64,000 nucleotides of DNA from Albidovulum aestuarii (lineage in GTDB: Bacteria; Pseudomonadota; Alphaproteobacteria; Rhodobacterales; Rhodobacteraceae): NCBI RefSeq assembly GCF_029961185.1, contig NZ_JASBQQ010000004.1, forward strand, positions 186,001-250,000, given 5' to 3'. Position numbers and translations under genes: made by a program. Of the stretch, positions 1-64,000 are shown piece after piece. Every line of letters starts with the position of its first letter. Position 1 is the stretch's first letter. Under the pieces are notes generated by a model. It was not told the origin of the DNA. It searched no databases and saw nothing but the letters and a program-made list of their open reading frames with translations.

Positions 1-1071
1 TGGTTCAGCCAGAATGCGCGCGGCTATACCGCGCTTCTCTTCTTCTCGCTTCTGTCGAGTTCCTTCCTGATCGACGCGATGCGGACCGGCAGCACGGCCC
101 GCTGGGTCGCCTATGCGGTGGCGGGGGCGCTGGGCGCTTTCACCCATCTGACCATCGGCTTTCTGTTCATCGGCCATTTCCTTTTCTTCCTCTACCGCGC
201 CGCCAGGCACAGGGGCGACGGGACGTTTCCGCTCTGGTCCGGCGTCTTTCAGGGCTTCGGCATCCTGACGCTACTGACGTTAGTGCTGCATGCCATCGTC
301 CTGCCCGACATTCTCGGCGGCGCGCTGCTCGGCTCGGGCCTTCAGGGCGACAGCGAATGGACAAACCCGCTCTGGGCTTTGCGCGAACTTCTCGGCTCGC
401 TCCGGCTCGGCTTTTCCGGCGCGGGCGTGCTGGCGGCGGGGGGACTGGTGGTGCTGGTCGGCATGGCCCGCTTTGCCCGCAGCGATGGCGCGCCGGTGGC
501 CTTCTTCGTGATCCCGGTCGGTCTGGCCGTGCTTTTGATGACCAGCATCGGCTACACGCTTTTCCCGCGCTTCTTCTTCTTCGCCATGGGGTTTGCCATC
601 GTCATCGTGATCCATGGCGCCACGGCCTTCGGTGCACTGGCGGCCCGAATGCTGCGGGTTGACGGGCGGCTTGCCGACTGGATCGCCATTGCCCCGGCAT
701 TGGTTCTGGTTGCGGCCTCGGCGATGTCGCTGCCCCGAGCCTATTATCCGAAACAGAGCTTCACCGCGTCAATCGACTATGTCGAGGCGCATCGCGACGC
801 GAGTGATCCGGTTGCCGTAATCGGCATATCCGACCTGCCCTATAACCAGTACTATCAAAAGGGTTGGGTGCGGATCGACACGGTTGCGGATCTGGACACG
901 CTTCTGGCCGGTGGCGGGCGGGTCTGGGTGCTCTACACCCTGCCGGTGCAGGCACGGACAGCGCATCCCGATCTTATGGACCGGCTGGAGCGGGACTTTA
1001 CGACGGCCGAAACCTTCTGGGGAACGCTCGGCGGCGGTGAGATTGTCGTCAGCGTGCCAGGTGCGGGTTAG
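1..1071 (+). CDS. Membrane glycosyltransferase (GT-C type), C-terminal part
   Basis: The frame is open from base 1, so the 5' part of the gene lies outside the window. About 356 residues are visible. They start with a W-F-S-Q-N-A-R-G-Y-T stretch, of the kind found after the first periplasmic loop of dolichyl-phosphate-mannose-mannosyltransferase-like (GT39/ArnT-like) enzymes, followed by many hydrophobic membrane segments and a soluble C-terminal tail. Such enzymes transfer sugar from a lipid-linked donor on the outer face of the inner membrane. Position at the head of a polysaccharide locus supports this. The catalytic N-terminal loop is not visible, so the family call is moderate. Confidence 0.6.
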   Translation, partial: WFSQNARGYTALLFFSLLSSSFLIDAMRTGSTARWVAYAVAGALGAFTHLTIGFLFIGHFLFFLYRAARHRGDGTFPLWSGVFQGFGILTLLTLVLHAIVLPDILGGALLGSGLQGDSEWTNPLWALRELLGSLRLGFSGAGVLAAGGLVVLVGMARFARSDGAPVAFFVIPVGLAVLLMTSIGYTLFPRFFFFAMGFAIVIVIHGATAFGALAARMLRVDGRLADWIAIAPALVLVAASAMSLPRAYYPKQSFTASIDYVEAHRDASDPVAVIGISDLPYNQYYQKGWVRIDTVADLDTLLAGGGRVWVLYTLPVQARTAHPDLMDRLERDFTTAETFWGTLGGGEIVVSVPGAG

Positions 1072-1112
1072 ATGATCGGGCGGGCATGGTGAACGAGGTA
1101 AAAGAGTAAGAG

Positions 1113-3014
1113 ATGTGCGGAATTTGCGGAATCATGGCGATCGGGGCGGGTCTTGGGCCGGGCGATCAGTCCCTGCTCGAAACCATGACCGACACCATGG
1201 CCCATCGCGGCCCGAATGACCGCGGCACTTGGGTAGAGGGGCCGGTCGGTTTCGGCCACCGGCGGCTGTCCGTCATAGACCTGTCTTCCGCAGGACACCA
1301 GCCGATGGGTAACGAGGATGGCGCGGTAGTGATGACCTACAATGGCGAGGTCTATAACTTCCGCGAACTGAAGGCGAAGCACCGGCTTGAGGAAAAGGGC
1401 CACGCCTTCAAATCGCTGACCGACAGCGAGGTGATCATCCACCTCTTCGAGGAGTTGGGCCCCGCGATTGCGTCGGAACTGAGTGGCATGTTCGCGCTGG
1501 CGATCTGGGACCGGAAGAGTGGGATGCTGCATCTGATGCGCGACCGCTTCGGGATCAAACCGCTTTTCTATCAACAGGATGGCGCCTATTTCCGCTTCGG
1601 GTCCGAGATCAAGGCGATCATCGCCGATGCCCGCGTCCCGCGCCGCCCCTCGCTTCAGGCGCTTCATGATTTCCTGACGCTGAACTACGTGCCCGACCAG
1701 CAGACCGCCTTCGAGGGCATCCATGAAGTGCCGCCGGGCCATGTTCTGTCGGTCTCGCCAGACGGCACGACCGCGCTGACGCGCTACTGGGACCTCGATT
1801 TCACCGCCTCGGATGCCATCACCGAGGAAGAGGCGGTGGCCGAATCCTTTCGCCTGATGGACGAGTCGCTGGCGCGGCACCTGATCGCGGACGTACCGGT
1901 CGGCATCTTCCTGTCGGGCGGGCTCGATTCCAGCACGCTCGTCGCGTTGATGAGCAAACAGACGAATGCGAAGCTGCATACCTATTCGGTCGGGTTCGAG
2001 GACGACAGTTTCAACGAACTGCCCTATGCCCGGATCGTCGCCGAGCATTTCAAGACCGAACATCGCGAGGTGATCGTAACCGCTGACATGGTGCGGGAGC
2101 TTTTGCCGAAAAGCATCGCCTTCATCGACGAACCCTATGGCGACGGCTCCGCGATCCCGACCTATTGCGTCAGCGAGTTGGCAAAGGACGACGTCGTGGT
2201 GGTGCTTTCGGGCGAGGGCGGGGACGAGGTCTTTGCCGGATACGATACCTATGCCGCCTACAAGACCTACCGTATGGCGCGGCGGGTGCCGGGCTTCATC
2301 CGCAACGGCATCATTGCGCCCTTGGCGCAGCTTCTGCCCGTGTCGGACAAGAAGCTGAGTTTCGAATTCAAGCTCAAGCGTTTCCTCGGCGGGCTCGACC
2401 TGCCGCCGGAAGAGGCTCATTTGTGGTGGCGTATTGTCCTGACCGAGGCGCAGAAATTCGGGATGTATTCCGACCGGGTGCGCAACGAACTCGACGCGCA
2501 GCCGACTGTCCGGCATTTCCGCGAACGCTTCGCCCGCTGTGGCGCGGACGAGGTGCTGTCGCGGCTGATGTATATCGACTCGACGCTCTTCCTGCCCGAT
2601 GACCTCATGATCAAGAACGACCGGATGACGATGGCCCATTCGCTGGAAGCGCGGGTGCCCTTCACCGATCCGGAACTGACCGGTTATCTCGGCCGCGTGC
2701 CGCCCGCCCTGAAGATGAAGAACGGTCGCAAGAAGCATCTGATGCGCCGCGCGATGGAGGGGCATCTGCCGCAATCGATCCTCGACAAGAAGAAGGTCGG
2801 GCTGGAAATGCCCTATTCGCGCTGGCTGAAGACCGATCTGGCGGACATGGTGCACCACTATCTTGGCGAGGAACGGATGCGGAAACTCGACATCTTCCGC
2901 CCCGACGCGGTCAAGCGATTGGTGGACGAACATATGACCAGCAAGCGAGACCATGGCCGCGCGCTCTGGGGCATGCTGAACTTCTCCATGTGGCATGAGA
3001 TGTATATCGAATGA
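1113..3014 (+). CDS. asnB: Asparagine synthase (glutamine-hydrolysing), polysaccharide-locus type
   Basis: A 633-residue protein beginning MCGICG, so Cys2 is the N-terminal nucleophile of a class II glutamine amidotransferase domain (about residues 2-215). The synthase domain follows, with the ATP-pyrophosphatase loop SGGLDSS near residue 268. The reaction is amide transfer from glutamine to an aspartate-like carboxylate with ATP. Lying between glycosyltransferase and flippase genes, it may instead amidate a uronic acid of the polysaccharide, as proposed for WbpS-like relatives; that is inference. It begins 41 nt after the preceding gene. The 670-residue frame antisense to it is a coding shadow. 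Confidence 0.9.
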   Translation: MCGICGIMAIGAGLGPGDQSLLETMTDTMAHRGPNDRGTWVEGPVGFGHRRLSVIDLSSAGHQPMGNEDGAVVMTYNGEVYNFRELKAKHRLEEKGHAFKSLTDSEVIIHLFEELGPAIASELSGMFALAIWDRKSGMLHLMRDRFGIKPLFYQQDGAYFRFGSEIKAIIADARVPRRPSLQALHDFLTLNYVPDQQTAFEGIHEVPPGHVLSVSPDGTTALTRYWDLDFTASDAITEEEAVAESFRLMDESLARHLIADVPVGIFLSGGLDSSTLVALMSKQTNAKLHTYSVGFEDDSFNELPYARIVAEHFKTEHREVIVTADMVRELLPKSIAFIDEPYGDGSAIPTYCVSELAKDDVVVVLSGEGGDEVFAGYDTYAAYKTYRMARRVPGFIRNGIIAPLAQLLPVSDKKLSFEFKLKRFLGGLDLPPEEAHLWWRIVLTEAQKFGMYSDRVRNELDAQPTVRHFRERFARCGADEVLSRLMYIDSTLFLPDDLMIKNDRMTMAHSLEARVPFTDPELTGYLGRVPPALKMKNGRKKHLMRRAMEGHLPQSILDKKKVGLEMPYSRWLKTDLADMVHHYLGEERMRKLDIFRPDAVKRLVDEHMTSKRDHGRALWGMLNFSMWHEMYIE

Positions 3015-3048
3015 CCCATGGCTGTCCCAAATATCGCGGGGGCCGGTG

Positions 3049-3450
3049 ATGCTGGCGCGGATCGGAAACAGCCGGTTCATGCGCTTTTTCGGCGTGTCGA
3101 GCGTGGGGACGGTGGCGGACTACCTATCCGCCCTTGCCCTGCATTCCTTTCTCGGCCTCTCTGGCGTCGTCGCCTCGACGATTGGGTTTCTCATCGGCAC
3201 GGTCCTGAACTATCTCGGCCATCACCACATCACCTTTTCGACCGGCGACGGTGCCCCTGCCTCTGCCCTTGGTTTTCTGCGCTATCTGGCAGCCGTCATG
3301 GCGTCGCTCATCGTGCGGCTGATCGTGCTCGTCGGGTTTGAGCGTGCAACGGCCGTGCCGTTCTGGATCGCGCTGACGGTGGCCTTCGGGGCCTCGTTCC
3401 TGTGCAGCTATTTCATATCCCTTTTCTGGGTCTTCAGGAGAAACACTTGA
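3049..3450 (+). CDS. GtrA family membrane protein
   Basis: About 133 residues with four hydrophobic segments and the typical opening R-F-x-R-F-F-G-V-S-S-V-G-T. GtrA-like proteins are small inner-membrane proteins thought to help move polyprenyl-phosphate-linked sugars across the membrane. An in-frame ATG at 2995 would overlap asnB by 20 nt and add 18 hydrophilic residues. I chose ATG 3049 because a GGGGG run lies just upstream and because the hydrophobic family core begins there. The stop overlaps the TTG start of the next gene. Confidence 0.8.
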   Translation: MLARIGNSRFMRFFGVSSVGTVADYLSALALHSFLGLSGVVASTIGFLIGTVLNYLGHHHITFSTGDGAPASALGFLRYLAAVMASLIVRLIVLVGFERATAVPFWIALTVAFGASFLCSYFISLFWVFRRNT

Positions 3451-4898
3451 CCGTCCCAACAGACAGAACGACCCCGACCGGCGGAAAGCCCCGGATCACC
3501 ATACTTGGTGCGGGACCCGCGGGCATCGCTGCCGCCTATGCTTTGTCGAAGGGCAAGGCCGAAGTGGAGGTGCTGGAACGTGCGCCTGTTGCCGGGGGCA
3601 ATTCAACCTCATTCCAGATCGACGGCATCTGGTGCGACTATGGCTCGCACCGGTTTCATCCCGTTGCGGATGAAAACGTGCTGGCCGATGTGAAGGCGCT
3701 TCTGGGCGATGACCTGCTTCTGCAACCGCGCCATGGCCGGATTCGGCTGGGCGGGCGCTGGATCCACTTTCCGCTGAAATTGCAGGACGCGCTCTTGAAG
3801 TTGCCACCTGCCTTCGCGGCCTCGCTGATCGGCGACATGGCGTTGAAGAAGTTCCGCAAGAAATCCACCGGCCCGCGCAGCTTTTCCTCGGTGCTCTACG
3901 ATGGGCTCGGGCCCACGATATCGGAGAATTTCTACTTTCCCTATGTCCGCAAACTCTGGGGCCTCGATCCCGACAAGCTGGCCGTGACACTCGCCGAACG
4001 GCGGGTCTCCGGCTCCTCCATCGGCAAGATTCTCGGCAAGATGCTGAAGATGATCCCGGGCCTTCGGGGCGCGACGACGGGGCGGTTCTATTACCCGAGA
4101 AAGGGGTTCGGGCAGATATCGAATGCCATGGTCGCGGCGGCCGAAGGGCAGGGGGCCGCGTTCAGTTTTGGCACGAACATTACCAAGATCGAACGCGAGG
4201 GCAGTCGCGTGACGGGCATCGTCACGAAGGATGGCGATACCGAGACCCGGCACGAGCCCGATCAGGTCTATTCCACGATCCCCCTGACCACGGTCGTCAA
4301 GCTGATGGACCCGCCCCCGCCGCCCGAGGTGATCATGGCGGCCGAGGCGATCCGCTTCCGGGGCATGATCCTCGTCTATCTCATCCTCGAAACCGATCGC
4401 TTCACCGAATATGACGCGCATTACTTTCCGGAGCTTTCGATTCCGATCAGCCGGATGTCAGAGCCGAAGAACTACAATTCGGCGACTGAACCGCAGGGCC
4501 GCACGATCCTTTGCGCCGAACTTCCCTGCGACCCCGGCGAGAAGTGGTGGGGCATGTCGGATGTGGAACTTGGGCAGCACTATTGCGAGTGGCTAGGCAA
4601 TCTCGGCCTGCCGGTCAACGTACCGGTGATCCGGACTGAGACGCGGCGCATCGCCCATGCCTATCCGGTCTATGACCTCGACTATCAGCGGCATTTCGAG
4701 ACGGTCGACAACTGGCTCTCGTCGCTCGACGGGTTCCTGAGTTTCGGGCGGCAGGGCCTCTTTGCCCATGACAATACCCACCATGCCTTTGCCATGGCCT
4801 ATGCGGCCTCGGACGTGCTGACGGCTGAGGGCGGGATCGATCGGGTAAAATGGGCCGAACACCGCCACGAATTCGAAAGCCACCGGGTCGAGGACTGA
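3447..4898 (+). CDS. FAD-dependent oxidoreductase, UDP-galactopyranose mutase/protoporphyrinogen oxidase-like
   Basis: A 483-residue protein with a dinucleotide-binding motif GAGPAG near residue 22 followed by the acidic strand end V-L-E-R, then a G-S-H-R-F-H-P segment. It belongs to the amine-oxidase/mutase-like flavoproteins that occur in polysaccharide loci. The start is TTG at 3447, 6 nt after AGGAG and overlapping the GtrA stop. The first ATG (3402) lies inside gtrA without a ribosome site. A paralogue with the same PPPPPEV and YPVYD segments lies at 12924-14405. The likely substrate is a nucleotide or lipid-linked sugar, but the reaction cannot be named from sequence. Confidence 0.75.
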   Translation: MTVPTDRTTPTGGKPRITILGAGPAGIAAAYALSKGKAEVEVLERAPVAGGNSTSFQIDGIWCDYGSHRFHPVADENVLADVKALLGDDLLLQPRHGRIRLGGRWIHFPLKLQDALLKLPPAFAASLIGDMALKKFRKKSTGPRSFSSVLYDGLGPTISENFYFPYVRKLWGLDPDKLAVTLAERRVSGSSIGKILGKMLKMIPGLRGATTGRFYYPRKGFGQISNAMVAAAEGQGAAFSFGTNITKIEREGSRVTGIVTKDGDTETRHEPDQVYSTIPLTTVVKLMDPPPPPEVIMAAEAIRFRGMILVYLILETDRFTEYDAHYFPELSIPISRMSEPKNYNSATEPQGRTILCAELPCDPGEKWWGMSDVELGQHYCEWLGNLGLPVNVPVIRTETRRIAHAYPVYDLDYQRHFETVDNWLSSLDGFLSFGRQGLFAHDNTHHAFAMAYAASDVLTAEGGIDRVKWAEHRHEFESHRVED

Positions 4899-4900
4899 TC

Positions 4901-5686
4901 ATGGGCGGGCCGGTGGTCGATATCCTGATGTATCACTCGATCTCGGACCGGGGCGGGGCGACCTCCATCGCGCCCGCCATCTTTGCCCGGCAGATGGCGG
5001 CGATTGCGGAGGCGGGCGTACCGGTGATCACGCTGGACGACTATCTTGCGGCGCGGGACGGTCAGGGGCAGCTTGGCCCCCATTCGGTAATCCTCACCTT
5101 CGATGACGGGTTTCAGGATTTCGCCGATGCCGCCTGGCCGGAGATGTCGAAACTCGGGTTCAGGCCGATTGTCTATCTGCCCACCGCCTATATCGGCCGC
5201 CAGGAAGGCTGGCGCGGCATCGCCGAGCCGCCGCGTAAGCTGATGGGCTGGGGCACGATCCGGGCGCTTTTTGCCGAAGGTGTCGGGTTCGGCAGCCACA
5301 CCGTCAGCCATCCCGATCTCGACGCCTTGCCGGAAGACGCGCGGGGGGCAGAGTTGCAGCGGTCGAAAGCCCATATCGAGGAGCGGCTGTCCCATACCAT
5401 CCGCCATTTCGCGCCGCCCTATGGGATCGCGGGGCCAGAGGTGCGGACCGAGATCGCGTCACTCTACAAGACATCCGTGGGAACACGGCTCGGGCAGGCG
5501 GGGTTGGGCGACGACGTTCATGACCTGCCCCGGCTTGAGATGTTCTATTTCACCGATATCGCCCGCTGGCGCGCCCATCTTGCCGGACGGGGTGCGGCCT
5601 ATCTTGCCGCCCGCAAGGGGCTGCGCGCGATCAAGTCGGCGGTGGCGCGGCCCTGGCAGGGCATCGCCCCGGGGGCGGGGCGGTGA
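4901..5686 (+). CDS. Polysaccharide deacetylase (NodB domain) family protein
   Basis: A 261-residue carbohydrate esterase family 4-type protein. Motif 1, T-F-D-D-G-F, near residue 66 carries the metal-binding aspartate, and S-H-T-V-S-H near residue 130 supplies the two metal-binding histidines. R-H-F-A-P-P-Y-G is motif 3. It probably removes N-acetyl groups from a polysaccharide or its lipid-linked precursor. The ATG at 4901 follows the previous stop by 2 nt; an ATG at 4850 lies inside the upstream gene and is rejected. No signal peptide is evident, so location is uncertain. Its stop overlaps the next start (GTGA). Confidence 0.85.
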   Translation: MGGPVVDILMYHSISDRGGATSIAPAIFARQMAAIAEAGVPVITLDDYLAARDGQGQLGPHSVILTFDDGFQDFADAAWPEMSKLGFRPIVYLPTAYIGRQEGWRGIAEPPRKLMGWGTIRALFAEGVGFGSHTVSHPDLDALPEDARGAELQRSKAHIEERLSHTIRHFAPPYGIAGPEVRTEIASLYKTSVGTRLGQAGLGDDVHDLPRLEMFYFTDIARWRAHLAGRGAAYLAARKGLRAIKSAVARPWQGIAPGAGR

Positions 5687-7131
5687 GTGTCGGGCACAAG
5701 TTCATCAAGGGCGTCGCCTGGATGGCGGCGGGCGGCTGGACCGAACAGGCGATCAACTTCGTCGTCTTCGTGACCATGGCAAAACTCCTTGGGCCCGAGC
5801 TTTACGGGCTTCTCTCCATGGCAGCCGTCTTCATCGTGCTGGCCGAGGCTCTGGTGCGTGAAAGCGTGTCGGAATACCTGATCGCCGCGCATGACCCGAA
5901 AGATGAGGACTATAACGCCACCTTCTGGCTGACCGCCGGACTGGGGCTGCTGCTGGCGCTGGTGCTGTGGGTCGGGGCTGGGGGGATTGCCGCGCTTTAC
6001 GGGCATGAGATCGTGGCGGGGCTGATCCGCGGGCTGTCGGTCACCGTCCTGCTGATCGCCTTCACCGCCGTGCCGGTGGCGATCCTGCGACGCGAGTTCA
6101 ACTTCCGCGTCCTCTCCTTGCGCGCCATCGCCGGTGTCATCGTCGGCGGCGCCGTGGGGATCGGGATGGCGCTGAGCGGCTGGGGTGTCTGGAGTTTCGT
6201 CGGCCAGTGGATCGCGATGATTTCGACCAATGTCGTGATGGCCTGGACTGCAGTTGCCTGGCGGCCGGGGCTGAAGACGACGAAAGGGCATGTCCGTAAG
6301 GCCGGTGCATTCGGGGCGCAGGTGCTGGGCCTGCGCATGGCCGAACTTGCCGTGGTTCAGATGCCAACACTTCTGATCGGTGCGACTTTAGGGCCGCTTG
6401 CGACGGGGCTCTACGCTGTCTCGTGGCGGCTTGTGGAGACGCTCACGTTCCTCATCTCGACGCCTCTCCGCATGGTATCGCAGCCCGCCTTCGCGGCGGT
6501 ACGGCGCGAAGGTGGCCGGGCGGGGGATCTGCTTCTCGACATCGCGCGGCTGACGGGCGTTCTGGCCTTCCCGTTCTTTGTTGGCATTGCGGTCCTCGCC
6601 GAACCGGTCCTGCGGCTCTTCTTCGGCGAGGAATGGCTGGGCGCCGCACCGGTCCTGTCGGTGCTCGCCTTCCTCGGGCTCTATCTCTCTATCGCAATGG
6701 TGCAGCAGAGCTTCTGTCTCGCCGCCGGCAAGGCGGGCGAGATTACGCTGCTGACCTGGGCCAATGTGGTTTTGGGGGCGGCCCTGATGCTGATTGCGTC
6801 GCGCTGGGGGCTGGTGGCGATCACGGGTGCATTTGTCGTGGCTCATTATATGCTTTGGGTCTTCCGCTACCGATTGGTGGCGCGGCTTGGGGATATGGCG
6901 GTGCTGCCGCTTGTGACCTGCAACATCGTGCCAGCCCTTTCCACGGCCGCGATGGCGGTTGCGGTGATCCTGACCCACCGGACGCTTTCCGGCGCGCCGC
7001 TGATTGTCGATGTACTGGTCAGCATTCTGACCGGCATAGTGGTCTTTGCGGTGCTGACTCTTGTCCTGATGCGCGACAGGCTGCTTTTGTTCCTCTCCTA
7101 TGCCCGGCCCACCCCGGAGGTCTCGGCATGA
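5683..7131 (+). CDS. Lipopolysaccharide/polysaccharide flippase (Wzx/MOP family)
   Basis: A 482-residue protein with about a dozen hydrophobic segments and the typical N-terminus G-V-A-W-M-A-A-G-G-W-T-E-Q of oligosaccharide flippases of the MATE/MOP superfamily. It would move undecaprenyl-linked repeat units from the cytoplasm to the periplasm. The start is GTG, overlapping the deacetylase stop by 4 nt, and its stop overlaps the next ATG, so translational coupling is likely. No Wzy polymerase, Wza or Wzc gene is in the window; the first gene, cut by the window edge, shows the locus extends further left. Confidence 0.87.
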   Translation: MSVGHKFIKGVAWMAAGGWTEQAINFVVFVTMAKLLGPELYGLLSMAAVFIVLAEALVRESVSEYLIAAHDPKDEDYNATFWLTAGLGLLLALVLWVGAGGIAALYGHEIVAGLIRGLSVTVLLIAFTAVPVAILRREFNFRVLSLRAIAGVIVGGAVGIGMALSGWGVWSFVGQWIAMISTNVVMAWTAVAWRPGLKTTKGHVRKAGAFGAQVLGLRMAELAVVQMPTLLIGATLGPLATGLYAVSWRLVETLTFLISTPLRMVSQPAFAAVRREGGRAGDLLLDIARLTGVLAFPFFVGIAVLAEPVLRLFFGEEWLGAAPVLSVLAFLGLYLSIAMVQQSFCLAAGKAGEITLLTWANVVLGAALMLIASRWGLVAITGAFVVAHYMLWVFRYRLVARLGDMAVLPLVTCNIVPALSTAAMAVAVILTHRTLSGAPLIVDVLVSILTGIVVFAVLTLVLMRDRLLLFLSYARPTPEVSA

Positions 7132-8387
7132 GGTCGCTGTCCATTGTCATGTTCACCACCTTCTACCCGCCCTATTCATTTGGCGGCGACGCGATCGGCG
7201 TGCAACGCATGGCGCGTGCGCTTGCGGCGCGGGGGCATGACATCACGGTCGTGCATGACGAGGACAGCTATCTGATCCTCGGTGGCAAGGTTCAGGCGGA
7301 AGGACCGCCCGACGGGGTGCGGCGGATTGGTCTTCGTGCGAAGAACGGCATGCTGTCGAACCTGCTGACCCAGCAGTTGGGACGGCCCGTGACCCACGCC
7401 GCGCGCATCCGCGAGATACTGGCCGAGCGCAAACCCGACATCATCTGGCACAACAATACCTCGCTGATCGGCGGGCCGGGCCTGTTGCCGATGGGCGAGG
7501 GGCTGAAGGTCTATGAGGCGCATGAACATTGGTTGGTCTGCCCCAGCCATGTTCTCTGGCGATACGGACGCGAGCTTTGCGACGAAAAACATTGCCTGAA
7601 ATGCCAGATCAGCTTCAAGCGCCCGCCGCAGCTCTGGCGGCATACCGGCATGCTGGACCGCGCGCTCGATCACATGGACCTGATCATCGCCAAGAGCGAA
7701 TTCAGCCGGGCCAAACATGCGGAATTCGGGCTCAGGCAGGAAATGACAGTCCTGCCCTATTTCCTTCCAGACCTGCCCCAGCTAGCCGAACCCTATACCG
7801 GCCATCCGCGCCCCTATTTCCTGTTCGTGGGGCGGCTGGAAAAGATCAAGGGCTTGCAGGATGTCTTTCCGGCGATGGACCGCTATCCTGATGCGGACCT
7901 CCTGATCCTTGGCGACGGCGACTATGCGGATGAGTTGAAGCGGTTCGCGGGCGACCGCAAGAATATCCAGTTCCTCGGCCGCAAGAGTCCGGACGAACTC
8001 AATGCATATTACCGGGGCGCGCTGGGCCTGATCGTGCCCTCGGTCTGCTATGAGACGTTCGGGATCATCCTGATCGAGAGTTTCCGGCTGGGTACGCCCG
8101 TGATCGCCCGCAGACTGGGGCCGTTCCCCGAGATCGTCGAACGGTCGGGCGCCGGGGCTTTGTTTGAGACCGAAGACGAGTTGGTGGATGCCATGCGGGC
8201 GATCCAGTCGGACCCGAAAACCCGTGCCGCGCGGTCAGTGGCCGCGCGCAAGGCGTTCGGCGAAGTCTGGCGCGAGGATCGGGTGCTGGAAGCCTATGGC
8301 GACGCCTTTGCCCGTGCAGCACTGGGCAAGGGTGATGCGGAACTGGCCAAGGCGCTTGAGGCCGGTGCGTTCGAGAACGGGGTTTAA
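7128..8387 (+). CDS. Glycosyltransferase family 4
   Basis: A 419-residue GT-B glycosyltransferase. The N-terminus has the acceptor-side motif F-Y-P-P-Y-S-F-G-G-D, and the C-terminal half has P-S-V-C-Y-E-T-F-G-I-I-L-I-E, the E-x7-E donor-binding signature, near residue 305. A cysteine-containing stretch near residues 140-165 (C-P-S-H, then C-D-E-K-H-C-L-K-C) could bind metal and is seen in some EPS-locus GT4 enzymes. The start ATG at 7128 is preceded by GGAGG and overlaps the flippase stop. The longer frame from 6423 runs through the flippase gene and is rejected. Confidence 0.87.
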   Translation: MRSLSIVMFTTFYPPYSFGGDAIGVQRMARALAARGHDITVVHDEDSYLILGGKVQAEGPPDGVRRIGLRAKNGMLSNLLTQQLGRPVTHAARIREILAERKPDIIWHNNTSLIGGPGLLPMGEGLKVYEAHEHWLVCPSHVLWRYGRELCDEKHCLKCQISFKRPPQLWRHTGMLDRALDHMDLIIAKSEFSRAKHAEFGLRQEMTVLPYFLPDLPQLAEPYTGHPRPYFLFVGRLEKIKGLQDVFPAMDRYPDADLLILGDGDYADELKRFAGDRKNIQFLGRKSPDELNAYYRGALGLIVPSVCYETFGIILIESFRLGTPVIARRLGPFPEIVERSGAGALFETEDELVDAMRAIQSDPKTRAARSVAARKAFGEVWREDRVLEAYGDAFARAALGKGDAELAKALEAGAFENGV

Positions 8388-9952
8388 GGCGCCAGCGTGC
8401 CGATGCGGTGGGCGTTGGCCATGACCGAAAACGTGATCGTCGTCGCCGGGATCGCGGGCAGGCTGGACGCGTCGATCAGGTGCAGCCTGTTCCAGCCGAG
8501 TGGGCGGCCCAGTGCATCGGACTCGCCCGGTTTCGGTTCTGCGGCCATCGGGACGGAGGCCCCGACATGAAAGCTCGATCCCGGCGCGCCGGGACGGGCG
8601 GCGAAGGTGAGCGGCAGGAGGCCCGCTTTGCGCATTGCAAGGCCCATATGCCTGGCGGCGGCCTTCAGAACGCGCTCCATTGCCGGGTTTGCCTCCAGCC
8701 CTGCCTGTAAACGCCCATCGCTGGCAAGACTCAGCGATATCCGGTGCGAATGGTCCGAATGCAGGAAGACCTGCGCCACGATCAGCCGTCTTGCGAGCGC
8801 AATGAAGACGGGGGCGGAACCGGGCAGTTTTCTTGCATAGTTCTCGACAAGATCGCGGGGGAAATGTTCGTTCCAGGTGTAAAGCTGGGAATGGACCAGG
8901 AAGGGCGACACTTCGGGCGCGTCGATCTCCACGAAGGCCTGCGGCAGCGTGTGAAAGCGGCCCCGGTCGGGGCGAGCGCGGTTCCGCCAGCGGTGCAGCA
9001 TGGGCAGGAAGGCGTGCTGGCTGTCCTTCAGCACCAGTTCCTCAAGGTTTGGCTGCGAGGCCAGGAGGATGCGCGCCGTTTCCAGAACGCCGGCCCCAAG
9101 GAACGCGCGTGTGCCTGAGACGGTTGTGCCATCACCAAGATGGAGCGTTATGCGGTCCGGCCCCTCCTCGATCCGCGTGACGACAGCGCCGGGGCGGTAG
9201 GAGAAACCCGGATGTCGTTGCAGGTCGGCCAGAGTATCTCGCGCCGACCAGATGAGTCCGAATGGGCAGCCATGCAAGCACAACCCGCATTGACGGCAGG
9301 AAGCGTTGACCGCCTGACGGGCGGGCCCCGCATGGACGCCCATAGCAGAAAGTGCCGTGCGTCGTGCCTCGAATCGGGCAAGCAGTTCGCGCGCCTGCGG
9401 TGACGGTTCGATGCCGGTTCGTCCCTCCATCGGGAAGGCAGGCAATGGGGCTTCCAACTCGTCCGGCACACCCGCGACCGGCAGGAACTCCGCCACCGCA
9501 CGGTAGTGCGGGGTGAGGTCGTCGGCCGTGATCGGCCAGCCCGCCATGTCTTGCTGCGCATAGGGCAATACAGCCGAACCCCAGAGGTTCGACAGACCGC
9601 CGGCCGCGCGGGACGCGCGCAGGCCCATCCAGCCGGGCAGGTTTGCGAACGTGTCCGTCCCGGCCTCCATCGCGAAATCCGAACCGTAACGGCGAACCTG
9701 TCCCGGCGCGGCGGCAAATTGCGGCTCCATCCAGGCGTCGCGCGAGGCCTGCCCCCAGGTAAGGGGCTCGTCGTTGGCGAGGATAATGCGGCGGGCTTCG
9801 GCCTCCGGCTCCAACACCTTGCCACCATCGAGCATCAGGACCGGACGCCCGCGGGCCAGCAGAGCCTTTGCCGCTGCGACGCCGGAGGGGCCCGAACCGA
9901 TGACGATATCGGAAATAACGGCCATGTTCAGTGGATACAGTCGCCGGACCAT
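8384..9952 (-). CDS. GMC-type FAD oxidoreductase with ferredoxin-like cysteine motif
   Basis: About 522 residues with a Rossmann start G-S-G-P-S-G near residue 19, a GMC-like body and a C-terminal H-x-G-A-S segment followed by the final FAD motif. GMC enzymes oxidise alcohols or sugars. Unusual is C-R-Q-C-G-L-C-L-H-G-C-P near residue 220, a CX2CX2CX3CP pattern like a single [4Fe-4S] ferredoxin site. The gene converges on the GT4 gene with a 4-nt overlap. I kept the start at 9952 (AGAGG upstream); ATG 9925 is the alternative. Its place in the locus suggests sugar oxidation or ketosugar formation. Confidence 0.7.
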   Translation of the reverse strand: MVRRLYPLNMAVISDIVIGSGPSGVAAAKALLARGRPVLMLDGGKVLEPEAEARRIILANDEPLTWGQASRDAWMEPQFAAAPGQVRRYGSDFAMEAGTDTFANLPGWMGLRASRAAGGLSNLWGSAVLPYAQQDMAGWPITADDLTPHYRAVAEFLPVAGVPDELEAPLPAFPMEGRTGIEPSPQARELLARFEARRTALSAMGVHAGPARQAVNASCRQCGLCLHGCPFGLIWSARDTLADLQRHPGFSYRPGAVVTRIEEGPDRITLHLGDGTTVSGTRAFLGAGVLETARILLASQPNLEELVLKDSQHAFLPMLHRWRNRARPDRGRFHTLPQAFVEIDAPEVSPFLVHSQLYTWNEHFPRDLVENYARKLPGSAPVFIALARRLIVAQVFLHSDHSHRISLSLASDGRLQAGLEANPAMERVLKAAARHMGLAMRKAGLLPLTFAARPGAPGSSFHVGASVPMAAEPKPGESDALGRPLGWNRLHLIDASSLPAIPATTITFSVMANAHRIGTLAP

Positions 9953-10012
9953 ACGCCTCTGCAGCGCTCAAACAGGCGTTGCAGTGCCGGAAAGGTCACT
10001 CCGGGCATGTCG

Positions 10013-10984
10013 TCACGCCGCCCTGGCGGCGCGTTTCTCTGCCACGATATCGGCGATGATCTCGCTCAGGGGACGACGCGGGCGGAAGCCGATGGCACGT
10101 TCCAGCTTCGATACGTCGGGAAGTCGGCGGGCCATGTCTTCGAACCCAACCGGATAGACCGTTTCATATGGCACAAGCTGAATCTCCGACCGCGAACCGG
10201 TCGCCGCGATCACCTGTTCGGCAAGGCTGCGGATCGTGACCTCCTGATCGTTGCCGACATTGAAGACCTCGCCGCGCGCCGATGGCGTCGCCATCAACCG
10301 CACCAGCGCCTCGACCACATCGGCGACATGGCCGAAGCAGCGCGACTGCTGCCCGGTGCCATGGACCATCAGCGGGCGGCCCTCCAACGCGGACTGCACG
10401 AAGTTTGGCAGCACCATGCCATAGCGCCCGGTCTGACGCGGTCCGGTCGTGTTGAAAAAGCGCAGGACAATGGCGGGAAGCTCCGCCTCGCGCACATAGG
10501 CCAAGGTCAGGAACTCGTCGAGTTGCTTGGCCGAAGCATAGGACCAACGCAGGTTCTTCGTTGCGCCGATGGTCAGGTCGTCATCTTCCGAAAACGGAAA
10601 TTTCGCCGCCTTCCCATAAACTTCCGATGTGGAGGCGATGAAAGTGAGCTTCTTGTCCTTCAGCGCGGCCTTCAGCACCGTCTCGGTCCCGCCGACATTG
10701 GTGAGAATCGAGCGTGAGGGTTCGTCCATGATCAGCTTTACACCCACAGCGGCGGCAAGGTGAAAGATGACATCGGCCTCATCCACCAGGCCCTGCACGG
10801 TCGGCGCATCGAGGATCGTGCCCTCGACGAAACGAAACCGGTTGCTGCCGGCCAATCCGGCGAGGTTCTCCCTGCGGCCGGTCGACAGGTCATCGAGAGC
10901 CGTCACGCCATGGCCCTCGGCCACCAGCCGTTCCGCCAGATGCGAGCCAATGAACCCTGCACCACCGGTAATCAGAACCTTCAT
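10013..10984 (-). CDS. NAD-dependent epimerase/dehydratase (extended SDR)
   Basis: A 323-residue extended short-chain dehydrogenase with nucleotide motif G-G-A-G-F-I-G-S near the N-terminus, the S-T-S-E-V-Y-G strand and catalytic Y-A-S-A-K. It acts on a nucleotide sugar, as a 4-epimerase, 4,6-dehydratase or UDP-glucuronate decarboxylase; sequence reading does not separate these. ATG 10984 has GAGGGA just upstream and gives the canonical MKVLITGG start. The longer frame to 11119 adds an unlikely leader. It is transcribed away from the nucleotide-sugar dehydrogenase. Confidence 0.85.
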   Translation of the reverse strand: MKVLITGGAGFIGSHLAERLVAEGHGVTALDDLSTGRRENLAGLAGSNRFRFVEGTILDAPTVQGLVDEADVIFHLAAAVGVKLIMDEPSRSILTNVGGTETVLKAALKDKKLTFIASTSEVYGKAAKFPFSEDDDLTIGATKNLRWSYASAKQLDEFLTLAYVREAELPAIVLRFFNTTGPRQTGRYGMVLPNFVQSALEGRPLMVHGTGQQSRCFGHVADVVEALVRLMATPSARGEVFNVGNDQEVTIRSLAEQVIAATGSRSEIQLVPYETVYPVGFEDMARRLPDVSKLERAIGFRPRRPLSEIIADIVAEKRAARAA

Positions 10985-11232
10985 ATTCCCTCGCATAATA
11001 ACGGCGACCTTAATCGGCCCGGAGCGTAGCATGCAGCTTTGCGGACGACCATCGGCATATCCGCTGCCGGGGTCAAACGCCCCCCCGACCAATGATTGTT
11101 CGCAATGGGGGTACAACATTCCTGACTGGCGTCAGCAAGATTGCGGCGCCTATAGTCTATGTGCCATTTTATTAAGGGGTGTGGCTGGGTCGCGCGTTTT
11201 GCGCGTGGTTCGATTGTTGAAGCAGGGTGTTA
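10985..11232. other. Divergent intergenic region between epimerase and dehydrogenase genes
   Basis: About 250 nt holding the promoters for the leftward epimerase and the rightward nucleotide-sugar dehydrogenase. A TATAGT hexamer is visible near 11153 but no well-spaced -35 goes with it. The region is otherwise unremarkable and I see no gene in it. Confidence 0.4.
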
Positions 11233-12579
11233 ATGACCAACGTATTTTCTCTTTATTCCACCCTCAAGGATCGCATCGGCCGTCACGAGGCTCGGGTTGC
11301 GACCGTTGGGCTGGGTTATGTCGGTCTGCCGCTTGCACTGACAGTGAATGAGGTCGGCTTTCCCGTCACCGGGCTCGATCTGAACGAGGCGCGCGTTTCG
11401 GCGATCAATGCCGGTGAGCGTGTCATCTCCTACTTCCCTGAAACCCGCGTCCGTGACGCCGTAGCGACGGGCCGTTTCACCGCGACTGGTGACCCTGCGA
11501 AGCTCGCCGATGCCGACGTGATCCTGATCTGCGTTCCGACGCCGCTGTCTCCGTCGCGCGAACCGGATCTGAGCTATGTGGTCCGCGCTACCGAAACTGT
11601 CGCCGCCCAACTGCGCCCGGGACAGCTTGTCGTTCTGGAAAGCACGGTCTGGCCGGGCGCGACCGCGACCGTGGTCAAGCCGATTCTTGAATCAAGAGGT
11701 CTCCGCGCAGGGGATGATTTCTTCCTCGCCTTCTCGCCCGAACGCGAGGATCCGGGCAATGCGAGTTTCACCACCCATACGATCCCCAAGATCGTCGGCG
11801 CAGACGATGTGCGCTCGCGTGATCTGGTCGATCTGTTCTACTCGCAGATCGTGACGCGGACTGTGCCGGTCAGTTCACTGGCCACGGCAGAGGCGGTGAA
11901 ATTGGCTGAAAACAGCTTCCGCACCGTGAATATCGCGCTGGTGAATGAAATGAAGGTCGCCATGGAGGCGATGGGCGTCGATATCTGGGAGGTGGTCCAG
12001 GCCGCTGCGACCAAGCCTTTCGGCTACATGCCCTTCTATCCCGGCCCCGGCATCGGTGGCGACTGCATCCCGGTTTCGCCGGTCTATCTGTCCTGGCGGG
12101 CAAAGGATGTCGGCTCGGCCATGCCGATCATCGACCTTGCGCGGCTGAACAATGATTCAGCCCCCGCTCTTATCGCTGGCCGAGTTGCGATTGAACTCGG
12201 TCGGGGTGGCGTCGCCGTCAAGGGTGCGCGCGTTCTGATCCTTGGCATCGCTTACAAGAAGAATGTCGAGGACACCCGGGAAAGCCCCGCGCTGGCAATC
12301 TTGACCGAGCTGGAAGAGATGGGGGCGGTCTGCGACTATCACGACCCTTACTTCCCGGTCATGCCGCAAACGCGGGATCATCCGTCCCTTGCGGGTCGTC
12401 AGTCTGTGGTATTGTCGATCGACGCCGTAGCCGGATATGACGCGGTTCTGGTGGCAACCGACCACAGCAATGTTGACTACGGGTTGGTGGCCTCGTCTGC
12501 GCAATTAATCCTCGATACGAGGAACGTCTTTGCAACGCTTTCGCTTGCCGAGAATTGTGGCAGATTGATTAAGATCTGA
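11233..12579 (+). CDS. Nucleotide-sugar dehydrogenase (UDP-HexNAc 6-dehydrogenase type)
   Basis: A 448-residue UDP-glucose/GDP-mannose dehydrogenase family protein. It has NAD motif G-L-G-Y-V-G-L-P near residue 25 and the catalytic cysteine in G-G-D-C-I-P near residue 277. It performs two NAD-dependent oxidations of the C6 hydroxyl of a nucleotide sugar to a uronic acid. The length and the V-G-L-P-L-A-L-T pattern are closer to WecC/TviB (UDP-N-acetylhexosamine) enzymes than to Ugd, but substrate is not certain. ATG 11233 has GCAGGG 5 nt upstream; GTG 11227 is a poorer alternative. Confidence 0.85.
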   Translation: MTNVFSLYSTLKDRIGRHEARVATVGLGYVGLPLALTVNEVGFPVTGLDLNEARVSAINAGERVISYFPETRVRDAVATGRFTATGDPAKLADADVILICVPTPLSPSREPDLSYVVRATETVAAQLRPGQLVVLESTVWPGATATVVKPILESRGLRAGDDFFLAFSPEREDPGNASFTTHTIPKIVGADDVRSRDLVDLFYSQIVTRTVPVSSLATAEAVKLAENSFRTVNIALVNEMKVAMEAMGVDIWEVVQAAATKPFGYMPFYPGPGIGGDCIPVSPVYLSWRAKDVGSAMPIIDLARLNNDSAPALIAGRVAIELGRGGVAVKGARVLILGIAYKKNVEDTRESPALAILTELEEMGAVCDYHDPYFPVMPQTRDHPSLAGRQSVVLSIDAVAGYDAVLVATDHSNVDYGLVASSAQLILDTRNVFATLSLAENCGRLIKI

Positions 12580-12580
12580 A

Positions 12581-12603
12581 GTTGACGGGAACGTTAACTT
12601 TTT
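12581..12603 (+). terminator. Intrinsic terminator after nucleotide-sugar dehydrogenase
   Basis: GTTGACG and CGTTAAC form a 7-bp stem with one G-U pair around a GGAA tetraloop, followed by TTTTT. It begins 1 nt after the dehydrogenase stop codon. Confidence 0.65.
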
Positions 12604-12923
12604 GGGATGTTGTGGTTTTTCTGTCGGTTCATGGTTATGGAATTGTGACGACATGAGTGCTTCCGATTCGGAAATTACGCTTTTAACGGGAATTATTGAA
12701 TAATTAATTCAACTAAAGATTGTGTATCGAAATATGCATATGAACAACAATCATGCGTTCGGGCGAACGAAAAGCACAGAAGTTGAATGATTGGTTCCGG
12801 ATGTGACTGGGTTGAGGGGTGAAGTGGTATGGATCGTTTTGAGCCTCGGCGCGCGCGATGTATATTGGCGACTGCGTGGGTGGATTTGATGGACGCATAC
12901 TTAAGGGAACGGTGGTAGAGATT
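12604..12923. other. AT-rich leader of the second mutase-like gene
   Basis: About 320 nt without a convincing gene. It is markedly richer in A and T than its neighbours, for example around 12685-12750, and contains the palindrome at 12756-12769. It probably carries the promoter and control sites for the gene at 12924. Short frames in it on the minus strand run into the downstream gene and lack ribosome sites. Confidence 0.5.
12756..12769. promoter_or_regulatory. Perfect palindrome, candidate operator
   Basis: CGTTCG-GG-CGAACG, a 14-bp inverted repeat standing in AT-rich DNA about 155 nt before the mutase-like gene. The form fits a dimeric regulator site; no regulator can be assigned. Confidence 0.35.
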
Positions 12924-14405
12924 ATGCAGCAGGATAAACGTTCCCCGGTCGTCGTCATCGGCGGCGGCCCCGCCGGTCTTACTGCCGCTTACGAACTTCA
13001 GAAGCGCAGCAGCCGACACAAGCCTCTCGTCTACGAAGCTTCTGACATGGTCGGGGGCATCTCGCGCACGGAGTCGAACAACGGCTACCGGTTCGATATC
13101 GGCGGTCACCGTTTCTTCACCAAGGTGAAGGAAGTGGAGGAGATGTGGCATGAAGTGCTGAAGGATGACTTCATCACCGTGCCGCGCCTAAGCAGAATCT
13201 ACTACCGCGAAAAGTTCTTCGATTATCCGCTGAAACTCTTCAACGCGCTCACGAATATCGGCCCTTACGAGTCGATGCGCATCCTGCTTTCCTATTTCAA
13301 GTGGCAGGTCCGCCCCTACCGCAAGGAAGAGAACTTCGAGGAATGGGTCATCAACCGCTTTGGCGGTCGCCTCTATATGCACTTCTTCCGCAGCTACACG
13401 CAGAAGGTCTGGGGCATCAATCCAAAGGATATCCGCGCCGATTGGGCGGCGCAGAGGATCAAGAACCTATCCCTGTTCAAGGCGGTCTGGAACGCGATTT
13501 CGGGGGCGAATGACACGACGTCGCTGATCGAGGAATTCCAGTATCCCCGTCTCGGTCCGGGAATGATGTGGGAAAAGACGCAAAGCCTCGTCGAGGAAAA
13601 TGGCGGCGAGGTGCACCTGCGATCTGAGGTGATCAAGGTGAACCGTGACGGCAACCGGGTGACCTCGATCGACGTGAAGCATTGGCACGAGGATGGGCGC
13701 GAGCCTGTGGTCGAACGGGTAGAGGGCGAGCATTTCGTCAACTCGATGGCGCTTCGCGATCTGATTCATTCTTTCGACCCGCCCCCGCCGCCGGAAGTGG
13801 TGGCGGCTGCCAATAGGCTGAAATACCGTGACTTCCTGATCGTGACGCTGGTTCTCGACCACGCCGATCCGTTCCGCGACAACTGGATCTATATCCACTC
13901 GCCGAAGGTGAAGGTCGGACGCATCCAGAACTTCCGCGCATGGTCGAAGGAAATGCTGCCAGACCAGAACACCGCTTCTATCGGCATGGAATATTTCTGC
14001 CAGCAGGGTGACGGGCTCTGGTCGATGTCGAATGCCGAACTGCGCAAGCTCGCCTCCGAAGAGCTCGAACAACTCGGCCTCGCCAAGGCCAGCGACGTCA
14101 TCGACGCGGCGATCATCCGCCAGCCCAAGGCCTATCCGGTCTATGACGGCGAATACCGCGAGGCGCTTGACGTTCTGGAAGAGTGGATCCTCGGGCTGGA
14201 GAACTTCCAGACCGTGGGCCGCAACGGGCTGCATCGTTACAACAACCAGGATCATTCGATGCTGTCGGCCATGTATGCCGCGCGCAATATCCTTGGTGAA
14301 AAGAACGACGTGTGGAACGTCAATGTGGAGCGGTCCTACCACGAGGAATTCGAGGTCAAGAATGCTCCGAAAGGGTCGGGCAAACCGGTTTTGGCGGCGG
14401 AGTAA
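12924..14405 (+). CDS. FAD-dependent oxidoreductase, UDP-galactopyranose mutase-like (paralogue)
   Basis: A 493-residue flavoprotein with dinucleotide motif G-G-G-P-A-G-L near residue 15, then E-A-S-D-M-V-G-G-I-S and G-G-H-R-F-F. It is of the same broad family as the gene at 3447, sharing the PPPPPEV and YPVYD segments, but the two are clearly diverged. The family includes sugar ring-contracting mutases and desaturases, and these longer members are common in polysaccharide loci without a proven reaction. ATG 12924 is chosen by homology of the N-terminus; GTG 12912, with AAGGGA upstream, is possible. It stands alone downstream of an AT-rich leader. Confidence 0.75.
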   Translation: MQQDKRSPVVVIGGGPAGLTAAYELQKRSSRHKPLVYEASDMVGGISRTESNNGYRFDIGGHRFFTKVKEVEEMWHEVLKDDFITVPRLSRIYYREKFFDYPLKLFNALTNIGPYESMRILLSYFKWQVRPYRKEENFEEWVINRFGGRLYMHFFRSYTQKVWGINPKDIRADWAAQRIKNLSLFKAVWNAISGANDTTSLIEEFQYPRLGPGMMWEKTQSLVEENGGEVHLRSEVIKVNRDGNRVTSIDVKHWHEDGREPVVERVEGEHFVNSMALRDLIHSFDPPPPPEVVAAANRLKYRDFLIVTLVLDHADPFRDNWIYIHSPKVKVGRIQNFRAWSKEMLPDQNTASIGMEYFCQQGDGLWSMSNAELRKLASEELEQLGLAKASDVIDAAIIRQPKAYPVYDGEYREALDVLEEWILGLENFQTVGRNGLHRYNNQDHSMLSAMYAARNILGEKNDVWNVNVERSYHEEFEVKNAPKGSGKPVLAAE

Positions 14406-14474
14406 CCTCTCCGCCGCCATATTAAATTCTCATTGATTTTCATATTATTGCGGGGCGGCATATCGCCCTCGGTC

Positions 14475-14582
14475 TCAGATCATGGCCCAGTCAGTAAAAC
14501 GGTAGGCCACGCGCGGCGCCGGTGGTTTCCGGTCGCCGGGACGGGGCTTCGGGACGGGCGGTTTTGGCGCGTTGCGGGGCAT
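14475..14582 (-). CDS. Small proline-rich basic protein, 35 residues
   Basis: Too short for usual gene callers but well supported. ATG at 14582 is preceded by a full AAGGAGG ribosome site at 5 nt spacing. The product begins MPRNAPKPPVPKPRPGDR and ends F-T-D-W-A-M-I, with 10 prolines and 8 Lys or Arg, and no hydrophobic segment. No function can be assigned. The intact ribosome site and sharply ordered composition argue for a real small protein rather than a chance frame. It lies alone between the polysaccharide locus and the YdcZ gene. Confidence 0.6.
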   Translation of the reverse strand: MPRNAPKPPVPKPRPGDRKPPAPRVAYRFTDWAMI

Positions 14583-14884
14583 GGCTTCCTCCTTCGCATG
14601 GGAAAGACATGGGGGCCTGATGCGGCCGTGCCAGCTTCATTTCAGGCTTCTGGCGGGGTCGTGAAAAGGCGTGTGCGGCCGGGGTGCCGACGTGTTTCGG
14701 GACCCCGGCCTGTTACCCCTCGGTCCCTTGAAAAATGCCTTTCATCAATGGGAACAGAATAGCAGATCGGGCGTCGTCCCGCAGGTCGGGAAAACCGGAC
14801 TGACCCTTGTCGGCAAACCGTCGGCAAAACGTATGGCAGGAACGTGCGCCGGATTTACCTTTGCCTGCTACCCCGACGACCTTG
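14583..14884. other. Intergenic region, no gene seen
   Basis: About 300 nt between two leftward genes. It should carry the promoter of the 35-residue gene on the minus strand. The frames on either strand here have no ribosome site and unconvincing composition. I see no repeat or clear terminator. Confidence 0.4.
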
Positions 14885-15331
14885 TCAACGCAGCGAGACG
14901 AGGCCCGCGCCGCAGATCACCAGAAGCAGTCCGGTGGCTTTCCTCAGCCCAACCGCATCCACCGGCGCGCCGAACCAGCCCATATGGCTGAGGACCGCCC
15001 CGGTCACGATCTGGCCCGCGACCAGAAGAACGAAGAACGGGCCGGGTCCGATGCGGGGAATGAGGAAGGTGGAGCCGAGGATCATCAGCGCGCTGACGAC
15101 CCCGGTCAGGAACATCCAGCCCGGCACCTCGCGCAGCCGGGCAAAATCCGCCATCCGGTTGCCCGCGCCAACCGCCAGTATCACGGTCGTGACGAGACCG
15201 AAAAAGTAGAACGGCGCATTGGCAAGGATCGGTGAGCCGACGATGCGGCCGCTCTGGCTGAGGACGGGCAGATAGACCGCAAGCAGGACGCCCATGGAGA
15301 GGGCAAGGGTGAGCAGGGCGGCATAGGGCAT
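14885..15331 (-). CDS. DMT-family transporter of YdcZ/DUF606 type
   Basis: A 148-residue membrane protein with five hydrophobic segments and the family phrases S-G-R-I-V-G-S-P, R-I-G-P-G-P-F-F and G-Q-I-V-T-G. YdcZ proteins are half-size members of the drug/metabolite transporter superfamily; their substrates are mostly unknown. ATG 15331 is preceded by GGAGG at 5 nt. The upstream in-frame ATGs at 15346 and 15373 lack such a site. No neighbour indicates a substrate. Confidence 0.82.
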   Translation of the reverse strand: MPYAALLTLALSMGVLLAVYLPVLSQSGRIVGSPILANAPFYFFGLVTTVILAVGAGNRMADFARLREVPGWMFLTGVVSALMILGSTFLIPRIGPGPFFVLLVAGQIVTGAVLSHMGWFGAPVDAVGLRKATGLLLVICGAGLVSLR

Positions 15332-15531
15332 CGGAACCTCCGGCATTGGGACGGGCCAAGAAAGGCGCGCCAACGCTTGCAGGGCAAGTTCTTTCTCACG
15401 AACGGCAGCGGACGCCTATTGCCGATACAGTGCGCATGTCAGGGGCATGCCTGCCGAACGGTTTCCGATTCAAAGACGCCCCGAAACGCTATAGGCTGTG
15501 GCCGATTGTTCTGTCCTGAAGGATTTAGCCG

Positions 15532-16026
15532 GTGCGATTTCTCTTTTTGCTTACTACTCTTGCCAGCCCCGCATTCGCCGCTTGCCCCGACACGACCGAG
15601 ACAGCCTTTGCCTGCACATTTTCCTCCGGTGCCAAGGCGGTCGATGTCTGCCACGATGCCGAAACCGTGTCTTACGCCTTTGGTCGGCCGGGCCGGACAC
15701 CAGAGCTTTCGCTTTCCGTTCCCATGACGCAAGTCGAGTACCAGCCTTGGCCCGGAACCGGTCGCGCGATCTGGGAAAGCGTCACCTTCCGGTCGGGCGA
15801 TGTCAGCTATACCGTCTTCGGCAATATTGACCGGCCTGTCGAGGAGAGTACGGACCCCGAGGTGACGGGCGGGATTGAGGTGCGGCGGGGCGAGGCGGTG
15901 CTGGCCACGCTGCGTTGCGATCCGGGCTCGGTCGACTTCGCCTATGGTGACGGGCTCTATGACGCCAAGACCGCCGCCGGGCAGTGCTGGGACCCGGGCG
16001 CGGAGGTCTGGTCGGAGTGCCAATAA
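15532..16026 (+). CDS. Exported protein of unknown function
   Basis: A 164-residue protein with a short signal peptide (MRFLFLLTTLASPAFA, cut after A-F-A) and a mature part with six cysteines, which suggests disulphides in the periplasm. The start is GTG at 15532. I do not recognise the mature domain. The next gene also encodes a small exported protein with a similar signal peptide, and the two may be co-transcribed (68 nt apart). Confidence 0.65.
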   Translation: MRFLFLLTTLASPAFAACPDTTETAFACTFSSGAKAVDVCHDAETVSYAFGRPGRTPELSLSVPMTQVEYQPWPGTGRAIWESVTFRSGDVSYTVFGNIDRPVEESTDPEVTGGIEVRRGEAVLATLRCDPGSVDFAYGDGLYDAKTAAGQCWDPGAEVWSECQ

Positions 16027-16094
16027 CCGATCACCGGCCTTGGAAACCACCTTATACGCCCTATCTGAACAGGGCACATTCCGGAGATCGCGCC

Positions 16095-16466
16095 ATGCGT
16101 TTCGTACCCTTCCTTGTTGCCCTGACCCTTTCATCGCCTGCCTTCGGCTTCACCGCCCAGAACGGTCTGATCGTGGAGCCGGGTGGCGCCCATGGTTTCA
16201 CCGTCCCGTGGCGGGGCAAGTCCGGTGTCACCGATTTCTGGTGCGCGGCGGGGGATTATGCCGTCCGTGGCCTACGCCTGAACCCCACGGTGAAGCTCTA
16301 CCGCCTGTCCGAGCCGCCGCGTCGGGCCGGTGAACCGATGACGTTTACATTCCTGCCGGATCAGGCGGCGACATCGTCGGGGCTGATCAAGGTCTTCAAT
16401 TCCGATGCGGGTCTGACCGCCGGTCACGCCCAGTCGCTCTGCGAGATCCGGCGCAACCGGCGCTGA
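16095..16466 (+). CDS. Small exported protein of unknown function
   Basis: A 123-residue protein starting at ATG 16095, with GGAG about 9 nt upstream. A signal peptide (MRFVPFLVALTLSSPAFG) is followed by a mature domain containing two cysteines and a W-C-A-A-G-D-Y segment. No family is recognised. The longer frame from 15984 runs into the upstream gene and is not needed. It converges on the dienelactone hydrolase gene 3 nt away. Confidence 0.65.
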   Translation: MRFVPFLVALTLSSPAFGFTAQNGLIVEPGGAHGFTVPWRGKSGVTDFWCAAGDYAVRGLRLNPTVKLYRLSEPPRRAGEPMTFTFLPDQAATSSGLIKVFNSDAGLTAGHAQSLCEIRRNRR

Positions 16467-16469
16467 GGC

Positions 16470-17357
16470 CTACGCCAGCTTTTCGCGGAAGAACTCCACA
16501 GTCCGGCCCCAGGCGAGGTCTGCCGCCGCCTCGTCGTAGCGCGGGGTGGAGTCGTTGTGGAAGCCGTGATTGACGCCCTCGTATATGAAGGCCTGATAGT
16601 CGGTGCCCGCTTCCTTCAGCGCGGCCTCATAGGCGGGCCAGCCTTCGTTGATCCGCTCATCAAGACCGGCATAATGCAGCATGAGCGAGGCCCTGATCTT
16701 CGGCGCATCCTCTGCCGCTGCCTGACGGCCATAGTAGGGAACGGCGGCCTTGAGCTCCGGATAGGCGACGGCGGCGGCATTGCAGACTCCGCCGCCGTAA
16801 CAAAAGCCGACGATTCCGACATTGCCGGTCGACCCCTCATGCGCCATGAGATGCTCGACCGCGGCGAAGAAGTCGTTCATCAGCTTCGTGCCGTCGACTG
16901 TCTTTTGCAACTCACGCCCCTCTTCGTCGTTGCCGGGATAGCCGCCGACCGAGGTCAGCCCGTCGGGGGCGAGCGCCAAGAAACCCGCCTTGGCGAGGCG
17001 GCGGGCGACATCCTCGATATAGGGGTTGAGGCCGCGGTTCTCATGCACCACCACGACCGAGGGCAGCTTGCCTTCTGCGCCCGAGGGGCGGACGAGATAA
17101 CCGCGCACCTCGCCGTGACCATTGGGCGAGGGGTAAGTAACGTAATCGGCGCGGATGTCGGGATCGTTGAAGTTGACCTGTTCGGCCAAAGCGTAATTCG
17201 GGCTCATCGCGCCGAGGATCGCGGCGGCGGTCAGCGAACCGACGGCGTATTTCCCCGCGCGGTCGAGGAATTCGCGCTTGGTGATCAGCCCGTGGGCGTA
17301 GAAGTCGTAGAGCTCGAGGATTTCCGGGGCGAAGTCCTTGGCGGTCAACCTTGTCAT
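16470..17357 (-). CDS. Dienelactone hydrolase family protein (YghX-like)
   Basis: A 295-residue alpha/beta hydrolase. The nucleophile is the cysteine in G-F-C-Y-G-G-G, with Asp in the G-L-D-E segment and His in N-H-G-F-H-N-D completing the triad, which is the pattern of dienelactone hydrolases. About 25 residues from the start is a Tat-like stretch, T-K-R-E-F-L-D-R, followed by a hydrophobic segment ending A-L-A, so export is possible, though the motif has Lys-Arg instead of Arg-Arg. The substrate is not evident from neighbours. Confidence 0.82.
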   Translation of the reverse strand: MTRLTAKDFAPEILELYDFYAHGLITKREFLDRAGKYAVGSLTAAAILGAMSPNYALAEQVNFNDPDIRADYVTYPSPNGHGEVRGYLVRPSGAEGKLPSVVVVHENRGLNPYIEDVARRLAKAGFLALAPDGLTSVGGYPGNDEEGRELQKTVDGTKLMNDFFAAVEHLMAHEGSTGNVGIVGFCYGGGVCNAAAVAYPELKAAVPYYGRQAAAEDAPKIRASLMLHYAGLDERINEGWPAYEAALKEAGTDYQAFIYEGVNHGFHNDSTPRYDEAAADLAWGRTVEFFREKLA

Positions 17358-17549
17358 CTTTCATCCTTCTGCATCAGAATGCCGGTGAGCCTATCACGGG
17401 TTTCGCCCGGTGGGTGATCACGTTCGCGGGCAGGACGACGGGCGGCACCGCGCGGGCGATGGAGCGTGATCGGGCAGCGACCCGGCATTCCCCCTGTCAT
17501 CCGCGCCCGACCTGCTTATAGTGCCCGGCAAAACTCAGACTTTGGTTCC

Positions 17550-18290
17550 ATGTCTCTCGTTCTTTATTCCGCCCATTATGGGTCTGCCGACCCCCTGAAC
17601 CCCGATGTTTTCGGCGGCTTTGATAGCTGCCGCCGGGTGCTGTTCACCGACCGCGGGGATGTGGTGCTGCCAGGCGTGGAGGTGATCCTCGATCCGCTTG
17701 ACGGTCTTGATCCGCCCCGTGCCTCGCGCCGGGCGAAACTGGCGCCGCATCGCTATTTCCCCGATACCGACTGGTCGATCTGGATCGACAACAAGTCCCG
17801 GCTGAAGCGCGACCCGAGGGAGGTGCTGACGGCCGTCCGGGGCCAGTCCGATGCCAGTTTTTTCGCCTTCCCGCATTTCCGCCGCGACTGCGTCTATCAC
17901 GAATTGAAGACCTGCTGGGAAAACGGGCTCGACGATTACCGCATCCTGAAGGAGCGGGAACGGAGCTATCGCAGCGAAGGCATGCCCGCGCATTCCGGCC
18001 TGATCGAAGGCCATTTCATGGTGCGTCGTCATAACGATCCGGCGCTGATCCGCTTCGGGGACCGCTGGATGGAACATGTCCTGCGCTTTTCCCGGCGGGA
18101 CCAGATTTCCTTTCCCTATCTCGTCTGGAAACTGGGCCTCTCATACGAGTTCATCACTGCCCTGGACTGGCGTGAAACGGTTGAGTTCACGGTTCATGAT
18201 CGCAAGACCCGCAAGACTGATTTCCCGCGCAGGAACGTGCTTTATCAGGAGGCGCGCAAGGTCTGGCACCGGCTGAAGGGGCGGACATGA
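17550..18290 (+). CDS. DUF616 (TOD1/MUCI70-like) glycosyltransferase-domain protein
   Basis: A 246-residue protein. The N-terminal half has the layout of DUF616: a Y-S-A-H-Y-G opening, F-T-D-R-G, A-K-L-A-P-H-R-Y-F and the acidic W-S-I-W-I-D segment that resembles a nucleotide-sugar-binding D-x-D site. Related proteins act as glycosyltransferases in cell-wall or glycan biosynthesis. ATG 17550 fits the domain start although the ribosome site is weak. The stop overlaps the YjbQ start by 4 nt, so the two are probably one transcription unit. Confidence 0.65.
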   Translation: MSLVLYSAHYGSADPLNPDVFGGFDSCRRVLFTDRGDVVLPGVEVILDPLDGLDPPRASRRAKLAPHRYFPDTDWSIWIDNKSRLKRDPREVLTAVRGQSDASFFAFPHFRRDCVYHELKTCWENGLDDYRILKERERSYRSEGMPAHSGLIEGHFMVRRHNDPALIRFGDRWMEHVLRFSRRDQISFPYLVWKLGLSYEFITALDWRETVEFTVHDRKTRKTDFPRRNVLYQEARKVWHRLKGRT

Positions 18291-18706
18291 GCCGGCAGGA
18301 GGTTTTCACCATCCCGACGCGTGGGCCGGGGCTTTACGAATTCACCGACCTGGTGCGGGCGTTCTGCGAGGGTGAAGGCGATGCGCTTTTGACCCTCTTT
18401 GTCCGCCACACCTCGTGTTCGCTCGCCATTCAGGAAAACGCCGATCCCGAGGTGCGGACCGACCTGACGCAGTTCTTTCACCGGCTGGTGCCGCCGTCAG
18501 ACCATCCGGCGATGGCCTACCTGACCCACACCTATGAGGGCCCTGACGACATGCCCGCCCATATCAAGGCAGCCCTTCTGCCGGTCAGTCTGTCGATCCC
18601 GGTCACGGCGGGGCGCCCGGCGCTTGGAACCTGGCAGGGTGTCTACCTGTTCGAACATCGCCGGGCGCCCCATGACCGCATGGTGGTGGCACATCTCATC
18701 CGGTAG
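18287..18706 (+). CDS. YjbQ family protein (secondary thiamine-phosphate synthase enzyme family)
   Basis: A 139-residue UPF0047/YjbQ protein with all family signatures: H-T-S-C-S-L-A-I-Q-E-N, the H-x-x-E-G-P-D-D-M-P-A-H-I-K stretch and L-G-T-W-Q-G-V-Y-L-F-E. Members show weak thiamine-phosphate synthase activity in vitro, but their true role is not settled. The start overlaps the upstream stop (ATGA). Confidence 0.88.
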   Translation: MSRQEVFTIPTRGPGLYEFTDLVRAFCEGEGDALLTLFVRHTSCSLAIQENADPEVRTDLTQFFHRLVPPSDHPAMAYLTHTYEGPDDMPAHIKAALLPVSLSIPVTAGRPALGTWQGVYLFEHRRAPHDRMVVAHLIR

Positions 18707-18960
18707 GCCGCTTTGGTGGGAGGGGCCTGCCGGGAAGATCCGTGGCTGCGGTCGTTCGGCCGGAGTCTCGTTGCCCCCGCGCTCCGGGCTGAACAGCTGC
18801 CTTGTCTCACAACCGGAGCGCGCAAATGAGGGGAACCTGTTGCGCATTTTCCCCCAATTCCGTAGCGTCATTTGGTGGTGGCAATTGCCCCCTACCCAAA
18901 CTCTTGAGGCGGGCCTATAGTGCCTGTGGATAACCGGGAATTTGGACCGAGGGGAAGGGA

Positions 18961-19428
18961 ATGCGCTGCCCGTTTTGCGGTAATGTCGATACGCAGGTAA
19001 AGGATTCACGCCCCGCCGAGGATCATGTGGCTATCAGGCGGCGGCGCTTCTGCCCGGCCTGCGGCGGGCGCTTCACCACCTATGAGCGGGTGCAGCTGCG
19101 CGATCTCGTGGTGATCAAGTCCTCGGGCAAGCGCGAGGATTTCGACCGTGACAAGATGGAACGCTCGATCCGCATCGCCATGCAGAAGCGCCCGATCGAG
19201 CCCGAGCGCATCGACCAGATGATTTCCGGCATCGTGCGGCGGCTGGAGAGCCTGGGCGAGACCGACATCCCCTCGAAGACCATCGGAGAGATCGTGATGG
19301 AAACGCTGGCGCGGATCGACACCGTTGCCTATGTGCGTTTTGCCAGCGTTTACAAGAACTTCCAGGCGGCGGACGATTTCGATAAGTTCGTCTCAGAACT
19401 GCGCCCGCCGTCAACGGCGGAAGAGTGA
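18961..19428 (+). CDS. nrdR: Transcriptional regulator NrdR
   Basis: A 155-residue protein with the N-terminal zinc ribbon C-P-F-C ... C-P-A-C, then an ATP-cone domain ([11 protein letters not shown]). NrdR senses dATP/ATP and represses ribonucleotide reductase genes. The 254-nt region upstream holds a GGCAATTGCC palindrome at 18880-18889, but no clear NrdR box. The stop overlaps the ribD GTG start, an arrangement often seen in proteobacteria. Confidence 0.96.
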
Positions 19429-20522
19429 CCCCGGAAGACGACCGGCGCCATATGGCCCATGCGCTGGGGCTCGCCCGGCGCGGGCTGGGGCGGGTCTGGC
19501 CCAATCCGGCTGTCGGCTGCGTGATCGTGAAGGATGGACGGATCGTCGGGCGCGGCTGGACTCAGCCGGGCGGTCGACCCCATGCCGAAACGGTGGCCTT
19601 GGCGCAAGCGGGTTCAGCGGCGCGCGGAGCCACTGCCTATGTCAGCCTTGAACCCTGCGCCCATCACGGGAAAACCCCACCCTGCGCGAATGCGTTGATC
19701 GACGCTGGTGTTGCGCGGGTCGTCTCGGCGCTGGAGGACCCTGACGCCCGTGTCGCAGGCAAGGGTCATGCGATGCTGCGGGATGCCGGAGTCGTGGTTT
19801 TGACCGCGGTGATGGCGGATGAGGCCCGCGCATTGCAACATGGGTTCCTGACGCGGGTCGGGCAGGGGCGTCCGATGGTGACGCTGAAGCTCGCCATGAG
19901 CCTCGATGGCCGGATCGCGACGGCGTCGGGCGAAAGCAAATGGATCACCGGGCCCGAGGCGCGGCGTCGGGTTCATGCGATGCGGGCGACCCATGACGCG
20001 GTTCTGGTCGGGGGCGGGACGGCGCGGGCGGATGATCCTGACCTGAGGGTCCGCGACATGGGCGTCGCGCATCAGCCGGTCCGTGTGGTTGCCGCGGGCA
20101 GCCTCGACTTGCCGGAGGGCAGCGTTCTGGCCCGGACCGCGCGCGATGTGCCGGTCTGGCTGGTTCATGGAGCAGACGCGCCGAAGGCGCGGCGGGACGC
20201 CTGGCAGGCTGCCGGGGCGCGGCTCTTTGATTGTGCCGAAGGGACGGGGGGGCTCGACCCCGCCGCGATGCTGGCGGCGCTGGGAGCGGCCGGTCTGACA
20301 CGCGTCTTCTGCGAGGGCGGCGGGCAGTTGGCGGCGTCGCTTCTGTCGGCAGGGCTGATTGATGAGATTGCACTGTTCACCGCCGGTTTGGCGCTTGGTG
20401 CCGATGCGCGGCCGGGGCTTGGGCCCCTGGGACTGACGGCTTTGGCCGGGGCTGAACGCTTTCGGTTGACCTCGGTTGAGCGCGTCGGGGCGGATACGCT
20501 CAGCCTCTGGTCAAAGACCTGA
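19425..20522 (+). CDS. ribD: Bifunctional pyrimidine deaminase/reductase RibD
   Basis: A 365-residue two-domain riboflavin enzyme. The N-terminal deaminase has the zinc site H-A-E near residue 50 and [11 protein letters not shown] near residue 76. The C-terminal reductase begins about residue 145 with [14 protein letters not shown]. It converts the GTP cyclohydrolase II product to 5-amino-6-ribitylaminouracil phosphate. The start is GTG overlapping nrdR by 4 nt. The 3' end overlaps the convergent hisN gene by 12 nt. No FMN riboswitch is present upstream. Confidence 0.96.
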
Positions 20523-21281
20523 CGCGGTGATCTCCAGAAGTTCGGCGTGAAGCTCTGCCGTTGCGGCGGCCACGGTTGCGACGCCGGTCTGCATGGCGAG
20601 CTTTTCACCTTGCCAGCCCGTCATCATCCCACCCGCTTCCTCCACCAGAAGCGCCACGGCGTGATAGTCATAGGGTTGCAGATCGAAATCCACGACCGCA
20701 TCTACATGGCCCGAGGCGAGGAGCGCGTAAGGATAGCAGTCATAGGCGAAGCGCCTTGTGCGGCCGAATTCCATGAGGCGGGCAAAGACCCCGGGCGCGG
20801 CGCGCCAGATCTTTTCACCTTCGTTGATGTAGAGCACCGCGCTGTCCTGCCCCCGGCGGCCGGAGGTGCGCAGCTTCTGCCCGTTCAGCATCGCGCCTTG
20901 CCCCCTTGCGGCGGCGTAAACCTCTCCCATGGCGGGGGCCGAGACGATGGCGAGGTCGGCTGTGCCGTGCGTCTGCTTGGCCAGCAGGAAGCCGAACAAA
21001 GGATGGCCGGTCATGAAGCTGCGGGTACCGTCGATCGGATCGACGATCCAGAGGTCGTCGGCCTCGCCGCGTTCGATCCCCTGTTCCTCGCCATAGATGC
21101 CGTGGCCCGGGAAGCGCTCGGCGATCAGGCGGCGCACTTCGGCTTCCACCGCGCGGTCGGCCTGCGTTACCGGGCTGTCGTCTGACTTGAAATCGACGCC
21201 AAGGGCGCCCCGGAAATGGCGCATCGCCACCCGGCCAGCCGCCTCGGCGATCTGAATGGCATCGGCCATGGTCGCAGTCAT
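20511..21281 (-). CDS. hisN: Histidinol-phosphatase, inositol monophosphatase family
   Basis: A 256-residue member of the lithium-sensitive phosphatase superfamily. Metal-binding motifs are G-E-E-Q-G near residue 69 and D-P-I-D-G-T-R-S-F near residue 82, with the late Y-D-Y-H-A-V-A-L-L-V-E-E-A-G-G segment. The D-G-T-R-S-F form and the length fit the HisN branch, which removes phosphate from histidinol phosphate, but general inositol-phosphatase activity cannot be excluded. Its start overlaps the stop of the DeoR gene by 4 nt, so it may be read from that gene's promoter. Confidence 0.8.
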   Translation of the reverse strand: MTATMADAIQIAEAAGRVAMRHFRGALGVDFKSDDSPVTQADRAVEAEVRRLIAERFPGHGIYGEEQGIERGEADDLWIVDPIDGTRSFMTGHPLFGFLLAKQTHGTADLAIVSAPAMGEVYAAARGQGAMLNGQKLRTSGRRGQDSAVLYINEGEKIWRAAPGVFARLMEFGRTRRFAYDCYPYALLASGHVDAVVDFDLQPYDYHAVALLVEEAGGMMTGWQGEKLAMQTGVATVAAATAELHAELLEITASGL

Positions 21282-22069
21282 TTCACCGTTACTTCCTTTG
21301 CAATACGCACCGACACGCCCCAGCCCTTCAGCGCTTCGGCAAGGCGGGCGGGTGGGGCGCGGTCGGTGACCAGCAGGTCGATATCGGCGGGGTCGCAGGA
21401 GACCTGCGGCGCCCGGCGGCCGAATTTTTCGTGATCCGCCGTCACGATGGGACGGTGGGCCTGTTCGACCGCGACGCGCGAAATGGCCGCCTCGGCCGGG
21501 TTGAAGACGAGAAAGCCGTGGCGGTCGTTCAACGCGTTGGCCGAGAGGATCGCGACATCGAAGGCGTGGCGGCGCAACACCTCTTCCGCGAGGGGGCCGT
21601 AGGTGCCGCGTTCGTCATGGCCGACATCGCCGCCGGTCAGAACCACGCGGTTATCGTTGTGATGGGCCAGCGTCTGGGCGACGGGCATGGAGTTTGTCAC
21701 GACATAAAGCCGGTGATGGGCGCGCAGCGCCTCGGCGACGAAGGTCGTGGTGGTGCCGACATCGAGGAAGATGCACATGCCGTCCGTGATCTCGCGTGCG
21801 ACAGTCGTGGCGATGCGCTTCTTTCCGTCGGGATTCTGTGCGATGCGCTGGTAAAAGCCGGGCTCCACACCGGCCAGGACAGTGCCGCCGTGAAGCCGTT
21901 CGACTTTGCCATCATCGGCTAGTGTCTTGACCAGCCGTCGTACCGTTTCTTCTGAAACATCCATGGCTTGCGCGATGTCGGCATTGCGCGCCGACCCGCC
22001 CTGACGGCGCAGGACTTCCAGCAGTTCAAACTGCCGGTGGCTGGTCTTTCCACCGTCCGGTCGCGTCAT
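21278..22069 (-). CDS. DeoR/GlpR family transcriptional regulator
   Basis: A 263-residue repressor with an N-terminal DeoR-type helix-turn-helix (residues about 12-65, A-D-I-A-Q-A-M-D-V-S-E-E-T-V-R-R) and a C-terminal sensor domain with D-V-G-T-T-T-T-F-V and L-T-G-G segments, which normally bind a sugar or polyol phosphate. It is divergent from the phosphonate monoester hydrolase-like gene and shares a 121-nt regulatory region with three direct repeats. I infer that it controls the hydrolase-importer unit, with a phosphorylated ligand as a plausible effector. Confidence 0.85.
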   Translation of the reverse strand: MTRPDGGKTSHRQFELLEVLRRQGGSARNADIAQAMDVSEETVRRLVKTLADDGKVERLHGGTVLAGVEPGFYQRIAQNPDGKKRIATTVAREITDGMCIFLDVGTTTTFVAEALRAHHRLYVVTNSMPVAQTLAHHNDNRVVLTGGDVGHDERGTYGPLAEEVLRRHAFDVAILSANALNDRHGFLVFNPAEAAISRVAVEQAHRPIVTADHEKFGRRAPQVSCDPADIDLLVTDRAPPARLAEALKGWGVSVRIAKEVTVK

Positions 22070-22090
22070 GGCTCCTCCCTAAACGGAATT

Positions 22091-22120
22091 TAGCCCACAT
22101 AAATCCACAAAAATCCACGA
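22091..22120. promoter_or_regulatory. Three direct repeats, candidate DeoR operator
   Basis: Three consecutive units of about 10 nt, each ending in a CCAC core: TAGCCCACAT, AAATCCACAA and AAATCCACGA. One unit per helix turn on the same DNA face is typical of DeoR-family sites. They lie in the divergent region between the regulator (22069) and the hydrolase gene (22191). Confidence 0.5.
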
Positions 22121-22190
22121 AATTTCATTGCACCGAATCAAAATTGTTGCACTTCTGGGCGATAACGACGCCCACAGGAGGGGCTGAGCA

Positions 22191-23699
22191 GTGCCAAGGG
22201 ACAACATCCTTTTCGTCGTGATTGACCAGCTTAGGGCGGACTGCCTGCATGGCGCGCTAGCGGAGCATGTCGATCTGCCGAATCTGAGCGCGCTGATGGC
22301 CGAAGCTGCGTCCTTTCACCGCCATTACTCGGTCGCCAATCCCTGTGGCCCTTCGCGCGCCTCGCTTTTGACCGGGCAATACGCGATGAATCACCGCTCG
22401 GTCCGGAACGGCACACCCCTGCCGCATGATACGCCGAACCTTGCGACGGAGATGCGAAAGGCGGGCTGGCTGCCGCTGCTTTTTGGCTACACCGATGCGA
22501 CGCCCGATCCGCGTGTCCACGCGCCGGGTGATCCGGTGCTGAAAAGCTATGAGCAGGTATTGCCCGGCTTTCAGGAAGTCGTCGAGATGCGGCTGGAGGA
22601 AAGCCTGCCATGGCGGGCGTATCTGATGGAAAAGGGCTATGACGTGCCGCCCTATCCCGAGATCTTCCGCCCGACCGGCCCGCGCCCCGAGGACCCGGCG
22701 CTTTACAGGGCCGAGGACAGCGATACGGCGTTCCTGACCGATGAGACAATCCGCGCCCTGCGCGCCCGACCGCAGGGCTGGTTCGCGCATGTGACCTATA
22801 TCCGGCCGCACAATCCCTTGGTCGCACCGGAACCCTATAACCGGATGTATGACCCTGCCAGCCTGCCCTTGCCTGCACGCACGGGGACGATGGCGGAGGA
22901 GCAGGCGGTCCATCCATTTGTCGACCCGTGTCATGCAAAGAACCCGATCTCGGGCATGGTGGAGGGGTTCGCCGATCTTGAACCAACGGATGAGAACATC
23001 CAGCAATTGCGGGCGATCTACCTGGGGCTTGCGACCGAGGTGGATCACCATTTCGGACGCCTGATCGGCTTCTTGAAAGAGACCGGCCAGTATGACCGGA
23101 CCCTGATCATCGTGACCGCTGATCACGGCGAGATGCTGGGCGACCGTTATATCTGGGCGAAGTCGACCTATCACGATGCGGCCTATCATGTGCCGCTGAT
23201 CATCCGCGATCCGGCTTTGCCGGGGTCGTTCGGTGCCGCACATGACCTGCCGACGGAATCCATCGACATCACGCCGACGATCCTTGACCGGTTCGGGCTG
23301 GAAGTGCCGCAGACAATGAACGGCCGGAGCCTGATGCCGGTCCTGCGCGGGGAAAGACCCCGCGGCTGGCGGCGCTATACGTTCGCGGAGCTGGATTTCG
23401 GTGATCCTGTCGACCCGACCATCGCACAGCAACGGCTGGGCCTGACGCCGGAGACGACGAACCTCGCCGTGCTCAGGGGCGGCGGGCATACGCTGGTTCA
23501 TTTCAATGGAGGTCTGCCGCCCCTGCTTTTTGATCACGGCGGCGATGGTGAGATGCGCGATATATCGGGCGAACCGGACGCGCAGGGCCGGATGGTGGAG
23601 ATGTACCGTGCCATGGCCGATCACCGGATGACTCATGCCGCGAGCCGCTTTACCCGCACGATGATAACGGCCGAGGGTGCCGTGACGGTGCCGCGATGA
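22191..23699 (+). CDS. Sulfatase-superfamily hydrolase, phosphonate monoester hydrolase-like
   Basis: A 502-residue alkaline-phosphatase-superfamily enzyme. Cys52 in C-G-P-S-R is the formylglycine precursor. The metal site opens with Asp12-Gln13 rather than the Asp-Asp of many sulfatases, a feature I associate with the characterised rhizobial phosphonate monoester hydrolase. Also visible are R-N-G near 72, G-Y-T-D near 99, R-P-H-N-P near 205 and the metal pair Asp311-His312. Such enzymes cleave phosphonate and phosphate esters. The start is GTG with AGGAGGGG upstream. There is no signal peptide, so it is cytoplasmic. Its neighbours are phosphonate genes, which favours the PMH reading over aryl or sugar sulfatase. 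Confidence 0.75.
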   Translation: MPRDNILFVVIDQLRADCLHGALAEHVDLPNLSALMAEAASFHRHYSVANPCGPSRASLLTGQYAMNHRSVRNGTPLPHDTPNLATEMRKAGWLPLLFGYTDATPDPRVHAPGDPVLKSYEQVLPGFQEVVEMRLEESLPWRAYLMEKGYDVPPYPEIFRPTGPRPEDPALYRAEDSDTAFLTDETIRALRARPQGWFAHVTYIRPHNPLVAPEPYNRMYDPASLPLPARTGTMAEEQAVHPFVDPCHAKNPISGMVEGFADLEPTDENIQQLRAIYLGLATEVDHHFGRLIGFLKETGQYDRTLIIVTADHGEMLGDRYIWAKSTYHDAAYHVPLIIRDPALPGSFGAAHDLPTESIDITPTILDRFGLEVPQTMNGRSLMPVLRGERPRGWRRYTFAELDFGDPVDPTIAQQRLGLTPETTNLAVLRGGGHTLVHFNGGLPPLLFDHGGDGEMRDISGEPDAQGRMVEMYRAMADHRMTHAASRFTRTMITAEGAVTVPR

Positions 23700-23705
23700 C
23701 CATGG

Positions 23706-23723
23706 GTGTACAAACATTTACAC
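23706..23723. promoter_or_regulatory. Inverted repeat, candidate operator
   Basis: GTGTA and TACAC flank an 8-nt spacer, ending 15 nt before the -35 of the predicted promoter for the transporter. The placement suits a regulator site. Confidence 0.35.
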
Positions 23724-23738
23724 GGGCGTTCGGCATGC

Positions 23739-23768
23739 TTGACGGGGTTTCGGTCGCAGGCCCATACT
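23739..23768 (+). promoter_or_regulatory. Predicted sigma-70-type promoter of the ABC transporter
   Basis: TTGACG, an 18-nt spacer and CATACT, about 215 nt before the substrate-binding protein gene. The 284-nt gap between hydrolase and transporter suggests the importer can be transcribed separately. Confidence 0.4.
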
Positions 23769-23983
23769 CGGGTCAGCGACGCCGGGAAACCGGCGCACCA
23801 AGGGGAAGAATCACGCGTTTGCTCATGGGCCGGATGGCCCGGACTACGCGTTCGATTCTGGCCATATCTGAAGGGAGGTACTGGACCTATACTTGATATC
23901 CGACCATTCATAGCGTTCGGGCAGTTGGCCGGATTACTTCATAATAAAAACGAATCCAACAAAGCCAAACAACGGGAGTGAAC

Positions 23984-26023
23984 ATGAAGAGACTGTTATT
24001 CGGCAGCGTTGCGCTGCTTGCATTGCCCATGGCGGCCTATGCGAATTGCCCTGGCATCACGGTTGCCGATATGGGCGGCATCGCGGCGGGTGCCTTTCCC
24101 CAGCAATATGATCTGGAGGAATTCCAGGCGGCCGCGGGCTGCACCATGGAGTTCTCGGAGAACCCGGCCATTGCCGATCTGAACGGCAAGATCCGCGGCA
24201 ACCCCGATGCGCCCGCTCTGGCCGACCGTCTTCCGGCAGAGCCGCTGGTCGTCGTTCCCTATGACTCGGTCGGAAAATACGGCGGCACGCTCGACGCGCT
24301 CTCGAACGCGACCGAGGCAGGGACGTCTGACTTCATGTCGGTTCGTCACGTCAACCTCGTGCGCTATTCGGACGATCTTGAGACCATCGTGCCCAACGTT
24401 GCCAAGTCGTGGGAATGGAACGACGACTATACGCAGCTGACCTTCCAGCTGCGCAAGGGCCACAAATGGTCGGACGGCCAACCCTTTACCTCGGCGGACG
24501 TGAAGTTCTGGTACGACAATCTCGCGCTCGATCCGAACATCAATGAAAAGCCCAAGGACTATGTGACCGTCGCGGGCGAGCGGATGGAGGTCGAGACACC
24601 GGACGAAACGACGGTGATCTTCAAGCTTCCGGCGCCGAAGCCGGGCCTTCTTGCGCATTTTGCCACGCACTACGCGCAGGGCTTCCAGCCCAAGCATTTC
24701 CTTGGCCAGTTTCATCCGGACATCAACCCGGATGCCGACGCGCTGGCGCAGAGCATGGGCTTTGAAAACGGCTATGACGCCATCAAGGCCTATTACGGCA
24801 ATTCGGACTGGATGGACACGCCGACGCCGATGCTGAACGCGCCCGACAAGCTGGCGGGGCTGCCGGCAGATGCAGCGCCGACGCTCGAAAGCCACATCGT
24901 CATCCGTGACACGACCGAGGGGCGGCATTTCGTAGCCAACCCCTATTACCACATGGTCGATACGACGGGTCAGCAGCTTCCCTACATCAACGAGATGGAC
25001 GAGCTTTACGCCAACGACCAGGAAGTTCGCCTCCTGAAGCTCGTGAACGGCGAGGCTGACTACAAGACCCAGTCGCTGCAACTGGCGGATGCCCCGCTGC
25101 TGCTCGAGAACCAGGAGAAGGGCGGCTATACGATCCAGCTGAAGCCGAAGATCGCGATGCATGCGGTGTCGTTCAACGTCACCTCGGCGGACGAAGAGAA
25201 GCGTAAGGTTTTTGGTGATTTCCGTTTCCGCAAGGCGATGTCGATCGCGATCAACCGGCAGGAGCTGAACGAGACCGCCTATTTCGGTGAGGGCGTGATC
25301 CAGCAGTATACCGGTTTCTCGCCGCTGCCGGATTACATCGACGAGCAATGGAAGACCTTCGCGACCGAGTTCGATCCCGACGGCGCCAAGGCGCTTCTGG
25401 ATGAGGTGGGCGTTGTCGATGCCGATGGCGACGGGTTCCGCGATCTGCCGAATGGTCAGCCGTTGGTGCTGAACCTGCAGTTCGCGACCCAGGGCATCGC
25501 CGGACAGGTCGTCGAACTGATCGGCCAGCACTGGGCCAATGTCGGTATCAACACGACGGTCAAGGAAATCACGCCGGACGAGTATCGCTCGGCGCAGTCC
25601 TCGAACCAGCTCGATGTGGGCCTGTGGGAAAAGGGCCAGCCGACCGGTATCATCCTTGGCAACAACGAGCTGTGGGTGCCGCCCTTTGAGAACTATTTTG
25701 CCCACCGCACGGGTATGCTCTGGGCTGAATGGGTCGACAGCAATGGCACGAGCGGTGTTGAACCGCCCGACTACGTCAAGACGTTGATGGCGGATATCAA
25801 CACGCTGCAATCGACGCCCGCGGGCACGGATGAGTTCAAGGCAACGGCGAACCGCATGGTGGAGGCGATGGTGTCCAACCTGCTCTTCATCGGCACGGCG
25901 CTGACGCCGGACCCGATCTATCACCGCAACGCGCTGAAGAACTTCCCGGAGTTCAAGACCGCGTCCTACGAATACTACCGGACTTATCCCTATCGGGGTC
26001 ACCAGTGGTACTTCGACGAGTGA
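23984..26023 (+). CDS. ABC transporter substrate-binding protein, peptide/Opp type, long form
   Basis: A 679-residue periplasmic solute-binding protein of family 5 (DppA/OppA class). ATG 23984 has GGGAG at 5 nt; GTG 23978 is inferior. The signal peptide ends A-A-Y-A. About 80 residues then precede the usual G-K-Y-G-G-T-L start of the domain, and the whole is roughly 130 residues longer than ordinary DppA. The extra N-terminal part contains two cysteines that could form a disulphide. Context suggests an organophosphonate rather than a peptide ligand, but that is inference. Confidence 0.85.
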   Translation: MKRLLFGSVALLALPMAAYANCPGITVADMGGIAAGAFPQQYDLEEFQAAAGCTMEFSENPAIADLNGKIRGNPDAPALADRLPAEPLVVVPYDSVGKYGGTLDALSNATEAGTSDFMSVRHVNLVRYSDDLETIVPNVAKSWEWNDDYTQLTFQLRKGHKWSDGQPFTSADVKFWYDNLALDPNINEKPKDYVTVAGERMEVETPDETTVIFKLPAPKPGLLAHFATHYAQGFQPKHFLGQFHPDINPDADALAQSMGFENGYDAIKAYYGNSDWMDTPTPMLNAPDKLAGLPADAAPTLESHIVIRDTTEGRHFVANPYYHMVDTTGQQLPYINEMDELYANDQEVRLLKLVNGEADYKTQSLQLADAPLLLENQEKGGYTIQLKPKIAMHAVSFNVTSADEEKRKVFGDFRFRKAMSIAINRQELNETAYFGEGVIQQYTGFSPLPDYIDEQWKTFATEFDPDGAKALLDEVGVVDADGDGFRDLPNGQPLVLNLQFATQGIAGQVVELIGQHWANVGINTTVKEITPDEYRSAQSSNQLDVGLWEKGQPTGIILGNNELWVPPFENYFAHRTGMLWAEWVDSNGTSGVEPPDYVKTLMADINTLQSTPAGTDEFKATANRMVEAMVSNLLFIGTALTPDPIYHRNALKNFPEFKTASYEYYRTYPYRGHQWYFDE

Positions 26024-26108
26024 TGTCGTGACGACAGTCTGACAGCGGACCGGGGCGGAGCAACCGCCCCGGTCCCGACGGCCCGCACCCGACTGACAGG
26101 ACCACCCC

Positions 26109-27119
26109 ATGGCCCAATTCGCCCAATTCGCGCTGACCCGAGCTTTCCTCGCGCTGGTTACGCTCCTGACCGTCTCGCTCATCGTCTTCACATTGATGGA
26201 ATTGGTGCCCGGCACCTGTGCGGAACGCTACCTTGCCTTCAAGAACACCCAAGGGTCACAGATCACCATCGCCGATATCGAGGCGGAGGAGAAACGTCTC
26301 GGGCTCGACAAGCCATTCCCGATCCGGTGGGGAAATTGGGTCTATAATGTTTTCGTCCACGGCGAGTTTGGCGACAGCTGCATTCTGAGGCTCGATATCA
26401 ATCAGCTTCTGGCGGACAAGTTCTGGATCTCGCTTGGCATCTGTATGGCCGCCCTGATCCTGTCCTACGCCATTGCGGTGCCCATAGGCATCGTGACCGC
26501 AAGTTCGACGAGTGCAATTGCCAACAACACGTTGCGCTTTGTCTCTTATCTCGGCCTGGCGCTGCCGAACTTCCTTCTGGCGCTCATTATCATGCTGATA
26601 TCGACGGTCCTCTTCGGTGACAGTCTGACCGGCCTCTTCTCAAAGGAATACCGCGACGCGGCCTGGAGCTGGGCCAAGTTCGGCGATTTCATCAGCCGCG
26701 CCTGGCTGCCCGTCTTCATCCTCGGCTGGTCGGCCACCGCCTTTGCCCTGCAGACGGTGCGGGCGCTGATGCTGGATGAGATCGGCAAGCTTTACGTTAC
26801 CGCAGCGGCGGCACGGGGTGTGTCGGGGTCGAAACTGCTCTGGCGGTACCCCGCCAAGCATTCGCTCGGGCCTGTGATCAACTCACTTGGTTTCGACCTG
26901 AACCGCATCTTCAACGAATTGCCTATCGTCGCGCTGATCCTGACGCTGACCGAGGCGGGGGCGCTTCTCTTTGAAAGTCTCGCCCGGTCGAATGACCAGC
27001 AATTGGCGGGAGCGATCATCTTCCTGCTGACCGCCAGCATCGTGGCCCTGAACTTCGTCACCGATATTCTCTTGGCCCTCATCGACCCGCGCGTCCGGCG
27101 CGGCATCATCGGATCGTAA
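26109..27119 (+). CDS. ABC transporter permease, DppB/OppB type
   Basis: A 336-residue inner-membrane protein with six or so hydrophobic segments. It has the long periplasmic loop after the first segment (L-M-E-L-V-P-G) typical of DppB-class permeases, and a cytoplasmic coupling stretch, R-A-L-M-L-D-E-I-G-K-L-Y-V-T-A-A-A-A-R-G, that contacts the ATPase. It lies 85 nt after the binding protein and 12 nt before the second permease. Confidence 0.88.
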   Translation: MAQFAQFALTRAFLALVTLLTVSLIVFTLMELVPGTCAERYLAFKNTQGSQITIADIEAEEKRLGLDKPFPIRWGNWVYNVFVHGEFGDSCILRLDINQLLADKFWISLGICMAALILSYAIAVPIGIVTASSTSAIANNTLRFVSYLGLALPNFLLALIIMLISTVLFGDSLTGLFSKEYRDAAWSWAKFGDFISRAWLPVFILGWSATAFALQTVRALMLDEIGKLYVTAAAARGVSGSKLLWRYPAKHSLGPVINSLGFDLNRIFNELPIVALILTLTEAGALLFESLARSNDQQLAGAIIFLLTASIVALNFVTDILLALIDPRVRRGIIGS

Positions 27120-27131
27120 GGGGAGGGGGCC

Positions 27132-28283
27132 ATGTTGTTTAAGCGCAAGACAGTCACCGCCGGGGTCGACCAGAAGGCCAAGGAAGCTTATTTCACCGCC
27201 TCGCAGGGGCAGCTGATCTGGGCGCGGTTCAAGGGCAACCGGACGGCCATGATCGCCGCCTGGGCGCTTGTCCTGATGATCATGATGGGCATCTTCGCAC
27301 CGTTCCTCTCGCCCTATGACCCGACCATCGCGGGCCGCGACGAGAACTATGAGAACGGCGCGCCGCAGATGCCGAAATTCTGGGACGAGAACGGCTTTTC
27401 GTTCCGCCCCTTCGTCTATGCGACCGAGCGTGAACGCTCGATCAAGACCAACTTCCGCTGGGTGGTGACCGAAAACCGTGAGCACCGGCTTTACATGCGG
27501 TTCTTCACCGAAGGCTGGGATTACAAGCTTCTGGGGGTAATCCCCGCCAATACGCACCTTTTTGGTCTTGATGAGGGCGGAAAGATCCACCTCTTTGGCA
27601 CCGATGGCAGCGGCAAGGATATCTTCGGGCGAACGCTCCACGCAATCTGGACATCGCTGGCGGTCGGCACGCTTGGCGTCTTCATCTCCTTCGTGCTGGC
27701 GCTGATCATAGGAGGGGTGGCCGGCTATTTCGGTGGCTGGATTGACAGCGTGTTGCAGATGATCACCGATGCGATCCGGACGGTGCCGTCGATCCCCTTG
27801 TTCATGGCGCTTGCCGCCTTCATGCCCGATCACTGGTCGTCCGAGACGCGGTTCTTCTTCATCTCGATCATCCTCGGCCTGATCGGCTGGCCGACACTTG
27901 CGCGCCGGATCAGGACGCATCTTCTGACCGAACGGACGCAGGAATACGTGCTGGCGGCGGAACTATCGGGCGCCTCGGCGGGCCACATCATCCGCCGCCA
28001 CCTGCTGCCTTCGTTCACCAGCTATATCATCGTCGATCTGATGATTTCCTTCCCCTACATGGTCCGCTCGGAAACCGCGCTGAGTTTCATCGGCCTCGGG
28101 CTGAAGGACCCCGTCAACTCGCTCGGCGCGCTGATGCAGAACGTCTCAAAGGCGGACGTGCTTCTGAACTACCAGTGGTACTTCATCCCCGTCATCTTCT
28201 TCGTGGCGCTGGTTCTGGCCTTCGTCTTTGTCGGTGACGGATTGCGCGACGCGGCTGACCCCTATTCGGATACGAAGAAATGA
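27132..28283 (+). CDS. ABC transporter permease, DppC/OppC type
   Basis: A 383-residue permease. After the first membrane segment is a periplasmic insert of about 110 residues, longer than in common DppC proteins, and the transport core begins near residue 165 with T-D-G-S-G-K-D-I-F-G-R. The coupling stretch is E-Y-V-L-A-A-E-L-S-G-A-S-A. The enlarged periplasmic part matches the enlarged binding protein and may be its docking surface (inference). The stop overlaps the next ATPase start (ATGA). Confidence 0.88.
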   Translation: MLFKRKTVTAGVDQKAKEAYFTASQGQLIWARFKGNRTAMIAAWALVLMIMMGIFAPFLSPYDPTIAGRDENYENGAPQMPKFWDENGFSFRPFVYATERERSIKTNFRWVVTENREHRLYMRFFTEGWDYKLLGVIPANTHLFGLDEGGKIHLFGTDGSGKDIFGRTLHAIWTSLAVGTLGVFISFVLALIIGGVAGYFGGWIDSVLQMITDAIRTVPSIPLFMALAAFMPDHWSSETRFFFISIILGLIGWPTLARRIRTHLLTERTQEYVLAAELSGASAGHIIRRHLLPSFTSYIIVDLMISFPYMVRSETALSFIGLGLKDPVNSLGALMQNVSKADVLLNYQWYFIPVIFFVALVLAFVFVGDGLRDAADPYSDTKK

Positions 28284-29275
28284 GCGCCCTGATCGAAGTA
28301 AAGAACCTGACGCTGAAGTTCCGGACCGATGAGGGGCTGGTAACGGCGGTCGATGATGTGAGCTTTACCATCGACAAAGGCCAGGTCATGGGGCTTGTCG
28401 GTGAAAGCGGATCGGGCAAGTCGGTGACGGCCAAGGCGCTGATGCACCTGAACGCGAAAAACGCCGTCTACAGCCCTGAAAGCAAGATCACGCTGCATAC
28501 CGAAAACGGCCCCGTCGATGTCCTGTCGCTGAAGACTGCGCGCGAGTTGAAGGTGGTCCGGGGCGGCGCGATCTCGATGATCTTCCAGGAGCCGATGGCG
28601 AGCTTCGCCCCTGCCATCACCATCGGCGACCAGATGGTCGAACAGTTGCAGCTGCATGGCGATCTGTCGAAGGCGAAGGCGAAAGCGATTTCGGTGGAGA
28701 TGCTGGACCGCGTCGGCATCTCCGACCCCGCCCGGCGTTTCGATCAATATGCGTTCGAGCTTTCGGGCGGCATGCGGCAGCGCGCGATGATCGCGATGGC
28801 GCTCTCGACCAAGCCGAAGCTGCTGATCGCGGATGAGCCGACGACCGCGCTCGACGTGACCATTCAGGCGCAGGTCATCGATCTGATGAAGGATCTGGTG
28901 ACCGAGTTCCATATGGGGATCATCTTCATCACCCATGACCTTGGCGTCATCGCCCAGACCGCCGACAAGGTGGCGGTCAAATATCTCGGCCGGATCGTCG
29001 AGGAAGGCCCGGTACGCGAGGTGATCCGCAACCCCAAGCATCCCTATACACAAGGTCTGCTGGCGGCTCTGCCGAAACTCGACGATCTCGACGCGCCGCT
29101 GACACCTGTGGCGGGCGATATTCCGTCCCCGCTTGAACGTCCCTCGGGCTGCGTTTTCCATACCCGCTGCCCGAAGATCATCGGCGATGTCTGCAAGTCG
29201 AAACTGCCCCATGACACACAGGTCGATGGCTCGCACCGGGTCGCCTGTCATCTGCATACGGAGGTCCCGGCATGA
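28280..29275 (+). CDS. ABC transporter ATP-binding protein, DppD/OppD type
   Basis: A 331-residue ATPase with Walker A G-E-S-G-S-G-K-S, signature L-S-G-G-M-R-Q-R, Walker B L-L-I-A-D-E-P-T and switch T-H-D. The C-terminal oligopeptide-transporter extension contains G-C-V-F-H-T-R-C-P, the cysteine region that binds an iron-sulfur cluster in some DppD/OppD proteins. It overlaps both neighbours by 4 nt, so the two ATPases are translationally coupled. Confidence 0.93.
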   Translation: MSALIEVKNLTLKFRTDEGLVTAVDDVSFTIDKGQVMGLVGESGSGKSVTAKALMHLNAKNAVYSPESKITLHTENGPVDVLSLKTARELKVVRGGAISMIFQEPMASFAPAITIGDQMVEQLQLHGDLSKAKAKAISVEMLDRVGISDPARRFDQYAFELSGGMRQRAMIAMALSTKPKLLIADEPTTALDVTIQAQVIDLMKDLVTEFHMGIIFITHDLGVIAQTADKVAVKYLGRIVEEGPVREVIRNPKHPYTQGLLAALPKLDDLDAPLTPVAGDIPSPLERPSGCVFHTRCPKIIGDVCKSKLPHDTQVDGSHRVACHLHTEVPA

Positions 29276-30273
29276 GCGAGACCCTGATCAAGGCCCGCGA
29301 CCTGTCGGTCGGCTTCAAGATCGGCTCCGGCTTCTTCGGCAAGTCGATCCTGAAGGCGGTGGACCATGTCGATATCGATATCGAAAAGGGCTCGTTCTTC
29401 GGCCTCGTCGGCGAAAGCGGCTCGGGCAAGACGACGCTGGGCCGGGCGCTTCTGAAGGCGGTGCCGATCACCGGTGGAACGGCGCATTATGCCGATGGCG
29501 AGGTCGACTATGACCTGACGACATTGGCGGGGCCGGAACTGAAGGACTATCGCAAGCGCGCGCAGCTGATCTTTCAGGACCCCTATGCCGCGCTGTCCCC
29601 CCGCATGACCGTGCGCGACATCATCGCCGAACCCTTGGAGGTGATGGGCCTGACCAAGACGCGGGAGGAGACGGATGCGCGGGTGCGCGAGATTGCCGCC
29701 AAATGCCGGCTGAACCTCGAACATCTGCGGCGCTTCCCGCATGCATTCTCGGGCGGTCAGCGCCAGCGGATTTCGATTGCGCGGGCGCTCGTCTCAGGGC
29801 CTAAATTCGTGGTTGCCGACGAAAGCGTGGCGGCGTTGGACGTCTCCATTCAGGCCGATGTTCTGAACCTGTTGAAGGAATTGCAGCGCGATCTGAAGAT
29901 CACCTTCCTCTTCATCAGCCATGACCTGTCGGTTGTCGCCCATACCTGCGATCATCTGGCGGTGATGTATCTCGGGCGGCTTGTGGAAAGCGCACCGACG
30001 CGCGAGGTTTTTAAAGCGCCGCGCCACCCCTATACCAAGGCCTTGTTCTCGGCGATCCCCTCGCTTGATCCCGATGACCGGGGATCTGCGCAAAAGCTCG
30101 AAGGCGAGATACCGTCGCCCACCAACCAGCCGCCGGGCTGCAAGTTCCACACCCGCTGCCCCTTCGTTGTGGATCGCTGCAAGGTCGAAGAGCCGGTGCT
30201 GGAGCATCCCGGCGATGGACACGAGGTGGCCTGCCACCGCTGGCGCGAACTGGCGGATACGTTGGCGGCTTGA
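29272..30273 (+). CDS. ABC transporter ATP-binding protein, DppF/OppF type
   Basis: A 333-residue partner ATPase with Walker A G-E-S-G-S-G-K-T, signature F-S-G-G-Q-R-Q-R and Walker B F-V-V-A-D-E-S. The usual D-E-P-T is D-E-S-V here, a common variant in this group. The C-terminal extension has G-C-K-F-H-T-R-C-P. It is the last gene of the importer, followed by a strong hairpin and a convergent aminotransferase-like gene. Confidence 0.93.
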   Translation: MSETLIKARDLSVGFKIGSGFFGKSILKAVDHVDIDIEKGSFFGLVGESGSGKTTLGRALLKAVPITGGTAHYADGEVDYDLTTLAGPELKDYRKRAQLIFQDPYAALSPRMTVRDIIAEPLEVMGLTKTREETDARVREIAAKCRLNLEHLRRFPHAFSGGQRQRISIARALVSGPKFVVADESVAALDVSIQADVLNLLKELQRDLKITFLFISHDLSVVAHTCDHLAVMYLGRLVESAPTREVFKAPRHPYTKALFSAIPSLDPDDRGSAQKLEGEIPSPTNQPPGCKFHTRCPFVVDRCKVEEPVLEHPGDGHEVACHRWRELADTLAA

Positions 30274-30297
30274 CGCAGGCAAAGCCCCCCACCCCCA

Positions 30298-30322
30298 TCC
30301 CCTCCCCACGAGGGGGAGGGGA
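30298..30322. terminator. GC-rich hairpin between convergent genes
   Basis: TCCCCTCCCC and GGGGAGGGGA form a perfect 10-bp stem with a 5-nt loop. There is no T-run. It lies between the importer and the leftward PbfA-like gene, so a two-way terminator or repeat-type element is likely. Confidence 0.55.
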
Positions 30323-30348
30323 GCCGAATGGGGTCACGGTTGGTCTTG

Positions 30349-31698
30349 TCAGCCAGCTTCGGAGCGAATGGCCTCGGCGACAATGGCAAGCGCCCGGTCG
30401 AGGTCACCTTTCGCGATCGTGAGGGGCGGGGAAAGCGTCAGGACGCATCCGGCGCTGATCTTGAAGCTGAGGCCCGCTTCAAGGCAGCGGTAATAGATGC
30501 GCTCTGCCGCTGCCTGGCCCGGCGCGCGGGTCTCGCGGTTCTCGACGATCTCGACCCCGAACATCAGGCCACGGCCGCGGATATCGCCGACGATCTTGTG
30601 GTCGCCCACCGTTTCGCGCAGCCGCTCCAGCGCATGGGCGCCAAGCTCCGCCGCCCGCTCCACCAGCCCCTCGTCGCGGATCACCGCGATGGTCTCCAGC
30701 GACGCCCGTGCTGTCACCGGGTTCTTTTCGTGGGTGTAGTGACCGATGGCGAAATCGCCGCAGACATCCAGATCGCGCCGCGCCAGCACCGCCGCGATGG
30801 GCAGGATGCCCCCGCCAAGCGCCTTGCCCAGCGTCACGATGTCGGGCACCACCTCGTCATGCTCAAAGGCGAACATCTTTCCGGTCTTGCCAAGGCCGGT
30901 CGGGATCTCGTCCATGATCAGAAGCGCGCCGTGGCGGTTGCAGGCCGCGCGTACCGCCTTCCAGAAGCCGGGCGGCGGCACGACCGGCACCGCGCGCATC
31001 GGCTCGGCAATAACGGCGGCGACGTCGCCTTCACGTTCCAGCACGAACTCCACCATCTTCGCACATGCCAGCGCACAGGTCTCGGGCCCCGCATGGCCAT
31101 AGGCGCAGCGATAGCAGTTGAAGGGGGCGACATGTTCAGCACCCGGCAGCAGCGGCCCGGCGATATGGGACCGGAAGGTTGCCTCGCCGCCGACCGACGA
31201 GGCGCCGAAACCCGCGCCGTGGAAGGCGTCCCAGAAGCTCACCGTCTTGAACCGCCCGGTTGCCGCCCGCGCGATGCGGAGCGCGACCTCATTCGCGTCC
31301 GAGCCGCCGGTGGTGAAGAGGACCTTGCCCAGATCGCCCGGCGCAAGCGCCCCGAGCGTCTCGGCCAGTTCTACCGAAATCTCGTTGGTGAAGCGGCGGG
31401 GCGAGAAACTCAGCGCATCCAACTGGTCCTTGATCGCGGCCACGACGCGCGGATGGCCATAGCCGATGTGATGGACGGAATTGCCATGGAAATCCATGTA
31501 GCGCCGCCCGGCGGTGTCCTCGATCCAGATGCCGTCCGCCTTGGCGATGGTGGAAACGCAGGGCGAGGACAGCGACTGATGCAGGAATGCATCCGCATCC
31601 CGCGCCAGCAAATCGCGCGTCGCCGCATCGGGATGGCGCGCCGCCCAATTGCGGCGCGCTTCCGATGTATTGGACTCGCCTTCGGTATGGGTGATCAC
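30349..31698 (-). CDS. Class III aminotransferase-fold PLP enzyme, PbfA-like
   Basis: A 449-residue PLP enzyme of aminotransferase class III. The cofactor lysine is in T-L-G-K-A-L-G-G-G and the acidic pair in L-L-I-M-D-E-I-P-T-G. In the phnW/phnY/phnA context, such proteins are known as PbfA, (R)-1-hydroxy-2-aminoethylphosphonate ammonia-lyase, which makes phosphonoacetaldehyde from the hydroxylated compound without transamination. That call rests mainly on neighbours; a true omega-aminotransferase remains possible. It lies 60 nt after phnY on the same strand and would be co-transcribed with it. Confidence 0.62.
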   Translation of the reverse strand: MITHTEGESNTSEARRNWAARHPDAATRDLLARDADAFLHQSLSSPCVSTIAKADGIWIEDTAGRRYMDFHGNSVHHIGYGHPRVVAAIKDQLDALSFSPRRFTNEISVELAETLGALAPGDLGKVLFTTGGSDANEVALRIARAATGRFKTVSFWDAFHGAGFGASSVGGEATFRSHIAGPLLPGAEHVAPFNCYRCAYGHAGPETCALACAKMVEFVLEREGDVAAVIAEPMRAVPVVPPPGFWKAVRAACNRHGALLIMDEIPTGLGKTGKMFAFEHDEVVPDIVTLGKALGGGILPIAAVLARRDLDVCGDFAIGHYTHEKNPVTARASLETIAVIRDEGLVERAAELGAHALERLRETVGDHKIVGDIRGRGLMFGVEIVENRETRAPGQAAAERIYYRCLEAGLSFKISAGCVLTLSPPLTIAKGDLDRALAIVAEAIRSEAG

Positions 31699-31758
31699 GC
31701 GCGCCTCACTTTCTGTCCGAAAATACTCCCGCCGGAGGCTCCCGTCCTCACCGCATGC

Positions 31759-33213
31759 TCAGCGTGGCCAGGGAAGCGAATAAGTCTTCACGTTGGTGAA
31801 GAACTTCATTGCCTCGGTCACACCTTCCTTCACGCCATTCCCGGAATCCTTGATCCCACCGAAGGGCGAGGTTTCGATGCGGTAGCCGGGTTGTTCCCAG
31901 ATGTTCACCGTGCCGACGTTCAGCCCTTCGATATAGGCCTGCATCCGGCGGAAGTCGTTGGTGCAGACGCCGGAGGAGAGGCCGAACTCGGTCGAGTTCG
32001 AGATGCGCATGACGTCGGCGTCATTGTCGGGCACGCGGACGATGGGAATGACGGGACCGAAGGTTTCCTCCATCACCAGCTCGCTGTCATGGGGCACGTG
32101 ATCGACGACGATGGGGGGCAGGAGCGCGCCCTTGCGGCCGGGATCGTAAAGCACCTGCGCCCCCTGATCGGCGGCCATGTAGACGCGCTTTTCGAAAAGC
32201 TCCGCCGCCTGCGCATGGATCACGCAGCCCAGTTCGGTCGCGGGGTCCATCGGATCACCGAACTTGATCTTCTTGGCTTTCTCCAGCACCAGCGGCACGA
32301 AGCGGTCGGCGACACTTTCCTGCACGAGGATGCGCTTCACCGCCGTGCAGCGCTGGCCGGAATTGCCGGTCGCCCCCGCCACGGCAATTGTCGCGGCCTT
32401 GTCGAGATCGGCATCGTCGAGGTCATTGAGGACGATCAGGGGATCGTTCCCACCCAGTTCCAGCGCCTGACGCTTGTAGACGCCCTTGGCGGCGATCATC
32501 TTGCCGACCGGCACGCCGCCGGTGAAGGTGATGATGTCGATATTCGGGTTGGTGATCATCTCGTCGCCGATGTCCTGCGGCAGGCCGGTGACGATCTGGA
32601 ACATCTCGGGCGGCAGCCCGGCCTCATAGAGGATATCGGCGAGCGTGATCGCAGTCAGCGGCGTCAGTTCCGTTGGCTTGCAGACCATGCAATTGTTGGT
32701 GGCGATCGACGGTGCGATCTTGTGGCTGACCATGTTCAGCGGGTGGTTGAAGGGCGTGATCGCAGAAATCGCGCGGACCGGTTCGCGCTTGGTATAGATC
32801 TTGCGGTCCTTGCCATTATGCGTGAGGTCGCAGGAAAAGATCTGGCCGTCATCCTGCAGCGCCTGGGCGGCAGCGAAGGTATAGACGTCCTGCGCGCGCT
32901 TCGTCTCGTAAACCGCGTGCTGGTAGCAGATGCCCAGCTCCAGTGTCAGCCACTTCGCCAGATAGTCCCGGCGTTCGCCGATGATCTCGCCGGTGCGCTT
33001 CAGGATCTGGCTGCGCTCGTATCGCGTGAGCTTCGAGCGGTAATTCGCGGCGATCTCGAAGGCCTTGCGGGCATGTTCGGCGGTGCCCGCCGGGACCGTC
33101 CCCACGACCTCATCGGTATAGGGATAGCGGACCTCGATCACCTTGTCGGTAAAGACCTTCTCGCCACCGATCCGCATGCCTTCGTGGCGTATGTCCTGGT
33201 TGATCTTGTTCAT
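31759..33213 (-). CDS. phnY: Phosphonoacetaldehyde dehydrogenase
   Basis: A 484-residue NAD(P)-dependent aldehyde dehydrogenase. The catalytic cysteine is near residue 289 in G-Q-R-C-T-A-V and the general base is in L-E-L-G-G-N-D. Length and context fit PhnY, which oxidises phosphonoacetaldehyde from the PhnW step to phosphonoacetate. The other two enzymes of this three-step route lie just upstream on the same strand, separated only by a GNAT gene on the opposite strand. Confidence 0.85.
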
Positions 33214-33249
33214 TCGGGCTTTCCTTTTCTCGGACCGGCGGTTTTGATG

Positions 33250-33266
33250 CCTCGCGCAAGGCGAGG
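33250..33266. promoter_or_regulatory. Hairpin covering the ribosome site of the GNAT gene
   Basis: CCTCGC and GCGAGG form a 6-bp stem with a 5-nt loop. The right arm contains GAGG, the ribosome site of the gene starting at 33273. The whole divergent region to phnY is only 59 nt. The hairpin could limit GNAT translation, or act as a regulator site for both genes. Confidence 0.35.
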
Positions 33267-33272
33267 TGCGGA

Positions 33273-33749
33273 ATGATCATTCGGGATGCGGGCGGCGGGG
33301 ATGCCGACACGATCTGGGCCATGCTGGAACCCGTCTTCCGGGCGGGCAATACCTATGCGATCGACAGGGACATTCCGCGCGAGGCGGCGCTTGCCTACTG
33401 GATGGGCGGACATGTCTTTCTGGCCGAAGAGGGGGGCCAGCCGCTTGGCACGTTCTACATTCAGCGCAACCGGCCGGGGGGCGGGGCGCATTACTGCAAT
33501 TGCGGTTTTGTCACCGCGCCGGGTTCTGAAGGACGCGGCGTGGCGCGGGTGATGCTGGACCATGCGCTTGTCAAGGCGCGCGCGCTGGGGTTCGAGGCGA
33601 TGGTCTTTAACTTCGTCGTGGCCAGCAACACACGTGCCGTCGCCCTCTGGCAGCGCTATGGGTTCGAAGAGGTCGGCCGCGTGCCGGGCGCATTCCGCCA
33701 GAGCGTCGGCGAAGATGCCGACGCTCTGGTGATGTTCCGTCGTCTGTGA
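33273..33749 (+). CDS. GNAT family N-acetyltransferase
   Basis: A 158-residue acetyltransferase with the acetyl-CoA loop in G-S-E-G-R-G-V-A-R (form Q/R-x-x-G-x-G/A) and the late [17 protein letters not shown] segment typical of GNAT proteins. It runs against the surrounding phn genes, divergent from phnY and convergent with phnA. By position it may acetylate an aminophosphonate, as PhnO does, either to detoxify it or to protect an intermediate. Sequence similarity to PhnO is not obvious, so the substrate is inferred only from context. Confidence 0.8.
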
Positions 33750-33770
33750 CCCTGCCACCATCCGCGCGCC

Positions 33771-35021
33771 TTAAAGTGCCGCCGCAGTGCAGGCATAGAG
33801 GAAGGCGTCGAAGTTCCTCAGTTCCGGCGCGTTCGGCAGGTCCACCTTGCGGTTGACGATGAAGGGCACTTCCTGCTCGGTCAAGCCGCCGTGGGAACGC
33901 AGGGGCTCCTTCAGCGCGGCGAGGTCGTGGCGGTGGGCCGAGGTGCCGATGGTCATGTTCTCGCCCGAGATCATGACGATGTCGCCGATCCGGTCGGCGG
34001 GCAGTTCGAAGCGTTTCACCGCCTCTTCGCGGGTGACGACAAGGATGATCTCGTCACGCGCGTCGAGTTTCGCCATGATATCGGCGCGGTCGGCACCGGC
34101 GGGCAGATAGCAGGTCGCGAAAGAGCCGAGCGCACCGTGGTGGACGACATAAGGATCGGTGATCGGCAGGATCACGCGGGCGGCGTCCTTGCCGAGCCAC
34201 TCGTCCATCAGGTCCTGTACATAGATCACCGCAGGCGTCCCGTCCGCGTTGTGCTTGGGCTTCATGCCGTGGTCGGCGGTGACGACGACCGCGGCGCCGA
34301 GCGCGTCAAGCTCGGCCAGATAACGGTCGAACATCGCGTAAAAGTCCTTCGCGCCCTGTTGGTCGGGGGCGTATTTGTGCTGGATGTAGTCCGTCGTCGA
34401 GAGGTACATCACATCGGGTTTGAATTCCTTCAGCAACTTGACCCCGGCGGCGAAGACAAACTCGGAAAGCTCCGCCGAATAGACTTCAGGAACCGGCATG
34501 CCGAGCCATGCGCTCGCATTGTCGATCCCGTGTTCGGCCTTGGTCGTGGTGTCGGACTTCTCCGACGAGAAGGCGACCGCGCGGTCCTCGTCGAACTTCA
34601 GCCCCGCGCCCAGAAGCGCGCGCAGCTTGTCCTTGGCGGTGACCATGGCCACCCGGGCGCCAGCCTCATAAAACCGCGAAAAGATCGTCGGCGCGCGCAG
34701 GAAGCGGACGTCGTTCATCATCACCTCTTCGCCCGTCTCGGGGTCATAGAGGTAGTTGCCGCAGATGCCATGCACCGCCGGGGGCCGCCCGGTGGCGATG
34801 GAAAGGTTGTTGGGGTTGGTGAAGGACGGAATGACCGAATGGGCCAGCCGGTCGGTTCCCTCCGCCCGCATCCGCTTCAGGGTCGGCATCAGGCCTTCGG
34901 CGATGGCGACTTCCAGATATTCCGGCTCACACCCGTCAAGGCAGATCGCTACGGCGGGCACTTTCGGCCATGGATAGGCGCGGTCATTCGCCATCACAGG
35001 CGCGCGGTTTTGCATGTTCAT
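33771..35021 (-). CDS. phnA: Phosphonoacetate hydrolase
   Basis: A 416-residue alkaline-phosphatase-superfamily enzyme that splits phosphonoacetate into acetate and phosphate. Expected zinc and nucleophile residues are in place: Asp29 in C-L-D-G, Thr68 in S-F-T-N-P-N-N, Asp211 and His215 in T-T-D-Y-I-Q-H, Asp250-His251 in T-A-D-H-G-M, and a late His in R-S-H-G-G. The start at 35021 leaves 35 nt after phnW, so the two probably share a transcript. It is not the unrelated alkylphosphonate protein PhnA of E. coli. Confidence 0.92.
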   Translation of the reverse strand: MNMQNRAPVMANDRAYPWPKVPAVAICLDGCEPEYLEVAIAEGLMPTLKRMRAEGTDRLAHSVIPSFTNPNNLSIATGRPPAVHGICGNYLYDPETGEEVMMNDVRFLRAPTIFSRFYEAGARVAMVTAKDKLRALLGAGLKFDEDRAVAFSSEKSDTTTKAEHGIDNASAWLGMPVPEVYSAELSEFVFAAGVKLLKEFKPDVMYLSTTDYIQHKYAPDQQGAKDFYAMFDRYLAELDALGAAVVVTADHGMKPKHNADGTPAVIYVQDLMDEWLGKDAARVILPITDPYVVHHGALGSFATCYLPAGADRADIMAKLDARDEIILVVTREEAVKRFELPADRIGDIVMISGENMTIGTSAHRHDLAALKEPLRSHGGLTEQEVPFIVNRKVDLPNAPELRNFDAFLYACTAAAL

Positions 35022-35056
35022 CTTGGGTCCTTCCGTCTCAAATTTCGGGCGCCGCC

Positions 35057-36241
35057 TCAGGCGGCGAGCTTGGCGCGTTCGGCAATCGCGGCTTCGGGCG
35101 GGGCGGCAGAGGCGACGCCCATTTCAGCGAGAGCCTCCTTCGCGGCCTGAACCACGCGTCGCATCACATGTTCGTCCATCCGGCCGATGCAGCCGACGCG
35201 GAACGAGTCCACGACCGTCAGCTTTCCGGGGTAGATGATAAATCCCTTCTGTTTCATCTTCTCGTAGAAGTCGTTGAAGACGAAGCTCGGATCGGCCGGG
35301 CAGAAGAAGGTCACGATGATCGGGCTGAGCCAGCGGTCCTTCAGAAGCGTCTCAAACCCCAGTTCCCGCATCCCTTCGACCATAACGTCGCGGTTCCGCG
35401 TATACCGTGCGCCGCGGCCCGCAACCCCACCTTCTTCGGCATGGATGCGCAGGGCTTCCAGAAAGGCTGCGACGACATGGGTGGGCGGCGTGTAGCGCCA
35501 CTGGCCGGTCTTTTCGAGATAGGCCCATTGCGCGTGGATATCGAGCGCGAGCGAGTGGCTGTTGCCCTTGCACGCCTCCAGTTCCGAGCGCCGCGCGATG
35601 ACGAAGCCGAAGCCCGGCACGCCCTCGATGCATTTGTTGGCCGAGGACACCATCGCCTCGTACCTGATCTCGTTCACGTCGAGGGGCAGGGCGCCGAAGG
35701 CGGACATCGAGTCAATCAGAAGCTTGCGGCCCTTGGCGTAAACGGATTCGGAGATTTCGGCGACCGGGTTCAGGATGCCCGACGACGTCTCGCAATGGAT
35801 CACGATCACATGGGTGATGTCGGGATCGGCATCGAGTGCGGCGGCGACCTCATCGCCGCGCGGCGGCATGTAGTCGCCCTTGTCGATCAGGGTGTAGCCG
35901 CGGCCAAGGTATTTCATCGTCTCGGCGGCGCGGAGCCCGTAAGCGCCGTTCGCCAGAACCAGAACCTTGCCGTCCCAGGGAATGAACGTGCCGAGCATCG
36001 CCTCGACCGAGAAGGAGCCCGAGCCCTGCATCGGTACGCAGACGAACTCTCCCTTCGTGTCGCCTGCAAGCGTAACAAGCTGATTGCAAAGCGATTTCGT
36101 CATGGCGCGGAAATCGGCATCCCACGAACCCCAGTCCTTCAGCATCGCTTCCTTGGTGGAAAAGGCCGTGGTCAGCGGGCCGGGGGTCAAGAGATAGGGC
36201 TCGCCCAGTTTGGGGGTCGGCAGGGGTGTGGTCTGCGTCAT
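35057..36241 (-). CDS. phnW: 2-aminoethylphosphonate--pyruvate transaminase
   Basis: A 394-residue class V aminotransferase. The start phrase L-L-T-P-G-P-L-T-T and the PLP lysine in [15 protein letters not shown] are characteristic of PhnW. It transfers the amino group of 2-aminoethylphosphonate to pyruvate, giving phosphonoacetaldehyde and alanine. ATG 36241 has GGAG 7 nt upstream and matches the family N-terminus; the in-frame ATG at 36286 adds 15 odd residues. It is the first gene of the leftward phn set and is divergent from a LysR regulator. Confidence 0.92.
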
Positions 36242-36296
36242 GCGGAGGCTCCGTTGGGGACGCTGCGGATGGCGGTCTTTTTCCATGTGTCACACC

Positions 36297-36347
36297 ATAT
36301 GTAAAATCGTTAATTTAGATTGATATATAAGTATTAATGATACATAT
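36297..36347. promoter_or_regulatory. AT-rich phnW/lysR divergent control region with inverted repeat
   Basis: ATATGTA at 36297 and TACATAT at 36341 form a 7-bp inverted repeat spaced 37 nt. Inside it is very AT-rich DNA with a second, smaller inverted pair, TTAAT and ATTAA. Two half-sites across a divergent promoter is the usual arrangement for a LysR regulator that controls its neighbour and itself. Confidence 0.5.
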
Positions 36348-36374
36348 GTGGAACATATCCGTCGGGATGCCACC

Positions 36375-37247
36375 ATGCGTTATGTCCAGCTTCGCGCCTT
36401 TCACCACGTGGCCATTTCCGGCGGGTTTTCCCGGGCCGCGGAGGCGTTGCATCTGACCCAGCCCGCGATCTCCGATCAGGTGCGCAAGCTGGAAGAGGAA
36501 TACGACGTCCTGCTCTTTAACCGCCACAAGCGGCAAGTGTCCCTTACGCCTCAGGGTGAGCGTCTGCTGGAGATCACGAGGCGGCTTTTCGACAGCGAAA
36601 GCCAGGCGCTGGATCTTTTGTCCGAGGCGCGCGCGCTGCGCTCTGGGGCTCTGCGTATCGTGGCGGACAGCGCGCATCACCTGCTGCATATCCTCGCCCG
36701 GTTCCGCGACCGCTATCCCGGGGTGCGGATCACGGTTCATGCCGGCAATACAGAAAGCGTGCTGGATGCGCTTTACGCCTATGAGGCTGATATCGGGGTT
36801 CTGGGCAACATGCCCGAAAGCCGCGATATCGAGGCGCTGAAGCTGAACTCCACGCCGATTACCGCTTTCGTGGCGCGCGATCATCCGGTGGCGCGCCGGT
36901 CCAGCCTGACGTTCCGCGACCTGGCCGGGCTGCCGCTGGTGTTTCGCGAGGAAGGGTCGCGGACGCGGGCCAAGCTGGAAGAGACCGCGCGGGCCGCAGG
37001 CGTGGTGCTGACGCCCGCCATCGAAGCCGAGGGGCGCGAGGCGGTGCGGGAGATTGTCGCCTCGGGCGCAGGCGTGGGCTTTGTCTCGGCGGCCGAGTTC
37101 GGGTCGGACGCGCGACTGGTCAGCATCCCGATCGAGGGCGGGGCCGCGATGGTGATGGACGAGGCGCTGATCTGTCTGCGCGAGCGCAAGGCGGGCAAGC
37201 TGGTGCAGGCCTTCTTCGAGGTGGCGGCAGAAATGGCGAGCGGTTAG
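36375..37247 (+). CDS. LysR family transcriptional regulator of the phn genes
   Basis: A 290-residue LysR protein with the N-terminal helix-turn-helix (F-S-R-A-A-E-A-L-H-L-T-Q-P-A-I-S, residues about 15-35) and a periplasmic-binding-protein-like sensor domain. ATG 36375 begins the canonical M-R-Y-V-Q-L-R-A-F; GTG 36348 would add nine residues and lies inside the control region. Being divergent from phnW, it probably activates phnW-phnA in response to 2-aminoethylphosphonate. That ligand is inferred. Confidence 0.87.
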   Translation: MRYVQLRAFHHVAISGGFSRAAEALHLTQPAISDQVRKLEEEYDVLLFNRHKRQVSLTPQGERLLEITRRLFDSESQALDLLSEARALRSGALRIVADSAHHLLHILARFRDRYPGVRITVHAGNTESVLDALYAYEADIGVLGNMPESRDIEALKLNSTPITAFVARDHPVARRSSLTFRDLAGLPLVFREEGSRTRAKLEETARAAGVVLTPAIEAEGREAVREIVASGAGVGFVSAAEFGSDARLVSIPIEGGAAMVMDEALICLRERKAGKLVQAFFEVAAEMASG

Positions 37248-37338
37248 GGGCTTGTGGCTGGGTATCGGGAAGGAGTCACGTCTCACTGGTTTGAAGCGTT
37301 TTGCAGAATTTGCCGGTATCATAGGGAAGCGATTTATT

Positions 37339-37376
37339 AAAAAGAAATCGCGCCGGAAACTTTGAAAGTTTCCGGC
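37339..37376 (-). terminator. Intrinsic terminator of the GST gene
   Basis: On the minus strand a 12-bp perfect stem, GCCGGAAACTTT with AAAGTTTCCGGC (37352-37376), begins just after the GST stop codon and is followed 8 nt later by TTTTT in a T-rich tail. Confidence 0.75.
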
Positions 37377-37377
37377 A

Positions 37378-38079
37378 TCACCGCCGGAACAGGAGTTCCT
37401 GCGCCTTGCGGTCGTCCTGAAGATTGCTGCGTTTTTCGTTCGCCAGTGCCCGACCGCGCTGGACGCCGGGGCGGGCGCCGACCTCGTCGAGCCAGCGTTT
37501 CATGTTGGGCTTGTCGTCCAGCGTCTGCTGTTGACCTTTCCAACCCGAACACCAGCCCCAGAGCGCCATGTCGGCGATCGAGAAGAATTCACCCGCGACG
37601 AAACGGTTGTCGGCCAGTTGCTGGTCGAGCACGCCGTAAAGCCGCGCGACCTCGGCCCGGTAGCGGTCCTGCGCATAGGGCAGAACCTGCGGCACCTCCA
37701 GCGAGGGCGCATATTTCAGGAAGTGATGTGCCTGTCCCGCCATCGGCCCCACGCCGCCGACCTGCCAGAAGAGCCATTGGTCGACCGCGACCCGTTCTCG
37801 TTCGGTTGAGCCGTAAAACTTCCCGCTCTTGCGGGCCAGATATTGCAGGATCGCGCCGCTTTCGAAGATTGAAATCGGTTCGCCGTCCGGCCCCTCGGGA
37901 TCGACGATCGCGGGCATCCGGTTGTTCGGTGATATCTTCAGGAAGTCCGGCTTGAACTGGTCGCCAGCCCCGATATTCACGAGATTGAGGTTGTAGGGCA
38001 GTCCCATTTCCTCAAGTGCGATGGAAATCTTCCAGCCATTCGGCGTGGGCCAATAGTAGAGTTCGATGGGGGCGGTCAT
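37378..38079 (-). CDS. Glutathione S-transferase family protein (YfcG/YghU-like)
   Basis: A 233-residue GST with an N-terminal thioredoxin fold (I-E-L-Y-Y-W-P-T-P-N-G-W-K-I), cis-proline loop N-N-R-M-P-A-I and F-E-S-G-A-I-L-Q-Y, then an all-helical domain. The T-P-N-G-W-K segment is typical of the YfcG/YghU (Nu-class) group, which has disulphide-bond reductase activity. ATG 38079 has AGAGGAC upstream, better than 38097. Confidence 0.87.
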   Translation of the reverse strand: MTAPIELYYWPTPNGWKISIALEEMGLPYNLNLVNIGAGDQFKPDFLKISPNNRMPAIVDPEGPDGEPISIFESGAILQYLARKSGKFYGSTERERVAVDQWLFWQVGGVGPMAGQAHHFLKYAPSLEVPQVLPYAQDRYRAEVARLYGVLDQQLADNRFVAGEFFSIADMALWGWCSGWKGQQQTLDDKPNMKRWLDEVGARPGVQRGRALANEKRSNLQDDRKAQELLFRR

Positions 38080-38167
38080 GTCCGGTCCTCTGCTCATCCG
38101 TCAGTTGAGCAGTATGTGGAGCGTGGGAGCCCGCGGCGCAACGTGCGCTGACGCACAGGTGATCTAT

Positions 38168-38253
38168 AGCGTTTTGGGTTTGCACTGTGTCTGATTTCTA
38201 ATTTTTTCGTCCGAATTCAAATGCTTGAACTCTCAACGCAAATCTGAAACGCT
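38168..38253. repeat. Imperfect inverted repeat between GST and lipoprotein genes
   Basis: AGCGTTTTGGGTTTGC (38168-38183) and GCAAATCTGAAACGCT (38238-38253) match at 12 of 16 inverted positions around a 54-nt AT-rich centre. The right arm touches the stop codon of the lipoprotein gene. It might fold as a long hairpin terminator on the minus strand, or be a decayed small mobile element. Confidence 0.35.
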
Positions 38254-38499
38254 TTAGCCGTAATCGTTGAGAACCTCCTGCGAGGTCAGGTAATGACGGA
38301 CCGACCAGTAGCAGGCCTCTTCCGTCGGCTTGGAGCAGATGACGGGCCGGCCGTCGACCAGAACCCGCCACGTGCCGGCGGCGTTCTCGGTAATCCGGTA
38401 GGTCTCGGCCCCGATACGAAACTCACCGTGCGTTTCAGGCGACGGCTGAACGCAGGCGGCAAGGGCAAAGACGGCGGCGAGGGCGGCGGAACGGGGCAT
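38254..38499 (-). CDS. Small lipoprotein of unknown function
   Basis: An 81-residue protein starting at ATG 38499 with AAAGGAGA at 4-5 nt spacing. The signal peptide ends in the lipobox L-A-A-C, so Cys16 should be lipidated. The mature part has two more cysteines in V-I-C-S-K and E-E-A-C-Y-W. No family is recognised. The 166-residue frame from 38754 extends through the metZ leader region and is not the real start. Confidence 0.72.
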   Translation of the reverse strand: MPRSAALAAVFALAACVQPSPETHGEFRIGAETYRITENAAGTWRVLVDGRPVICSKPTEEACYWSVRHYLTSQEVLNDYG

Positions 38500-38608
38500 C
38501 GAATCTCCTTTCGCTGTGAGGCCAGTTGACCGCATCGGGACGGCGGTCACAAGGATCTGGGCTGTATTCGGACGTTGACCCGGCGTCCACTTCGCGCTAT
38601 CGCCTGTC

Positions 38609-38664
38609 GTGTGGCGATTTGTTACCGGATTGCGGGCCACGTTAAACATGCCGCTAAAGAGGTC
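38609..38664 (+). promoter_or_regulatory. SAM-II riboswitch
   Basis: The leader of metZ has the compact SAM-II layout. P1 is formed by GTGGC (38611-38615) and GCCAC (38636-38640), enclosing GATTTG, then TTACCGGATTGCGG. It is followed by the conserved GTTAAACATGCCGCTAAAGA tail, which pairs back into the loop as a pseudoknot. SAM-II elements are known upstream of metA/metX/metZ genes in alphaproteobacteria and reduce expression when S-adenosylmethionine is plentiful. Recognition is from the consensus, not from a covariance search. Confidence 0.85.
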
Positions 38665-38676
38665 GGAGGCCCGAGG

Positions 38677-38704
38677 CCCCCACCTGTTCCGGTGGGGGTT
38701 TTTT
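38677..38704 (+). terminator. Riboswitch expression platform: intrinsic terminator
   Basis: CCCCCACC and GGTGGGGG form an 8-bp stem with a 6-nt loop followed by TTTTTT, ending 18 nt before the metZ start. Placed directly after the SAM-II aptamer, it indicates control by premature termination. Confidence 0.85.
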
Positions 38705-38722
38705 GTTGCCGGAGGAACGGCC

Positions 38723-39898
38723 ATGGCAGACTGGAAAACACGCACCAAACTCATCCATGCGGGCGCACGCCGCAGCCAGTATGGCGAGATGTCCGAAGCG
38801 ATCTATCTGACGCAGGGCTTCGTCTATGAAAGCGCTGAGCAAGCCGAGGCGCGCTTCATCGAAAGCGGGCCGGATGAGTTCATCTATGCCCGCTACGGCA
38901 ACCCGACCGTGCGGATGTTCGAAGAGCGCATGGCTGCGATCGAGGGGACCGAGGACGCCTTTGCCACCGCAAGCGGCATGGCCGCGGTCAATGGTGCACT
39001 GACCTCGATGCTGAAAGCGGGCGACCATGTCGTGGCGGCGCGGGCGCTCTTTGGGTCGTGCCTGTATGTCCTTGAGATTCTGGGTCGTTTCGGCGTCGAC
39101 GTGACGCTGGTTGACGGCACCGATCCGGATCAGTGGCGCGCCGCGATGCGCCCGGACACCAAGGCGGTCTTCCTCGAATCCGTGTCGAACCCGACGCTCG
39201 AGGTCATCGACGTGAAATCGGTCTGCGAGATCGCCCATGGCGTGGGCGCGATCGTGATCGTCGACAACGTCTTTGCGACACCGACCTTTTCGAAAGCGGT
39301 TGAGCTGGGTGCCGATGTGATCGTCTACTCCGCCACCAAGCATATCGACGGCGGCGGACGCTGCCTCGGGGGTGTGGTCTGCGGGTCGAAGGCCTATATC
39401 CGCAAGGTTCTGGAACCCTATCTGAAGCATACTGGCGCGGCTTTGAGCCCGTTTAATGCCTGGGTGATGCTTAAAGGGTTGGAAACGCTCGATCTGCGGG
39501 TCAAGGCACAGGCGGCCAATTCGCTGGCGCTGGCCGAGGCGCTGGAGGGGCATGAAAAGCTGGCCCGCGTGATCTATCCGGGTCTCAGGGGCCATGCCCA
39601 GCACGGGATCGCGATGGAGCAGATGGGGGCGGGCGGCACAGTGGTGACGCTTGAGGTGAAGGGCGGGCAGGCAGGTGCCTTCCGTTTCCTCAATGCGCTG
39701 GAGATCGTGAAGATTTCCAACAATCTCGGCGATGCCAAGTCGATCATCACCCATCCCGCAACGACGACCCACCAGCGCCTTCCGGCCGACCAGAAGGCCA
39801 TGCTCGGCATCACCCCGGGTCTCGTGCGTCTGTCGGTCGGGATCGAAGATGCGGGCGACCTCCTGGCCGATCTCCGTCAGGCGCTGGATGCGGTCTAA
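38723..39898 (+). CDS. metZ: O-succinylhomoserine (or O-acetylhomoserine) sulfhydrylase
   Basis: A 391-residue Cys/Met-metabolism PLP enzyme. The cofactor lysine is in Y-S-A-T-K-H-I-D-G-G-G-R, and the R-Y-G-N-P-T segment lies near residue 60. It makes homocysteine from an activated homoserine and sulfide. ATG 38723 has GGAGGA 7 nt upstream; the frame reaching back to 38609 runs through the riboswitch. The SAM-II element upstream supports a methionine-pathway role. O-succinyl versus O-acetyl substrate is not settled from sequence. Confidence 0.92.
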   Translation: MADWKTRTKLIHAGARRSQYGEMSEAIYLTQGFVYESAEQAEARFIESGPDEFIYARYGNPTVRMFEERMAAIEGTEDAFATASGMAAVNGALTSMLKAGDHVVAARALFGSCLYVLEILGRFGVDVTLVDGTDPDQWRAAMRPDTKAVFLESVSNPTLEVIDVKSVCEIAHGVGAIVIVDNVFATPTFSKAVELGADVIVYSATKHIDGGGRCLGGVVCGSKAYIRKVLEPYLKHTGAALSPFNAWVMLKGLETLDLRVKAQAANSLALAEALEGHEKLARVIYPGLRGHAQHGIAMEQMGAGGTVVTLEVKGGQAGAFRFLNALEIVKISNNLGDAKSIITHPATTTHQRLPADQKAMLGITPGLVRLSVGIEDAGDLLADLRQALDAV

Positions 39899-40001
39899 GG
39901 TCGCTAAAGCGCCGAGAATATCCGCGTAGGGTTGGACAAGGTGCCCGGCCTTCCCGCATAATGGGTCGTCCGGTCTTGTCCGGACCATCGAGGAGCTTGC
40001 C

Positions 40002-41099
40002 ATGAACTTCGTGGGCGAGATTGACCGGGAACCGAACCGCGCCGATGCCGAGGAGGCTTTGGCCGTCCTGCGTGCCTGGGCGGAACGCGCCGACCCGACC
40101 GAGGTCGCCCGGCTCGACCCCGCCATCGCGCGGCTGCTGCCAGAGCGTGAAGTCGGCAACTATCCCGATCTGTCGCGGACATATCCCGAAGGATTTAGGG
40201 CGGACGAGGCCTATCGCGCCTCCATGCCCGATCTTCAGAACGGCCCCTCAAGCCTGATCGTGGGCGCGCAGGCGCCGATCCAGCATGTCGGCATCTCGAA
40301 TTTCCGCCTGCCCATCGTCTTTCACACCCGCGATGGCGGCGACATCACGCTGGAGACCTCGGTCACCGGAACGGTGTCCCTGATCGGCGAAAAGAAGGGC
40401 ATCAATATGAGCCGCATCATGCGGTCCTTCTATGCCCATGCCGAGCGGACCTTTTCTTTCTCGGTCCTCGCCGCCGTGCTGGAGGACTACAAGAAGGACC
40501 ATGACAGCGTCGACGCCCGTCTGATGATGCGGTTTTCGTTCCCCGCGAAGGTGCAATCGCTGCGTTCGGGCCTGACCGGCTGGCAGTATTACGACATCGC
40601 GCTGGAACTGATGGAGCGCGAGGGGCGGCAGACCCGGATCACCCATCTCGACTATGTCTATTCCTCGACGTGCCCCTGTTCGCTGGAGCTTTCCGAACAT
40701 GCGCGCCAGGCGCGCGGGCAACTGGCCACGCCGCATTCGCAGCGCTCTGTTGCCCGGATTTCGGTGGTGGAGGAGGGCGGCAAACGGCTCTGGTACGAGG
40801 ATCTGATCGACCTTGCCCGCGCCGCCGTGCCGACCGAGACGCAGGTGATGGTGAAGCGCGAGGATGAACAGGCCTTTGCCGAACTGAACGCCGCCAACCC
40901 GATCTTCGTCGAGGATGCGGCACGCAGCTTTGCCGAGCGGCTTCTGGGCGACGACCGGATCGGCGATTTCCGCATCGTCGCCAGCCATCAGGAAAGCCTG
41001 CACAGCCATGATGCCGTGTCGATCCTGACCGAGGGTCCGACCTTCGTCGCCGACAGCATCGACCCGCGGCTCTTTTCCTCGCTTCACAAGATCGGGTAA
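40002..41099 (+). CDS. folE2: GTP cyclohydrolase FolE2
   Basis: A 365-residue type IB GTP cyclohydrolase of the T-fold superfamily, which makes dihydroneopterin triphosphate for folate. The family segments Q-H-V-G-I-S-N-F, E-K-K-G-I-N-M-S-R, S-T-C-P-C-S and S-Q-R-S are present. The C-P-C cysteine is the metal or nucleophile position. It starts 103 nt after metZ. A CATAAT hexamer at 39957 may be a -10 element, but no good -35 pairs with it and I see no clear Zur box. Confidence 0.93.
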   Translation: MNFVGEIDREPNRADAEEALAVLRAWAERADPTEVARLDPAIARLLPEREVGNYPDLSRTYPEGFRADEAYRASMPDLQNGPSSLIVGAQAPIQHVGISNFRLPIVFHTRDGGDITLETSVTGTVSLIGEKKGINMSRIMRSFYAHAERTFSFSVLAAVLEDYKKDHDSVDARLMMRFSFPAKVQSLRSGLTGWQYYDIALELMEREGRQTRITHLDYVYSSTCPCSLELSEHARQARGQLATPHSQRSVARISVVEEGGKRLWYEDLIDLARAAVPTETQVMVKREDEQAFAELNAANPIFVEDAARSFAERLLGDDRIGDFRIVASHQESLHSHDAVSILTEGPTFVADSIDPRLFSSLHKIG

Positions 41100-41166
41100 G
41101 CGGCGGCACGGCCGCTTGGCGCGGGTTGGCCGTTTCACGTCGCTCCCGGGGCTTGTGTGCCGCAGG

Positions 41167-41208
41167 CCATCCCCCTAGGAATTCGGGCAAACACCGATCG
41201 GGGGATGG
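41167..41208 (+). promoter_or_regulatory. Leader hairpin covering the ribosome site of the amidinotransferase gene
   Basis: CCATCCCCC (41167-41175) and GGGGGATGG (41200-41208) form a perfect 9-bp stem around a 24-nt loop. The right arm is the only purine-rich ribosome site for ATG 41215, so the folded form would block initiation. It does not match the guanidine riboswitch forms I know. Confidence 0.4.
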
Positions 41209-41214
41209 GATCAC

Positions 41215-42324
41215 ATGCAAAAGACCGTCGTGAACAGCTGGAACGAATGGGACCCGCTGAAACATGTCATCGTCGGCCGGGCCGACAATTGCCATATCCC
41301 GCCCGAGGAGCCCGCGCTGGACGCCAAGGTGCCCGAGGACAGCGACATGCGCGGTCAGTGGGGGCGGCGGCCGCAGGAGACGATTGACCGGGCAAATGAG
41401 CTTCTGGACAACTTCGCGTCGATGCTGGAGGGGCGCGGCATCCGCGTGGACCGGCCCACGCCCATCGACCACAGCCTGCCCGCCACCACGCCCGATTTCC
41501 ACACCGACAGCCAGTTCGGCTGCATGCCGCCGCGCGATGTGCTGCTGACCGTGGGATCAGAAATGCTGGAGGCCACGATGTCCTATCGCTGCCGCTGGTT
41601 CGAGTATCTGAACTACCGGCCGCTGATGCAGCAGTATTTCAACGAAGACCCGAAGTTCCGCCACGAAAGCGCGCCGAAGCCGCGGCTGACGGATGCGGAT
41701 TACCATCCCGATTACCTTTCGGAAAAGATCGGCGTCGAAAAGCGTCTGAAATGGACCGCCGAGAAGTTCTTTGTCACGACCGAGGAAGAACCCCTTTTCG
41801 ACGCCGCCGATGTTCTGCGCTTTGGCCGCGACCTTGTCGTGCAGCACGGTTTTACCACCAACCTCAAGGGGATCGAATGGCTGCGCCGCCATTTCCCCGA
41901 TCACCGCGTTCATGCGGTGAACTTCCCCGGCGATCCCTATCCAATTCATATCGACGCGACCTTCACGCCCTTGCGCCCCGGCCTGATCCTCAACAACCCT
42001 CAGCGGCGTCTGCCGGAAGAGCAGCGCAAGATGTTCAAGGCCAATGACTGGGAGATCGTGGACGCCGCCCAGCCCGCCCACAATGCCCCGCCGCCGCTCT
42101 GCTATTCCTCGACCTGGCTCAGCATGAACGTCCTCGTGCTCGACCCCAAGACGGTGTGTGTCGAGGCCTCGGAGGTCTACCAGATGGAACAGATGGACAA
42201 GCTGGGGATGGAGGTCGTCCCGGTCGAATTGCGCGATGCATATGCCTTTGGCGGTGGCCTGCATTGCTGCACGGCGGATGTCTACCGCGAGGGCGGTTGC
42301 GAGGATTATTTCCCGAAGCAGTAA
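41215..42324 (+). CDS. Glycine amidinotransferase-like protein
   Basis: A 369-residue pentein-fold amidinotransferase resembling the arginine:glycine enzyme (GATM). Aligned signatures are R-W-F-E-Y near residue 125, D-A-A-D-V-L-R-F-G-R-D near 195, H-I-D-A-T-F-T-P near 245, S-S-T-W-L-S-M-N-V-L near 300 and the catalytic cysteine in G-G-G-L-H-C-C-T near 345. It moves an amidino group from arginine to an amine. The acceptor is unknown: creatine-type, hydroxylated or specialised-metabolite amines are all possible. It stands alone as a gene. Confidence 0.8.
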   Translation: MQKTVVNSWNEWDPLKHVIVGRADNCHIPPEEPALDAKVPEDSDMRGQWGRRPQETIDRANELLDNFASMLEGRGIRVDRPTPIDHSLPATTPDFHTDSQFGCMPPRDVLLTVGSEMLEATMSYRCRWFEYLNYRPLMQQYFNEDPKFRHESAPKPRLTDADYHPDYLSEKIGVEKRLKWTAEKFFVTTEEEPLFDAADVLRFGRDLVVQHGFTTNLKGIEWLRRHFPDHRVHAVNFPGDPYPIHIDATFTPLRPGLILNNPQRRLPEEQRKMFKANDWEIVDAAQPAHNAPPPLCYSSTWLSMNVLVLDPKTVCVEASEVYQMEQMDKLGMEVVPVELRDAYAFGGGLHCCTADVYREGGCEDYFPKQ

Positions 42325-42394
42325 GGACTGCTCGGTTCGGAGTTCGAACTTAAGCTACCGCAAAATTGCTGATCAGACGGCCGCCTGTGATCTG

Positions 42395-42427
42395 GTGCCT
42401 GGCGTAGTGGGCAAACGCGCCAGGCAC
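42395..42427. terminator. Hairpin between convergent genes
   Basis: GTGCCTGGCG and CGCCAGGCAC form a perfect 10-bp stem with a 13-nt loop between the amidinotransferase gene and the leftward TerB gene. No T-run follows, so it may work on both strands with help or be another kind of element. Confidence 0.45.
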
Positions 42428-42438
42428 AGCCCGATAGG

Positions 42439-42861
42439 TCAAAGTGTCAGGTGACGCGCGCGGGCGCCGCGCTCGATGGCGGCCGCATGGAGGCGGTCGA
42501 TGACCAGTTCGTGGCGGATTTCTTCCAGAAGCCTGAGTTCGGCCTGCCGGATCGTGCCATCGGCGGCTGCGACATCGCAGGCGAGCGCATATGCTGTTTC
42601 CCAGAGACGGTCCGGAAGCGCTTCCTTGACCATTGCGAACAGCGTATCGAGGCCGTCATCCTCCTCCATCAGCTTGTAGACCGTCGCGGCGACTTCCTTG
42701 GCATTGTCGAGGTCGTAATTGGCGAAGATCGGCAGGTGGTTGACCTGTCGTTCGATGGCCACGAGCTCCGACGTGCGGATGGTTTCGTCTGAGACCGAGA
42801 CGGTGACCATGATCGCGACAAGCGCGTCCTGGGCGGAGAAGGCGGGCAGGGTATGTGTCAC
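42439..42861 (-). CDS. TerB family (tellurite resistance-like) protein
   Basis: A 140-residue all-helical protein with two TerB-like repeats, each with a metal-binding acidic helix: V-S-V-S-D-E-T-I-R-T-S-E-L early and A-A-A-D-G-T-I-R-Q-A-E-L-R-L-L late. TerB-domain proteins sit at the inner membrane surface in stress-response systems; single copies outside ter loci have no clear role. It is divergent from the lysyl-tRNA synthetase gene. Confidence 0.75.
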   Translation of the reverse strand: MTHTLPAFSAQDALVAIMVTVSVSDETIRTSELVAIERQVNHLPIFANYDLDNAKEVAATVYKLMEEDDGLDTLFAMVKEALPDRLWETAYALACDVAAADGTIRQAELRLLEEIRHELVIDRLHAAAIERGARARHLTL

Positions 42862-42970
42862 TGTCTTGTCCTTTGTGCTTTGCCGGGCAAATTATTGACG
42901 TTCTGCTGCTCGTTCAATAGGAACCGGACCTTGTGGCGCATGGGGCGCCATCCTTTCGGGAATATGTATC

Positions 42971-44551
42971 ATGTCTTCACTGCGCGATGCTGCGATGAAC
43001 TCCAAAGCCTGGCCTTTCGAGGAAGCGCGTCGCGTGCTGAAACGCTATGAGAAGAAGGACCCCGAAAAGGGCTATGTGTTGTTCGAGACCGGTTATGGCC
43101 CGTCCGGCCTGCCACATATCGGCACCTTCGGCGAGGTGCAGCGCACGACGATGATCCGCCGGGCCTTCGAGATCATCTCGGACATCCCGACGCGGCTTTT
43201 CTGTTTCTCGGACGATCTGGACGGGATGCGGAAGGTGCCGGAGAACGTGCCGCAGCAGGAGCTTCTGAAGGCCAATATCCAGAAGCCGTTGACAAGCGTG
43301 CCTGACCCGTTCGGTGAATACGAGAGCTTCGGCCACCACAACAACGCGATGTTGCGGCGGTTCCTCGATACATTCGGCTTTGAGTACGAATTCTATTCAG
43401 CGACTGAGTTCTACCATTCGGGCGCTTTCGACGATACGCTGCGGCTGGCCGCCGAGCGGTATGAGCAGATCATGGAAATCATGCTGGCAAGCTTGCGCGA
43501 GGAGCGCCAGCAGACCTATTCCTGCTTCCTGCCGATCCACCCTGAGACGGGTCGCGTGCTTTATGTGCCGATCAAGCATGTCGACAAGGTGAACCACACC
43601 GTCACCTTCGACGATGAGACGGGCCGCGAATGGACGCTGCCGGTGACGGGCGGTAATGTGAAGCTACAGTGGAAACCGGATTTCGGTGCGCGCTGGGCGG
43701 CGCTGGATGTCGATTTCGAGATGTATGGCAAGGACCACTCGACCAACACGCCGATTTATGACGGCATCTGTGAGGTTCTGGGCGGAAAGAAGCCCGAGCA
43801 TTTCACCTATGAGCTGTTCCTCGACGAAGAAGGACAGAAGATTTCGAAATCGAAGGGCAACGGCCTGACGATTGACGAATGGCTGACCTATGCGGCGACG
43901 GAGTCGTTGGGCTATTTCATGTATCTGAAGCCCAAGACGGCAAAGCGGCTGTGGTGGGACGTGATCCCGAAGGCGGTGGATGAATATCACCAGCAGTTGC
44001 GGGCGTTCCCCGATCAGGACGATGCGGGAAAGCTCGCCAATCCGGTCTGGCACATCCATAACGGTCAGCCGCCCGTATCGGACATGGTGGTTCCCTTCGC
44101 GATGCTCCTGAACCTCGCTTCGGTGGCCGGGGCCAAGGACAAGGACGGACTTTGGGGTTTCATCCGCAAATATGCGCCCGACGCCTCGCCCGAGACCAAC
44201 CCGCAGCTCGATCAGGCGGCGGCCTTTGCAGTGCGTTACTTCAACGATCATGTTGCGCCGACACGGGTCTTCCGCGCACCGACCGACAAGGAACGGGCGG
44301 CGATGGAGGATCTCGTTTCGCGCCTCAAGGTCTGGGATGGCGGGCTTGATGCTGAGGCGTTGCAGTCCATGGTCTTTGCGGTGGGCAAGGAACATGAATT
44401 CGAGCCCTTGCGCGACTGGTTCACGGCGCTTTACGAGGTGCTGCTTGGCGCATCGCAAGGGCCGCGTTTCGGCGGGTTCATCGCGCTATACGGTGTCGAA
44501 GATACGGTGGCGCTGATCGAACGGGCCCTCGCAGGACAATTGGCCGCATAG
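42971..44551 (+). CDS. lysS: Lysine--tRNA ligase, class I
   Basis: A 526-residue class I lysyl-tRNA synthetase, the archaeal-type enzyme that replaces the class II form in many alphaproteobacteria. The HIGH motif appears as P-H-I-G in G-P-S-G-L-P-H-I-G near residue 45. The KMSKS motif appears as K-I-S-K-S-K-G-N-G near residue 293. It charges tRNA-Lys in the cytoplasm. The ribosome site is weak (GGGAA) and ATG 42995 is an alternative start. Confidence 0.95.
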
Positions 44552-44641
44552 GGGAAAACGGCGCTGAATCTCCTCGTGTGGTGCACGCTGCCGAGCTAGG
44601 ATCGGACCAGACAATATTGCGTATCCGGAAAGGGAAATGCG

Positions 44642-44722
44642 ATGCGGTTAATGGTTCTGATCCTGCTCACGGCCTTGCTGGGTGGTTGCGGCAACGGCGT
44701 TCCTCTGGTTCCGTTCATCTGA
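44642..44722 (+). CDS. Tiny lipoprotein, 26 residues
   Basis: ATG 44642 follows AAAGGGA by 6 nt. The product is MRLMVLILLTALLGGCGNGV plus L-V-P-F-I region: a hydrophobic signal, the lipobox L-G-G-C with Cys16, and a ten-residue mature tail rich in Val and Pro. It looks like a lipid-anchored micropeptide, in size similar to entericidin-like proteins, but no homologue is named. It lies 90 nt after lysyl-tRNA synthetase and is too short for normal gene calling. Confidence 0.55.
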   Translation: MRLMVLILLTALLGGCGNGVPLVPFI

Positions 44723-44819
44723 AGTCGAAGAGTTTGATTTCTGGGCTTCGCCGCCGCTGTTTGGCTGCGATCGGATATTGCGGTATAAGTGAGTAACAGC
44801 GTCGGTTGCGGAGGCAGCG

Positions 44820-45239
44820 ATGCCGCGAAAAATACTGGCTTTCGCGCTGATTGCCGGAGGGGCCTTGGTCGGCAATCCCGGTGTCGCGTTAGCTGACGAC
44901 AAATCCGACATTCAGGCGGTTATTGGCCGGCAGATCGAGGCTTTCGCGGCCGACGACCTTTCAGCCGCGTTCGATTTCGCCTCGCCGATGATACAAGGTA
45001 TGTTCCGCGATCCCGAGACTTTCGGGCGCATGGTCGAGACCGGGTATCCGATGATCTGGCGGCCCGATGCGGTTCGCTATCTGGACCTGCATGAAGAGAA
45101 CGGGCACGTCCTACAACGCATGGGGTTCCGCGACGGTGCGGGGCAGTTCCATCTGTTCGACTATGAGATGATCGCGGGCCCCGATGGCTGGCTCATCAAC
45201 GGAGTCTATCCGGTGCCACCCTCGGATGTCGGTGTTTGA
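44820..45239 (+). CDS. DUF4864 domain-containing exported protein
   Basis: A 139-residue protein with a signal peptide ending A-L-A, then a domain of about 110 residues with I-G-R-Q-I-E-A-F-A-A-D-D, A-F-D-F-A-S-P and a late G-W-L-I-N-G-V. This is the layout of DUF4864, an NTF2-like fold expected in the periplasm. The function is unknown. The GGAG upstream of ATG 44820 supports the start. Confidence 0.75.
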   Translation: MPRKILAFALIAGGALVGNPGVALADDKSDIQAVIGRQIEAFAADDLSAAFDFASPMIQGMFRDPETFGRMVETGYPMIWRPDAVRYLDLHEENGHVLQRMGFRDGAGQFHLFDYEMIAGPDGWLINGVYPVPPSDVGV

Positions 45240-45438
45240 GATAGGCCGTGCGTAGCCCTAACAATTCCCAAAGCGTTTCCCGGTAGAGCTATCGGGCGAG
45301 GGCCGTTCGTGGCCCGTGATTTCCCAAGATGAGCAGTCTCCGCGAGGGCCCGTTATCCGGGCCTGCGCCGCCTGTCCTGGGCTGCGCGACGCGGGCGCCG
45401 TCGGACGGGGTGTGGACAACGACAAGGGGTTCTGAGCT

Positions 45439-47736
45439 ATGAACAAGGCGATTACCGACGGGCTGGTCTTCATGCCGCCTGCATTCGAGAACGGGCTGAC
45501 GGTGTGGTCGAGCGGCGATGGCACGCCGGGATCGCCGACCTATGACGGTGCGGTAAACGCGGCGCTCGTGACGGCCGATCAGGATTTCGCCTCGTGTCTG
45601 GAGCTTCAGAAAACGACGACGGTTGCCAAGCTGCGCTACATGGGTGAGACGACGATCCTGCCGGGCTGTTATCTGCGCATCCGGGCGCGCGTGAAGGCGA
45701 TGAGCGGCAACCTGCCCTCGGTCCGGATCGCGGCCTGGGCGGGCGGCGCGGGTGGAGCGCATCTGGCGGGCGTGGTCGAGACCGGGCCAAGCGTGGCGCT
45801 AACCGCGTATGGCAAGGTCGAGACGGTCGAGGCCTTAGTCGGCACCGGCAATCGCAATGGCGTCGACATGAGCTGGGGCACGTCCGCACTGTTCGGCCAT
45901 TTCGGGATTGACCTGACCGGCGCGAATGGCGGGATCGTCCGGATCGACGATATCGAGATAGAAGACATCACCTCGGCCTTCCTGCGCACGATGATGGACT
46001 GGGTTGATGTCCGCGACTACGGCGCGGTAGGCGATGGCGTCACCAATGACGCCGCTGCCGTCGAGGCTGCCGATGCTGCCGCTGCGGCGACGGGCCGGAC
46101 GCTGCTGTTTTCCGCCGGGACATATTTTCTTGATGCCGATGTCACGCTGGAATCTCCCGCGCGGTTCGAGGGCACTTTGACGATGCCGGTCAACCGCCGG
46201 ATCGCGATGACCCGCAGTTTCGATCTGCCCAGCTATGCGGATGCCTTCGGGAGCGAGGAACTGGGCTTCAAGAAGGCCTATCAGGCGCTGGTGAACTTCG
46301 CCGACCACGACACGCTGGATATGTGCGGGCGGCGGATCGAGATCACTGAACCGATCGACATGCAGGCGGCAGTGAACAACAAGACAAGCTTTTCGTCGCG
46401 CCGCACGATCCGCAACGGGCAGTTCAACGTCATCGCCGGTCCGGCATGGGATACCGTAACGGTGACGTCGCAGGCGAGCTATTCGATAGGCAATGACCTG
46501 GTTCTGTCGGCGGTCGCCAATATCGCCAATATCCCGGTCGGTGCGCTGGTGGAGGGGGTCGGCGTGGGCCGAGAGGTCTATGTTACCTCGGTCAATGTCG
46601 GTGCCGGGACGCTGACCCTTAGCCAGCCGTTTTATGGCGCGGCGGGAACTCAGGTCTATACGTTCACGCGCTACAAATACGTGCTCGATTTCTCGGGCTT
46701 CGCCTCTCTGTCGAACATGATCCTCGACGATGTTCAATTCGAATGCGGCGGCGAGGCCAGCGGGATCATGCTGGCGCCGGCCGGGTCGATCTTTCAGTTG
46801 CGCGACAGCCATGTCCTTGGCCCGAAGAACCGGGGCATCACCTCGATCGGGCGGGGCTGCCAGGGGATGCTGATCGACCGGTGCCAGTTCGTTTCGAATG
46901 AAAGCCCGCTCCGGTCGCAGGACCGGATTTCCATCGCGATCAACACCAACGCCAATGACGTAAAGATCCGCGACAACCGCGCCGTCCATTTCCGCCATTT
47001 CGTCGTGCTGGGCGGCAATGGCAACCTGATTTCCGGCAACCATTGGTTCCAGGGCGATCAGGAGACAGCCGGGCTGAGGGTGGCCGGTCTGGTGCTTGCC
47101 GGAACGGATGTGAAATCGACGATCAATGGCAATTACATCGACAACTCGTTCATCGAATGGACCAACGAGTACGAATCCGATCCTGACTTTGCCAACCAGT
47201 TCTCGTTCGGCGGGCTGACGATCACCGGCAATACTTTTACGGTGGCCGATGTCGCGCCGTGGTTCAGCTGGATCGTCGTCAAACCCTATGGTTCGGGTCA
47301 TTACATTCGCGGGCTCAACCTTTCGGGCAATGTGTTCCGGTCGCTGAATGGGTCTGTTGACCGGGTCGAGAAGGTGGACACGACCTTTGCGCCGCTGGTC
47401 AATTTCTCCATGAGGAATATCTGGGTGGGCGAGAACACCTTTACGAGCGTCAATCAGGCTATCGCCAATCCGGTACTGGTTCAGCATGACCAGGTTACCG
47501 AGGCGACGGTCTGGACGGTCGATCCGGGCCCTTATCTGCCCTTTGGTGGCTGGGCCCGAAATGTCGATGCGGTTGTGGCCGAAGGGATGATCACCGGGCC
47601 GTCGAGCGTACGGCGAACCGACATGCCCTATGTCGATGTCACCCAGGGCGCGTCGAAGAACCAGATCACGCTGAACTGGGCCCAGCCTTCAAAGGGGCGT
47701 GTCAATGTTACCGTAAGGATGGACAATCCGAATTGA
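45439..47736 (+). CDS. Right-handed beta-helix protein (GH28-related/pectate lyase 3 fold)
   Basis: A 765-residue protein. Residues about 1-190 form a beta-rich, lectin-like N-terminal region. Near 192 is W-V-D-V-R-D-Y-G-A-V-G-D-G-V-T-N-D, the start signature of GH28-related and phage-tailspike beta-helices, followed by many short repeats with N-x-I/F spacing to about residue 680. No signal peptide or RTX repeats are seen, so the export route is unclear. Catalytic residues cannot be pointed out with confidence. It may bind or cut a polysaccharide, possibly the cell's own. Confidence 0.7.
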   Translation: MNKAITDGLVFMPPAFENGLTVWSSGDGTPGSPTYDGAVNAALVTADQDFASCLELQKTTTVAKLRYMGETTILPGCYLRIRARVKAMSGNLPSVRIAAWAGGAGGAHLAGVVETGPSVALTAYGKVETVEALVGTGNRNGVDMSWGTSALFGHFGIDLTGANGGIVRIDDIEIEDITSAFLRTMMDWVDVRDYGAVGDGVTNDAAAVEAADAAAAATGRTLLFSAGTYFLDADVTLESPARFEGTLTMPVNRRIAMTRSFDLPSYADAFGSEELGFKKAYQALVNFADHDTLDMCGRRIEITEPIDMQAAVNNKTSFSSRRTIRNGQFNVIAGPAWDTVTVTSQASYSIGNDLVLSAVANIANIPVGALVEGVGVGREVYVTSVNVGAGTLTLSQPFYGAAGTQVYTFTRYKYVLDFSGFASLSNMILDDVQFECGGEASGIMLAPAGSIFQLRDSHVLGPKNRGITSIGRGCQGMLIDRCQFVSNESPLRSQDRISIAINTNANDVKIRDNRAVHFRHFVVLGGNGNLISGNHWFQGDQETAGLRVAGLVLAGTDVKSTINGNYIDNSFIEWTNEYESDPDFANQFSFGGLTITGNTFTVADVAPWFSWIVVKPYGSGHYIRGLNLSGNVFRSLNGSVDRVEKVDTTFAPLVNFSMRNIWVGENTFTSVNQAIANPVLVQHDQVTEATVWTVDPGPYLPFGGWARNVDAVVAEGMITGPSSVRRTDMPYVDVTQGASKNQITLNWAQPSKGRVNVTVRMDNPN

Positions 47737-47759
47737 CGCTGGCGAAGGTCAGCAATAGG

Positions 47760-47782
47760 GGCCGGGGAAACCCGGCCTTTTT
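47760..47782 (+). terminator. Intrinsic terminator after beta-helix gene
   Basis: GGCCGGG and CCCGGCC form a 7-bp stem with a GAAA tetraloop, followed by TTTTT. It lies 23 nt after the stop and also separates the convergent kinase gene. Confidence 0.85.
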
Positions 47783-47790
47783 GCATACAG

Positions 47791-49464
47791 CTACAGCGGT
47801 GGCGGCGGCGGGGCGGCAGTCAGGATCTCGGCCCACAGCAGGCGTTTGTCGACGGGTTTCGTCAGGTAGCCGTTCAGCCCCAGCGCCATGTAGTGGTCGC
47901 GCTGATAGGTCACCGCATCGGCGGTAAGCGCGATAACCGGGATGCCGGCCCAGTCTTGCCCGGCATCGCGGATTTCGCGGAGGGTCGCCTCACCATCCAT
48001 ATCCGGCATGTTCATGTCCAAGAGCACGAGGTCAAATGCCTCAGCACGAAGCCATTCGAGCGCTTCACGGCCGCTATCGGCTTCGATGGCCTCAATGCGG
48101 AGCGAGCGGAGCATCTGGCATACGACGAGGCGGTTCGTGGCAACATCGTCGACGACAAGAACGCGAAGTCTGCCATAGACAGTTTCCGCCCCTGTGGCGG
48201 GGGGGTCCGGGATCGTGACGAACGGAAACTCAATTCTCGCAACAAGGCTGCCGTCGGGCGACCGCATCAAGTCAGAGGTGCCTCCGATCACCCCGGCCAT
48301 TTGCTGGACAAGCGACAGGGCAAGAGATCCGGCTGCGTCGGGTGCCGGATCTGTATTGGCCTTGGCGCTTTTCGCGGGGGGTCCAGCGATTGTCAGCCTG
48401 ATCCGATCCTGACGCCCCGGGGGCAAAGCGCAGCGCAGATTCAGGTGCGGCCGGGCGCCGGAGTTCGGGTCCGCCGCGACGACGGCACAGAGATGGCTGA
48501 GGCATTTTCGGATCAGGATCGGATCGAACCGCCCGAATTCGGGCACTTCCGACGAAATGGAGACCGTGATTTCGGGCTCTTGCTCGGGCTTGACGGGTAG
48601 TTTCATCGCCGCCGCGTGTTCCAGTTCACGGTGGATCACCGTTGTTACCGGATGGAACCGGATATTGCCTTCGGTCGCCTGTGCCAGGTCGATCACGTCC
48701 TCGACCAGCATCTTCAGAGTTCGTGCCGACGCTTCGATGATCTTGGCGTGGTTCTCCGAAGCCGCCCCGGTGCTTTCTTCGCGCAATAGCTGACTATGGC
48801 CGAGGATTGAGTTCAGCGGGGTGCGCACTTCATGGCTCATCGCCGCCAGGAAACGCGACTTGGCGCGGCTGGCAGCGTCCGACTGCTCGATCGCTTTGAT
48901 GAGATGCGACTGGGCTTTGTGGTTTTGGATCATGGCCGAAAGGAAATAACCGATCAGGGCAATGACGGCCGCAGTCGCGACCCCGGCCGGCAGGGTAGCG
49001 CCGGGTTGCAGCATTTGCTGGACGGGTAGCCACAACAGGGTGAGGGCCGGAGGTATCCCGCTGAGTATTCCAAGCGGCAGATGGACCGAGCGCACCACGG
49101 ATACGTTGAGCAGTGCCCCGACGAGGGAAAGCGTGCCTGCGAACATTACCAGCGGGTTTCCCATGTTCCACAGAACCAACGCGGGAATGCAATACGCGGC
49201 AAGACCGAAGAAGGAATTTGCCAGGAACGCGACACGTATCCGGGGCAGCGGCGTTTCTTCATAGGCCCGCATCATGCGGAGCTGACCGATCTCGGTTCCG
49301 ACGCAGACGAGATAGACGAAGAAGACCAGCCAGAAGGGCAGGAAGAAGAAAAACAGGATGCAGCTCAGCGCAACACCAATCTGGCGCGAGACCAGGTCGG
49401 CTTCCATCCGCTGCCTTTGGCGCGATATCTCATCTGTCGAGGTTGTCCGCTCAACCATGCGCAC
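47791..49464 (-). CDS. Hybrid histidine kinase with degenerate ATP-binding domain
   Basis: A 557-residue membrane protein: about five hydrophobic segments (residues 25-185), a HisKA domain with intact A-M-S-H-E-V-R-T-P-L-N-S near 212, an HATPase-like region, and a C-terminal receiver (V-V-D-D near 440, phosphoacceptor in L-L-D-M-N-M-P near 487, K-P late). In the HATPase region the N-box asparagine and the D-x-G-x-G glycines are not recognisable; only an S-L-A-L-S-L-V-Q-Q-M-A-G-V-I-G-G remnant of the G2 box remains. It may act as a phosphatase, phosphotransfer partner or pseudokinase. Confidence 0.78.
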   Translation of the reverse strand: MRMVERTTSTDEISRQRQRMEADLVSRQIGVALSCILFFFFLPFWLVFFVYLVCVGTEIGQLRMMRAYEETPLPRIRVAFLANSFFGLAAYCIPALVLWNMGNPLVMFAGTLSLVGALLNVSVVRSVHLPLGILSGIPPALTLLWLPVQQMLQPGATLPAGVATAAVIALIGYFLSAMIQNHKAQSHLIKAIEQSDAASRAKSRFLAAMSHEVRTPLNSILGHSQLLREESTGAASENHAKIIEASARTLKMLVEDVIDLAQATEGNIRFHPVTTVIHRELEHAAAMKLPVKPEQEPEITVSISSEVPEFGRFDPILIRKCLSHLCAVVAADPNSGARPHLNLRCALPPGRQDRIRLTIAGPPAKSAKANTDPAPDAAGSLALSLVQQMAGVIGGTSDLMRSPDGSLVARIEFPFVTIPDPPATGAETVYGRLRVLVVDDVATNRLVVCQMLRSLRIEAIEADSGREALEWLRAEAFDLVLLDMNMPDMDGEATLREIRDAGQDWAGIPVIALTADAVTYQRDHYMALGLNGYLTKPVDKRLLWAEILTAAPPPPPL

Positions 49465-49526
49465 CCGCCCGTTTTCTCCGTTGCGACAGGGGCCGGGGCG
49501 GGTGGGGCCGCCGGATCTGCGCAGTT

Positions 49527-50021
49527 TTAACGCACTGTAAGGTCTTTCTGGTCAAGTGCATAGGCCTTAGCGAAGCCAGCATTCAGGTGGCCACTGACGA
49601 TATCGAAAAGCACAAAGTGGAAATCCGCGAAGTCGACATAGAGCGTGGCCTTCGGATGGGTGCCGAGCCATGCCGCGCGCAGGGCGTGATGGTCTACTTC
49701 ATTCCGCAAGACGAACCGCGCAGTGGCGCGGATGGTCAGCCGGGGATGGGTCAGCGGGTCGCCCCTGGAACCGGCCTCGCCGATCAGCAGAGCCGCGCGC
49801 GGGTCGTTGCGCAATGCCCGGCTGTGCAACGCGAGGTCGGAGATGAGCGTCATCGGCACGCCCTCAGGGGAGAGGCCAAAGCCGATGCGGCTGACAAAGG
49901 GTGCGCCGGTATCGGCCTCGGTCACTGCAAGCGCAGCCGTGGTCGCGTCGCGAAGGAGCTTGTGCGCTATCCCCCGGGCTTCGCCGTCCGTCTGATTGTA
50001 GGGGCTGGAGCGATCGGTCAT
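49527..50021 (-). CDS. Pyridoxamine 5'-phosphate oxidase-like FMN-binding protein (HugZ type)
   Basis: A 164-residue split-barrel protein starting at ATG 50021. It shows the family phrases A-A-L-A-V-T-E-A-D-T-G-A-P-F-V-S-R-I-G and L-I-S-D-L-A-L-H-S-R-A-L, with a tail G-F-A-K-A-Y. HugZ-like members bind FMN or haem and include haem oxygenases. The short length gives the barrel without the C-terminal DUF2470 domain of full HugZ, so haem degradation is not certain. The frame to 50126 adds 35 unlikely residues. Confidence 0.75.
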   Translation of the reverse strand: MTDRSSPYNQTDGEARGIAHKLLRDATTAALAVTEADTGAPFVSRIGFGLSPEGVPMTLISDLALHSRALRNDPRAALLIGEAGSRGDPLTHPRLTIRATARFVLRNEVDHHALRAAWLGTHPKATLYVDFADFHFVLFDIVSGHLNAGFAKAYALDQKDLTVR

Positions 50022-50667
50022 CGTGTTCCACCGGGTTGGCTCTGATGCGGTATCAGCCGGGAATGACCCGGGCAAGCGCGGCCTGACCCGGTTATTGGTT
50101 GAAGCCTTTATCAAACAGAAGGCCATGCGTCACGGCGGCTGATCGACCAAGGGACAATAACGGGGCCCGTTGTCTGACATTTCAGTTCTGTTGCCTGAAG
50201 CGTCATTCGGGGGGCGGAATGGTTCGGGATCGCCCAATGTGCACCAGATCCGTTTCGCTCTGCCAATTCAGGATTGGACCGTCGGCAGCACTAGCTGACC
50301 GTCGCCGTCGAATCGCAACGGAATGTGAGCGATAACAGCACGCATTCGTCAAAAATGGCCGATGGAGTGCCGACGCGAAGTGCCGGCAGAGCCCCGCATC
50401 CCAGGCGTCACACGGTGTGCGTGTATTCACCAAGTCGTGAACAGCCAATCGTTTGATAAATCATGGCAAAAATATGCCGACAGCCAGATCGTTTACAAAA
50501 TTATCGACTTTTCTGTGAATTTATTTACTAAAAAATCCAATATAAAAAATAAGTTACAAACAAATGAACAATTAGTTTACAATGCCCGCAACAAGGCTTC
50601 GAAGGGGGCGGTGCGGCTATTTGCCAGGCCCCGCGGAAAGTCGGCACCTGATGGATGGAGGACAGCG
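50022..50667. other. Long intergenic leader of acs with AT-rich block
   Basis: About 650 nt with no credible gene; the frame reaching back to 50362 is an extension of acs through stop-poor AT-rich DNA. From about 50440 to 50585 the sequence is strongly AT-rich. It has repeated GTTTACAA-like words near 50491 and 50575 and a TACAAT hexamer at 50578-50583 that could be a -10. This is probably the acs promoter with regulator sites for acetate or carbon control. Confidence 0.5.
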
Positions 50668-52635
50668 ATGGCGGCCCAGAACGCGACGGATGCAACGGCG
50701 AAGCGGGAAATCCCGGCCGGGTTTGATAAAGCCCACGCAACGCCAGAGACCTACGCGAAGATGTATGCCGCCTCGGTGTCCGATCCTGCCGCCTTTTGGG
50801 GAGAAGAGGGCAAGCGCCTCGACTGGATCAAGCCCTATACCAAGGTGAAGGATACGAGCTTCAAGTTCGGCGAAGTCTCGATCAAGTGGTACGAAGATGG
50901 CGTCCTGAACGTTGCGGCCAACTGCGTTGACCGTCACCTTGCGACCCGTGGCGACCAGACCGCGATCATCTGGGAACCGGATGATCCTGCAACGCCTGCC
51001 CGCCATATCTCTTACAAGGAACTGGCCGACAATGTCGGGCGCATGGCGAATGTGCTGAAGGCGAATGGCATCGCCAAGGGCGACCGGGTTGTCATCTACC
51101 TTCCGATGATCCCCGAGGCCGCCTATGCGATGCTGGCCTGTGCCCGGATCGGTGCGATCCATTCCATCGTTTTCGCAGGCTTCTCGCCGGATGCCTTGGC
51201 TAACCGGATCAATGACAGCGAGGCGAAGGCTGTCATCACCGCCGACACAGCCCCGCGCGGTGGCCGCCGTACGGCGCTGAAGTCGAACACGGATGCGGCG
51301 CTGCTGCATTGCGATGACAAGGTGAAATGCCTTGTCGTAAAGCATACCGGCGACCAGACCACCTGGGTCGATGGCCGCGATGTCGATGTGCTGGCCGGAA
51401 TGGCGGATGCCAGTTCCGATTGCGCGCCCGAACCGATGGGGGCGGAGGATCCGCTGTTTATCCTCTACACGTCGGGCTCGACCGGCAAGCCGAAGGGTGT
51501 TGTCCACACCACGGGCGGCTACCTCGTCTATGCCTCGATGACCCACCAATACACATTCGACTATCACGACGGCGATGTCTTCTGGTGCACCGCCGATGTC
51601 GGCTGGGTCACCGGCCACTCCTATATCGTCTATGGACCCCTCGCGAACGGCGCCACGACCCTCATGTTCGAGGGCGTGCCGACCTATCCGGACGCAGGGC
51701 GGTTCTGGGCGGTGTGTGAAAAGCACAAGGTTAACCAGTTCTACACCGCCCCGACTGCCATCCGCGCCCTGATGGGGCAGGGCCCGGAATTCGTCGAAAA
51801 ATACGACCTCTCGTCATTGAAAGTTCTGGGTTCGGTCGGGGAACCGATCAATCCGGAGGCCTGGGTCTGGTATGACAAACATGTCGGCAAAGGGCGTTGC
51901 CCGATCGTCGATACGTTCTGGCAGACCGAAACCGGCGGCCATATGATCACCTCGCTGCCCGGTGCGATCCCGACCAAGCCCGGCTCGGCCACGTTGCCGT
52001 TCTTCGGCGTGAAGCCGGTGGTCCTTGATGCCGCGACAGGGGCTGTCCAGGCGGATACCAAGGCCGAAGGGGTCTTGTGCATGTCCGACAGCTGGCCGGG
52101 CCAGATGCGGACGCTCTGGGGCGATCACGCGCGGTTCCAGGAGGCGTATTTCACCCAGTACAAAGGCTATTACTTCACCGGTGATGGCTGTCGCCGGGAC
52201 GAGGACGGCTACTACTGGATCACTGGCCGCGTCGATGACGTGATCAACGTGTCGGGTCATCGGATGGGGACGGCCGAGGTCGAAAGCGCCCTTGTCGCGC
52301 ATCAGAATGTCGCCGAAGCCGCCGTGGTCGGCTACCCGCACGACATCAAGGGGCAGGGCATCTACGCCTATGTCACCCTGATGAACGGTGTGGAGCCGTC
52401 AGAGGACCTGCGCAAGGAACTGGTGAAATGGGTGCGGACCGAGATCGGTCCCATCGCCTCGCCTGACCTGATCCAGTGGGCGCCCGGCCTGCCGAAGACC
52501 CGCTCGGGCAAGATCATGCGCCGCATCCTGCGCAAGATCGCCGAGAACGACTATGGCGCGCTGGGCGACACCTCGACGCTTGCCGATCCGTCGGTCGTGG
52601 ACGATCTGATCAACAACCGCATGAACCGGGGCTGA
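50668..52635 (+). CDS. acs: Acetate--CoA ligase (AMP-forming)
   Basis: A 655-residue acetyl-CoA synthetase. The AMP-binding P-loop is [11 protein letters not shown] near residue 270. The C-terminal [11 protein letters not shown] motif carries the lysine that is acetylated for control in this family. Acetate, ATP and CoA give acetyl-CoA, AMP and pyrophosphate. ATG 50668 has GGAGGA at 5 nt spacing, which decides the start. Four nt separate it from adk, and acetate symporter genes follow. Confidence 0.96.
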
Positions 52636-52639
52636 CGCG

Positions 52640-53320
52640 ATGAGCGAGGTTGTAACAACCCCCGCTGTTCTTATCCTTCTCGGGCCTCCGGGTGCCGGCA
52701 AGGGCACGCAGGCGCGGATGCTGGAGGAGCGCTTTGGCCTGATCCAGCTTTCGACCGGCGACCTGCTGCGCGCGGCCGTGGCAGAGGGCACACCTTCTGG
52801 CCTCGCCGCAAAAGCGGTCATGGAATCCGGCGGTCTTGTCAGCGATGAGATCGTGCTGGCGATCCTCAAGGACCGGATGGCCATGCCGGACGTTCAGGCC
52901 GGTGTCATCCTTGACGGTTTTCCACGGACAGCCGGACAGGCCGCGGCGCTGGACGGATTGCTGGCCGGCAGCGGCCAGCAGGTCACGGCTGCCATCAGCC
53001 TTGAGGTCGATGATGAGGCCATGATCGACCGCGTGGCGGGACGCTTTACCTGCGCTCATTGCGGCGAAGGATACCACGACACCCACAAGCAAACCGCCAA
53101 GGCGGGTGTTTGTGACAAATGCGGCGGCTCGGATTTCAAACGCCGGGCCGACGACAATGCCGAGACGGCGCGCGAAAGGCTGAAAGCCTATCACGCCGAC
53201 ACGGCACCACTGATCGCGCACTATGACCAGTTGGGAGTGCTGCAGACGGTCGATGCGATGGGCTCCATCGACGCGATCGCCTCGGCACTGAGGACGATAG
53301 TGAAACGCGCGACTGAATGA
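52640..53320 (+). CDS. adk: Adenylate kinase, zinc-LID form
   Basis: A 226-residue adenylate kinase with P-loop G-P-P-G-A-G-K-G-T near residue 16, the NMP-binding L-S-T-G-D-L-L-R, D-G-F-P-R-T and a long LID. The LID carries four cysteines (C-A-H-C near 138 and C-D-K-C near 157) that bind zinc structurally. It converts AMP plus ATP to two ADP. Placed 4 nt after acs, it would recycle the AMP made by acetate activation. It is probably a dedicated second copy, since the housekeeping adk usually lies in the ribosomal-protein cluster. Confidence 0.94.
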   Translation: MSEVVTTPAVLILLGPPGAGKGTQARMLEERFGLIQLSTGDLLRAAVAEGTPSGLAAKAVMESGGLVSDEIVLAILKDRMAMPDVQAGVILDGFPRTAGQAAALDGLLAGSGQQVTAAISLEVDDEAMIDRVAGRFTCAHCGEGYHDTHKQTAKAGVCDKCGGSDFKRRADDNAETARERLKAYHADTAPLIAHYDQLGVLQTVDAMGSIDAIASALRTIVKRATE

Positions 53321-53385
53321 GGGGAGGCCCGCATCCCGGGATGAGCCGGGGCGCGGTAGAACGAGGGAACTCAGGGAGTAATACA

Positions 53386-53643
<258 letters not shown>

Positions 53644-53658
53644 GGGAGAGCAGGGACA

Positions 53659-55386
53659 ATGGATCAGTTTACACTCAACCTGCTGGTGGTGGGCGCGACC
53701 TTTGCGCTTTACATCGGCATCGCGATCTGGGCCCGTGCGGGCACCACGTCGGAATTCTATGCCGCCGGTCGGGGCGTTCACCCCGTCATGAACGGCATGG
53801 CCACGGGCGCTGACTGGATGTCGGCGGCTTCCTTCATCTCGATGGCGGGTCTGATCGCCTTCGGCGGCTACGACACCTCGGTCTACCTGATGGGCTGGAC
53901 CGGCGGTTACGTTCTGCTGGCGATGCTGCTTGCGCCGTACCTGCGCAAATTCGGCAAGTTCACCGTGCCGGAATTCATCGGCGACCGTTTCTACAGCCCG
54001 ACCGCCCGCATGGTGGCCGTGGTCTGTCTGATCGTTGCTTCGGTCACGTATGTTATCGGCCAGATGACCGGCGTTGGTGTTGCCTTCTCTCGCTTCCTTG
54101 AAGTTTCCAACACAACCGGCCTTCTGATCGGTGCGGCAATCGTGTTCATGTATGCAGTTCTCGGCGGCATGAAGGGCATCACCTACACCCAGGTGGCGCA
54201 GTATGTCGTTCTGATCACCGCCTACACCATTCCGGCCGTGTTCATCTCGCTTCAGCTTACCGGCAACCCGATTCCGGGTCTGGGGCTCTTCTCCAACGAT
54301 GTGGCCACCGGTCAGCCGATCCTGTCGACGCTTGAAGGTCTGGTGACCGATCTGGGCTTCAAATCCTATCTGACCCAGTCGGACACCACGCTGAACATGT
54401 TCCTGTTCACACTGTCGCTGATGATCGGTACGGCAGGTCTGCCGCACGTGATCATCCGCTTCTTCACTGTGCCGCGTGTGTCGGATGCCCGCTGGTCGGC
54501 TGGCTGGGCGCTCGTGTTCATCGCGATCCTCTACATCACGGCCCCGGCCGTGGCGGCGATGGCGCGCATGAACCTGATCAACACGATGTATCCCAACGGT
54601 GTGGCCGAACAGCCGGTTGCCCGTGCGGACGTGCCTGATTGGGTCGACAACTGGGAAAAGACCGGTCTGTTGAAGTTCGAAGACAAGAACGGCGACGGCC
54701 TCATCCAGTATGTCGGTGACAAGGACGCCAACGAACTGACCGTGAACAACGACATCATGGTTCTGGCCAACCCCGAGATTGCCCAACTTCCGGGCTGGGT
54801 TATCGCGCTGGTGGCCGCCGGTGGTCTTGCTGCCGCGCTGTCAACGGCCGCAGGTCTGTTGCTCGCCATCTCTTCGGCGATCAGCCACGACCTGATCAAG
54901 GGGCAGCTGAACCCGAACATCTCGGAAAAGGGCGAGCTTCTGGCAGCCCGGATCTCGATGGGTGTGGCGATCGCGGTTGCAACCTATCTGGGTCTGAATC
55001 CTCCGGGCTTCGCGGCGCAGACGGTGGCGCTGGCCTTCGGTCTGGCTGCCTGCTCGATCTTCCCGGCTCTGATGATGGGCATCTTCTCGAAGCGCATCAA
55101 CAACAAGGGTGCCGTGGCGGGGATGCTCGTCGGTCTGATCGTGACGCTGGTCTACATCTTCCTGCACAAGGGCTGGTTCTTCCTTCCGGATACCAACTCG
55201 TTCAGCGACAGCGACCCGCTGCTGCTGTCGATCAAATCGACCTCGTTTGGTGCGGTCGGTGCCCTGATCAACTTCGTGGTGGCCTATGTCGTGTCGAACG
55301 CGACCGAGGATACCCCGGAAGAAATCCAGGAACTGGTGGAATCGATCCGCATCCCGAAAGGTGCGGGCGCTGCCACCGGCCACTGA
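53659..55386 (+). CDS. Sodium:solute symporter (SLC5, VC_2705 subfamily), probable acetate transporter
   Basis: A 575-residue inner-membrane symporter with about thirteen hydrophobic segments. Family phrases are S-E-F-Y-A-A-G-R, G-A-D-W-M-S-A-A-S-F and a late R-I-S-M-G-V. A hydrophilic loop of about 60 residues with D-K-N-G-D-G-L, an EF-hand-like string, lies near residue 335-350. With the DUF4212 partner and acs just upstream, acetate or a related short monocarboxylate is the likely substrate. Confidence 0.88.
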   Translation: MDQFTLNLLVVGATFALYIGIAIWARAGTTSEFYAAGRGVHPVMNGMATGADWMSAASFISMAGLIAFGGYDTSVYLMGWTGGYVLLAMLLAPYLRKFGKFTVPEFIGDRFYSPTARMVAVVCLIVASVTYVIGQMTGVGVAFSRFLEVSNTTGLLIGAAIVFMYAVLGGMKGITYTQVAQYVVLITAYTIPAVFISLQLTGNPIPGLGLFSNDVATGQPILSTLEGLVTDLGFKSYLTQSDTTLNMFLFTLSLMIGTAGLPHVIIRFFTVPRVSDARWSAGWALVFIAILYITAPAVAAMARMNLINTMYPNGVAEQPVARADVPDWVDNWEKTGLLKFEDKNGDGLIQYVGDKDANELTVNNDIMVLANPEIAQLPGWVIALVAAGGLAAALSTAAGLLLAISSAISHDLIKGQLNPNISEKGELLAARISMGVAIAVATYLGLNPPGFAAQTVALAFGLAACSIFPALMMGIFSKRINNKGAVAGMLVGLIVTLVYIFLHKGWFFLPDTNSFSDSDPLLLSIKSTSFGAVGALINFVVAYVVSNATEDTPEEIQELVESIRIPKGAGAATGH

Positions 55387-55401
55387 GCCTGATCTGACAA
55401 C

Positions 55402-55425
55402 GGCGCGTCCCGAACGGGGCGCGCC
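55402..55425 (+). terminator. Strong intercistronic hairpin, possible attenuator
   Basis: GGCGCGTCCC and GGGGCGCGCC form a 10-bp stem (one G-U pair) with a GAAC loop between the symporter gene and the next gene. There is no T-run, so it may reduce downstream expression or protect the upstream mRNA rather than end transcription. Confidence 0.4.
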
Positions 55426-55447
55426 ATCCCGCTTCAGGAGGTTTTGC

Positions 55448-57274
55448 GTGAACGACATATCCGGAACCGTTCAGGCCTTTCTTGAGACGGTTCATCCTTA
55501 CGATGCTCTGCCGCAGGACGAACTGGCGCGTGTCGCCGGTTCCTTCGGCCGCAGAGAGCTGGCGCAGGGCGCCGAGATCTATGCGCAGGGCGATGTCCTG
55601 CCGGGACTCTTCCTGATCGAGCGTGGCGGTGTCGAGATCCTCGATGCGAACGGCGCGCTGGTCTCGCTGCTTGGCCCGCGCAATTCGTTCGGCGAACGCG
55701 GTCTGATGCGTGACGGACGCGCAGCGACGACCGCCCGTACAACCAGCTTGTCCCGGCTTCTGGTCCTGCCGGTGGAGGAGTTCCGCCGTCTGGTTTCCGA
55801 TGCTCCCGCCTTTGCCAGGTTCTTCAGCCGGGGCAGGGGGGCGGAGCCGCGCGGCAGCGACCTTGCCACCCGACGCGTCGGCGATCTGATGGCACGGGAC
55901 CCCGTGACCTGCACTCTGGATACCACGGTGGCCGAAGCCGCCCGGAAGATGCGCGAGGCGCATGTGTCGAGCCTTGGCGTCACCGGCGCGGACGGGACGC
56001 TCCAGGGCATCGTCACGACCCGCGATCTGTCGCACCGGGTGCTCGCCGAGGGGCGCGATGCCGATACCCCCGTGGCGGAGATCATGACGGCAAACCCCGC
56101 GACGCTGGCGCCGCAGGCGCTGGGCACGGACATCCTGCACCTGATGCTCGAACGCCGGGTCGGTCATGTGCCGGTGACCGAGGGCGGCCGGCTCGTCGGC
56201 ATGATCACACAGACCGACATCACCCGGCATCAGGCGGTCAGCTCTGCCGTCCTCATCCGCGATATTGCGCTTGCGGCGAGCGCCTTCGAGATGGCGGAGA
56301 CGACCGCACGAATTCCGGGCCTGCTGCGCCAGCTTGTCGGCGGTCATAATGCGCATGAGGTGACGACGCGGCTCATCACCGACATTGCCGACGCCGTCAC
56401 GCGCCGCCTGCTTGCCTTGGCCGAAAAAGAGCTGGGATCGCCGCCGGTGCCCTATCTCTGGCTGGCCTGCGGGTCACAGGGGCGGCAGGAACAAACCGGC
56501 GTCAGCGATCAGGACAACTGCATGATGCTGGACGATGCCGTGACCGAGGCTGACATGGCCTATTTCGCGTCTCTCGCGAAATACGTCTCTGACGGGCTCA
56601 ACACCTGCGGCTATGTCTATTGCCCCGGCGATATGATGGCGACCAATCCACGCTGGTGCCAGCCGGTCCGGGTCTGGCGCGACTACTTCCGGGGCTGGAT
56701 CGCGACACCCAACCCCGAGGCGCAGATGCTCGCCTCGGTCATGTTCGACCTGCGCCCGATCGGCGGGGCTGCGCATCTCTTCGGCGAGCTTCAGGCCGAG
56801 ACGCTGGACGCCGCCTCGAAGAACTCGATCTTTGTCGCCCATATGATCGGCAATTCGCTGAAACATACTCCGCCCCTTGGCCTCATCAGGGGTTTTGCGA
56901 CGATCCGTTCGGGCGAGCATCGCAACCAGATCGACATGAAGCATTCGGGCGTCGTGCCGGTCACTGACCTCGCCCGCGTCTATGCACTTCAGGGGCGTCT
57001 GACGCAGGTTAATACGCGGGCGCGGCTGGAAGCCGCGATCGACGCCGGGGTCGTGTCGAATTCCGGTGGCCGGGACCTTATCGAGGCTTATGACCTCATC
57101 GCCGAAACAAGGCTCAATCATCAGGCGGCGCGGGTGAAGGCGGGTGAAAAGCCCGACAATTTCCTTACGCCTGCCAGCCTTTCCGATTTTGAGCGCAGCC
57201 ACCTGCGCGATGCCTTTGTCGTGGTCAGGACGATGCAATCGGCCGTTGGTCACGGTAAGGGAGCCCTGAATTAA
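55448..57274 (+). CDS. cNMP-binding/CBS/DUF294 nucleotidyltransferase-like protein
   Basis: A 608-residue regulatory protein. In order it has a cyclic-nucleotide-binding domain (about residues 10-125), two CBS domains (about 145-265) and a DUF294 nucleotidyltransferase domain with G-S-Q-G-R-Q-E followed by D-Q-D, near 345-365, then DUF294_C. The layout is that of GlnD-like signalling proteins that often sit beside SLC5 acetate symporters. It probably senses adenylates through the CBS pair. The start is GTG with AGGAG 7 nt upstream. Confidence 0.88.
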   Translation: MNDISGTVQAFLETVHPYDALPQDELARVAGSFGRRELAQGAEIYAQGDVLPGLFLIERGGVEILDANGALVSLLGPRNSFGERGLMRDGRAATTARTTSLSRLLVLPVEEFRRLVSDAPAFARFFSRGRGAEPRGSDLATRRVGDLMARDPVTCTLDTTVAEAARKMREAHVSSLGVTGADGTLQGIVTTRDLSHRVLAEGRDADTPVAEIMTANPATLAPQALGTDILHLMLERRVGHVPVTEGGRLVGMITQTDITRHQAVSSAVLIRDIALAASAFEMAETTARIPGLLRQLVGGHNAHEVTTRLITDIADAVTRRLLALAEKELGSPPVPYLWLACGSQGRQEQTGVSDQDNCMMLDDAVTEADMAYFASLAKYVSDGLNTCGYVYCPGDMMATNPRWCQPVRVWRDYFRGWIATPNPEAQMLASVMFDLRPIGGAAHLFGELQAETLDAASKNSIFVAHMIGNSLKHTPPLGLIRGFATIRSGEHRNQIDMKHSGVVPVTDLARVYALQGRLTQVNTRARLEAAIDAGVVSNSGGRDLIEAYDLIAETRLNHQAARVKAGEKPDNFLTPASLSDFERSHLRDAFVVVRTMQSAVGHGKGALN

Positions 57275-57284
57275 AGGATGAACC

Positions 57285-57815
57285 ATGCTGATTGATTTCA
57301 TCTCCATGATTGCCATCGGGTTTGCGATCGGCGGCTCGCTCCTGCTGATCAATCACATGACCGGGCGGCGTGTGCCGAAATGGACGATGCCGGCTGCGGT
57401 CGGGGTCGCGATGCTGTGTTTCACCATCTGGAATGAATACAGCTGGGCCAATCGATATGCCGCGCTCTATCCAGAAACGGCGGTGGTCACGTTCCGCAAT
57501 TCGCAGAGCCAGGTCTGGCGGCCATGGACCTATCTGGCCCCGGTCACGACGCGGATGGCGATGCTGGATCGCGGACCGGAGGCTGCGCTGCCTGCCGATC
57601 CCGGGCCGGATTACCGTCTTGCACGCATTCATCTACTGGAACGCTGGAAGCCGTCCTATGCGCTTACGGTCGTGTTCGACTGTGCGGGTGGCCGGCGTGC
57701 GGATGCCGGTGTGGAAGGTGCTACGGTAGAGGATCTGACGGGTGCCAACTGGCTGGACATTGACCGGGAGGATGCCGCTTTCCGGGCTGCATGCGGAGGA
57801 GGGACGAATGGCTGA
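57285..57815 (+). CDS. Membrane-anchored protein of unknown function
   Basis: A 176-residue protein with two hydrophobic segments in the first 55 residues and a C-terminal soluble part containing P-E-T-A-V-V-T-F and R-P-W-T-Y. No family is recognised. Ten nt separate it from the DUF294 gene and its end overlaps the receiver gene by 8 nt, so it belongs to the acetate operon. The membrane anchor suggests a link between the transporter and the signalling proteins (inference). Confidence 0.7.
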   Translation: MLIDFISMIAIGFAIGGSLLLINHMTGRRVPKWTMPAAVGVAMLCFTIWNEYSWANRYAALYPETAVVTFRNSQSQVWRPWTYLAPVTTRMAMLDRGPEAALPADPGPDYRLARIHLLERWKPSYALTVVFDCAGGRRADAGVEGATVEDLTGANWLDIDREDAAFRAACGGGTNG

Positions 57816-58218
57816 ACCCATAAAACGCCACCGGGTCCTGATCGTCGAGGACGAGGACAATATTGCCCTGGCGCTCGACTATGTGCTGACGCGCGAGGGC
57901 TACAGTCATGACCGCATCGCCAACGGGGCCGAAGCACTGCCGAAGATCCGCGACACTTCGCCCGATCTGGTGCTCCTCGATGTGATGCTGCCCGAAGTTT
58001 CGGGCTATGAGATCTGCCAGAACGTGCGCATGGACCCGAAACTGAAGGACGTGAAGATCCTGATGATGACGGCGCGCGGGTCGGCGATGGAACGCCGCAA
58101 GGGATTGGCGCTCGGCGCCGATGGTTTCATCGCCAAGCCGTTCGAGCTCAAGGAACTGCGCGACGAGGTGCGCAAGCTTCTCGAACCCGGTGCCGAAGGG
58201 GCGGGAGGCGATGCTTGA
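57808..58218 (+). CDS. Stand-alone response regulator receiver protein
   Basis: A 136-residue receiver domain with the acidic pair in V-E-D-E-D, phosphoacceptor Asp in L-L-D-V-M-L-P, T-A-R-G and K-P-F. There is no output domain. ATG 57808 has GGAGGAGGGA upstream; the frame from 57742 reads through the preceding gene. It overlaps the kinase-exonuclease gene by 8 nt, so the two are likely partners, yet that partner appears to lack a phosphorylatable histidine. Confidence 0.9.
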   Translation: MAEPIKRHRVLIVEDEDNIALALDYVLTREGYSHDRIANGAEALPKIRDTSPDLVLLDVMLPEVSGYEICQNVRMDPKLKDVKILMMTARGSAMERRKGLALGADGFIAKPFELKELRDEVRKLLEPGAEGAGGDA

Positions 58219-60256
58219 CCGCCTGAGCCTGCGCCAGCGCTTGCTTCTGTTCTTCGCCGCGATGACCGCAGGGGGTGTTGGTGCGGTCGTGGCCGGTCTC
58301 TGGTTCGGATACCGGCAATTCGGCGATCCCGATGCGCTTTCGGCTTTCGTGACTGCCGGGGCTGTTGCGGGCTTCGCAATCCTTGGTCTGGTCGCGGGCA
58401 TCTGGTTTCTCTTCGACGAAAATGTCGGCCGCGCGCTTGACCGGCTGGCGGCGGGAATGCGGGCGCAGGCCCATGCCGAGAGTGCGGGCATATTCGATGC
58501 CGCCCCCGGCCGCTATCTCGGCGACCTCGGCCCGGCTGCGACGGCAGTGACCGACGCTTTGTCCGAAACGCGGGCCGCGCTTGCCGATGCGGTTGAACGC
58601 GAAACCGGACGATTGCAAAAGGAAAAGGCGCGGCTGGAGGCGCTTTTGTCGGATGTCCCGGCCGGCGTGCTTCTCTGTTCGGGGACGCATCAGCTTGTCT
58701 TCTACAACGGACCGGCGAGCGACATTCTCGGCACTACCCCGGGCCTCGACCGTAGGGTTTTCGACCACTTGCGCGAAGCACCGCTTCTGCATGCCTATGA
58801 GCGGCTGGTGGCCGCCGGGGATGCCGAGGCCGTGGCCGACCTCATGGTCGCGACACGCGACGGTGCAAAGGTGCTTTCGGGGCGGATGCGGCTTCTCGAC
58901 CGCGGAGGATCGACTGGCTACGTGCTGACGCTTCGGGACGTGACGGGTGATCTTGCCGCCCATGCCGGTCGTGACCGGCTGCTGGAAGATATCTTCGACC
59001 GCATCCGGCGCCCGGCCGCGAACCTTCAGACCGTGATCGGCGTGATGGACGTGGCCGAAGACAAGGCGGCGCTGAACGCCGCACTGATCGAAGAGGTCGG
59101 CGCTCTGGCCGGTTCGGTCAACGACCTCGCCGACCGCTACGACGCAGCGCGGGGCAGTTGGAACGTCCTTCCGGCGACCCGCGCTGCCGACCTGCTGGAC
59201 GGGTTCCGGGCCCGGGTCGAGGCTGCGGGCCTGACCGTCAAGTCGGAAGCTGCCGACCTGATCGTGCGCTGCGACGGTTTCGAGGTCGTCGCACTTCTCG
59301 CGCGGCTCGCGAAACGGCTTGGGGTGGCGTCGGTGTCGCTAGAGGTGAGTGAGGACGGTCCAGGCGCAATGATCACGCTTGGCTGGGAAGGGCAGGCACT
59401 TTCTGTCGGAACCCTTGAGGCATGGCTTGCTGACCCCATCGACCCGGCTGCGGGCGAGGTGACGGGGCGCTCGGTCCTCGCGGCGCACGCGACCGAGTGC
59501 TGGCCGGAATGGCAGGACGGACAGGCCGCGATCCGCCTGCCGATCCGCGAGGCGCGCCGCGCCGGGGCCAAGGTTGCCCCGATCGCACGCCATGTCGTCT
59601 ATGATTTCGACCTTCTGATGAAGTCGGCGCCCGCCGATCTTGCCGATACGCCGCTCGACCGGCTGACCTACGTCGTCTTCGATACCGAGACGACCGGACT
59701 TCTGCCCGAGGACGGCGACGAGATTGTTCAGATCGCCGGGCTGCGGCTTGTGAACGGACGGCGGGTGCCCGGCGAGGTCTTTGACATGCTGGTCGATCCG
59801 GGTCGGACGATCCCGCCTAAGGCAACCGCCGTTCACGGCATATCCGACACCATGGTCGCCGGGGCCCCGAACGTGGTCGAGGCTCTGAAACGCTTTCATC
59901 GTTTTACCGAAGGTGCAGTGCTGATCGCCCACAACGCACCTTTCGACATGACGTTCCTCAGGCGGCGTGAGAAAGAGACCGGCCGCGTCTTTGACCACCC
60001 GATCCTCGATACTGTCCTTCTGTCAGCGGTGGTCTACGGCCAAACCGAAAGCCACTCGCTCGATGCGCTGTCCTCACGGCTTGGCATAACCATCCCGGAA
60101 GAGGCCCGCCATACGGCCATCGGCGATACGATCGCAACGGCCGAGGCCTTCCTGAAGCTGCTGCCAATGCTGAAGGGGCGGGGGGTAGAGACCTTTGGCG
60201 ATGTCCTGACCGAGGTCAGAAAACATGGACGGCTGCTGAAAGACCTCAACGCCTGA
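58211..60256 (+). CDS. Membrane sensor with degenerate kinase region fused to DEDDh 3'-5' exonuclease
   Basis: A 681-residue protein. Two hydrophobic segments (about 12-75) lead into a helical linker, a PAS-like domain (about 145-245) and a dimerisation-like helix with D-I-F-D-R-I-R-R-P-A-A near 260. There the histidine expected in H-E-x-R-x-P is missing. A weak HATPase-like region follows to about 465. The C-terminus is a DnaQ-type exonuclease: F-D-T-E-T-T-G near 493, A-H-N-A-P-F-D near 575 and H-T-A-I-G-D near 635 give the D-E-D-h-D set. ATG 58211 is preceded by GGAGG. Confidence 0.82.
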   Translation: MLDRLSLRQRLLLFFAAMTAGGVGAVVAGLWFGYRQFGDPDALSAFVTAGAVAGFAILGLVAGIWFLFDENVGRALDRLAAGMRAQAHAESAGIFDAAPGRYLGDLGPAATAVTDALSETRAALADAVERETGRLQKEKARLEALLSDVPAGVLLCSGTHQLVFYNGPASDILGTTPGLDRRVFDHLREAPLLHAYERLVAAGDAEAVADLMVATRDGAKVLSGRMRLLDRGGSTGYVLTLRDVTGDLAAHAGRDRLLEDIFDRIRRPAANLQTVIGVMDVAEDKAALNAALIEEVGALAGSVNDLADRYDAARGSWNVLPATRAADLLDGFRARVEAAGLTVKSEAADLIVRCDGFEVVALLARLAKRLGVASVSLEVSEDGPGAMITLGWEGQALSVGTLEAWLADPIDPAAGEVTGRSVLAAHATECWPEWQDGQAAIRLPIREARRAGAKVAPIARHVVYDFDLLMKSAPADLADTPLDRLTYVVFDTETTGLLPEDGDEIVQIAGLRLVNGRRVPGEVFDMLVDPGRTIPPKATAVHGISDTMVAGAPNVVEALKRFHRFTEGAVLIAHNAPFDMTFLRRREKETGRVFDHPILDTVLLSAVVYGQTESHSLDALSSRLGITIPEEARHTAIGDTIATAEAFLKLLPMLKGRGVETFGDVLTEVRKHGRLLKDLNA

Positions 60257-60264
60257 CAAGGATC

Positions 60265-60729
60265 AGCGCAGCAATTCAGGGCGAAGCTCTGCGCGCAAGA
60301 TTTCAATCAGCCGGTCCGCGTCATCCTCCGTCAACTTCGGCAGGTCCTCGCAGGCATGATACCATGGCAGTTGCGTGTCGGCGTATATGTGCCGCGTGAC
60401 CCGCGCTTCAGCCGGGCGGTCCAGACTGCCGACGGTGACATGGTCAGCCAGTCATCTTCTGCCGCCAATGCCTGCCAAACGATGCGAGAGCCGCAATTCT
60501 CGCAGAATCCGCGTTTTCCCGTATCCGAGGATACAAAATATTTTGGTTCTTCTTTCAGATATTTGAGTGTTCCCGCCTTGATCAGGACGGTGATTTCGGC
60601 AGGTTGGCCGGTGCTCCGCTGGCAGATTGTGCAATGACAGATATAGCCGTTGTGCAAAAAGACATCGGCTTCGTAGCGGATGTTTCCGCACAGGCAGCCG
60701 CCCGTTACACGCATGGGCTGATGCTCCAT
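60265..60729 (-). pseudogene. GFA family gene, frameshifted
   Basis: The first about 95 codons encode a good glutathione-dependent formaldehyde-activating-enzyme-like protein: G-G-C-L-C-G-N-I-R, C-H-C-T-I-C-Q-R and C-E-N-C-G-S-R zinc ligands. After D-D-W-L-T the frame is lost near 60436-60450. The expected C-terminus continues in another frame as V-G-S-L-D-R-P, H-I-Y-A-D-T-Q-L-P-W-Y and E-D-L-P-K-L, ending at a stop at 60265-60267. Read as it stands, the product stops at 60331 with a foreign tail. A one-base error or a real mutation would both explain it. Confidence 0.72.
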
Positions 60730-60860
60730 TGGATCCTCTGCCAGATCTGCCGAAACCGCACGGGCAATCTACGGTTTGTCGGAACCCCGGTCCAGCAGGC
60801 ACATCCGTCCGCACGTCTCACGCGCACGGGTCGTCAGGAAAACCAACTCCGGTTAGGTAA

Positions 60861-60947
60861 ACCCGGCCCGGCGGGCACACCACGCTTGGCGACGTGCTGG
60901 CCGAGGTCAGGAAACACGGTCGCCTGCTCAAGGATCTGAATGCATAG
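60861..60947 (+). pseudogene. Remnant of the 3' end of a second exonuclease-fusion gene
   Basis: After a stop at 60858, the frame reads to L-G-D-V-L-A-E-V-R-K-H-G-R-L-L-K-D-L-N-A and a TAG at 60945. This repeats the last 19 codons of the gene ending at 60256. Over the last 60 nt the copies match at 45 positions. Of 13 changed sense codons only one changes the amino acid. There is no start or upstream body, so it is a fragment of a diverged homologous gene, left by recombination. Confidence 0.8.
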
Positions 60948-61022
60948 GCCAAAGTTATTGAGACGTCGCGGTGGCATGGCAAGCCTGCAAGGTTTAGTGC
61001 AGGCCGATGGCGTGAAACCGCT

Positions 61023-63011
61023 CTAGGTTGAGTGCCAGGATTGCGTTGCGATGATGTCGTCGTTCCACCGGACGTCAAGGCGGCAGTCCAGATCCAGGCC
61101 GGTTAAGGTCAGCCGGGATCTCAGAACGCTGTCAATCCGCGCTTCGCCATCCGGGCGTGCAATGATCTGACGATGCTCAATGATGCATTCAACGGCGATT
61201 GGCCCGGCGAGATGCGCCCTGTACTCGGCCGATGTGCAATAGGTGAATGTTGTCCCGGTTTGTTCGAACTGGTGGGTATAGCTCGGCTGCGCCCAGGTCA
61301 CCTTCACGCAATCGGGATTACTGGTGTCGGTTTCGCGATGCAACGGGCCGTCTGACCGGGTTGTCCAGCTTGGCTTCGCCGGAAGGTGTCTGACCTCGGG
61401 AAGCGGCTCTGTCAGGGGATCAGCATCGCGGCCGGCCGGCAGGTCAAGGCTGGCTTCCCCGGTCGCGACCGAAATTCGGGCGAGCGGCAGTTCCGGCCAG
61501 ACAAGCGGCCAGTAAGAGCCTGCAATGGCCAGTCTGACTCGGTGACCGGGGATAAACCGGTAAGCTGTCGCGGGAAGCGCGATACGATAGGTTGCGGGCA
61601 CGTCGGGCGTAAACGGTCGGTCACCGTCGAGATCGTCGTCAAGCGCGAGATTGACGACATGGCGCGTCACGAGATTTGACCGGCCATCCGGCGCGACGTC
61701 GCAAAGCCGAAGGACGAGTTGTGCGCGTGGGCGGTCGCGCCGGACCGTGATCGACATTACCGGATGCCCGATCACGTCCATCGGTTCGGACAAGGGCGCG
61801 CTGTCGAAGCAAAGGGCGTGGGCGTCGTCGGGAGCCTGATCCTGCGGAAGACCGCCTGCACGGCCGAAATAGCCGGTGTCGCCTGCGCAGATGCCATGCA
61901 AGAGGTCTGATGGAACCGGCAGTTCGGCCGGGGTGCCGGGTTCATTTGACAGAATACCTTCGTCCCGAAAGTAGAGACGTGTCTCTTCGGATGCAGCAGG
62001 CCGGTTGATTTCGATCCAATCGCCGCTGCGGATGAAAAGCCGGTCCTGCGGCGGATCGAATTCGCGCTGCCACAGGCGTAGTCTCGGCCAATTCGTGACG
62101 GCATTCTGCTCGCCCTTCAGCCAGTGGTCCCACCACTGAAGGGCGAGATTCTGAAAGCTGATGGCCGGACCCGGTTCACCGTGATCGGGGTAGTGGTGTC
62201 CCCACGGACCAACGACGCCCCAGCAGAGATCGGGCCGTGCATCCACCAACCGCATCACCGAATTCGAATAGCGGTCGGCCCACCCTCCTATCGTCAGAAC
62301 CGGGCAGGACAGGTGTTCGGCTGCGAACCGCACCGACCCGTGCCGCCAGTATGACCCACGCGTTGGGTGCTTAATCCACGCATCAAGGGGACAGGTGGCG
62401 CGATCAAGTCGGGCTTTCCAGATTGCCATCCAGTCCTCGCCGACGGTCGCGCTGTCGGGCGGGGCGGCGAGGATCGCGGGCAGGGTCGCGCCCCATTCGA
62501 AACCGTCTGTCAGAAGGCAGCCGCCCATCCAGTGTATGTCATCCTCGAACCGGTCGGCCGTCGCGCAATTGGCAAGCACCGCCTTGAGCGGTCCAGGTGC
62601 ATCGACCGCCGCCTGCAGGCTGGCCGTGCCGCCCCAGGATGTGCCGAACATGCCGACAGCACCCGACGACCAGTCCTGTGCCGCGATCCAGGCGATGACC
62701 TGACGCGCGTCGTCGAGTTCGGCATCGGCATACATGTCGGGCATGATGCCTTCACTGTCGCCGGAACCGCGCATGTCGACGCGCAGGCAGACATAGCCAT
62801 GTGCCGCGAAATAGGGGTGATTGCGCTCATCCCGGGCGCGGACCATGTCGCGCTTGCGGTAGGGGATGTATTCCAGGATCGCAGGGAAGGGGCCCGGCCC
62901 AGCGGGCCACCAGATGCGTGCGGCAAGACGCGTGCCATCCGCCATCGGGATCCAGACATGCTCCGATTCCCGAACGCTGCTATAGTCGGAACTGTCAATC
63001 CTGTCAGGCAC
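61023..63011 (-). CDS. CocE/NonD family hydrolase (X-Pro dipeptidyl-peptidase-like)
   Basis: A 662-residue serine hydrolase. The alpha/beta core has nucleophile Ser in G-T-S-W-G-G near residue 136, Asp in G-G-W-A-D-R-Y and His in G-P-W-G-H-H. The C-terminal jelly-roll domain begins near residue 400. Such enzymes cleave acyl esters, X-Pro peptides or beta-lactam side chains. I chose GTG 63011 because GAGG lies 5 nt upstream; TTG 63053 has no ribosome site. No signal peptide is seen. It is divergent from an XRE-cupin regulator. Confidence 0.82.
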   Translation of the reverse strand: MPDRIDSSDYSSVRESEHVWIPMADGTRLAARIWWPAGPGPFPAILEYIPYRKRDMVRARDERNHPYFAAHGYVCLRVDMRGSGDSEGIMPDMYADAELDDARQVIAWIAAQDWSSGAVGMFGTSWGGTASLQAAVDAPGPLKAVLANCATADRFEDDIHWMGGCLLTDGFEWGATLPAILAAPPDSATVGEDWMAIWKARLDRATCPLDAWIKHPTRGSYWRHGSVRFAAEHLSCPVLTIGGWADRYSNSVMRLVDARPDLCWGVVGPWGHHYPDHGEPGPAISFQNLALQWWDHWLKGEQNAVTNWPRLRLWQREFDPPQDRLFIRSGDWIEINRPAASEETRLYFRDEGILSNEPGTPAELPVPSDLLHGICAGDTGYFGRAGGLPQDQAPDDAHALCFDSAPLSEPMDVIGHPVMSITVRRDRPRAQLVLRLCDVAPDGRSNLVTRHVVNLALDDDLDGDRPFTPDVPATYRIALPATAYRFIPGHRVRLAIAGSYWPLVWPELPLARISVATGEASLDLPAGRDADPLTEPLPEVRHLPAKPSWTTRSDGPLHRETDTSNPDCVKVTWAQPSYTHQFEQTGTTFTYCTSAEYRAHLAGPIAVECIIEHRQIIARPDGEARIDSVLRSRLTLTGLDLDCRLDVRWNDDIIATQSWHST

Positions 63012-63070
63012 TTGAACCTCGCTCCCGCATGTACCGCAGCCAATAGTTCCCAAATAGCGTAATGGCGATA

Positions 63071-63093
63071 AAGAATTTCACCAGAAAATTCTT
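63071..63093. promoter_or_regulatory. Inverted repeat, candidate operator of the XRE-cupin regulator
   Basis: AAGAATTT and AAATTCTT, perfect 8-bp arms with a 7-nt spacer, in the AT-rich divergent region between the hydrolase and regulator genes. A two-turn spacing between arm centres fits a dimeric helix-turn-helix protein. Confidence 0.5.
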
Positions 63094-63155
63094 TTCATAA
63101 GCGAATAATGTGGCAGTATTCCATTGCGACTCACCATCACGGACGCCTGAGGCCG

Positions 63156-63863
63156 ATGGACGGGAATGACACGACCCTTGATCAAGATGCGATCGGCTCG
63201 GCCGAGAGCCTGATTTCTCTGGGGTCGGAAATGCGCCAGGTTCGCAAGGCGCGTCTGCTTACGCTCAAAGAGGTGGCGGAGGTGACGGGAATATCCGTCA
63301 GTCATCTCAGTGCGATCGAACGCAGCGCCACGAGCCCGTCGCTCGATGTCGTGCACAGGATCGCTGCCGCTTTGGATATCGACCCGGATTGGTTCTTCGC
63401 CCGGCGTCCCGGTTCCGGCCCGCTGGAGCGGGCCTATGTCGTGCGCAAGCGAAACCGCCGCGACCTCAACCGCCTTTATCGAGAGGACAAGGACCAGATC
63501 GGTCTTTCCGATGAACTTCTGTCCAGCTCGATCGCCGGCCAGATTCTGATGGGTGTCGCGGAATATGAACCGCATTCTGAACGCCCGGGTCATACGATCT
63601 ATCAGCATGCCGGGGAACAGCACGGGTTCATCCTCGAAGGTCAGCTGGAACTGCAGCTTGAGAACGAGTTCATCACGCTTCAGGAAGGTGACAGTTTCAG
63701 CTTTCCGACCGAAATCATTCACAATGCGCGGAACCGGACGGACAAACCTGCTAAACTGATCTGGGCAATCTCCCCGATCGTCATTCCGAAATACGTAGTG
63801 GTGGGGGCCCAGGCGGTCCGAAAGGGCCAGACAAGTCAGCAAGGAGAAGGTGGCTCGGGCTAA
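63156..63863 (+). CDS. XRE-family transcriptional regulator with cupin sensor domain
   Basis: A 235-residue regulator. The N-terminal helix-turn-helix, L-T-L-K-E-V-A-E-V-T-G-I-S-V-S-H-L-S, lies about residues 35-75. A C-terminal cupin with Q-H-A-G-E-Q-H-G-F-I-L-E-G and E-G-D-S-F-S-F-P binds the ligand. Members control amino acid, polyamine or other small-molecule use. ATG 63156 follows GAGG closely; ATG 63108 adds 16 residues without a ribosome site. It probably controls the divergent hydrolase and the gene that follows. Confidence 0.83.
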   Translation: MDGNDTTLDQDAIGSAESLISLGSEMRQVRKARLLTLKEVAEVTGISVSHLSAIERSATSPSLDVVHRIAAALDIDPDWFFARRPGSGPLERAYVVRKRNRRDLNRLYREDKDQIGLSDELLSSSIAGQILMGVAEYEPHSERPGHTIYQHAGEQHGFILEGQLELQLENEFITLQEGDSFSFPTEIIHNARNRTDKPAKLIWAISPIVIPKYVVVGAQAVRKGQTSQQGEGGSG

Positions 63864-63909
63864 GAGCCCAAAAGACGGACATACGACAAACAACAGGGAG
63901 CTATAACCG

Positions 63910-64000
63910 ATGACGATGAATCTATCAGGGGTTTCGCGGCGTTCGTTCCTCGCTGCGGCAGGTGCATTCGGGGCTGCGACGGTGGCGGTGCCACGCATGG
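63910..64000 (+). CDS. Start of a Tat-exported protein, truncated by the window
   Basis: Thirty residues are visible: a short leader, the twin-arginine motif S-R-R-S-F-L, then a hydrophobic A-A-A-G-A-F-G-A-A segment and V-P-R. AGGGAG lies about 9 nt before ATG 63910. The position, after an XRE-cupin regulator and near a peptidase-like hydrolase, would fit a binding protein of an ABC importer or a secreted enzyme, but the mature part is outside the window. Confidence 0.6.
   Translation, partial: MTMNLSGVSRRSFLAAAGAFGAATVAVPRM

Follow-up and report, generated by a model that had tools for sequence, protein, structure and literature searches.

Why should a complete Opp-type importer and a relative of the phosphonate monoester hydrolases (PMHs) lie next to the genes for degrading 2-aminoethylphosphonate (AEP)? 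Phosphonate esters, reported for methyl- and hydroxyethylphosphonate, occur on marine high-molecular-weight polysaccharides, and glycans, lipids and proteins have all been reported to carry conjugated 2-AEP (PMC5649143, PMC9381506); alkaline-phosphatase-like enzymes have been suggested to release the bound phosphonate (PMC5649143, PMC8931226). We examined the locus within a window of 64,000 nucleotides (the whole stretch of DNA analysed) from a Defluviimonas-like member of the Rhodobacteraceae, where its genes are arranged as follows.

20511-21281, minus strand: inositol-monophosphatase-family (IMPase) phosphatase, HisN-like (PF00459, 159.8 bits; cut-off 27)
21278-22069, minus strand: DeoR/GlpR-type regulator (PF00455, 160.5 bits; PF08220, 35 bits)
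22191-23699, plus strand: PMH relative, alkaline phosphatase superfamily/sulfatase fold (best PDB match 4upk)
23978-26023, plus strand: SBP_bac_5 family-5 (cluster C) solute-binding protein (PF00496, 191 bits)
26109-27119, plus strand: OppB-type permease (PF00528, PF19300)
27132-28283, plus strand: OppC-type permease (PF00528, PF12911)
28280-29275, plus strand: OppD-type ATPase (PF00005, PF08352)
29272-30273, plus strand: OppF-type ATPase (PF00005, PF08352)
30349-31698, minus strand: PbfA (NF049939, 676 bits; cut-off 525)
31759-33213, minus strand: PhnY, phosphonoacetaldehyde dehydrogenase (TIGR03250, 768 bits; cut-off 635.65)
33273-33749, plus strand: GNAT acetyltransferase, accessory (PF00583, 50.1 bits)
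33771-35021, minus strand: PhnA, phosphonoacetate hydrolase (TIGR02335, 511.7 bits; cut-off 407.55)
35057-36286, minus strand: PhnW, 2-AEP:pyruvate transaminase (PRK13479, 568 bits, cut-off 296; TIGR02326, 477 bits, cut-off 400.8)
36348-37247, plus strand: AEP-associated LysR regulator, phn_lysR (TIGR03339, 364 bits; cut-off 341.1)

A preliminary description had placed the locus at 21278-37247. Its gene content was borne out, the complete peptide-type importer, the sulfatase-superfamily hydrolase and the two regulators all by domain or profile matches, and PhnW, PhnY, PhnA and the PbfA-like lyase each by a score above the curated cut-off. The left edge was not, since the IMPase gene overlaps deoR by 4 bp and adjoins DeoR/PMH in many relatives, so that the unit begins left of 21278. 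The IMPase scored 235.5 bits with HisN model TIGR02067, under the cut-off of 275, and no NCBIfam equivalog model was above cut-off for DeoR. The deoR gene is divergent from the PMH gene, and the phn unit and the importer/hydrolase unit are convergent, making two units and not a single operon. The GNAT gene, also listed earlier, is present between phnY and phnA on the opposite strand but is not conserved; it was found in only one (L063) of the 16 fetched loci with phnY and phnA (two of the 16 being one genome) and was rejected as a core part. A 982-aa ORF (30328-33276, plus strand), antisense to pbfA-phnY and with no family match, was discarded as an artefact, as were other antisense ORFs, including one ORF cluster from the gene clustering of 80 loci. 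The earlier statement that C-P lyase and PhnX are missing holds inside the window; a profile search of the genome placed PhnJ of C-P lyase elsewhere (G000:C28, 472.7 bits), and found no PhnX above cut-off anywhere. The putative AEP-importer model phnS2 likewise gave nothing above cut-off in the genome (best 222.7 vs 392.75 bits).

The PMH relative matched 4upk, a "phosphonate monoester hydrolase", with 643 bits across residues 3-499, and scored 414.5 bits with the PehA equivalog NF045661; because this is under the 900-bit cut-off, the gene is filed as a PehA relative and not as PehA. Homology to the solved PMHs (2vqr, 2w8s, 4upk, 4uph) is full-length and the CxPxR formylglycine motif is common to both (here C52-G-P-S-R56, with C52, P54 and R56 invariant in 22 aligned sequences), whereas the gene described here differs in sitting with an AEP pathway and an importer. 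No signal peptide is visible in its sequence. The genome held no match to the formylglycine maturase FGE (PF03781), and for the radical-SAM maturase TIGR03942 only a sub-cut-off match (34.7 vs 349.45 bits); E. coli is said to convert such a Cys through an unknown enzyme (PMC5870055).

The importer set is complete, comprising SBP_bac_5, two BPD_transp_1 permeases and two ATPases with oligo_HPY, and the N-terminus of the binding protein is a signal-like stretch. The best solved profile matches of the binding protein were the pectin-binding SPH1118 (345.7 bits) and then 5ipw (336.9 bits; labelled putative oligopeptide-binding); lower scores were obtained for the alpha-galactoside-binding AgpA (150.5 bits), a chitin-oligosaccharide binder (115.6 bits), dipeptide-binding entries (about 68 bits) and the classic oligopeptide binder (47.8 bits), and several intermediate-scoring solved matches bear peptide-transporter labels. 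Peptide-type equivalogs were not reached (Opp4A 107.6 vs 650 bits; DppA 43.2 vs 1005 bits). As described in PMC9314435, SPH1118 is a cluster C protein with a 619-aa chain; as read by eye from the profile alignment, its ligand arginines (Arg57, Arg438, Arg466 and Arg496) fall on different residues in our protein, and its Trp594 aligns with the nearly invariant Tyr664. Since the four arginines are not kept, kinship to SPH1118 does not name the ligand, and an assignment from its pocket was dropped. The best solved match does bind an acidic saccharide, which makes a sugar conjugate likelier than a phosphonopeptide. That known AEP importers belong to other ABC families, as stated earlier, fits the account in PMC8316502 of AepXVW, AepSTU and AepP, whose genes likewise lie beside phnWAY/phnWX; there AepX and AepS are pfam13343 proteins and AepP is a major facilitator, whereas the system here combines an SBP_bac_5 protein with paired permeases and paired ATPases, and pfam13343 was not found in its binding protein (just SBP_bac_5 at E<=0.001).

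We consider it on balance probable that the locus is a scavenging system in which AEP esters are imported intact, opened in the cytosol by the PMH, and the AEP degraded. The family-5 binding protein and Opp-type importer would bring in the intact ester, in which AEP is most likely attached to a polyol such as a sugar or oligosaccharide; the PMH would then cut the P-O-C bond to give AEP and the alcohol, a cytosolic step suggested by its family and by the lack of a visible export signal. From their family membership, PhnW, PhnY and PhnA are predicted to convert AEP to alanine, acetate and phosphate (with PhnX in place of PhnY/PhnA in some relatives) and PbfA to handle the 1-hydroxy analogue. The PMH without visible signal peptide and the best solved matches of the binding protein together favour import of the conjugate over that of free AEP; this we infer from sequence.

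The LysR protein presumably controls the phn unit. DeoR may control the PMH gene through a triple 10-bp repeat and would probably sense a phosphorylated sugar product, like AccR; the phosphatase beside deoR may act on the phosphomonoester product. Three candidate elements were noted.

22094-22123, plus strand: candidate operator for DeoR, a 10-bp unit (YCCACRNNNN) directly repeated three times (read from intergenic regions)
23739-23768, plus strand: candidate importer promoter, TTGACG-18-CATACT (similar hexamers in most close relatives aligned)
23898-23934, plus strand: hairpin-forming segment in the importer leader (near clade only)

Among near-matches to the operator in 160 loci, 22 of 25 lay within 200 bp of a PMH start (spread over 18 loci, with some genomes represented twice). 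As the motif was read from these same intergenic regions, scarcity elsewhere is its sole test: genome-wide the pattern occurred once, as did its reversed control (no excess), and the window count was reached by 7 of 100 shuffles. Promoter-like sites in the region numbered 3 against a shuffle mean of 3.8, i.e., without excess, and the hairpin folded no better than shuffles (z 0.18). An Rfam scan gave no match besides a SAM-alpha riboswitch at 38601-38678.

The linkage of importer, PMH and phn genes in relatives is beyond chance. It was assessed in 394 genomes of the family, with counts over the full sets (including 13 genomes with low-identity PMHs) and with genes taken as linked when chained within 25 kb. 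PMH and binding protein occurred together in 49 genomes (odds ratio 50), binding protein and PhnW in 47 (odds ratio 40), PMH and PhnW in 47 (odds ratio 20), and importer, PMH and PhnW all in 41, being chained in at least 22 of these. The importer and hydrolase are thus not mainly found without phn genes: PhnW or PhnA was present in 48 of the 61 genomes with the binding protein (both absent from 13), and PhnW in 47 of the 74 with PMH. No PMH, PhnW or PhnA was counted within 25 kb of the importer in 23 of the 61; three importers so counted (L175, L176, L201) do have phnY, pbfA or a phnW piece beside them, so that the 25-kb counts are lower bounds. In divergent relatives, whose binding proteins are 46-50% identical, importer, PhnW, PhnX and PMH follow in that order on one strand in 5 of 7 loci (PhnX above cut-off in one locus of this kind), and on plasmid pSC52_2 the binding protein, two permeases, two ATPases, PhnW, PhnX and hydrolase form a single run with 6 of 7 gaps at or below 22 bp. 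The 80 clustered loci also held a Na/Pi-symporter-type gene in 15 (the cluster representative passes the model) and a phn_DUF6-like gene in 9 (147 bits, under the cut-off of 288). In a genome from another family of the class (G552) the importer strand runs on into two Gfo/Idh/MocA-type genes (one called by Pfam, the other from an NCBIfam score below cut-off) and into genes for EamA and an aldose epimerase; a PehA-type hydrolase (411 bits, below cut-off) is encoded on the opposite strand. Homoprotocatechuate-type genes beside PMH in L050, L053 and L058 were taken as clade synteny.

The same module could also serve aminoethyl-phosphate, opening phosphoethanolamine diesters (of glycans, or glycerophosphoethanolamine), with the phn genes as one of two exchangeable cassettes; ethanolamine would be released together with a sugar or glycerol phosphate, the latter for the phosphatase, and an IMPase does adjoin deoR. 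PMHs are described as active on phosphodiesters as well as on phosphonate monoesters (PMC5649143). On a plasmid of Ruegeria conchae a sulfatase-like hydrolase lies opposite genes for DeoR, IMPase, N-formylglutamate amidohydrolase, a GS-like protein, ALDH, Fe-ADH, EamA, a DeoR and the whole importer, with no phn-annotated gene in the 26-kb stretch; the four enzymes are similar to those of the gamma-glutamyl ethanolamine route that PMC6529630 proposes, except that a short-chain dehydrogenase described there is replaced by an iron-type one. Two or more of the four genes occurred in 13 of 180 loci (L035-L214, some from the same genome). Such pairings suggest that phosphoethanolamine diesters may also be substrates in some relatives, but the role of the cassette is a prediction; it is absent from the window and from the stretch of the nearest named relative (L075), and by hand-compiled flags it adjoins the module less often than phn genes do (6 vs 27 of 80 sample loci), and we regard this alternative as unlikely. 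Taking the phosphonate and phosphate substrates together, we propose, tentatively and at somewhat less than even confidence, a widespread Rhodobacteraceae route in which intact aminoethyl-phosphonate or -phosphate sugar conjugates are imported and opened by PMH in the cytosol, feeding AEP or ethanolamine catabolism.

It is improbable that the Opp-type system is a plain importer of free AEP and that the hydrolase serves some other reaction. In favour of it, the importer is linked to phnW/phnA, and the genome gave no above-cut-off phnS2 match; yet the link of PMH to the importer, seen in 49 of 61 genomes (at least 37 within 25 kb), is no looser than that of the phn genes, and on pSC52_2 PMH belongs to the same gene run. 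It is quite improbable, too, that the genes share no pathway and form an accidental or phosphorus-themed island. The PMH label changes 12 times and the phn label 13 times on the binding-protein tree, the PMH-phn association not being significant there (median sign-test p 0.125), and many loci lack one part, which counts against our preferred reading as well: by the hand-compiled flags, among the 80 named PMH loci 49 (most of them from Ruegeria/Leisingera) had no importer, phn or ethanolamine genes in their flanks, and in the 80-locus sample PMH stood alone in 21 and the importer alone in 17. Against such an island, the association recurs in different gene orders, several arrangements being seen among linked loci, and in one same-strand run. 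Import of aminophosphonate-containing peptides, with an unrelated PMH, is very improbable: Opp/Dpp family membership and the label of the second-best match, 5ipw, speak for peptide import, but it is not the first choice because the other top matches bind saccharides and score higher than dipeptide-binding entries or the classic oligopeptide binder, and no peptidase was noticed among the neighbours identified (part of the neighbours scanned).

Import of an intact AEP ester is thus our preferred reading, and parts of it have precedents. All enzymes of the PhnWYA form of the PhnWYA/PhnWX hydrolytic pathway, known with PbfA and phn-LysR, are present here, whereas their coupling to a family-5 importer and PMH sets the locus apart; by a term search, two papers dealing with clusters of this kind (PMC8154272, PMC10590968) use neither "monoester" nor "sulfatase" in their main text, and a review (PMC10574752) does not use "monoester". 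The Agrobacterium acc (agrocinopine) operon, which serves an imported sugar phosphodiester, is described as a DeoR-family repressor, ABC importer, phosphodiesterase and phosphatase (PMC4526662). A gene set of this type (DeoR-family regulator, ABC importer and phosphoesterase genes) is present at our locus as well, set against acc as described; the hydrolase here is instead a PMH relative and the putative substrate a phosphonate ester. Sosa et al. (PMC5649143) postulated that phosphonates are freed from polysaccharides by alkaline-phosphatase-like enzymes, with PEH as one candidate, a proposal that names no importer in the passages available to us.

The linkage of an importer and an ester hydrolase to an AEP pathway makes a specific, testable proposal on how bacteria gain access to bound phosphonate. 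If it is true, PMHs, best known as models of promiscuity, would gain a physiological role and ester cleavage would be placed after import; the module would also offer a marker for users of conjugates, distinct from aepX or phnD.

The genes named in the preliminary description proved to be all real and correctly placed, and the enzymes of 2-aminoethylphosphonate (AEP) degradation exceed curated cut-offs; the unit reaches further left than was noted there, to a gene of the inositol-monophosphatase family (IMPase).

20511-21281: IMPase-family gene, overlapping deoR by 4 bp
21278-22069 (-): DeoR regulator
22191-23699 (+): relative of phosphonate monoester hydrolase (PMH)
23978-30273 (+): family-5 Opp-type ABC importer (binding protein, 23978-26023)
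30349-37247: phn unit, with PbfA, PhnY, PhnA and PhnW (-) and a LysR regulator (+)

The PMH and importer genes read rightward and the phn genes leftward, so that there are two convergent units, which meet near 30.3 kb and each contain a regulator of their own. In the closest relative with a name, Defluviimonas sp. WL0050 (locus L075; PMH 91% identical), the order is the same, RibD-IMPase-DeoR-PMH-importer-PbfA-PhnY-PhnA, until the fetched stretch ends. A SAM-alpha riboswitch (38601-38678, +; 62 bits vs gathering 36) overlaps the called start of the O-succinylhomoserine sulfhydrylase gene (38609-39898), whose start codon was therefore probably placed too far upstream.

We examined if the importer and hydrolase are linked with phn genes in relatives, using the same 394 genomes of the family (393 genera in tallies) for all four queries. 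PMH was found in 74 genomes and PhnA in 55 (both E<=1e-60); the corresponding numbers were 61 for the binding protein (E<=1e-150) and 73 for PhnW (E<=1e-80).

Table. Genomes with both genes, and those with the pair <=25 kb apart
PMH and binding protein: 49; 37
PMH and PhnW: 47; 24
Binding protein and PhnW: 47; 23
PMH and PhnA: 36; 14
Binding protein and PhnA: 37; 12

Fisher p values for the five pairs were 4e-17 to 2e-32, uncorrected for kinship. The linkage expected from the preliminary description was borne out, PMH, binding protein and PhnW being chained (PMH-binding protein and binding protein-PhnW each <=25 kb) in 22 of the 41 genomes having all three. Against coupling, 13 of 61 importer genomes had neither PhnW nor PhnA (six of them also without PMH), 27 of 74 PMH genomes were without PhnW, and 20 of 73 PhnW genomes had neither importer nor PMH. 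That importer, PMH and AEP catabolism are functionally coupled is well supported, and we regard it as highly probable.

Gene orders varied among the loci fetched from relatives (L-numbers).

Table. Gene orders in relatives
Window-type order: L075, L078
PhnY-PhnA-PhnW opposite in strand to LysR, which is followed on its own strand by PMH and importer (IMPase gene in between in two): L036, L037, L062, L063, L064, L074, L096
Importer-PMH converging with PbfA-PhnY-PhnA-PhnW: L158
Importer, PhnW and PhnX on the same strand, PMH convergent: L060, L069, L070
Importer-PhnW-PhnX-PMH on one strand: L162, L163, L165, L166, L168
Same parts as the preceding, different order: L167
Relative of these loci, without PhnW: L164

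PhnX scored 293 bits in L070 and 341 bits in L165 (cut-off 220). Plasmid pSC52_2, whose host Rhodobacteraceae bacterium SC52 came from the intestine content of sea cucumber, carries by its deposited annotation a run of ABC binding protein, two permeases, two ATPases, AEP transaminase, phosphonoacetaldehyde hydrolase and sulfatase-like hydrolase, with six of the seven gaps <=22 bp; hydrolase and binding protein are 46% and 48% identical to those of the window. A metagenome bin titled Nitratireductor (L090) has PMH, importer and PbfA together. Outside the family, a class sample of 337 genomes gave six more with the binding protein (E<=1e-140), with a PMH-like neighbour in L197 only and no PhnW in the six fetched stretches. 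The locus L139 (JAHVJD010000012.1), titled Nocardioides marinus, carries a Rhodobacteraceae-type PMH locus corresponding to G238:C12 of the family sample, and the name looks wrong. A Na/Pi-symporter-like gene (cluster 7), which may export surplus phosphate, occurs in 15 of 80 loci (L042, L045, L055 and other PMH loci), often adjoining IMPase and DeoR. A CehA/McbA-type metallohydrolase near the importer (L183, 7039-8217, above cut-off; L191, 3596-4516, same cluster) could substitute for PMH, which is absent from both fetched stretches.

No signal peptide is visible on PMH, which implies that the substrate has to enter the cell; the binding protein has a signal-like N-terminal stretch. A binding-protein profile built from 22 sequences was matched to solved structures. 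The pectin binder SPH1118 (345.7 bits), 5ipw (labelled putative oligopeptide-binding; 336.9), the alpha-galactoside binder AgpA (150.5) and a chitin-oligosaccharide binder (115.6) all outscored dipeptide (68.2) and classic oligopeptide (47.8) binders, with several matches of intermediate score bearing peptide-transporter labels. When aligned by eye with the SPH1118 contacts in the accessible text of PMC9314435, four ligand arginines are replaced, and the stacking Trp594 aligns with a nearly invariant Tyr (Y664); judged from the alignment, the pocket is perhaps a saccharide-like site for a ligand other than that of SPH1118. In L197 (genome G552, another family of the class) two Gfo/Idh/MocA-type genes (one Pfam-confirmed), EamA and an aldose epimerase continue the importer's strand, beside a divergent PehA-type hydrolase (411 bits, cut-off 900; 31% identical to the window's PMH), and in L158 a gene resembling sugar-acid dehydratases, below cut-offs, lies upstream of that for the binding protein. 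We somewhat favour an AEP ester as cargo; a sugar as its non-AEP half is a tentative assignment.

A possible second cargo is suggested by putative ethanolamine genes. Besides pSC52_2, the only plasmid record matching the binding protein at E<=1e-120 is from Ruegeria conchae, where the genes opposite a sulfatase-like hydrolase are DeoR, IMPase, N-formylglutamate amidohydrolase, GS-like, ALDH, Fe-ADH, EamA, DeoR and importer. The accessible text of PMC6529630 proposes a gamma-glutamyl ethanolamine route with GS-like enzyme, (short-chain) dehydrogenase, ALDH and a formylglutamate-amidohydrolase-family enzyme. Two or more of these four route genes occur in 13 of 180 loci (L035-L214), and none in the window. 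Among 80 sample loci, PMH, importer and phn genes without this cassette occur in 18, all four in one, PMH alone in 21 and importer alone in 17; among 80 named loci (best PMH matches, hence Ruegeria-rich) PMH stands alone in 49, while 25 contain the importer and eight contain phn genes. Some loci stop at contig ends, and the two sets share genomes. Because AEP esters and phosphoethanolamine diesters are similar in shape, a single importer with a single PMH could handle either kind.

Between the divergent DeoR and PMH genes lie three 10-bp repeats, YCCACRNNNN (22094-22123). Near-matches (<=2 mismatches) numbered 25 in 160 loci (3.09 Mb), 22 of them (18 loci) <=200 bp from a PMH start. Of the other three, one neighbours a different DeoR gene, one precedes a binding-protein gene by 475 bp and one lies elsewhere. 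The importer has its own promoter-like site, TTGACG-18-CATACT, whose hexamers recur in similar form in close relatives. A leader block before the importer gene (23854-23939) is conserved in L075-L088, the near clade only; it reads TATCCGAAGGGAGG..CTATAC followed by a hairpin, whose stem in some relatives is GTAGC/GTTAC. By analogy, the closest working precedent for the DeoR regulation is AccR of Agrobacterium, a DeoR-family repressor that, in the accessible text of PMC4526662, senses the sugar phosphate freed by AccF from an imported phosphodiester.

The 4.24-Mb genome carries C-P lyase PhnJ on another contig, nothing above cut-off for PhnX or a phnS2-type binding protein, no match to the formylglycine-generating maturase, though PMH retains the CxPxR motif, and a sub-cut-off match only to the radical-SAM maturase. 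Searches of the open PMC literature, outside which most subscription papers lie, turned up no paper that connects AEP degradation with both PMH and an Opp-type importer; the accessible text of PMC5649143 postulates that alkaline-phosphatase-like enzymes, PEH being a candidate, free phosphonates from polysaccharides. The module is a new front end to a pathway already known.
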